Source of the DNA: a virus
Reading direction: 5' to 3' (one strand)
DNA: 25,166 nt
Virus record (IMG/VR): IMGVR_UViG_3300010373_000127
Span: 1-25,166 of that record
Shown in pieces: positions 1 through 25,166 of this stretch. The notes beneath the pieces were generated by a model. That model was not told the origin of the DNA. It did no database searches and saw only the letters and a list, made by a program, of their open reading frames with translations. Both the position numbers and the translations under genes were made by a program. Each line of letters begins with the position of its first letter. Position 1 is the stretch's first letter.

Positions 1-1
1 A

Positions 2-2278
2 TTTGGATCTGTTTTAATGAATGGAAACGTGAGCAATTCTGTAGCACAGCTTTATTCTCGAGCGCGAGTTCAAGTGGGGACTGTCGGATCTCCCGTTTCT
101 CCTGTTCCTGGAACAATATTTAATGTAGGTCAATTATTTTCTATTGGCGATGAAATATTCACGGTTTATCAAACAGGAGCTCCCGCTTCAATGCTAGCCA
201 ATGTACCGGATATTGTTGTGGGAACAACTGATGGATTGGGAAATGCGGCAGGAACAACAGCAAGCGGAAATGGAGCGCTTGGTCAGAAATTTATCATCGG
301 ATCCCAAACTTTTACCGTTACACTTGTTTCTGGAGCACTGACAACTTCAGGGCCCGCAACAGGAACATTTGATACCACAACTGGCGCATTCACATTCACC
401 GGAGCGACGGCAAATACAAGTATTTTATGGACAACCAATGCAACAGGAACATTTGATACCACAACTGGCGCATTCACATTTTCACAAATAGGTCTTGATC
501 CATCAACGCCAATATTTTGGTATCCAGCTCAACCAATTATGGGAATAGTGAACTATTTTGATGGCGATCCCCTTGGAGAGCCCACATTTGTATTTGATAC
601 ACAATTTTCCTATTCATATACCGGTTCTGCGTGGCAAAGGCTAGGAATGGCGCAATGGACGGGAAGCGATTCTGATTTTTTCTGGGCAACTACTTGGAGC
701 GGCGCACTTCCTGCGGATAAGATAATATTTGTAGTTAATAATGTCGCTGCAGATGGTGTTAAATATTGGGATGGAACAACTTGGACAACGCCAACCTTTG
801 CGGTCACTAATACTATAAATATTGAAACAGCACTCATGGTTGTTGTATTCAAAAACCGTGTAATTTTGCTCAATACCCTTGAGGGTGGACAGCGATATAC
901 CAATAGAGCTCGATGGGCTGCATTTGGAAATCCGCTAGCAGTTAATGCATGGAGACAAGATATTCCAGGCAATGGTAACGCTATTGATGCTGGTACCAAT
1001 GAGAATATTCGGTCATGCTCGTTTGTTCGTGATCGCCTTGTAGTCTTCTTTGAAGAATCTACATGGGAATTAGCATTTACGGGAAACCAAGCGCAGCCAT
1101 TCACGTGGCAAAAAATGAACTCAAACCTTGGCGCAGACGCAACTTTTTCTGTGGTTACTCTTGATAGAACTGCACTTGTTGTTGGTAATGTGGGGGTTCA
1201 CGAAACAGATGGGCGAGGAGTTGTACGGGTTGATGAAAAAATTCCAGACTATGTATGGGAAGTAACTGCAACAAATGCAGGAACTGAACGAGTGCATGGT
1301 ATTTATGATTATTTTGCTGAACAAGTCTATTGGACATTCCCCAGTGTGGATACTAGTGAATTTAGCAACACCTATCCCAATAAAGTTCTTGTATATAATT
1401 ATGTCACCAAGTCCTGGGCATTTAATAATGATACATTTACCACATTTGGTTATTACTATGCAAAAAGCGCATCTGCTATCGATTGGGATAATATAGATAT
1501 TACATGGGACGATAGTTATGTGAGTTGGGATTCTGGTATTGGTCAACCCGGTAACCAAGATATTCTTGCGGGAAATCAAGAAGGATTCATATTTATCATC
1601 AATCCATTTCAGACAAGAAATGCACCCTCATTACAGATCACTAATATTACATTAAGTGGTGGAAATGTTCTCATTACCGCAATAAATCACAATCTTAATG
1701 TAAGTGAATTTGTAAACATAGAGAACGTTGGCGGATTAAGGGGAGATACTAGCGGATCATTTAATACAACCGCTATAGTAAATGCCGATCAAATTATTGT
1801 ACAGGCTCCAGCAATACAAGCTGCTTTGGCGGCAGGAGATGTATATACCGGCGGTGGAACTATGGCTCGAATTTCTCGAATAGACTTACTCACCAAACAG
1901 TTCAACTTTTATATTTCAGAAGATAGAAATGCATATATACAAAAAGTGAATTTCTTAGTTGATAGAACAGATTTTGGGCAAATAACCATCGATTATCTTT
2001 TGGGATCAAGCCCGAATGGAAGCCTGGATGACGCGAGTAATAGTGGCTCACTTTTAGGAACGGGCGTACTGGAAACTTCTCCTTATGCACTCTATCCCCA
2101 AGAGCAGTCCCAAGAGCGCGTGTGGCATCCTGTATATTTACAAGCAGATTCAAATGAAATTCAATTGAGAATTTATCTTTCAGATGATCAATTGTCTGAT
2201 CTGTCTATAGCAAGAAGCTGGTTCCAAATGCATGCCATGACTTTCTATGCAACTAAAACATCTTCACGAGTGGAGTAA
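2..2278 (+). CDS. Tail nozzle / DNA-stabilisation protein, P22 gp10-like (5' truncated)
   Basis: The reading frame is open through the left edge (phase begins at base 2), so the true start is probably outside the window; the first internal ATG is at 17 but has no convincing ribosome site. The protein has a beta-rich body typical of packaged-DNA stabilisation or tail nozzle proteins of short-tailed phages: repeated strands around 'NRVILLN', 'RARWAAFGNP' and 'FVRDRLVVFFEESTWEL' at about residues 280-350 are the part I recognise. An N-terminal insert (residues about 30-160) carries two GQ-x-F-x-IG-type strand repeats and a duplicated ATGTFDTTTGAFTF block encoded by a perfect 41-bp direct repeat. 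In the particle it would plug the portal-adaptor channel and hold tail appendages. It is followed 3 bp later by the next virion gene. Family assignment is by pattern memory, so a related tail tubular protein B-type name is possible. Confidence 0.72.
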   Translation, partial: FGSVLMNGNVSNSVAQLYSRARVQVGTVGSPVSPVPGTIFNVGQLFSIGDEIFTVYQTGAPASMLANVPDIVVGTTDGLGNAAGTTASGNGALGQKFIIGSQTFTVTLVSGALTTSGPATGTFDTTTGAFTFTGATANTSILWTTNATGTFDTTTGAFTFSQIGLDPSTPIFWYPAQPIMGIVNYFDGDPLGEPTFVFDTQFSYSYTGSAWQRLGMAQWTGSDSDFFWATTWSGALPADKIIFVVNNVAADGVKYWDGTTWTTPTFAVTNTINIETALMVVVFKNRVILLNTLEGGQRYTNRARWAAFGNPLAVNAWRQDIPGNGNAIDAGTNENIRSCSFVRDRLVVFFEESTWELAFTGNQAQPFTWQKMNSNLGADATFSVVTLDRTALVVGNVGVHETDGRGVVRVDEKIPDYVWEVTATNAGTERVHGIYDYFAEQVYWTFPSVDTSEFSNTYPNKVLVYNYVTKSWAFNNDTFTTFGYYYAKSASAIDWDNIDITWDDSYVSWDSGIGQPGNQDILAGNQEGFIFIINPFQTRNAPSLQITNITLSGGNVLITAINHNLNVSEFVNIENVGGLRGDTSGSFNTTAIVNADQIIVQAPAIQAALAAGDVYTGGGTMARISRIDLLTKQFNFYISEDRNAYIQKVNFLVDRTDFGQITIDYLLGSSPNGSLDDASNSGSLLGTGVLETSPYALYPQEQSQERVWHPVYLQADSNEIQLRIYLSDDQLSDLSIARSWFQMHAMTFYATKTSSRVE
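356..480 (+). repeat. Perfect 41-bp direct repeat (356-396 and 440-480) inside the nozzle gene
   Basis: The two copies are identical over 41 bases and lie 84 bp apart (28 codons), so the duplication stays in frame. Each encodes ATGTFDTTTGAFTF. Identity at the DNA level, including third codon positions, points to a recent duplication or to ongoing recombination or gene conversion between copies. Confidence 0.9.
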
Positions 2279-2281
2279 TTT

Positions 2282-2818
2282 ATGGCAAATGGAGAAGTAC
2301 AAAATTTTGGATTTTATCTACCGACCACTACTATCTTTGATGCAGAGCTAATAAAAGATATCGAAGTTACCTCGGATGAGTTTAAGGAACTTATTATTCA
2401 ACTTTATCAAACAGTTAATAATATAGCTTTATTGGCTAATGCTAAAACGACTGGATTTTATTTTTTGCAGGAATTTAATACCGGAGAGCAACTTTTTAAC
2501 GCAAATGATGATATTAATAATCTGCGTCCCATGTTTTTTACGGTAGTTAATTTTGGCGCATTGCCCGCTGCGGGAACAAAATCAGTTGCGCATGGTATAA
2601 CAAATATAGATTTAAATTATACACCGATTGTTGTATCGGGAGCATCTGTTAATCCTGCAACTGTAACTTGGATACCAATACCATATACTTCTGCTTCAGC
2701 AATCGCTAATAATTTAGAGATAACGGTTGATGCAACTAATGTTAATATTACTACTGGCGGAACGGATTATAGTGCTTACACGCGAACGCTGGTATTGTTA
2801 AAATATGTTAAATATTAG
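2282..2818 (+). CDS. Probable virion structural protein, unknown family
   Basis: This 178-residue protein starts 3 bp after the nozzle stop codon; a GGAG sits inside the end of the upstream gene. The first 60 residues look helical (acidic, with 'SDEFKELIIQLYQTVNNIALL'), and the rest alternates short beta strands with Thr/Asn/Val-rich loops, ending in a hydrophobic-basic strand 'TLVLLKYVKY'. No catalytic motif, signal peptide or membrane segment is visible. Position between the nozzle and the ejection genes is the place of the tail needle and head-completion genes (26 and 14) in P22, so a tail-tip or virion role is likely, but I see no sequence similarity that proves it. Confidence 0.6.
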   Translation: MANGEVQNFGFYLPTTTIFDAELIKDIEVTSDEFKELIIQLYQTVNNIALLANAKTTGFYFLQEFNTGEQLFNANDDINNLRPMFFTVVNFGALPAAGTKSVAHGITNIDLNYTPIVVSGASVNPATVTWIPIPYTSASAIANNLEITVDATNVNITTGGTDYSAYTRTLVLLKYVKY

Positions 2819-2829
2819 AAGGAACTACG

Positions 2830-3660
2830 ATGGGATGTAAAAGCGGTTCTTGCAAGGCAAAAGGAAAGAAAAAAATGGAACAACCAGGATCATCTCAGCC
2901 ATCAGGCGGATCACAAGGGTTCAATAAGGATGCATCAAAATCATCGGGATCAACGGGGGTTGCTGCAATTCAGAACGCTCAACAATATCAACCAACATGG
3001 AAAGAGCGATTTAAAAATGCACTAAAATCAGCTGCTCAAGCGGGGTTAATTGGCGCGGGAACTGGATTTTTAGCAGGAGGACCGCTTGGTGCATTGGTTG
3101 GTGGTGGCATTGGTGCAATTGGGGGCGGCGCCTTTGGGGCAACTGCTGGATCAGACAAAACACAGGGTGGAGAATCTACCGCGGCAGATGATCTTTTTTG
3201 GGGAACCCCAGAAGGATTGCAGATGCTTGAAAGATTCGATCCTGCACAAAGAGAGGCAATGATTCAAGCCCTAGAACAAGGTGTTAAAAATGTTGAAAAT
3301 CCTTATTCGGGATTTGATGCAATTAAACAAGATGCATTAAGAACATTCTTTAGCGATGTTGTTCCAAGGCTTCAAACAATGTTTTCTGGTAGTGGAAATA
3401 ATTCGGTGAGTTCTCCCATATTACAAACTAATATTTCAAGCGCAGGAGCAGAGCTCGCATCTCGATTGGCCGCTCAACAGGCACAATATGGGCAAACAAA
3501 TAAAGAATTCGGACTTCGCCAACAAGAGTTGGGTCTACAGCCTCGTTATAGCGGAGGCCAATATACCCCTGGACAACCAGGCCTCTGGTCTTCTTTAGCC
3601 TCTAATGCAGTTCCTCAAATAGCACAAACAGCGGTAAGTCGATTGTTTGAGCCGAAATAA
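2830..3660 (+). CDS. Putative ejection (internal virion) protein with glycine-zipper hairpin
   Basis: A 276-residue protein with a good AAGGA ribosome site 8 bases before ATG. The N-terminus is Cys/Lys-rich (MGCKSGSCKAKGKKK) and the next 40 residues are low-complexity Ser/Gly/Gln. Residues about 68-105 form a Gly/Ala-rich hydrophobic hairpin with many GxxxG steps, of the type that inserts into membranes. The C-terminal half is helical and Gln-rich, with 'AAQQAQYGQTNKEFGLRQQE' at about 213-232. Small Gly-zipper proteins located between the nozzle and tail-fibre genes of P22-type phages are DNA-ejection proteins (gp7, gp20, gp16) that leave the virion with the DNA and breach the cell envelope. 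The role is inferred from position and composition. Confidence 0.55.
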   Translation: MGCKSGSCKAKGKKKMEQPGSSQPSGGSQGFNKDASKSSGSTGVAAIQNAQQYQPTWKERFKNALKSAAQAGLIGAGTGFLAGGPLGALVGGGIGAIGGGAFGATAGSDKTQGGESTAADDLFWGTPEGLQMLERFDPAQREAMIQALEQGVKNVENPYSGFDAIKQDALRTFFSDVVPRLQTMFSGSGNNSVSSPILQTNISSAGAELASRLAAQQAQYGQTNKEFGLRQQELGLQPRYSGGQYTPGQPGLWSSLASNAVPQIAQTAVSRLFEPK

Positions 3661-3671
3661 AAAGGATTAAT

Positions 3672-4850
3672 ATGAATAATATATGGGGAAGACTTGGAAC
3701 ATCGCTGGGTAGTGGTATAGGACAAGGTATCAGCTCAGGACTTGAACAAATAGCACAAAGAAGATCCGCAGAATTGTCTAAAAAACAATTTATTAAAGAT
3801 TTCACTGATGCGGGATTATCTCCTGAGGAAGCGGCATTAATACTCAATTTTCCAGCCAATCAAAGATTAGAAGCATTTCAATTATTGGCATCACGCAATG
3901 CTCCATATGAGCCATCGCAAGCAAATTTCCAAGATATATTGAATGCAGAGCGCGGGGCGCCATTGCATACTCCCAATATTAGTGAGTTGCTCTCGCCGCA
4001 AATGACGCAAAAAATATTACAACAGCCACCCGCAGAATTGCCATCTTCTCCAAAAGAGGAACAAGCATCGTCATTAAATACACAATTAGAAAAAGCTCCA
4101 CGTAAATTAACCGCGGCAGAAAAGCTTGCTCAAAATGGTGGCCTTACTGCAAAAGAAGCGCGTAAAGAAAAAATGGAAGAACAAAAGCGTATTGATAAAG
4201 AACTCAAGCCATATCTTGATAAAATACGCACAGAAAAAGATGCTGCTGATTTTTCACAACCTCGCCTTAATAAGATGAAGCAACTTATTAAAAAGGGAAA
4301 TCTTCCTGTTTCATCTATTTATAATGTTTTAAAAAACATAGAAGATCATGTTGGCCTTGGTTCGGGAGCGGCAGCAGGAGCTGCGGCAGGAGCTGCGCTA
4401 GGAGCATTAGGAGGGCCAATTGGAGTATCTGTAGGAACTGGAGCGGGAAGTTTATTAGGCGCGGGACTTGGCGCTCTCATCGGACCAATTTCATCATTAT
4501 TAAGGCATGCCCAAAAAACAACAAGTCCAGATACCGAATCATTCGAAAAATTATCTGCCAGCTTTTTGCGCGGCGCTAAAGATATATTCGGTGGTCGATT
4601 TACCAATGAAGAGATGAAAGCATATCTTGCAAGCATTCCAACACTCGCGCAAACCGATAAAGGTAAATTAGACGTAATTAATGACATGGAGCTCTTTAAT
4701 AAAGCGGCAAAAATCAAATACAATGCAGCACAAAAGATCATTAAGCAAAATGGTGGAAGACCGCCTGCTAATCTTCCTGAACTTGTAGAAAATGAAGTTC
4801 GTGGGAAATTAGATGATCTTTCTGAAATATTTAGAGAAGAAAATCTTTAA
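3672..4850 (+). CDS. Putative ejection protein, second and larger
   Basis: A 392-residue protein, 11 bp after the preceding gene, with AAAGGA before the ATG. Residues 1-70 are helical; 70-150 are a Pro/Ser/Glu-rich linker; 150-205 are a strongly charged helix (KEARKEKMEEQKRIDKEL). Residues about 233-275 are a long Gly/Ala zipper of roughly 45 residues that could form a membrane hairpin, like that of the 2830-3660 protein. The C-terminal region, starting 'FEKLSASFLRGAKDIFGGRF', is predicted helical and seems to be the most family-specific part. Two adjacent Gly-zipper proteins in a plus-strand virion operon fit a set of ejection proteins. No lytic transglycosylase motif is visible. Confidence 0.55.
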   Translation: MNNIWGRLGTSLGSGIGQGISSGLEQIAQRRSAELSKKQFIKDFTDAGLSPEEAALILNFPANQRLEAFQLLASRNAPYEPSQANFQDILNAERGAPLHTPNISELLSPQMTQKILQQPPAELPSSPKEEQASSLNTQLEKAPRKLTAAEKLAQNGGLTAKEARKEKMEEQKRIDKELKPYLDKIRTEKDAADFSQPRLNKMKQLIKKGNLPVSSIYNVLKNIEDHVGLGSGAAAGAAAGAALGALGGPIGVSVGTGAGSLLGAGLGALIGPISSLLRHAQKTTSPDTESFEKLSASFLRGAKDIFGGRFTNEEMKAYLASIPTLAQTDKGKLDVINDMELFNKAAKIKYNAAQKIIKQNGGRPPANLPELVENEVRGKLDDLSEIFREENL

Positions 4851-5045
4851 TTACGCTTGATGTAATACAATTACAAGGATGATGGCGAATATCAAAAGTA
4901 TCACATCATCCTGTTTTTTTTGATATTCCCAGATTTCTTTTTGAACCGACTGCGCTTTCTTAAAAATCTTATAAAGGCCATAAAGCGGAAATCCGATTAT
5001 CAAAATCATCACAAAAATATCAAATCCAATACCAATTAAATTCAT
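4851..5045 (-). CDS. Small two-membrane-segment protein in the immI-like island
   Basis: A 64-residue protein on the strand opposite to the flanking virion genes; its stop codon directly abuts the stop of the 3672-4850 gene. It has an N-terminal hydrophobic segment (residues about 3-24), a basic amphipathic middle (KIFKKAQSVQKEIWEYQKKQ), and a C-terminal hydrophobic segment (about 48-63). A GGGG ribosome site precedes the ATG. A promoter with -35 TTGCAA (5095-5090) and -10 TATATT (5072-5067) lies just upstream and is flanked by paired hexamers of the shared operator. Position between ejection and tail-fibre genes matches that of sieA, the superinfection-exclusion membrane protein, in P22, but the protein is much shorter and no similarity is claimed. 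Confidence 0.65.
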   Translation of the reverse strand: MNLIGIGFDIFVMILIIGFPLYGLYKIFKKAQSVQKEIWEYQKKQDDVILLIFAIILVIVLHQA

Positions 5046-5066
5046 GATGTACCCCTATACAGTATA

Positions 5067-5106
5067 AATATAAGGGTTTTTAAGCGAAATTGCAAGAAAT
5101 TAAGTG
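5067..5106 (-). promoter_or_regulatory. Promoter with paired CACTTA-N14-CGCTTA operator for the 4851-5045 gene
   Basis: Read on the minus strand: CACTTA (5106-5101), TTGCAA -35 (5095-5090), CGCTTA (5086-5081), then TATATT -10 (5072-5067), with a 17-bp spacer between -35 and -10. The two hexamers are exactly 20 bp apart, two helical turns, and straddle the -35 box. The same layout occurs before the 16127 gene and before the putative small terminase gene. Confidence 0.7.
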
Positions 5107-5108
5107 TT

Positions 5109-5279
5109 TTATTTCATAATTTCTTCTTCTGTTGTTCTTAGATATTGATAAATTGCCCGGTGTATCAAGAGGCTCATCGATATATTTCTTAACGCGGCGG
5201 CAACTTTAATTTCTTTATGAAACTTCTTATGTACGCGCAATATTATCATTGATCGCTTTGATTTTTCTTTATCTTCCAT
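5109..5279 (-). CDS. Arc/MetJ-type ribbon-helix-helix transcription regulator
   Basis: I place the start at 5279 because AAGGAGAG lies 5 bases before that ATG; an in-frame ATG at 5300 has no such site. The 56-residue product is about Arc size (53 residues). A basic N-terminus is followed by a strand (SMIILRVHKKF, about residues 10-20), helix A (HKEIKVAAALRN), a turn (ISMS) and helix B (LLIHRAIYQYLR), the order of ribbon-helix-helix dimeric repressors. A 14-bp palindrome lies just upstream and could be its own operator. It is transcribed toward the 4851-5045 membrane protein gene, against the flanking late genes. RHH proteins also serve as antitoxins, but no toxin gene is adjacent. Confidence 0.72.
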   Translation of the reverse strand: MEDKEKSKRSMIILRVHKKFHKEIKVAAALRNISMSLLIHRAIYQYLRTTEEEIMK

Positions 5280-5292
5280 ATCTCTCCTTTGT

Positions 5293-5306
5293 GCTATCAA
5301 GATAGC
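5293..5306. promoter_or_regulatory. 14-bp palindrome GCTATCAAGATAGC upstream of the RHH gene
   Basis: Perfect 6-bp arms GCTATC/GATAGC around a 2-bp centre, located 14 bp before the RHH start codon and between the divergent RHH and 5391 genes. On the minus strand a TACAAT -10-like hexamer (5318-5313) lies just upstream. Ribbon-helix-helix dimers commonly autoregulate through short palindromes, so this is a candidate operator. Confidence 0.5.
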
Positions 5307-5325
5307 GTTTTTATTGTAACAGATA

Positions 5326-5354
5326 TTGCATCGAATGGCTGCGCTCTTTTTAAT
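5326..5354 (+). promoter_or_regulatory. Candidate promoter for the tail-fibre operon
   Basis: TTGCAT (5326-5331), a 17-bp spacer, and TTTAAT (5349-5354), upstream of the 5391 gene and facing away from the RHH gene. The match to the -35 consensus is weak and the -10 is 5 of 6, so this is tentative. Confidence 0.35.
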
Positions 5355-5390
5355 GGAGATAAATATTTATATCTTCTTTAGGAGAAACCG

Positions 5391-6347
5391 ATGGCTGTTA
5401 AGTTATCAAGAAAACAAACCTCATATGGATATCCAAATCCACAGGCTAACTTATTTCCAGATCCAGTAGTAATTAATCGCGCTCCGACGGGTGCTGATCA
5501 AGGTGAAATTGGTCAAGAATGGATTGATACTTCTGCTAATGGCGTATATTTCCTCACCAGTATTGCCAATGGACAATCCGTATGGACGAGTTCATCTGGT
5601 GGAGCCGGAGTATTTAGCTCTCTCGTTGTAACCCCTGGGCCAATTACACTAACAGGAACAACGCATATTAATAGTGCGGGAACAGCGACAACCAATATTG
5701 GTAATGCTACCGGTAATACTGCCATTGCAGGAACGCTTAATGTTTCTGGGACAATTAGCACTACCGACGGATCAATTGAAGCGGGTAACGATGATGTTGG
5801 TGTAAACTCAAGCGTTTTCCAAGTATTAAAAAGCCGTGGTGGTGGCGTTATTACTTCGGGCGACGACCTTGGAAGCCTCATTTTCGCTGGATTTGATGGA
5901 ACTGGCTATGAAACAGCTGCGGTTATATCTTCTACCTCAAGTGGAACAATTGGCGCCGGTCGCGTAGCGGGAAATCTTGCCTTTTATACTCATCCTGATA
6001 GCGCAACTCCTGCTACTTTGCGCATGAATATTTCTGCAGCTGGTAATATTGCTATGGCTCAAGCCGATTCTGGCAATACATTAACTGTTGCTGGTGCAAC
6101 TAATGCAATATTTGCATCAACGGGCGATATAACTATTGGAACAGGAGATCTCAATATTAATACGGCAGGCCAAGGTATTAATCTTCCTGGACCAATACAA
6201 ATTATTACTGGATCCGGAGTCCCAGCTAATGGCTTAGCGTTACATGCGGGAGATCTTTATATAAATACTACTCCAACGGTTGCTACAGATCGTATATTTG
6301 TTGCCACTGGAGTTGGCGCATGGACTAATGTGACTTGCGCTGCATAA
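5391..6347 (+). CDS. Tail-fibre-like structural protein
   Basis: A 318-residue protein with TAGGAGA 7 bases before ATG. Residues about 1-70 form an adaptor-like block with 'NRAPTGADQGEIGQEWIDT' followed by 'GVYFLTSIANGQSVW', which parallels the LGD-MNTET-W-L pattern in the fibres at 10238 and 11549. The middle is a Gly/Thr/Asn-rich beta-repeat shaft with many 'NI' and 'TGT' turns. The C-terminus has 'GDLYINTTPTVATDRIFVAT', a second adaptor-like block. There is no S74 chaperone or C1q domain. It opens the tail-fibre cassette and probably forms part of a trimeric fibre or its baseplate attachment. Confidence 0.65.
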   Translation: MAVKLSRKQTSYGYPNPQANLFPDPVVINRAPTGADQGEIGQEWIDTSANGVYFLTSIANGQSVWTSSSGGAGVFSSLVVTPGPITLTGTTHINSAGTATTNIGNATGNTAIAGTLNVSGTISTTDGSIEAGNDDVGVNSSVFQVLKSRGGGVITSGDDLGSLIFAGFDGTGYETAAVISSTSSGTIGAGRVAGNLAFYTHPDSATPATLRMNISAAGNIAMAQADSGNTLTVAGATNAIFASTGDITIGTGDLNINTAGQGINLPGPIQIITGSGVPANGLALHAGDLYINTTPTVATDRIFVATGVGAWTNVTCAA

Positions 6348-6360
6348 CAAGCATAGTAAT

Positions 6361-6398
6361 AATACCCCTGGAAAATGAAACTTATGCCCAGGGGTATT
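6361..6398 (+). terminator. Perfect 11-bp stem hairpin after the 5391 gene
   Basis: AATACCCCTGG (6361-6371) pairs with CCAGGGGTATT (6388-6398) around a 16-nt loop, 13 bp past a stop codon and ahead of the next start at 6426. No T-run follows, so it may be a partial terminator, an RNA-stability element, or a protein site rather than a strong intrinsic terminator. Confidence 0.5.
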
Positions 6399-6425
6399 CA
6401 TATAATTAATAGAGAGGAAAAGAAG

Positions 6426-6605
6426 ATGGATCAAAAATTAATGATTAGTTTTGAAGCAACAAAAGAAGATAGAAAATATACTCTTTTAGCCCCCATGGGA
6501 GCTCCAGCGCAAGAGATTTATGATTTTGCGCAAGAAATCGCGAAATACTTAATAGAAGTATCAAAGAAAAACGCTGAAGAGTCTGCTCAAAAATCAGGAG
6601 AATAA
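6426..6605 (+). CDS. Small hypothetical protein in the tail-fibre cassette
   Basis: I choose ATG 6426, which has AGAGAGGA 5-8 bases upstream, over an in-frame ATG at 6375 that would start inside the hairpin at 6361-6398. The product is 59 residues, starts MDQKLMISFEATKEDRKYTL and ends with an acidic, Lys/Glu-rich helix. It has no membrane segment or Cys. The 'EIYDFAQEIAKYL' helix suggests a helical bundle. The stop overlaps the spacing of the next gene (1 bp gap), so translation is likely coupled. A chaperone or tail accessory role is possible but unsupported. Confidence 0.6.
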   Translation: MDQKLMISFEATKEDRKYTLLAPMGAPAQEIYDFAQEIAKYLIEVSKKNAEESAQKSGE

Positions 6606-6606
6606 T

Positions 6607-6930
6607 ATGGCAATTGGAGGCGCGCGCGCATTATGGGAACCAATCAGATCATTAGCATTTGGGAGTATATCAGGAACATATACAGCCATAGGAACAGCAA
6701 CTAATAATCCCGCAGTAATGGTTGCAATAACAAATAATACTGACGCACTTTTAACATTCTCATTTGATACAACCAATGACATTATTGTAATTCCATCAAC
6801 AACCGCACGCATATGGGATATTGGGAGCAATACTATAGATGATTTTGCGGTTCCGGCAAAAACAACCTTCTATGTAAAGGGGTCCCTAACGGTAGGATCT
6901 GTTTATGTTGAAATAACGTATGCCGCCTAA
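6607..6930 (+). CDS. Beta-rich tail-associated protein, paralogue of the 8007-8345 protein
   Basis: A 107-residue protein with AGGAG 6 bases before ATG. It aligns along its length with the 112-residue product at 8007: both read R-S-x-x-F-x-x-ISGTY-x-x-IGTA, then NP, a 'N-x-TD' turn, 'D-I-x-x-P', an aromatic-D 'SN' segment, and 'YVKGS-x-T-x-GxVY' ending in YAA. It has no signal peptide or catalytic motif. Location between fibre genes suggests a small virion decoration or fibre-tip or base domain. The function is not recognised. Confidence 0.65.
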   Translation: MAIGGARALWEPIRSLAFGSISGTYTAIGTATNNPAVMVAITNNTDALLTFSFDTTNDIIVIPSTTARIWDIGSNTIDDFAVPAKTTFYVKGSLTVGSVYVEITYAA

Positions 6931-6939
6931 GGAGATAGT

Positions 6940-7815
6940 ATGTCACAAATTACTAAATTAAGCGGATCTGTAACCACAACAACATTTATCACTTCTGGCA
7001 CCTGGACAAAGAGGCTCGGAACAAAAGTTGTTACTATTTTAGGTTATAACGGGGGCAATGGCGGAGGATCGGGCGCACAAGGATCGTCGGCATCTTCGGG
7101 AGGGGCTGCAGGAGGAGCCGCAGGAGACGTTTTCTATTATTCAACGCTTGCTTCTAATATAGGTGCAACTGCAACTATTACCATTGGCGCAGGTGGTAGT
7201 GGAGCAGCTTCCCAAACAAATATTGATTCTAATGGAATAAGTGGAACGCGTGGTGGCATAAGTTCTTTTGGCAATATTACGACATTTGCACAAAATCCTG
7301 CCCAGGGAGGAACCAGAGTGGGAACAGTTACCGGAACCGGCAATATTCAATATGGAACATTCGGTGGAACATCTGGTAATGCAGGATCAGGAACACTTAC
7401 TAATGGAGGAAATGCTGGTACTGCTGGAGCAAGTAATAATACCATGAGCCCTGCAAGTGGTGGTGGCGGTGGGGGTGCAAGTTCAAATGCAACTGCATTT
7501 ACAGGTGGCAATGGTGGCGCTATAGCAACCGCGTCCGCTTCTACACTGGTTCTTGGTGGTGCAGGCGGAGTTACTACGACTCCCGATGGAGCAAATGGTA
7601 ATCCGGCATCCTCTGTTTTAAACGGACTTATTTTTGGTGGAACAGGCGGGGGAGGGGGAGCCGGACAAGGATCTGGAAATGCTCCTGGTAATGGTGGTAA
7701 AGGAGGATTCCCTGGGGGGGGTGGCGGCGGAGGTGGTGGATCCATAGATGGAACAAATTCTGGAAAAGGGGGAGATGGGGGCGATGGAATGATTATTGTT
7801 ATGGAATTTGCCTGA
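6940..7815 (+). CDS. Glycine-rich tail-tip adhesin
   Basis: A 291-residue protein with AAGGAG 6 bases before ATG. The N-terminus 'FITSGTWTKRLGTKVVTIL' followed by 'GGNGGGSG' and the C-terminal 'GGDGGDGMIIVMEF' are the marks of the glycine-rich domain found at the tips of phage tail fibres, where polyglycine type II helices can form a packed lattice and variable loops contact the receptor. The interior has many GGGGGG runs separated by short variable Asn/Ser/Thr loops. A G8 homopolymer (7714-7721) encodes part of a late Gly run. It is followed by a tail-fibre-assembly-like gene. Receptor binding is inferred from the family. Confidence 0.7.
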   Translation: MSQITKLSGSVTTTTFITSGTWTKRLGTKVVTILGYNGGNGGGSGAQGSSASSGGAAGGAAGDVFYYSTLASNIGATATITIGAGGSGAASQTNIDSNGISGTRGGISSFGNITTFAQNPAQGGTRVGTVTGTGNIQYGTFGGTSGNAGSGTLTNGGNAGTAGASNNTMSPASGGGGGGASSNATAFTGGNGGAIATASASTLVLGGAGGVTTTPDGANGNPASSVLNGLIFGGTGGGGGAGQGSGNAPGNGGKGGFPGGGGGGGGGSIDGTNSGKGGDGGDGMIIVMEFA

Positions 7816-7823
7816 GGTATAAG

Positions 7824-8003
7824 ATGAGATATGCCGTAATAGATAAAGATCAAAATGTTATTAATGTAATTATTTGGGATGAATTATCCAACTGGGAGCC
7901 GCCTTATGGATGTTTTTTAGTAAAAACAGATGTAGGAAATATTGGCGATACATATGATATAGATTCCAATACTTTTTCTGCTCCCCACGGCGAAGGAGAA
8001 TAA
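7824..8003 (+). CDS. Small tail-fibre-assembly-like protein
   Basis: A 59-residue product starting MRYAVIDKDQNVINVIIWDE and continuing 'LSNWEPPYGCFLV', then 'VGNIGDTYD' and a C-terminal 'FSAPHGEGE'. This is the pattern of short proteins found next to tail-fibre genes in many tailed phages, with an initial 'YAVI-x-x-x-x-V-x-N-V-I-x-W-D' strand, 'PP-x-G-C' and 'G-D-x-Y' turns. It begins 6 bp after the adhesin stop codon, behind a GAGGTATAAG site, and ends 3 bp before the next ATG, so it is in a tight operon. A role in fibre folding or as a fibre-tip domain is inferred. Confidence 0.7.
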   Translation: MRYAVIDKDQNVINVIIWDELSNWEPPYGCFLVKTDVGNIGDTYDIDSNTFSAPHGEGE

Positions 8004-8006
8004 ATA

Positions 8007-8345
8007 ATGTATTTAAATGCACAAAGAATGAAATGGGAAGATTTACGTTCAATAGGATTTGCCGATATTTCAGGAACCTATGCGGGAATAGGTACGGCCC
8101 TCGAAAATCCATCTCGACTGATTAAATTTGTTAATACCACAGATGTTGATGTGATTCTTTCTACCAATGGTGTCGATGACATGGATATTGTTCCCGCTGG
8201 CGGATTTGTTCTCTATGATGTGATGTCCAATAGAAGTAATTCTGGAGGAATTCTTGTTCTTGATCAGGGAACTCGGGTTTATGTAAAAGGATCGCCAACC
8301 AAAGGAACTGTATATTTCGTATCAATTTATGCTGCAAGTATTTAG
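8007..8345 (+). CDS. Beta-rich tail-associated protein, paralogue of the 6607-6930 protein
   Basis: A 112-residue product with AAGGAG before the ATG. The same strand pattern as the 6607 protein is seen: 'RSIGFADISGTYAGIGTALENP' versus the matching segment there (ISGTY-x-x-IGTA-x-x-NP), 'NTTDVD', 'MDIVPAGGFVLYDVMSN', and 'RVYVKGSPTKGTVYFVSIYAA'. The N-terminus carries a short extra stretch (MYLNAQRMKWED) and the C-terminus extra SI. The two copies sit on either side of the glycine-rich adhesin and its small partner, so they may form alternative caps or mounts for different fibres. No function is recognised. Confidence 0.65.
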   Translation: MYLNAQRMKWEDLRSIGFADISGTYAGIGTALENPSRLIKFVNTTDVDVILSTNGVDDMDIVPAGGFVLYDVMSNRSNSGGILVLDQGTRVYVKGSPTKGTVYFVSIYAASI

Positions 8346-8357
8346 AAAGGGCACAAC

Positions 8358-10214
8358 GTGAGCCAAGCAGGAAGCAATAGCGGTGGTGGTGGCGGTGGAT
8401 CATCAATTCTTCAAGTTACTACTGATGCAGGAATAGCAACCCCAATTGCGGGTAATATTAATCTTAATGGAGATGGTGTTCATATAACTACCTCCGCAGT
8501 AACCGATACCATAACAATAACAGGCAATGGCATAATAACTATTGATGGCGATACTGGATCTATAACGGGAACTACAGTTGCATTTAATGCCAATGCCACG
8601 GATAGAGCGGGTAATTCAATTTCATTTGTTTCCAATAGTCCAACACAAATGGTCTTACAAATGACGGATTCCCTTCAAAATACACTTATTGGAAATACCT
8701 CGGGAAATGGAGGCATAACGGGAACACAAAATACAGCTCTAGGGCAAAGTACTCTGCAAAATATAACTACCGATCATGATTGCGTGGCGGTTGGATTTGA
8801 GGCCCTCTCGGCTCTTGATGGCTCAGGGGGGGTTAATACTGCCATTGGTTCACTTTGTATGCAAAATTTAGTCTCAGGAGAGGCGAACACAGCCGCAGGT
8901 TACTTTGCACTCAATGCTTCCCAAACTGGGTCTAATAACACGGCAATGGGATTTCAATGTCTTGCTTCAAGCACGGGAGATAATAGCAACACGGCCTATG
9001 GATTCAATGCGGGCAATCACATTAATGGTGGAAATCAGAATACGATTATAGGACTTGATGCTCTATTTACCGCAACCACAGCATCCAATAACGTGTGTCT
9101 TGGTTACGAATCTGCATTTTCATTGGCAACCGGGGTCGACAATATCGCCATCGGATTCCTTTCTGGGGGCTCTTGGACAACCAATGAGAGCGATAATATT
9201 TGCATTGGTTCTGTTGGGGTTGTTGGCGATCAGAATACCATACGCATAGGAACGCAGGGATCTGGCGGTTTTGAACAAAATCAATGCTTTATAGCAGGCA
9301 TAGCAGGTGTTACTGTTTCAAACCAACAATTTGTAACTATCGATACAACTACAGGTCAATTGGGATCGGTTGCAGGTGGTGGTGGCGGTGGAATAACCAC
9401 TATCGATGGCAATACTGGATCGGCCACGGGAGCCACGGTTACATTCCAGGGAACTGAAGGATTATCAGGGGGATCGGTTACCTTTATAGCATCAGGATCT
9501 CAGGTTTCATTGAGCTTATCGGATGCACAGGCAAGTACATACTTAGGTAATGGCGCAGGTAATTCAACATCTACATCCGTTGTAGGAAGTAATACTGCTG
9601 TCGGCCAGGTTGCAATGCAGGCTATAACGAGCGGTGGAGCGAATAGTGCCTATGGTGGTGGCAGTTTAGATGCATTGCTCACCGGAAACTATAATACTTG
9701 CCTTGGTTACAATTCAGGCGGCGCATACACGGGAGCAGAATCATCTAATATTGCAATTGGATATGGAGCTGGTGGAGTTAACGGAGAAAGTAATACCCTG
9801 AGAATTGGTAATGGAACTGGAACTGGGAATGGTCAAATAAATCAATCATTTGTAGCTGGAATTCAAGGAATAACTGTTACTGGTACGGCAGTCCTTGTCT
9901 CTACTTCTGATCAACTGGGCATTGCAGTATCTTCTCGTAAATATAAAGAAAATATTGTCGATATGGGATCGGCTAGCGACGATATATATAAACTTCGCCC
10001 AGTTACATTCACGCTTAAAGATAATCAAGATCAATCGATTCAATATGGTCTGATTGCAGAAGAAGTCGCAGAAGTTATGCCTAATATTGTAGTGATGGAT
10101 AAAGAAGGAAATCCACAAACAGTTCAATATCATAATTTGCCAGCATTGCTGCTTAATGAAATACAAAAATTGCGCAAAGAAATTGATGATATTAAACAAA
10201 AGATTAAACAATAG
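8358..10214 (+). CDS. Tail fibre with C-terminal S74 intramolecular chaperone
   Basis: GTG start preceded by AGAAAGG. The product is 618 residues. After a Gly-rich start come two shaft modules: each has 'TTIDG(D/N)TGS' (about residues 65 and 345), then YadA-head-like 'N-x-A-x-G' repeats such as 'GEANTAAGYFAL' and 'SNNTAMGFQCL'. Each module ends with a 'N-T-x-R-I-G ... F-x-AGI-x-G-x-x-V' block. The last ~95 residues are the S74 chaperone found at the ends of tailspikes and fibres: S525-S-R-K-Y-K530-E-N-I, then 'LRPVTFTLK', 'YGLIAEEVAEVMPNIVV' and a helical 'LPALLLNEIQKLRKEIDDI' tail. It trimerises and folds the fibre, then cleaves itself off, with Ser525 and Lys530 as probable dyad. The usual Asp and Arg of S-D-x-R-x-K are Ser and Lys here. 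Confidence 0.85.
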   Translation: MSQAGSNSGGGGGGSSILQVTTDAGIATPIAGNINLNGDGVHITTSAVTDTITITGNGIITIDGDTGSITGTTVAFNANATDRAGNSISFVSNSPTQMVLQMTDSLQNTLIGNTSGNGGITGTQNTALGQSTLQNITTDHDCVAVGFEALSALDGSGGVNTAIGSLCMQNLVSGEANTAAGYFALNASQTGSNNTAMGFQCLASSTGDNSNTAYGFNAGNHINGGNQNTIIGLDALFTATTASNNVCLGYESAFSLATGVDNIAIGFLSGGSWTTNESDNICIGSVGVVGDQNTIRIGTQGSGGFEQNQCFIAGIAGVTVSNQQFVTIDTTTGQLGSVAGGGGGGITTIDGNTGSATGATVTFQGTEGLSGGSVTFIASGSQVSLSLSDAQASTYLGNGAGNSTSTSVVGSNTAVGQVAMQAITSGGANSAYGGGSLDALLTGNYNTCLGYNSGGAYTGAESSNIAIGYGAGGVNGESNTLRIGNGTGTGNGQINQSFVAGIQGITVTGTAVLVSTSDQLGIAVSSRKYKENIVDMGSASDDIYKLRPVTFTLKDNQDQSIQYGLIAEEVAEVMPNIVVMDKEGNPQTVQYHNLPALLLNEIQKLRKEIDDIKQKIKQ

Positions 10215-10237
10215 ATCTTATTTGTTAAGGAGAAAAA

Positions 10238-11539
10238 ATGTCTAATGCGTATGGCGGAGTTGGCGTCAGTTTAAATTATCGTGGAACCAATGCCACTCAA
10301 CCACCAAACTATACCTTTGCCAAAGTAGATCCAACCCCACAAACAAAAGGAGGTGCGACGCTTGGCGATTTATATATGAACACAGAAACCCAACAAGTAT
10401 GGATATTGGTTTCTCTTTCAGGAACGGTGGGATCAGGAGGCATGGTTGCCAAATGGGCGCCAATTATTGCCTCTGGTGGGGTTGGGCCTATTTCTGAATT
10501 GGGCGGCGATACAGGAGTTGCGGTTCCAAATTCGGCTGGTTTAATAAATATCATTGTTGGGACTGGTAATGGCACCCCTAAATTCACTGGATCAAGCAAT
10601 CAATTACAACTTTCATTCGATACCGGCGCCGGAAATTTAGGCATTGGATCTGGTTCAGTAGGAAGAGTGGTTACCAGCGGGGCCAACAATATATGTATCG
10701 GACAGCTCTCAGGATTTGCGATAACGAGCGCCAGTGACAATTCTGCCCTAGGAGCCCAAGCGTTGATTGGTAATATTGATGGGGATGGTAACACGGCAAT
10801 TGGTGTAGCCGCTATAGGAAATGCCGCCCATCCGGCATTTAATACGGCCCTTGGAGGACTCACTGGAGATAATTACACAACTACCGAATCATCAAATATC
10901 TTAATGGGATATAATGTTGCCGGCACTCTAGGAGAAAGTAATACCCTTAGAATTGGCGTTGGCACGGGGACTGGGAATGGCCAATTAAATAGGGCATTCA
11001 TACAGGGAATAGCTGGTGTATCGGTTTCAAATAAACAGATCGTAACAATTGATACCACAACCGGACAACTTGGATCTGAATCATCTGTGTCCTCTACTGC
11101 ATATTTCTCTGCATATAAGAGCTCAACATCATCATCTGTTACTGGTGATGGCACCGACTACACCATTATATTTGATACAAAATTGGCCGATCCAAGCTCA
11201 AGCTACGATGATACAACGGGCATATTTACCGCTCCCGTTACTGGGATGTATGCATTTAATGCTTCAGCATTTATACAAAACATCGGTGCGGGGCATACGC
11301 AAATTAGCATGGCGGTTAATACAACAAGCGCTAATTTTGTGGGGCCACTTTATAATCCAGTTCCAATAGCGGTTGGCGGAGTATTAATAGCAATGGTACA
11401 GGCGGCAGCGTTTTTAAATGCGGGAGATACCGCTCAAATCATCGTCGCTGTTGATAATTCAACAAAAACTGTTGACGTGGCAGGCCAAGCGCTTGGTTCA
11501 GGAGTTATCACCTATGTTCAAGGCTATCTAGTAAGTTAG
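10238..11539 (+). CDS. Tail fibre with C1q/TNF-like C-terminal domain (copy 1)
   Basis: A 433-residue product with TTAAGGAG before ATG. Residues 1-75 are an adaptor shared with the next gene: 'GG-x-GV-x-x-NYRG-x-N-A-x-QPPN-x-TF', then 'LGD-x-x-MNTET-x-x-x-W-x-L-x-SL'. The shaft has N-x-A-x-G repeats and one copy of the 'NTLRIG ... GN-x-Q-x-N ... FI-x-GI-x-GV' linker that also occurs twice in the 8358 fibre. From about residue 288 the C-terminus reads 'FSAYKSS', 'VTGDGTDYTIIFDT', 'FTAPVTGMYAFNAS' and ends with a beta strand, the fold pattern of C1q-like jelly rolls that trimerise and bind ligands. It has no S74 domain. Receptor binding is likely. Confidence 0.78.
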   Translation: MSNAYGGVGVSLNYRGTNATQPPNYTFAKVDPTPQTKGGATLGDLYMNTETQQVWILVSLSGTVGSGGMVAKWAPIIASGGVGPISELGGDTGVAVPNSAGLINIIVGTGNGTPKFTGSSNQLQLSFDTGAGNLGIGSGSVGRVVTSGANNICIGQLSGFAITSASDNSALGAQALIGNIDGDGNTAIGVAAIGNAAHPAFNTALGGLTGDNYTTTESSNILMGYNVAGTLGESNTLRIGVGTGTGNGQLNRAFIQGIAGVSVSNKQIVTIDTTTGQLGSESSVSSTAYFSAYKSSTSSSVTGDGTDYTIIFDTKLADPSSSYDDTTGIFTAPVTGMYAFNASAFIQNIGAGHTQISMAVNTTSANFVGPLYNPVPIAVGGVLIAMVQAAAFLNAGDTAQIIVAVDNSTKTVDVAGQALGSGVITYVQGYLVS

Positions 11540-11548
11540 GAGATAACT

Positions 11549-12907
11549 ATGGCAAATAGTTTTGGCGGACAAGGAGTTGGAACAAACTATCGTGGTAATA
11601 ATGCGCAACAACCACCAAATATGACCTTTAATTCAAGAAATCCCGGTCAATATGATACTAAAAACGTATCATTGGGTGATTTTTGGATGAATACCGAAAC
11701 AGAAGAACTTTGGGTATTGATGAGCCTTCAAGGGAATTCTACATCTCATGGAATGCTTGCCGATTGGGCATTAGTAACCGGTGCTACTGGAACAGTTAAT
11801 ACGATTACCAGCAATTCTGGTGGCGCTGTAGATCCTGATGGATCAGGTAATATTAATATAGTAGGTGATGGATCGACTATCGTCGGCACTGGATTTCCCG
11901 GAACCCATAGCATTCGATTATCAACAACCGGAGCTGTGGCAACTACGTATGCGGCTGATACGGGAACCGCTATTCCATCTGGTGGCGTATTGAATATTGA
12001 CGGCGGCTCTAATATAAATACTTCTGCATCAGGAAATACTGTTTCTATAAATCTTAATGATAGTGTCACCATTACCGGATCATTTGCATCGGCAAGCGTT
12101 ACCACAACTTCAGGCAATATAATTTCTGCCGCGAACATATCAACTGCCGGGGGAGATATAATTACCGGAACAGGTGATATAACAGCCGCAACGGGAACAA
12201 TATCTGCAGGAAGTAATATTATTTCTACATTGGGAAATATATCTGCAACCTCAGGAACAATAACTGCGGGAACAGGGCTATCGGTCCTTTCTTTTGGGGC
12301 TGGGATTGTTCAATCTGATGCTGGTGGAACACTTTCTTCATCAAATGGAACTAATGGGCAAATTCTTATTGGGGGTGGCACTGCTCCTGTGTGGGCAACG
12401 CTTACAGCAGGATCTGGTATATCAATTGCAAATGCGGCAAATTCTATAACAATATCAGCAACAGCTTCAACTACAACGCCATTATTCCAAGCGGTATTTG
12501 GCAGCGGAGTTTCAAATGTTACTGGGGATGGAACGCTCTATACGCTTTTATGGGATACTGCGGTATTTGATCAGACATCAAGTTATAATCCCGCAACGGG
12601 ATTTTTTACCGCTCCAGTTAATGGATTTTATGTATTTTCTGCATTTTTCTTAGTTACTGGATTAACAGCATCATTTACTGGTTTAAACGCATATATCTAT
12701 ACAACTTCTAGAAATTATCTAACAACTCTTTTGAATCCCGCCAATTCGTTTAGCGGAAATCAATATTTGGTGCATGTTCCAGCCACTATATGTCAAATGT
12801 CTGCGGGAGATACTGCATCTATTAGATTTAGCGTTGGAGCTTCAACAAAGACCATAGGTATAGTTGCTCCCGGTTCATCGGCATTTTCTGGGTATTTAAT
12901 ATATTAA
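11549..12907 (+). CDS. Tail fibre with C1q/TNF-like C-terminal domain (copy 2)
   Basis: A 452-residue product with TTAGGAG before ATG. The N-terminal ~75 residues match the 10238 adaptor (GG-x-GV-x-x-NYRG-x-N-A-x-QPPN-x-TF; LGD-x-W-MNTET-x-x-LWVLMSL). The shaft is quite different: Ser/Thr/Ala/Gly-rich with 'ISAAN', 'ITAATGTISAGS' and similar short beta turns. From about residue 310 there is 'FQAVFGSGVSNVTGDGTLYT', 'SSYNPATGFFTAPVNGFYVF' and 'SGYLIY' at the end, again C1q-like and clearly related to the 10238 C-terminus but diverged. Same ends with different middles suggest fibre paralogues made by module exchange. It is the last gene of the plus-strand tail operon. Confidence 0.78.
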   Translation: MANSFGGQGVGTNYRGNNAQQPPNMTFNSRNPGQYDTKNVSLGDFWMNTETEELWVLMSLQGNSTSHGMLADWALVTGATGTVNTITSNSGGAVDPDGSGNINIVGDGSTIVGTGFPGTHSIRLSTTGAVATTYAADTGTAIPSGGVLNIDGGSNINTSASGNTVSINLNDSVTITGSFASASVTTTSGNIISAANISTAGGDIITGTGDITAATGTISAGSNIISTLGNISATSGTITAGTGLSVLSFGAGIVQSDAGGTLSSSNGTNGQILIGGGTAPVWATLTAGSGISIANAANSITISATASTTTPLFQAVFGSGVSNVTGDGTLYTLLWDTAVFDQTSSYNPATGFFTAPVNGFYVFSAFFLVTGLTASFTGLNAYIYTTSRNYLTTLLNPANSFSGNQYLVHVPATICQMSAGDTASIRFSVGASTKTIGIVAPGSSAFSGYLIY

Positions 12908-12942
12908 AATCTTCTTTCTCTATCTCTTCCACTCTCTTCTCA

Positions 12943-12976
12943 ATATCCACAGCAGCATAAAATCTGCTGTGGATAT
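12943..12976. terminator. 13-bp perfect hairpin between convergent operons
   Basis: ATATCCACAGCAG (12943-12955) pairs exactly with CTGCTGTGGATAT (12964-12976) across an 8-nt loop. It sits 36 bp after the last tail gene and 25 bp before the stop of the opposing minus-strand operon, the position of a bidirectional terminator. A T-run is absent on both strands, so it is not a textbook intrinsic terminator. Confidence 0.6.
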
Positions 12977-13000
12977 CAGTGTAAAAAAGAAGGTGCTTTA

Positions 13001-13312
13001 TTATCTTTCGCTATTCTTTATAATCTCGGTGATCTTTATCAGCGGATCCTCTTCTTTATGCTTGAATGCGCGCAGGCACTCAGTAATAAATTCTTGGTTT
13101 TGAAAAAGATCTTCAAATGCTCGCTCAAGAAGATATCCCATGCGTTCCCAGCGAGGATGGTTTTCATCTTCACTAAGCTGGATATATTTCTCTTTGATCT
13201 TGTCTTCCATAAAGATCCATTGTTGGGAATAAGGGGCAAAATCATACGATGAAGGGCGCGTATATTTGATCAGTGGTGAATGTAATGGTTGCTCTGGTTG
13301 GTTGGTTTGCAT
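13001..13312 (-). CDS. Hypothetical acidic-helical protein, last gene of the minus operon
   Basis: A 103-residue product with GAGGG in the end of the upstream gene, before the ATG at 13312; the upstream stop codon is 4 bp before this ATG. A Pro-rich N-terminus is followed by charged helices: 'IKEKYIQLSEDENHPRWERM' and 'LLERAFEDLFQNQEFITECL'. No membrane segment, zinc motif or catalytic motif is visible. It follows the ERF-type recombination genes and probably shares their early timing, but nothing in the sequence shows a function. Confidence 0.6.
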   Translation of the reverse strand: MQTNQPEQPLHSPLIKYTRPSSYDFAPYSQQWIFMEDKIKEKYIQLSEDENHPRWERMGYLLERAFEDLFQNQEFITECLRAFKHKEEDPLIKITEIIKNSER

Positions 13313-13316
13313 TACG

Positions 13317-13565
13317 TTACCCTCTAGTTCTTAATGATGTTGCTTCAAGCTTCTCGATTCTTTGAGTTAATTTAATCAATTCATCAGATTCTGCCCAAAG
13401 CATACTCTGCATGGCATCTTCATTTTCACTAGTAAGAATATTTATAGTTTCCTCGAGCCTGATAACCTCATTTTTTAGTGAATTATATCCAATTGCGAGG
13501 ATAATAATGATTGCACATAATAATCCGATAACGATGTACTCAGAACGTTTATTTTCTGCGTTCAT
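13317..13565 (-). CDS. Small membrane-anchored coiled-coil protein
   Basis: I choose the ATG at 13565, which has AGGTGG 7 bases upstream, giving 82 residues; an in-frame ATG at 13598 is deep inside the upstream gene. The product has a basic N-terminus, a single hydrophobic segment at about residues 10-28 (YIVIGLLCAIIIILAIGY), then a heptad-like charged helix (NEVIRLEETINILTSENED) to the end. The start overlaps the end of the second ERF-like gene. The layout resembles i-spanins and other one-pass anchored helices, but the early-operon position argues against a simple spanin call, and no partner o-spanin is seen. Confidence 0.6.
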   Translation of the reverse strand: MNAENKRSEYIVIGLLCAIIIILAIGYNSLKNEVIRLEETINILTSENEDAMQSMLWAESDELIKLTQRIEKLEATSLRTRG

Positions 13566-14217
13566 TCTCTTCCACCTTTTTGATACGACGTATCTCACCC
13601 ATTGTTACATGATATACACTCTCAGGCAGGTCAGCCAAGGTCTCAATGCCATGCTTATTGAGAATGCTTTTAACTATCCTTTCATAACCATCAAGCTCAA
13701 TCAAAAGTTCATTGTACTGATGATTGGTAATTGTTTTTTCTCGGTAGTCTTTTTCGGAAAATCGAGACTCACGTGGCTTTTTAAGTTCATCAATCAATTG
13801 TGATTCTGATTGCAATTCAGCATTATCATCAAACAAGAATGGATCATTGGTGGTCGGAGCAATTCCGAGTAGCTTCAGAGCTTGTTGCCGAGCAATGAAT
13901 TCTTTAATCACCGCAGTTTCCTTTGCTGATTTTTCTGATACCAATCGAGCCCATGAGCTGATCCACTGCCCACTCTCATGAATAAGCATTGATTTAAGGA
14001 TGTCAGCACCACTACCCCCATCAAGCAACTCATCATATTGATAAAAGTAGATCCCATTACTTGATAAGGCTTCACGAACCGCGATCAAAATCGCATCCAG
14101 ATTTGCGTAAACCTCTCCCTTGTACTTCTGATTAGGCTTGAGAGTTTTGTACGCACCTTGAGCCTTTGCAAGGGCCCCCGCAATTTTATCTATGCACTCA
14201 CTGCGATATGCATTCAT
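13549..14217 (-). CDS. ERF-type single-strand annealing protein paralogue (second copy)
   Basis: A 222-residue product that begins with a helical segment, then 'EVYANLDAILIAVREALSSN' (about 35-54) and 'LIHESGQWISSWARLV' (about 78-93), which align with the 'TYATLPGIL' and 'HPESGQW' segments of the 14823-15536 protein. Where that protein has GGSTTYHRRYNAL, this one has 'IKEFIARQQALKLLGIAPTTNDPF' (about 104-127). The C-termini also match: 'TNHQYNELL', 'GIETLADLPESVY' and a helix. It is a diverged paralogue, so ERF annealing activity is plausible but the signature motif is altered. It may pair with the first copy in mixed rings. Confidence 0.62.
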   Translation of the reverse strand: MNAYRSECIDKIAGALAKAQGAYKTLKPNQKYKGEVYANLDAILIAVREALSSNGIYFYQYDELLDGGSGADILKSMLIHESGQWISSWARLVSEKSAKETAVIKEFIARQQALKLLGIAPTTNDPFLFDDNAELQSESQLIDELKKPRESRFSEKDYREKTITNHQYNELLIELDGYERIVKSILNKHGIETLADLPESVYHVTMGEIRRIKKVEENERRK

Positions 14218-14225
14218 AGTGGTAC

Positions 14226-14654
14226 CTATCTAGCAAGGGGTGATTTATTTCTAGCAGCTTCAACATCGGTTGATCGGATGATATTTGATTCGTTATCAAT
14301 ACGAGATGCGCCCGCATTTTCAAGATTTTTAATGAATTTCTCGTATTCAGCGGTCATATTAACTGCCATTTGGTATCGCGTAGCAATCCAGTTTAAGATG
14401 GGATGCAACTGATAAGTAAAAGTATCTTGTATTTCTTCAAGAACTGCATTTACTGCATCTCGATTATCATTATTGAATATAATTTCTTCGGGATCATTAT
14501 CGCTCGCAAATTGATAAAGCTTTTTATGGGCATCAAAATATGCTTTTTGAACATCCATGAAATGTTTTTCAAGATTCTGTGCAAACTCAAATGATATGGT
14601 GGTTGGTTTTTGTTTTTGCTTGCGTACCTTTTTCTCTTTTTTTACTTCTTCCAT
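14226..14654 (-). CDS. Hypothetical helical protein between the two ERF genes
   Basis: A 142-residue product with AGAGG 8 bases before the ATG. A Lys/Glu-rich basic N-terminus (KKEKKVRKQKQKP) could bind nucleic acid. The rest is helical, with 'FEFAQNLEKHFMDVQKAYFDAHKKLYQF', and a C-terminal 'IIRSTDVEAARN'. There is no zinc motif or nuclease motif. Being between an ERF protein and its paralogue, it may be an ssDNA-binding or annealing partner, but this is only guilt by association. I do not recognise the family. Confidence 0.6.
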   Translation of the reverse strand: MEEVKKEKKVRKQKQKPTTISFEFAQNLEKHFMDVQKAYFDAHKKLYQFASDNDPEEIIFNNDNRDAVNAVLEEIQDTFTYQLHPILNWIATRYQMAVNMTAEYEKFIKNLENAGASRIDNESNIIRSTDVEAARNKSPLAR

Positions 14655-14666
14655 CTCAAATCCTCT

Positions 14667-14813
14667 TTAATTAAAACTATTAAAATACTCAATTGTGATC
14701 ATGATGATAACTATTATTAATGCAATCATCGCTCCTATCGATATAACCGATCCAATCCATCCAAGCGAACCATCAATTGGAAGTTGTATCTCAGGGCTAT
14801 CCAATAATAACAT
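14667..14813 (-). CDS. Small single-pass membrane protein (48 residues)
   Basis: Read from the ATG at 14813, preceded by AAGGGG 4 bases upstream; its start is 9 bp after the stop of the 14823-15536 gene. The product begins MLLLDSPEIQLPIDGSLGWI and continues with a long hydrophobic stretch (about residues 19-42: Gly, Ile and Val-rich, 'IALIIVIIMITI'), ending in a short polar tail. The strong ribosome site and tight spacing support it as a real operon member. No role can be named. Confidence 0.6.
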   Translation of the reverse strand: MLLLDSPEIQLPIDGSLGWIGSVISIGAMIALIIVIIMITIEYFNSFN

Positions 14814-14822
14814 TATCACCCC

Positions 14823-15536
14823 TTATTGTTCCTTATAATCATCTATAAATGCTAATACATCATTAAATTTGCGCCAAGGTATATTAGTAAGATTTGGGAA
14901 TTTAAATTGTTCTAATATCTTATCAGCTAGTTCTTTATTGCCATTCAATTTTGCCCTGAGCAACCCGCATTGTTTTTCGCTGATGAATTCATTGGTGATC
15001 ATAGCAACATTTTGTGACATAGTTTGTTTTGCTTCAGGTATAACATCAGTATGCCCTTCATTAAAGTCAGTCGGATCGTCGGCGGCAGCCAATCCACAGA
15101 TCATCAAGGCATTATATCTTCTATGGTAGGTTGTTGAGCCACCCCACGCTTGATCTGGATTGCTGTTAAGCAGCGCTGAGCAATAGCCATTCCATTGAGA
15201 TTGATCCATGCGAGCGACAATGTAATCAGGGAGCACAGGGATTGATTTTGGAGTTAGGGTTGATTCAATGCATTTCCACTGACCACTTTCTGGATGATCC
15301 AACCGCGTGAATATAGTTCCTCGATCGTATCCCCCATCAACACCCTCAGTAAGAATAATGCCATAAGGAGAGAGCATTTTTTGTATTTGGCTCAGAATGC
15401 CAGGAAGCGTGGCGTAGGTATTTCTATTGGATTTTGAATCTTTTCCAATCACTACACCATGTTCTTTATGCATGGCAAGCAATTGTCCCATGAGTATTGA
15501 TATGTCTTCTGATTGATTGTGGTCGCTTCTGTACAT
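14823..15536 (-). CDS. erf: ERF-family single-strand annealing recombination protein
   Basis: A 237-residue product with AGGAAA before the ATG. Residues about 38-60 (NTYATLPGILSQIQKMLSPYG), 'RLDHPESGQWKCIESTL' (about 78-94), GGSTTYHRRYNAL (132-144) and 'DDPTDFN' (153-159) match the ERF superfamily pattern, in which 'G(S/T)-x-x-TY-x-RRY-x-L' is the most conserved part. The C-terminal domain (about 175-237) is a small helical module with 'SEKQCGLLRAKL' and 'WRKFNDVLAFID'. The protein would anneal complementary ssDNA during phage recombination, with a RusA-like resolvase at 18142 as a possible later partner. First recombination gene of the minus-strand operon. Confidence 0.8.
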   Translation of the reverse strand: MYRSDHNQSEDISILMGQLLAMHKEHGVVIGKDSKSNRNTYATLPGILSQIQKMLSPYGIILTEGVDGGYDRGTIFTRLDHPESGQWKCIESTLTPKSIPVLPDYIVARMDQSQWNGYCSALLNSNPDQAWGGSTTYHRRYNALMICGLAAADDPTDFNEGHTDVIPEAKQTMSQNVAMITNEFISEKQCGLLRAKLNGNKELADKILEQFKFPNLTNIPWRKFNDVLAFIDDYKEQ

Positions 15537-15583
15537 GTACTTATTTCCTATTACTTAAAAACTATTTTTTAATTGTTTTTCAG

Positions 15584-15630
15584 CTTGTCCCCTAAGATGC
15601 ATTACGCGTTGATGAACCATAAGGGACAAG
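15584..15630. repeat. Inverted repeat CTTGTCCC / GGGACAAG upstream of the ERF operon
   Basis: CTTGTCCC (15584-15591) and GGGACAAG (15623-15630) form an 8-bp perfect stem around 31 nt, in the leader between the 14823-15536 gene and the 15700-15834 gene. It may act as an attenuator, an operator pair, or a terminator of the upstream minus genes. Confidence 0.5.
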
Positions 15631-15632
15631 TG

Positions 15633-15695
15633 TTAAGTATGCACAGATTAATGATTCGATTTTAGAGGTATTTACATTATTGCGCACATACTTAA
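15633..15695. repeat. Inverted repeat TTAAGTATG / CATACTTAA
   Basis: TTAAGTATG (15633-15641) and CATACTTAA (15687-15695) are exact 9-bp inverted copies, 54 bp apart start to start. The flanks also repeat: an ACAGATTAA block follows the left copy and, on the other strand, precedes the right one, so each arm carries the same two words in different order. A looping operator is one reading. Confidence 0.45.
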
Positions 15696-15699
15696 TCTG

Positions 15700-15834
15700 T
15701 TATTCAATTTTCCAATCCTTACCCGATGCAATCTCATATATTTTTATGCCAATAGCAATAAACAGTAAACAATCTCCAGCAATTGCTCCACCAATCTTCC
15801 AATATTCTATTGGTATAAAAAATAGTGTTCCCAT
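15700..15834 (-). CDS. Small membrane protein (44 residues)
   Basis: Start ATG at 15834 overlaps the TGA of the upstream 97-residue gene as TGATG, so translation is likely coupled. The product starts MGTLFFIPIEYWKIGGAIAG and has one hydrophobic segment (about residues 15-31, 'GAIAGDCLLFIAIGIKI') with a Lys/Glu tail. No role is recognised. It belongs to the divergent minus-strand operon that starts beside the triple operator. Confidence 0.55.
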   Translation of the reverse strand: MGTLFFIPIEYWKIGGAIAGDCLLFIAIGIKIYEIASGKDWKIE

Positions 15835-16127
15835 CAGCTAAAATGCTTTACTAGTAAACCAACTCCAGCTCCAATACCAGCGGTACATCCAGCAACCAAC
15901 CAAATACAACAACATCGCTTCCTGCGATTAATGCGATCTCGTTGCTTGGCTGTTCTATAAATATCAGGATTAATATATACCATGTGATTTCGTGGTGGTC
16001 GGGGCTCAAAGACAATCATTGTTCTTGTTGATGTGGTATGAATTACCGGCTTTGATGCCGCGGGCATAATTGGCGGGAATATTGATGGAAATACGCCCAT
16101 AAAGAACATCACATATTTCATATTCAT
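15834..16127 (-). CDS. Small secreted-anchored protein of the divergent switch operon
   Basis: A 97-residue product with GGGG 8 bases before ATG. The N-terminus is hydrophobic like a signal sequence (MNMKYVMFFMGVFPSIFPPIMPA), residues about 25-70 are polar with Pro and Arg, and the C-terminus has a basic stretch then a Cys-rich hydrophobic segment (RRKRCCCIWLVAGCTAGIGAG) ending in KHFS. The same order of parts occurs in the small proteins at 20555, 20789 and 21264. It is divergent from the HTH gene, and its promoter is flanked by shared operators, so it is probably the first gene of a repressor-controlled leftward operon. Function unknown. Confidence 0.6.
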   Translation of the reverse strand: MNMKYVMFFMGVFPSIFPPIMPAASKPVIHTTSTRTMIVFEPRPPRNHMVYINPDIYRTAKQRDRINRRKRCCCIWLVAGCTAGIGAGVGLLVKHFS

Positions 16128-16167
16128 AATTCATACCCCTAACTATTGACACAATGTATATACACTA

Positions 16168-16238
16168 AATATAACAAATATAAGCGAAATTGCAAACAAT
16201 TAAGCGAAATGTTACACTATTAAGTGTATTTATATAAT
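16168..16238. promoter_or_regulatory. Divergent promoter region with three 20-bp-spaced operator hexamers
   Basis: On the plus strand TAAGCG at 16181, TAAGCG at 16201 and TAAGTG at 16221 recur with exact 20-bp spacing. For the minus gene at 16127, -35 TTGCAA (16195-16190) and -10 TATATT (16173-16168) are 16 bp apart, with hexamers on each side of the -35. For the plus HTH gene, a perfect -10 TATAAT (16233-16238) follows the third hexamer directly. A protein bound here could block both promoters, as in phage genetic switches. Confidence 0.72.
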
Positions 16239-16254
16239 CAGGAAAGGGAGTTTT

Positions 16255-16458
16255 ATGGATTATCGAGAAAAACTGAGAGAGAGATTTATGGCTATTTTGA
16301 GCCACAAGCCACAAAATATGACCGCTATTGCCAAGGATATAGGAGTAAGCAATGAGCTTGTTCGCCATTTTCTTGGGGGAGCGCGCAATACGCAACTTAG
16401 GTCCGTATCAAGAATTGAAGCGTGGATAATTTCACAAGAAAAAGCGATTAAAAAGTGA
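16255..16458 (+). CDS. Small helix-turn-helix regulator (candidate phage repressor)
   Basis: A 67-residue protein with GGAAAGGGAG before the ATG. Residues about 23-41 (MTAIAKDIGVSNELVRHFL) form a helix-turn-helix: AIAKDIG as helix 2, VSNELVRHFL as recognition helix, followed by 'GGARNTQLRSVSRIEAWI' as helices 4-5. This is the Cro/C1 family order, shortened to a bare DNA-binding domain with no dimerisation or protease-sensing region. It sits next to three operator hexamers that recur at two other promoters. It is the best candidate for the protein that binds CACTTA/CGCTTA sites. A stand-alone Cro-like role is also possible. Confidence 0.72.
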   Translation: MDYREKLRERFMAILSHKPQNMTAIAKDIGVSNELVRHFLGGARNTQLRSVSRIEAWIISQEKAIKK

Positions 16459-16586
16459 GCTGTAGACAAATTGGCAACGACTGAAATGTCGATTGGGCTT
16501 GATTATTCAATAAAATGTCCGTACAATACTGGCACCTAATGAAGGTGTTGCGCATCTTCAACGGAGAATAGTATTACCATTAAGCA

Positions 16587-16618
16587 GTAAATCCCATATC
16601 AGTTAATACAGGATTTAC
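16587..16618. repeat. Inverted repeat GTAAATCC / GGATTTAC in the replication leader
   Basis: GTAAATCC (16587-16594) pairs with GGATTTAC (16611-16618) around a 16-nt loop and is followed by AT-rich sequence ending in TTAATTTT. It could be a weak terminator for the HTH gene or a regulatory hairpin. Confidence 0.4.
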
Positions 16619-16809
16619 ACTTAATTTTAACAACCAGAAAGTTATTAATGGGTCCTTGTTATTGTTGTATCACGAGCAATATATACGCACATAAACCAAC
16701 TCTCACATCGATTTTTTGTTTTGTATTAACGCAAGTTTCAAATCAAACTAGCCAAGTCAATCATCAGTCCCAGAAGACCTTAATTTCGGCGTTTCAATTT
16801 GTATTAGAT

Positions 16810-16838
16810 TCAACAAAGCTAGGCTTTTATCGCATAAT
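16810..16838 (+). promoter_or_regulatory. Candidate promoter for the replication gene
   Basis: TCAACA (16810-16815, 4 of 6), 17-bp spacer, CATAAT (16833-16838, 5 of 6), 36 bp before the ATG at 16875. An AGGAG lies 10 bases before that ATG. A fourth operator-like site lies in the first codons of the gene. Confidence 0.4.
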
Positions 16839-16874
16839 TCGCAATAACCGTGCCGTGCCAGGAGATTTTAGTAT

Positions 16875-18170
16875 ATGAGAGTGCGTAAACAAAATCAAGC
16901 GTTTTTAAGCGAAATTGTAGAAGTTTCCGCAAAAGTGCGGGAAAATCCTCGTGCCTATTTTGAATCACTCACGCTTAAGCAGCGCAAACTCCTCAACGGG
17001 ATCTTGAATTATTATTACCGCAAGGGTAAGGCGTATATGCGTCAAGATACGCTTGCTAAGTTTGCGGGATATAAAAGCCGTCAGCATGTGAATATGTTGT
17101 TGGGTAAGTTTATTGAAGATGGAATTATCGCATCAAATTATCGCCATATGACATCATGTGAGTACAAAGTCGCACCATTCTTTGATGACTTCAAAATTCG
17201 GGCACTTTTAAGACCACTTTTGTCAGCCTTCGTAGTGTTCCCAATTCATCTGCTGGACGCGTTTTTAGGACTTCGGACACAAAATGTTAGTAATTATATT
17301 TATATAATCGATCGATCGAATCAATTTGATCAAAAAGTTATAAACAGCGCGCGCGCACGTACGCGAGGGGGCACAGTTTCGACCGATTTGAAAAAAAATG
17401 GAGCAAGTAGAATGATTGCCGACTATGTAAACGATATCGATTCGATCGAATTGAGCATTGCAGATAAGATCGCACTGTCTCGTTACAGCAAGCAAGCGGT
17501 TGAGTATTCCTTGATGCAGCTCAAGAAAAAAGACGGTGTATCCAACCCTGTGGCATACATGGTTGTTTGTTGTAAGTCATTTCAAGAGAAGAAGGCCACT
17601 GGCAAGCAAACTAAATCAACCCAAACTCGTCCACAGCGCGCCCCTGAACCGCCAAGAGAAGTGCGAGATACTTCTTTCTGGAAAAAAGACTCGGATAACA
17701 TGGCACACATTGATATTGTTTCCATGGCCGCGCATTTACAGAAATCTGAAGGCATCTTGGGCAAATCCTGGACCGCTATTTACATGGACAAATACCGAGC
17801 CGCGCTTGCCCAACACGATCAATCAACCTGTCACCTGTGCTTAGATCATGGCCCGGATTATCGCAAGTCTATCGAATCCCATAAAGCGAGTGGTGATCCC
17901 AAACCGTCATTAGAAGGGCCAACATCACCTGCTTTTTCAGTCAACCAAACACCAAGAGAAAAAATGGCCGAGCTGGCCACCCGCGCTCTCGAGAGACAAA
18001 AATCAGAGAATATGCCAAACTTGACCATGGAGAGACGTGCAGTAGGGGCCCCCTCGCCAATGACCCACTCGCTATCCGCCCGAACGCCCGAAATCCAATC
18101 GACGATAAATTTGGATGAGCCGGAACCAAGTGGAGGATATGATGAGTCTGAATATGAGGAAATCTTCTAA
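16875..18170 (+). CDS. Winged-helix replication-initiator-like protein
   Basis: A 431-residue protein. Residues about 32-92 (LTLKQRKLLNGILNYYYRKG, 'MRQDTLAKFAGYKSRQHVNM', 'LLGKFIEDGIIASNYRH') look like a winged helix with a helix-turn-helix and an 'EDGII' wing, as in phage and plasmid replication initiators. Residues about 205-236 (ALSRYSKQAVEYSLMQLKKK, then 'GVSNPVAYMVVCCKS') resemble the 'NP-x-x-Y' segment found in RepA/O-like proteins. The C-terminal third is Pro/Ser/Glu-rich, polar and probably disordered, with an acidic tail (DESEYEEIF) that could recruit a host helicase loader. A region rich in GATC/CGATCG and a GC-alternating tract inside the gene could be the origin. It overlaps the RusA gene. 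A transcription-factor role is the main alternative. Confidence 0.55.
   Translation: MRVRKQNQAFLSEIVEVSAKVRENPRAYFESLTLKQRKLLNGILNYYYRKGKAYMRQDTLAKFAGYKSRQHVNMLLGKFIEDGIIASNYRHMTSCEYKVAPFFDDFKIRALLRPLLSAFVVFPIHLLDAFLGLRTQNVSNYIYIIDRSNQFDQKVINSARARTRGGTVSTDLKKNGASRMIADYVNDIDSIELSIADKIALSRYSKQAVEYSLMQLKKKDGVSNPVAYMVVCCKSFQEKKATGKQTKSTQTRPQRAPEPPREVRDTSFWKKDSDNMAHIDIVSMAAHLQKSEGILGKSWTAIYMDKYRAALAQHDQSTCHLCLDHGPDYRKSIESHKASGDPKPSLEGPTSPAFSVNQTPREKMAELATRALERQKSENMPNLTMERRAVGAPSPMTHSLSARTPEIQSTINLDEPEPSGGYDESEYEEIF
16896..16917 (+). promoter_or_regulatory. Operator-like site inside the 5' end of the replication gene
   Basis: CAAGCG (16896-16901) and TAAGCG (16906-16911) are 10 bp apart. Bases 16901-16917 are identical to 5076-5092, a 17-bp exact match to the operator before the 4851-5045 gene. 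The location, about 25-40 bp inside the coding region, could block elongation or give autoregulation. Confidence 0.45.
17307..17451. other. Candidate replication origin inside the initiator-like gene
   Basis: Within 145 bp are: an AT-rich stretch leading into triple-overlapping ATCGATCGATCGAAT (17307-17321), a TTGATC, a 19-base alternating GC tract (17347-17365), an A8 run near 17392, and a 12-bp palindrome ATTCGATCGAAT (17440-17451). Lambda-type phages place their origin inside the O initiator gene, and this cluster is the strongest such candidate here. No true iterons are seen, so confidence is low. Confidence 0.3.
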
Positions 18171-18585
18171 CTCAATCGAAATTCAAGAGCCGATTATTTA
18201 TACGATACCCACGGACCCAATTGCCTGGGCCCGGGCGGTACCTACGCGGCGTCATGCCATGTGGGATTCTCAAAAGCAACTCAAACTCTATCTCGGATTA
18301 TTTATCACCAAGTGCCACGGAGACCGTCCGTTTTACCAAGGACCACTCCAACTCAACGCCACGTTCTTCATGCCCATGAACCAAAAGATGCTCAAGTATG
18401 CAGATAAATATGAAAACAGTTGGTATGATCAGCGTCCCGATTTTGATAATCTCATCAAGCTCATAGCGGACACTTGCAATGGCATTCTCTATGAAGACGA
18501 CAAAACAATATGCGCATCCAACATCAAGAAGGTCTATAGCGCTAACCCCAGAACAGAATTTACCATCATACAACTCACTCAATAA
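18142..18585 (+). CDS. rusA: RusA-family Holliday junction resolvase
   Basis: I choose ATG 18142, 5 bases after GGAGG; ATG at 18139 is too close and one at 18115 has no ribosome site. The 147-residue product has an N-terminal 'PTDPIAWARAVPTRRHAMWD', a basic strand-rich core, and the RusA signature RPDFDN (98-103), then 'LIKLIADTCNGILYEDDKTI' with Asp110, Asp119 and Asp120. Asp100, Asp102 and Asp119/120 are the probable metal ligands (as Asp70, Asp72 and Asp91 in E. coli RusA). It would cut four-way junctions during recombination or packaging. It overlaps the replication gene by 29 bp, so both are likely co-translated. Confidence 0.85.
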   Translation: MSLNMRKSSNSIEIQEPIIYTIPTDPIAWARAVPTRRHAMWDSQKQLKLYLGLFITKCHGDRPFYQGPLQLNATFFMPMNQKMLKYADKYENSWYDQRPDFDNLIKLIADTCNGILYEDDKTICASNIKKVYSANPRTEFTIIQLTQ

Positions 18586-18595
18586 CACGCATATT

Positions 18596-18636
18596 CACTT
18601 AAAAACATTGAAAAACGCTTAATAATGCGTTATTAT
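18596..18636 (+). promoter_or_regulatory. Promoter with paired operator before the putative small terminase gene
   Basis: CACTTA (18596-18601), TTGAAA -35 (18608-18613), CGCTTA (18616-18621), 17-bp spacer from -35 to TATTAT -10 (18631-18636). The hexamers are exactly 20 bp apart and straddle the -35 box, as at 5067-5106 and 16168-16238. This would put the packaging operon under the same regulator as the divergent switch. Confidence 0.72.
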
Positions 18637-18650
18637 ATATAAGGATATAC

Positions 18651-19157
18651 ATGGCCAGACCCAAAAAAGAGAAACTTGTTCATCATATCTCAACTGACAA
18701 AGAAAAGACAAAAATAGTTGATTTTTATACAGATATGTTATTTTTCAAAGAAAAGCCCGTATCTGAGGCATTTATTGAAAGACTCGCCCAACAGATGGTT
18801 GATTGGTCAAAGCAAGAGGATTCACTTCGCATAACTCAGTTCTTTAATAAGTGCGGTATACCCAACAGCATGCTGTATAAATGGATGGATCGATTTCCTG
18901 TGTTTAAGGCAGCCCACGAGTTCACCATGTCAGCACTTGCGGATAGAAGAGATATTGGCGCTCTTACTCGTAAATATGATGGTAATTACATAGAGAAATC
19001 TCTGGGAATGTATGATCCCGAGTATAGAAAGTTTATGGAATGGAGAGCGTCTTTAGCAGATAAGAATAAAGATGCTCAGGGTACATTGATGGTACAGATG
19101 ATGCCCGCTCCACAGACAGAGAGAGTGCCAATGAGAAGAAAGAAAGATGAGAATTGA
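18651..19157 (+). CDS. Putative terminase small subunit
   Basis: A 168-residue product beginning with a basic N-terminus (MARPKKEK). It has 'ITQFFNKCGIPNSMLYKWMD' (about 61-80), a helix-turn-helix-like segment typical of DNA-recognising small terminases, then 'FKAAHEFTMSALADRRDIGALTRKYDGNY', and 'YDPEYRKFMEWRASLADKN'. A charged basic tail ends it. It is the first gene of the operon that leads to the large subunit at 21482, and an operator-flanked promoter precedes it. Small terminases diverge widely, so this rests on position plus HTH; another DNA-binding regulator is possible. AAGGA lies 6-9 bases before ATG. Confidence 0.58.
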   Translation: MARPKKEKLVHHISTDKEKTKIVDFYTDMLFFKEKPVSEAFIERLAQQMVDWSKQEDSLRITQFFNKCGIPNSMLYKWMDRFPVFKAAHEFTMSALADRRDIGALTRKYDGNYIEKSLGMYDPEYRKFMEWRASLADKNKDAQGTLMVQMMPAPQTERVPMRRKKDEN

Positions 19158-19503
19158 TAATGATGGACCTTTTTTTACATGTCATAAATGTGGTAATGGG
19201 TTTAGAAATTTTGGAGGATGGGATTATATCGAACCAATGAGATTACTTCGGTATGAAATAGAATCCTGGTGGCTTGGTCATAGTGCTGACATAACAAAAT
19301 TTTATGGCTTTAGATCATGCCATGGATGCGAAGATTTTTTTTGGGGCTTACATGAAAGAAGTTTGCAATTTCGGTTTAGCCGTATTTGTTTTATTGGAAG
19401 AGAAAATGGAGCATCTCTTAGTTATATATTGAGATCCTGCATGAGAAGAAATAAGTTTGCATTGAGATGTTGGATAAGAGAAGAATTGGGAATTAAACTA
19501 TGA
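19147..19503 (+). CDS. Small Cys-rich putative zinc-binding protein
   Basis: A 118-residue product that overlaps the previous gene by 11 bp and ends in an ATGA overlap with the next, so translational coupling is likely. Residues about 12-15 (CHKC) and 58-61 (CHGC) form a pair of CxxC knuckles, as in zinc ribbons. Between them are 'NFGGWDYIEPMRLLRYEIES' and 'ADITKFYGFRS'; after them a Trp, Arg and Phe-rich stretch (SLQFRFSRICFIGREN) and a basic helical C-terminus. It is likely a DNA- or RNA-associated protein, but no family is recognised. Confidence 0.55.
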   Translation: MRIDNDGPFFTCHKCGNGFRNFGGWDYIEPMRLLRYEIESWWLGHSADITKFYGFRSCHGCEDFFWGLHERSLQFRFSRICFIGRENGASLSYILRSCMRRNKFALRCWIREELGIKL

Positions 19504-19790
19504 GTTCAATAAACAAAAATGCCAGTAAAATTGATTTCATAAAATCAATCATAAAAAATTTACAGAAAATAACAACGGATCAATTGCCGGTTGTGGATAT
19601 ATGTAAAAAGGCAATAGAAGAAGCTGGGTGTGATATAAGCTGCAAGGCGACTTGTAAGGCTGATCAGTGCGATGTTCTTAATGATATGAATTTAGCCAGA
19701 ATTCATCTAAATAGGCATAGTGATAAATTGCATACCATTATTAGTCAGGTTGAATTGTTAGAATCATGCATAGGGAAACTATATGAATAA
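19500..19790 (+). CDS. Hypothetical small Cys-containing helical protein
   Basis: A 96-residue product starting in an ATGA overlap with the previous gene. N-terminal helix (FIKSIIKNLQKI), central Cys cluster (CKKAIEEAGCDISCKATCK, then ADQC), C-terminal helix with 'RIHLNRHSDKLHTIISQVEL'. Two CxxxC spacings and the loop between could bind a metal or form disulfides, but no known motif fits exactly. The next gene starts within its last codons. Confidence 0.55.
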   Translation: MSSINKNASKIDFIKSIIKNLQKITTDQLPVVDICKKAIEEAGCDISCKATCKADQCDVLNDMNLARIHLNRHSDKLHTIISQVELLESCIGKLYE

Positions 19791-20349
19791 AAATATACAT
19801 ATGCCTTTAGTTATTACTCAATCACCAGGCGATTATAATTTAAAAAATATCTCTGAGACTAATCAAACACTTCCAATTATGAAGTTCAATAGATATGGAG
19901 ATAAACAATTTTTTATTAGCATCACCACATGGACGGTCTTTATTATCGTTGTGGCTCTTTCGGGCATTCTTTTCATTAAATGGTTGCACGCATATATCAA
20001 GAATTCTATTCATGTTATGAGTGAAAACAGAGAAATAGATAAAAAAGAGCATGAACTGCAATTGGCTGAATATGAAATAAAAATGCAGAAAGAAAAAATG
20101 TATTATGCCGCTAATGAAGAAATATATTTTAGAAAGTCCATGGCGGAATTTATACAGCTAGCTAATCAGCTTAAGATTGAACTTGAAAATGATAAAATGT
20201 CCAAAAATTCAATAGAGGTAGTATTTATTAATCGTTTAACAACCCTCTATAAATCAATGGGATCTCGTAGAGATGAGATGTTGATTTATGCTCCTCAGCA
20301 TGAAGATGTAATTAAAACTTGCAGGATAAGATTGGGATATAAAAATTAG
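19783..20349 (+). CDS. Single-pass membrane protein with long cytoplasmic or periplasmic coiled coil
   Basis: A 188-residue product overlapping the preceding gene by 8 bp. Polar N-terminus (about 45 residues), one strong hydrophobic segment at about 47-67 (ISITTWTVFIIVVALSGILF), then a basic 'KWLHAYIKNS' and a long Glu/Lys helix (DKKEHELQLAEYEIKMQKEK) with helical C-terminus. There is no signal-peptidase site or lipobox. One-pass helices between the two terminase genes may serve in lysis or membrane association of packaging, but neither is shown. Family not recognised. Confidence 0.55.
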   Translation: MNKNIHMPLVITQSPGDYNLKNISETNQTLPIMKFNRYGDKQFFISITTWTVFIIVVALSGILFIKWLHAYIKNSIHVMSENREIDKKEHELQLAEYEIKMQKEKMYYAANEEIYFRKSMAEFIQLANQLKIELENDKMSKNSIEVVFINRLTTLYKSMGSRRDEMLIYAPQHEDVIKTCRIRLGYKN

Positions 20350-20376
20350 AATCTGCTCCATGGAAAGAAGTAAAAG

Positions 20377-20526
20377 ATGCAAGAAGAGTGTGATCGCGCA
20401 GTATGTATGAATCCACGCAAGATTGTAAAAAAAGAAGATGGGTCTGTAGATTATATTCAAGTATGCGAAGATTGCATGGCACGAGAAAAAGAGAGAATGT
20501 TTTACTTTGAATGTGTTAACCTATAG
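20377..20526 (+). CDS. Very small CxxC protein (49 residues)
   Basis: Read by eye from ATG 20377 (GGAAAGAAG lies upstream) to TAG 20526. Sequence: MQEECDRAVCMNPRKIVKKE, then DGSVDYIQVCEDCMAREKER, ending MFYFECVNL. Cys5, Cys10, Cys30, Cys33 and Cys46 are present; CxxxxC plus CxxC could form a four-Cys zinc knuckle. It lies between two genes on the same strand with no overlap, and the codon pattern looks like real coding. Function unknown. Confidence 0.5.
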   Translation: MQEECDRAVCMNPRKIVKKEDGSVDYIQVCEDCMAREKERMFYFECVNL

Positions 20527-20554
20527 GTGTATCTTATAATCGATGAGGTGCCCT

Positions 20555-20776
20555 ATGAATAAACTGATCTTATTGCTTCCACTTCTCTTATTTACATCGC
20601 TACGTGCAGACAAAGAGCGTGAGCGTTGGGAGAAAGAGCTTCGCGATAAAGAAGAGCGTCGCCAGGAATTAAGAAGCACTTGCTATAAAGTAGGGGCAGT
20701 ATCAGGCATATCTTCCTTTGTGGGAGGATCTCTGGCCGCATGGTTATTCTATTTCATACAATCCCGTAAAGACTGA
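20555..20776 (+). CDS. Small exported/anchored protein
   Basis: I choose ATG 20555, after GAGGTG, over ATG 20543. The 73-residue product has a classic signal sequence (MNKLILLLPLLLFTSLRADK; likely cleavage near Ala18), a strongly charged 30-residue helix (ERERWEKELRDKEERRQELR), one Cys, and a C-terminal hydrophobic segment (VSGISSFVGGSLAAWLFYF) with basic tail. This Cys-plus-hydrophobic tail order recurs in the genes at 15834, 20789 and 21264. An envelope or lysis role is plausible but not shown. Confidence 0.6.
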   Translation: MNKLILLLPLLLFTSLRADKERERWEKELRDKEERRQELRSTCYKVGAVSGISSFVGGSLAAWLFYFIQSRKD

Positions 20777-20788
20777 TATATCAAAACA

Positions 20789-21079
20789 ATGCGCGTATTT
20801 CTCTTGTTGTTCCTCTGTACCCTAAACTTGGCAATAAGAGAGATGCGCGCAGCTCATCATCAAAGAACATATGCGGTTGATTTCTCTCTTGAGATAACAG
20901 AGATTGCCATCGATAATATTCGAACCCTCCGAGCCCCCACCCCACTTCCTATCGCCCTTTCTCGTCCAGTCGTCGTTCGTCGGTCGGGATCATGCATATT
21001 CAGAGTCATATCTTTCTGTTATTGTGCGGGAGCCATAGCGGCAATTTCTTTCCTGTCTTGGAAGTATGGACACACTTGA
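20789..21079 (+). CDS. Small exported/anchored protein with Cys-flanked C-terminal segment
   Basis: A 96-residue product. N-terminal hydrophobic signal-like segment (MRVFLLLFLCTLNLA), a middle of 55 residues (Arg, Glu and Thr-rich), and a C-terminal 'CIFRVISFCYCAGAIAAISF' hydrophobic segment ending in 'WKYGHT'. The ribosome site is weak (no clear GGAG before ATG 20789), so translation may depend on the upstream gene. The order of parts matches the 97-residue protein at 15834-16127. No homologous family is recognised. Confidence 0.5.
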   Translation: MRVFLLLFLCTLNLAIREMRAAHHQRTYAVDFSLEITEIAIDNIRTLRAPTPLPIALSRPVVVRRSGSCIFRVISFCYCAGAIAAISFLSWKYGHT

Positions 21080-21175
21080 GTCTGATAATTTTCAAAGACT
21101 CTCATTATTTGCATTTTGCTCGCCTTATTTTTTTTATAGGGGTATCATGCTGGTGGGTAATTGGAGGAGTTGTTA

Positions 21176-21262
21176 ATGATATTCACAATTGTTTGTCTTA
21201 TTTTTATTCTTGCTGCGGCAACTGCGATCTTGATGGATTACATGGGATTTGTGGGGGAATAA
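21176..21262 (+). CDS. 28-residue hydrophobic microprotein
   Basis: ATG 21176 is 6-7 bases after a strong GGAGGAG. The product MIFTIVCLIFILAAATAILM then DYMGFVGE is one membrane-spanning helix with a short polar tail. The stop TAA leads directly into the next gene (1 bp gap). Size and hydrophobicity are like phage regulatory or holin-accessory microproteins. The strong ribosome site is the main support. Confidence 0.5.
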   Translation: MIFTIVCLIFILAAATAILMDYMGFVGE

Positions 21263-21263
21263 A

Positions 21264-21485
21264 ATGAGGCGCGTATTAATCATATCCTTTCTGCTGCTTT
21301 CAATGCAATTCAATTTATATTCCCAATCAAAATCAATCACCAGAAATTCAGCTCCTTATGTTTTTACAGCATCGATCATTGGTGGCGGAATCGCCATTTC
21401 TTCGATCATTATGTATATATTTTTATCCAAGAGAATAGACAAGAGATTTGATGATTTGGTTAAAAATAAAAAGAGAGATCAATGA
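21264..21485 (+). CDS. Small exported/anchored protein before the terminase gene
   Basis: I choose ATG 21264, after GGGGG; an in-frame ATG at 21249 lies inside the preceding microprotein and lacks a ribosome site. The 73-residue product has a signal-like N-terminus (MRRVLIISFLLLSMQFNLYS), a short polar stretch, a hydrophobic segment (about 29-51, 'VFTASIIGGGIAISSIIMYIFL') and a Lys/Arg-rich tail (RIDKRFDDLVKNKKRDQ). Its stop overlaps the terminase ATG as ATGA. One of a set of similarly built proteins in this window; function not recognised. Confidence 0.58.
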   Translation: MRRVLIISFLLLSMQFNLYSQSKSITRNSAPYVFTASIIGGGIAISSIIMYIFLSKRIDKRFDDLVKNKKRDQ

Positions 21486-22858
21486 AGATTGATGTAGAGA
21501 GTATCGTTACTTTAGACAAATTCAAATTGCGCTGGTATCAAGAACCTTTATGGGATGCCATTGAGAATAAAGGCTATCGCAAAGTTCTCGCGGTAATGCC
21601 ACGGCGTTGTGGTAAAGATATCACTGCATGGAACTTATGCATTCGCCAATGTTTAAAAAAGATTTGTTTGGTGTATTATGTTCTCCCTACATATTCTCAA
21701 GCGAGAAAAACTGTTTTTGATGCGATTTCTTCTGATGGGGATAAGTTCCTTGATTTTATTCCTAAGAAATTAGTCGAAGCTATTAATATTGCGGAGATGA
21801 AAATCCGTTTTAAAAATGGCTCGATACTGCAATGCATAGGGGGCGATTCTTATGATACGTCCTTGGTAGGAACGAACCCCTATGCCATTGTTTTCTCTGA
21901 ATATTCCCGCATGACACCCAAGGCCTATGAATTTGCGCGCCCTATTCTTGCTGCTAATGGCGGTTGGTGCATGATGCTCTCGACTCCCTTTGGAAAAAAT
22001 CACATGTGGCATCTGTGGAAGGTTGCCCAAGATCTTGATGATTGGTATGTGTCACACATGAAAACATCAGAGATTGAACATATTGATCGGGATGTTCTTG
22101 AACAAGAGCGCTCACAGATGTCTGAAGAGCTCTACATGCAAGAGTATGAATGCTCATTTGATCGCGGTGTTGAGGGGGGCTATTACTCCAAAAACCTCGA
22201 ACAATTGCGACAAAATGGTCAGATCACTGCGGTTTCTTGGGAGCCGGGCCTCCTTACCCATGTGGCCATGGATATTGGAGTGAATGATGCAACAACACTC
22301 ATCTGGTTTCAGGTTGTTGGTGAAGGGACCGTTATTCGCATAATAGATTGTTATAGCAATACCGGGCTCGGGCTCGATCATTATGCAAAAGTATTGCAGG
22401 AGAAGCCCTATAAGTATGGGAAGTATTTTGCACCACATGATATTAAGGTCAGGGAATGGGGTGGTGGAGCAATTAGTCGCTATGAAAAAGCGCGACAATT
22501 AGGAATAGAATTTACCCTTTTAGATCAAGCAGGAGTTCATGATGGGATTGAAAACGTATGGACTCATTTTCCTAAGTTTTGGATTGATGAAACAAAGTGT
22601 CGCTCCCTCATTAATGCACTTGAAAACTATCGACGAGAATGGGATGAGTTGCGACAAGTATATAAGGATAAGCCCATACACAATTGGGCCTCTAACTATG
22701 CCGATGCTTTGCGCTATCTCTGTATGTCTTTACACAAGACGAAAAAGGGAATGTCCTCAGAGGAATTTGAACGCAAGAAAGCTGAGGCTTTATATGGTAG
22801 CAATGGATCCCTACCCCGGTTCTTCGACAAAAATATTAAGTATCAGGGATTTAGATAG
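21482..22858 (+). CDS. terL: Terminase large subunit
   Basis: A 458-residue ATPase-nuclease that packages phage DNA into the procapsid through the portal. Walker A-like PRRCGKD at 40-46; Walker B region AIVFSEY at 135-141, with Ser-Glu instead of Asp-Glu; motif III 'STPFGKNH' at 167-174. The nuclease domain has Asp264 (AMDIGVNDAT), Asp289 (RIIDCYSN) and a C-terminal 'HNWASNYADALRYL' containing Asp408, the usual three acidic metal ligands. Length fits the 450-500 residue class of terminases. It overlaps the upstream small gene by 4 bp and is 27 bp before the next gene, and the portal follows in the same operon. Confidence 0.92.
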   Translation: MKIDVESIVTLDKFKLRWYQEPLWDAIENKGYRKVLAVMPRRCGKDITAWNLCIRQCLKKICLVYYVLPTYSQARKTVFDAISSDGDKFLDFIPKKLVEAINIAEMKIRFKNGSILQCIGGDSYDTSLVGTNPYAIVFSEYSRMTPKAYEFARPILAANGGWCMMLSTPFGKNHMWHLWKVAQDLDDWYVSHMKTSEIEHIDRDVLEQERSQMSEELYMQEYECSFDRGVEGGYYSKNLEQLRQNGQITAVSWEPGLLTHVAMDIGVNDATTLIWFQVVGEGTVIRIIDCYSNTGLGLDHYAKVLQEKPYKYGKYFAPHDIKVREWGGGAISRYEKARQLGIEFTLLDQAGVHDGIENVWTHFPKFWIDETKCRSLINALENYRREWDELRQVYKDKPIHNWASNYADALRYLCMSLHKTKKGMSSEEFERKKAEALYGSNGSLPRFFDKNIKYQGFR

Positions 22859-22884
22859 CGGAGATATCCAAGAAAGGTAATGCT

Positions 22885-23103
22885 ATGTACCGATTATGTA
22901 TTGTATGGGCTTTCATGAGTTTCATATCTATTAATTGCGTACAAATATCACGACCAATAGTCAGAAGTTATGTCATTTACTTTCATTTGGGATACCGTCG
23001 GTGGCGCCCAACGAATATTATTATTCCTCCCAAGACAATCGGCAAGATAATTCCCAAGAAAAAAAGAAAAATCTGCGGTACATTTAATTCATTTACCGTA
23101 TAA
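22885..23103 (+). CDS. Hypothetical basic protein with hydrophobic N-terminus
   Basis: A 72-residue product; AAAGG lies 5 bases before ATG 22885. The N-terminus is hydrophobic (MYRLCIVWAFMSFISINCV) like a signal sequence, with Cys at 5 and 18, then a Tyr/Arg and Pro/Ile-rich middle (RRWRPTNIIIPPKTIGKIIP) and a Lys-rich 'KKKRKIC' near the end. Between terminase and portal genes, so part of the packaging operon. No family recognised. Confidence 0.5.
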   Translation: MYRLCIVWAFMSFISINCVQISRPIVRSYVIYFHLGYRRWRPTNIIIPPKTIGKIIPKKKRKICGTFNSFTV

Positions 23104-23129
23104 AAGTTGAGTGGAGAGACGAAGATTTT

Positions 23130-23381
23130 ATGATGAAAAAATTAGTTCGCCGCGGCGCTTCATTGGCGATAGTTATACCCGATGCATTGCTACACAGCGT
23201 GGGCATCACACTTCAAACCACACTCTTGCTGTCGGAACAAGATGGCACCATAGTTATTACCCCAATCCTTCAACAAGATCCTGACCGAGCGGCACAATAT
23301 AATCGACCCTCCCCTGAAAAAGTAGCCATTAAACAACGATTATCAACAAAAAGAATGGGCGGAAAACAACTATATCAATAA
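23130..23381 (+). CDS. AbrB/MazE-like DNA-binding protein
   Basis: An 83-residue product. 'KKLVRRGASLAIVIPDALLHSVGITLQTTLLL' then 'EQDGTIVITPI' is the swapped-hairpin AbrB fold pattern: a basic strand, 'G-x-S-L-A-x-x-I-P', a short helix 'LLHSVGI', and a 'DGTIVITP' strand. The C-terminus is basic with 'PEKVAIKQRL'. In other genomes such proteins are MazE-type antitoxins or transition regulators, but no toxin gene is adjacent. ATG 23130 and the immediate next ATG are both possible starts. It lies between the terminase and portal genes, an unusual place for a regulator. Confidence 0.68.
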   Translation: MMKKLVRRGASLAIVIPDALLHSVGITLQTTLLLSEQDGTIVITPILQQDPDRAAQYNRPSPEKVAIKQRLSTKRMGGKQLYQ

Positions 23382-23463
23382 TAATAGTATTAACTTGCCC
23401 TACATAAGCTCCTGATTTACTCTATGGGAATGAAAACAATTTTTATAGGGAGATAATGGTACT

Positions 23464-25166
23464 ATGCTCATTCGACCACAAGAATATATCGGGGGCGATT
23501 TTAGTCCCATTAAAAAGAAAATAGATGCTGCATACAATGCAAATCAATCTATTTGGCAAGTATTTTGGACAGAAGCGACACTCGATACACGTCTTGAGGC
23601 AGGGGATACTTCCTTAATGGCGGAAATAAATAGCAATCTCACTAACAATGGATCTGCTTCGTATTATTTTAATCGAGTTCGCCCTCTTTTAAGCATGGTT
23701 TCCGGTCGACAAATAGATAATCGAAAGTCGACTATTGTTGTCCCACTTGAAAATGGAGATCAAGAAACCGCGGATCAGTGGAGTAAGATACTTCTCCATA
23801 TTTATAAAAAAGAACATGTGTATCAAAAAATATCCCAAGCATTTCATCAGGGCGCCTGTATTTCAGGAATGAATCTCTTGCAGGCATATATAGATTTTAG
23901 CGATGATCCTATCTTTGGGGACATTAGGATTAAGAATCTTCCCTATAATCAATTTTTTATAGACCCCTATTTTAGGCAAAAGGATCTTTCTGATTGTAAT
24001 TTTGTATGGGTTCGTAGTTATCTCACGCATGCAGCAGCGGCCCACTTAATGCCAGAATATTATGATGCAATTATGGCTCTTCCGGGAAATCCTACAGGAA
24101 CGGGTCGCGACGGCAGATTCCAATATATGCCAGAATCATATGGGCAAACCCAGTCCAATATGTTGGCCTATGATGAATTTTATTACCGAGATTTCCGTAA
24201 ACGAAAAATTGTTATCGATAAGGCAACCGGGGATTGGCGAGAAATAACACAAGAAGAAATTGATACAATAGATTTTGAACGATTCAAGTCAGAAAACCCT
24301 CAAATTGAATTACAAGATCAAGTGGTACCAACTGTTCGACTTGCAATCATGATACAAGATAAAGTTTTTTATGATGGACAGAATCCTTTTGGTATTGATA
24401 ATTATCCTTTTGTTCCGGTTATTGGCTATTACAACCCAATGATGCCTTATTTCTATTCTCGCATTCAGGGAATAGCCCGATCGCTTCGCGATCCACAAAT
24501 GCTTCTTAATCGTCGCATTATTTTATCTGCAGATATGCTTGAGTCACAAGTTAATTCTGGATTTATCTTTAAGGAAAATGCGGTCATCGATGTTAAACAT
24601 CTATTCCAAACTGGACAGGGTCGCATCATTCCATTAAAAGCTGAAGCTCAGATGACAGATATCCAGCCGATACAACCACCACAAATACCGCCATCATTCT
24701 TTGAGCTACAAGAAACATTCTCTAAAGAGCTCAACATGGTTTCCGGTATTACCGAAGAAAACATGGGTCATGTGGTTGATGAAAATGCTTCGGGATTTAA
24801 AACGGCCATCAGACAAAACGCGGGATTTGTCACCCTCAAGCCACTTTTTGAAAACCTTGATGATTCACAGAACCTGTTGGGCAATATATTAATGGATATG
24901 GTTCGATCAAATTATGGACCAATCAAAATTCAAAATATTCTCGAGGGGCAGCAACCCCAGCCACAATTTTTCAATAAAGCATTCGGCAAATATCATTGCA
25001 TGGTTCAAGATGGATTTGACACGCTCTCTCAAAAACAAATGCAGTTTGCGCAGCTTTCTTATTTGCGTGAAATGGGAGTTCAGATACCAGATAAGACAAT
25101 GATTGAAGCAGCGACTATTCAGAAGAAAACTGATCTTATGCGAGAAATGGACGAGCAATCTAAACA
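23464..25166 (+). CDS. P22-type portal protein (3' truncated by window edge)
   Basis: The frame from ATG 23464 is open to the window end: 567 codons plus 2 bases. A GGGAG lies 11 bases upstream, longer than usual. The product begins MLIRPQEYIGGDFSPIKKKI; it has 'FNRVRPLLSMVSGRQIDNRK' (about residues 72-91), and further 'LPYNQFFIDPYF' (about 160-171), 'YPFVPVIGYYNP' and 'GIARSLRDPQMLLNRR' (about 339-354), with 'NMVSGITEENMG' downstream. These are conserved portions of the P22-like portal family. Portal rings of 12 subunits form the DNA entry vertex, bind the terminase, and join the tail. Its place right after the terminase agrees. P22 portals are about 725 residues, so roughly 150 are probably missing. 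Confidence 0.85.
   Translation, partial: MLIRPQEYIGGDFSPIKKKIDAAYNANQSIWQVFWTEATLDTRLEAGDTSLMAEINSNLTNNGSASYYFNRVRPLLSMVSGRQIDNRKSTIVVPLENGDQETADQWSKILLHIYKKEHVYQKISQAFHQGACISGMNLLQAYIDFSDDPIFGDIRIKNLPYNQFFIDPYFRQKDLSDCNFVWVRSYLTHAAAAHLMPEYYDAIMALPGNPTGTGRDGRFQYMPESYGQTQSNMLAYDEFYYRDFRKRKIVIDKATGDWREITQEEIDTIDFERFKSENPQIELQDQVVPTVRLAIMIQDKVFYDGQNPFGIDNYPFVPVIGYYNPMMPYFYSRIQGIARSLRDPQMLLNRRIILSADMLESQVNSGFIFKENAVIDVKHLFQTGQGRIIPLKAEAQMTDIQPIQPPQIPPSFFELQETFSKELNMVSGITEENMGHVVDENASGFKTAIRQNAGFVTLKPLFENLDDSQNLLGNILMDMVRSNYGPIKIQNILEGQQPQPQFFNKAFGKYHCMVQDGFDTLSQKQMQFAQLSYLREMGVQIPDKTMIEAATIQKKTDLMREMDEQSK

Follow-up and report, generated by a model that had tools for sequence, protein, structure and literature searches.

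Probable direct-repeat operator sites at three promoters of an uncultured tailed phage and a 67-residue Cro/C1-type protein as their predicted binder

The question raised by this locus is whether a pair of directly repeated hexamers, found at three separate promoters, is one shared operator, and which protein would read it. In the present study, we analysed a window of 25,166 bases, which is the entire viral record. It carries genes for TerL, a portal protein, two ERF-like annealing proteins, RusA and a putative small terminase, as well as tail-fibre genes, and it is part of the genome of an uncultured tailed phage. The TerL relatives with 50-69% identity are metagenomic contigs, and the identity to named phages is 39% at most. 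The genomes of the relatives measure 31-41 kb, and the window is probably about two thirds of the phage genome, with about one third missing. Since the record spans only 25.2 kb, the term phage-wide, which the preliminary description had applied to the operator, is an overstatement.

The pattern CRCTTA-N14-CRCTTA occurs as four exact pairs in 25 kb, and these are confined to three promoters, designated A, B and C (Table 1). The three CACTTA-N14-CGCTTA sites and the third copy at 16226 had been described correctly in both sequence and coordinates. In operator B, the pair 16206-16181 on the minus strand reads CGCTTAATTGTTTGCAATTTCGCTTA, and the third copy at 16226 gives a second pair, 16226-16201 on the same strand, which reads CACTTAATAGTGTAACATTTCGCTTA. 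Operators A and B are identical at 22 of 24 bases; no other two non-coding stretches of the window match as well, and, terminal repeats excepted, every such match in ten relatives is weaker. A search for structured RNA and tRNA at the operator sites found none. A TACACT-N4-AGTGTA palindrome that overlaps hexamer B1 was set aside, as by our own estimate one such dyad is expected there by chance.

Table 1. Position of the operators, promoters and genes considered in this study
Feature	Position	Strand	Evidence
Operator A, CACTTA-N14-CGCTTA flanking the -35 box, CACTTAATTTCTTGCAATTTCGCTTA	5081..5106	-	exact match
Operator B, three tandem hexamers CACTTA, CGCTTA, CGCTTA, period 20, full CACTTAATAGTGTAACATTTCGCTTAATTGTTTGCAATTTCGCTTA	16181..16226	-	exact match
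Operator C, CACTTA-N14-CGCTTA flanking the -35 box, CACTTAAAAACATTGAAAAACGCTTA	18596..18621	+	exact match
CACTCA, possible third tandem hexamer of operator C, inside the end of the RusA gene	18576..18581	+	one mismatch; high matrix score
Lone half-site CAATTTCGCTTA, CGCTTG 11 bp off, at the start of the gene at 16875	16906..16911	-	matrix match
Promoter A, TTGCAA-N17-TATATT	5067..5095	-	consensus scan, 9/12
Leftward promoter B, TTGCAA-N16-TATATT	16168..16195	-	consensus scan, 9/12
Promoter C, TTGAAA-N17-TATTAT	18608..18636	+	consensus scan, 10/12
Rightward promoter of the HTH gene, GTTACA-N16-TATAAT, hexamer B1 in the spacer	16211..16238	+	consensus scan, 10/12
67-residue Cro/C1-type HTH protein, proposed binder of A, B and C	16255..16458	+	synteny, HTH_26 in relatives, fold model
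97-residue protein with a hydrophobic segment, first gene of the leftward ERF recombination cluster	15834..16127	-	ORF; no family match
Arc/HicB-like ribbon-helix-helix (RHH) regulator, 57 aa from ATG 5282 (ORF from TTG 5300)	5109..5282	-	PF05534, E 2e-4; phrog_582 (Arc-like), 2e-4
Palindrome GCTATCAAGATAGC in the RHH promoter, probable RHH operator	5293..5306	.	register common to close relatives
64-residue hydrophobic protein, probable small membrane protein, downstream of promoter A	4851..5045	-	ORF; small hydrophobic ORFs of relatives in the same place
Putative small terminase subunit	18651..19157	+	weak phrog_24579 match, E 0.046

The sites keep one register at all three promoters, with one half-site just upstream of the -35 box and the other within the spacer between the -35 and -10 boxes. 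The -35 boxes begin 11 (A), 11 (B) and 12 (C) bases after the first hexamer, in agreement with the distance of 11-12 bp given before. A -10 box follows each of them at 17, 16 and 17 bp, and the promoters, which had been credited with good -10 boxes, are middling consensus matches that may be called acceptable, not strong. Measured from the -35 centre, the half-site centres of A and B are found 11 bp upstream and 9 bp downstream, and those of C at 12 and 8 bp. As these centres are about one turn from the -35 centre, the half-sites share a face with sigma region 4, and a protein bound there would compete with it. Such phasing is what a repressor would be expected to show, and it differs from that of lambda CII. 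In operator B, hexamer B3 lies in the leftward spacer and B1 in the rightward spacer, with B2 in the interval that separates the two -35 boxes. From promoter C, the predicted leader of the transcript would be only about 8 bases long, which counts against the proposed repressor reading.

The four exact pairs compare with 0.012 expected, and among 2000 dinucleotide shuffles 24 contained one exact pair and none contained two. The pattern had been chosen after reading the sequence, and in a broader test every hexamer and every period from 7 to 32 competed in the non-coding DNA. The winner was TTAAGC at period 20 with 4 pairs, against a maximum of 3 in 300 shuffles; under a stricter count, three distinct regions were reached in 15 of the 300. 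At this loosest level, the evidence against chance is good but not overwhelming. The unfocused count of hexamers and periods over the whole window, coding DNA included, was unexceptional, so the case rests on the non-coding placement and on the exact matches. The preliminary description would have been refuted by an equal frequency of pairs in coding positions, and the coding sequence of the window holds no exact pair. Only one chance pair was present among loci that had not been retrieved by such a pattern. The cleanest test of chance used leave-one-out matrices, each trained without one promoter. Over about 50,000 positions, the missing site ranked 3-4 for A, 3-5 for B and 6 for C. Further high matches were those at 18576, the possible third hexamer of C, and at the lone half-site at 16911, whose function is doubtful. 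Overall, we are highly confident that the sites are real and consider it very probable that they are a regulatory operator of some kind.

The direct repeats are most likely the sites of the 67-residue Cro/C1-type protein, whose gene adjoins operator B, the richest of the sites with its triple array. In about 20 relatives, an HTH gene coding for 62-90 residues follows the divergent region that separates the leftward ERF genes from the rightward operon. One syntenic relative (L034) matches HTH_26 (Cro/C1) above the cut-off and others fall just below it; the window protein itself has no family match above the curated cut-off. The profile of the HTH family matched HipB at 3e-8, and because the window protein was a seed of that profile, its placement in the family depends on synteny and fold no less than on this score. 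Its AlphaFold model (pLDDT 90.7) has helices at residues 3-17, 22-29, 33-40 and 48-66, in accordance with the four or five helices of a lambda-repressor-like HTH fold. In a Foldseek search, the best PDB fold was HipB with a TM score of 0.69; P22 C2 was also found, and no match had E < 0.001. Searches for close relatives of the protein in viral contigs and named phages gave no useful match. Synteny, HTH_26 in relatives and the fold model together uphold the earlier placement of a Cro/C1-type regulator at the divergent switch.

The island around promoter A had been called immI-like, and we agree with this designation. In the window, the RHH gene is placed antisense, with an ejection-protein-like gene on one side and a tail-fibre gene on the other; RHH homologues are present in 13 of 19 relatives, and a small hydrophobic ORF lies downstream of the RHH gene in most of the seven relatives inspected. 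The arrangement is like that of P22 immI (sieA, mnt, arc; PMC10883804), in which an RHH regulator and a membrane protein gene lie between an ejection-protein gene and a tail gene. Unlike in P22, no antirepressor gene was seen, as the island holds no ant-like ORF and the next gene, at 5391, resembles tail-fibre proteins; in addition, the membrane gene of the window has its own CRCTTA promoter, and a SieA-like function is putative. The island has a regulator of its own as well, which probably acts through a palindrome in the RHH promoter. In the closest relatives, palindromes resembling CTAACATGTTAG stand at a constant spacing from the -35 box of this promoter, a register that CTATCTTGATAG of the window shares. 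The quality of these matches is uneven between relatives, and that of one (G008) is not distinct from shuffles. We find the common register persuasive as a sign of an operator, and the RHH protein probably controls its own gene through the palindrome. Since this regulator has its own palindrome, the direct repeats are most likely left to the HTH protein.

We then consider how far the operator is shared by other viruses. Pattern scans of 2.9 million viral contigs found only unrelated matches (a mycobacterial prophage family and two unrelated contigs), and ten relatives contained no comparable direct-repeat sets at several promoters. Repeated intergenic stretches in two of them (G005 and G013) were considered as equivalents and rejected, being unlike promoter elements. 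The CRCTTA pairs are absent from the close relatives that share the RHH palindrome. As neither the relatives nor the other viral contigs yielded a comparable set, the operator is, judging from these scans, private to the window phage. The switch elements in some relatives are an 11-bp direct repeat, YTGTCKAC, or dyads around TTGACA; ordinary Cro proteins use a dyad, which speaks against a Cro-like reader of the direct repeats. Homologues of the small terminase are present in 32 TerL loci, and a protein search with it gave no useful further relatives. In four relatives (L001, L006, L010 and L018), the end of the RusA gene adjoins the start of the terminase gene, without the gap that carries promoter C in the window. 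Likewise, in inspected relatives such as G007 and G012, the hydrophobic ORF adjoins or overlaps the RHH gene, without the intergenic stretch that carries promoter A. Promoters A and C seem to be additions of the window phage, brought under the control of the switch regulator.

The preliminary description had further suggested that one phage repressor controls the three promoters. The shared operator speaks for this, while a role in lysogeny does not find support. Tyrosine and serine integrases or resolvases (PF00589, PF00239) are absent from 19 relatives, the window itself being incomplete, and none of the 19 has an HTH_3 protein or larger C1-type repressor above the cut-off. A search for integrated copies in bacterial genomes found none but one distant match. 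Terminal repeats of 79-127 bp were present in four of nine relatives checked, with genomes of 34-39 kb, which suggests that these are complete genomes. With no integrase and no larger C1-type repressor in 19 relatives, four of them with terminal repeats, control of lysogeny is unsupported.

Other readings of the sites have to be weighed against the 67-residue protein. The sites may be bound by another regulator, encoded either by the host or in the third of the phage genome that the record lacks. The record has only 25.2 kb, compared with the 31-41 kb of the relatives, and no close relative with the same operator was found in which protein and site might be seen to co-vary; against this, the relatives with terminal repeats lack an HTH_3 protein above the cut-off, and the HTH gene of the window adjoins the triple site. 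We regard such an outside regulator as unlikely. The RHH protein, whose gene ends 3 bases before operator A, is another candidate, and the RHH omega repressors, which bind direct repeats (reference in PMC4752584), give it a precedent. Close relatives with conserved RHH proteins keep the palindrome of the RHH promoter in register and have no CRCTTA pairs, which makes binding of the direct repeats by this protein improbable.

In lambda CII sites, the two half-sites are separated by a single turn and lie out of phase with the -35 centre by half a turn. An activator placed across the -35 box in the manner of CII at TTGC-N6-TTGC would account for direct repeats in a fixed register around this box at three promoters, and CII is among the few structurally known binders of direct repeats (PMC4752584). 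In the window, by contrast, the half-sites are separated by two turns and lie about a whole turn from the -35 centre, one of them in the spacer; moreover, the promoters already agree with the consensus at 9-10 of 12 positions, while activated promoters tend to be weak. As the CII half-sites are half a turn from the position seen here, an activator is less likely, and we hold it to be quite unlikely. A reading as T4 MotA boxes was set aside because the -10 spacing differs and no MotA-like protein was seen. It is also conceivable that no regulator is involved, the likeness of A and B being that of a copied promoter segment and C arising partly by chance in AT-rich DNA. The near-identity of A and B is what a copied segment would give, C matches mainly at the hexamers, and three separate regions turned up in 15 of 300 shuffles in the broadest test. 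On the other hand, a matrix blind to C places it sixth among about 50,000 positions, and the hexamers of C are positioned around the -35 box as those of A and B are; we consider this explanation very unlikely. For the 67-residue protein as a repressor acting through A, B and C, we infer binding, cooperativity and repression, and we give this reading an even chance.

Few proteins are known that bind direct repeats, and the way in which a symmetric HTH dimer recognises them has been described as a puzzle (PMC4752584). Direct hexamers had been called unusual for Cro/C1-type proteins, which is true with regard to lambda-like proteins and overlooks the precedent of the P2 C repressor, a 99-residue HTH protein that binds a pair of 8-bp direct repeats, placed on either side of the -10 box with their centres 22 bp apart (PMC4752584). 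Like P2 C, the system proposed here combines a small HTH repressor with a pair of half-sites that are direct, not palindromic, and that span a switch promoter at a distance of about two turns. It is unlike P2 C in having 67 residues instead of 99, a 20-bp instead of a 22-bp spacing, sites at the -35 instead of the -10 box, and three promoters instead of one, with a triple array. A relation to P2 C (2XCJ) was absent among the profile matches listed and among the best 50 fold matches. Pf4r is considered similar to P2 C (PMC8402870). In phage 186, Apl binds cooperatively to six-base half-sites in direct tandem, spaced 10-11 bp, between two promoters and represses both (PMC7498355). The window shares the six-base half-sites in direct tandem between two phage promoters; it differs from the 10-11 bp spacing, and Apl is also an excisionase at att, while no integrase was found in the window clade. 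The cluster A mycobacteriophage repressor, a two-domain monomer of 183 residues, uses more than 20 single 13-bp stoperators and also stops elongation (PMC9283540); the likeness is that one phage repressor, as proposed here, has many asymmetric sites across the genome. With lambdoid Cro and small Cro/C1 proteins (P22, lambda), the window protein shares a single HTH domain, a divergent early switch and three tandem operators between two promoters. Classical Cro/C1 operators are palindromes about 17 bp long, whereas the window sites are direct half-sites. They are also unlike the lambda CII sites, which are tetranucleotide repeats one turn apart and in antiphase with the -35 box, since they are two turns apart and in phase. 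What is new is the joint occurrence of a triple array, a predicted binder of 67 residues, and direct repeats that keep one register at each of three promoters.

In the mechanism that we propose, each ATTTCRCTTAA half-site would be read through the major groove by one unit of the HTH protein, and units spaced by two helical turns would bind cooperatively on one face of the DNA. The bound protein would exclude RNA polymerase at each promoter. At the divergent switch, the triple array would allow the HTH protein to lower its own gene and the leftward ERF cluster, and the same protein would lower the promoters of the small membrane protein and of the packaging genes. It would probably be a Cro-like timer of the lytic programme, not a lysogeny repressor. 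A more far-reaching proposal is that a single-domain, 67-residue Cro-like protein forms head-to-tail arrays on two-turn direct repeats and so coordinates the early, membrane-protein and packaging promoters of a non-integrating lineage, the operator architecture having changed within a single protein family; this is speculative, and we would put it only among the lesser possibilities. If true, it would be a direct-repeat operator system over several promoters, in contrast to the palindromic operators that have been suggested for some relatives of the phage. The 67-residue protein with its three equally spaced natural operators would be a very small and easily tested case of direct-repeat recognition. 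Furthermore, the clade, with related HTH proteins at one locus and differing putative operators, may be useful for the study of how operator architecture changes.

In four related phage loci (L001, L004, L010 and L063), an 11-bp direct repeat, YTGTCKAC, was found upstream of the switch HTH gene, and some of them also carry a TTGACA-N5-TGTCAA dyad there. The repeat and the dyad are putative operators whose designs differ from the window's at the same locus. In the window, 416 bases without a convincing gene (16459-16874) separate the HTH gene from the 16875 gene; Rfam and tRNA matches were sought in this interval and none was obtained, and it holds only one CACTTA, at 16618. The hexamer pair beyond it shares a CAATTT context with A and B, two of the window's probable CRCTTA-N14-CRCTTA operators.

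Coordinates of the sequence motifs and the RHH island
Feature	Position	Strand	Location
Elements upstream of switch HTH gene	L001 2651-2669; L004 352; L010 3377-3421; L063 1453-1471
CGCTTA and CGCTTG, 11 bp apart	window 16895-16911	minus	first codons of 16875 gene
Palindrome GCTATCAAGATAGC	window 5293-5306		within RHH gene promoter
Antisense island, RHH regulator and usually small hydrophobic ORF	window 4851-5300		between virion genes

Repeats were also seen in other contigs. Four tandem TTTCACTTAT units with a period of 10 lie at about 7297-7337 (minus strand) of L114, an unrelated 93.8-kb phage contig, where a non-coding, AT-rich stretch precedes a terminase-like frame; this is probably coincidence. 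In the related contig G005, a CTTAAAACGCCG(T/A)CATGGGG-like element occurs three times (31265, 31727, 32389) in the gaps that separate small genes; it is not promoter-like.

The island of the ribbon-helix-helix (RHH) regulator is conserved in the window and in relatives G001, G003, G004, G007, G011 and G012. Although the records of G001, G003, G011 and G012 are classed as lacking end repeats, each of the four has a direct repeat of 79-127 bp at its termini, and these are probably complete genomes. Close relatives carry CTAACATGTTAG-like palindromes at their RHH promoters in the same register as the window palindrome, which is a probable autoregulatory RHH operator. The island occupies the position of P22 immI, and we regard it as a candidate superinfection-exclusion module of metagenomic phages.
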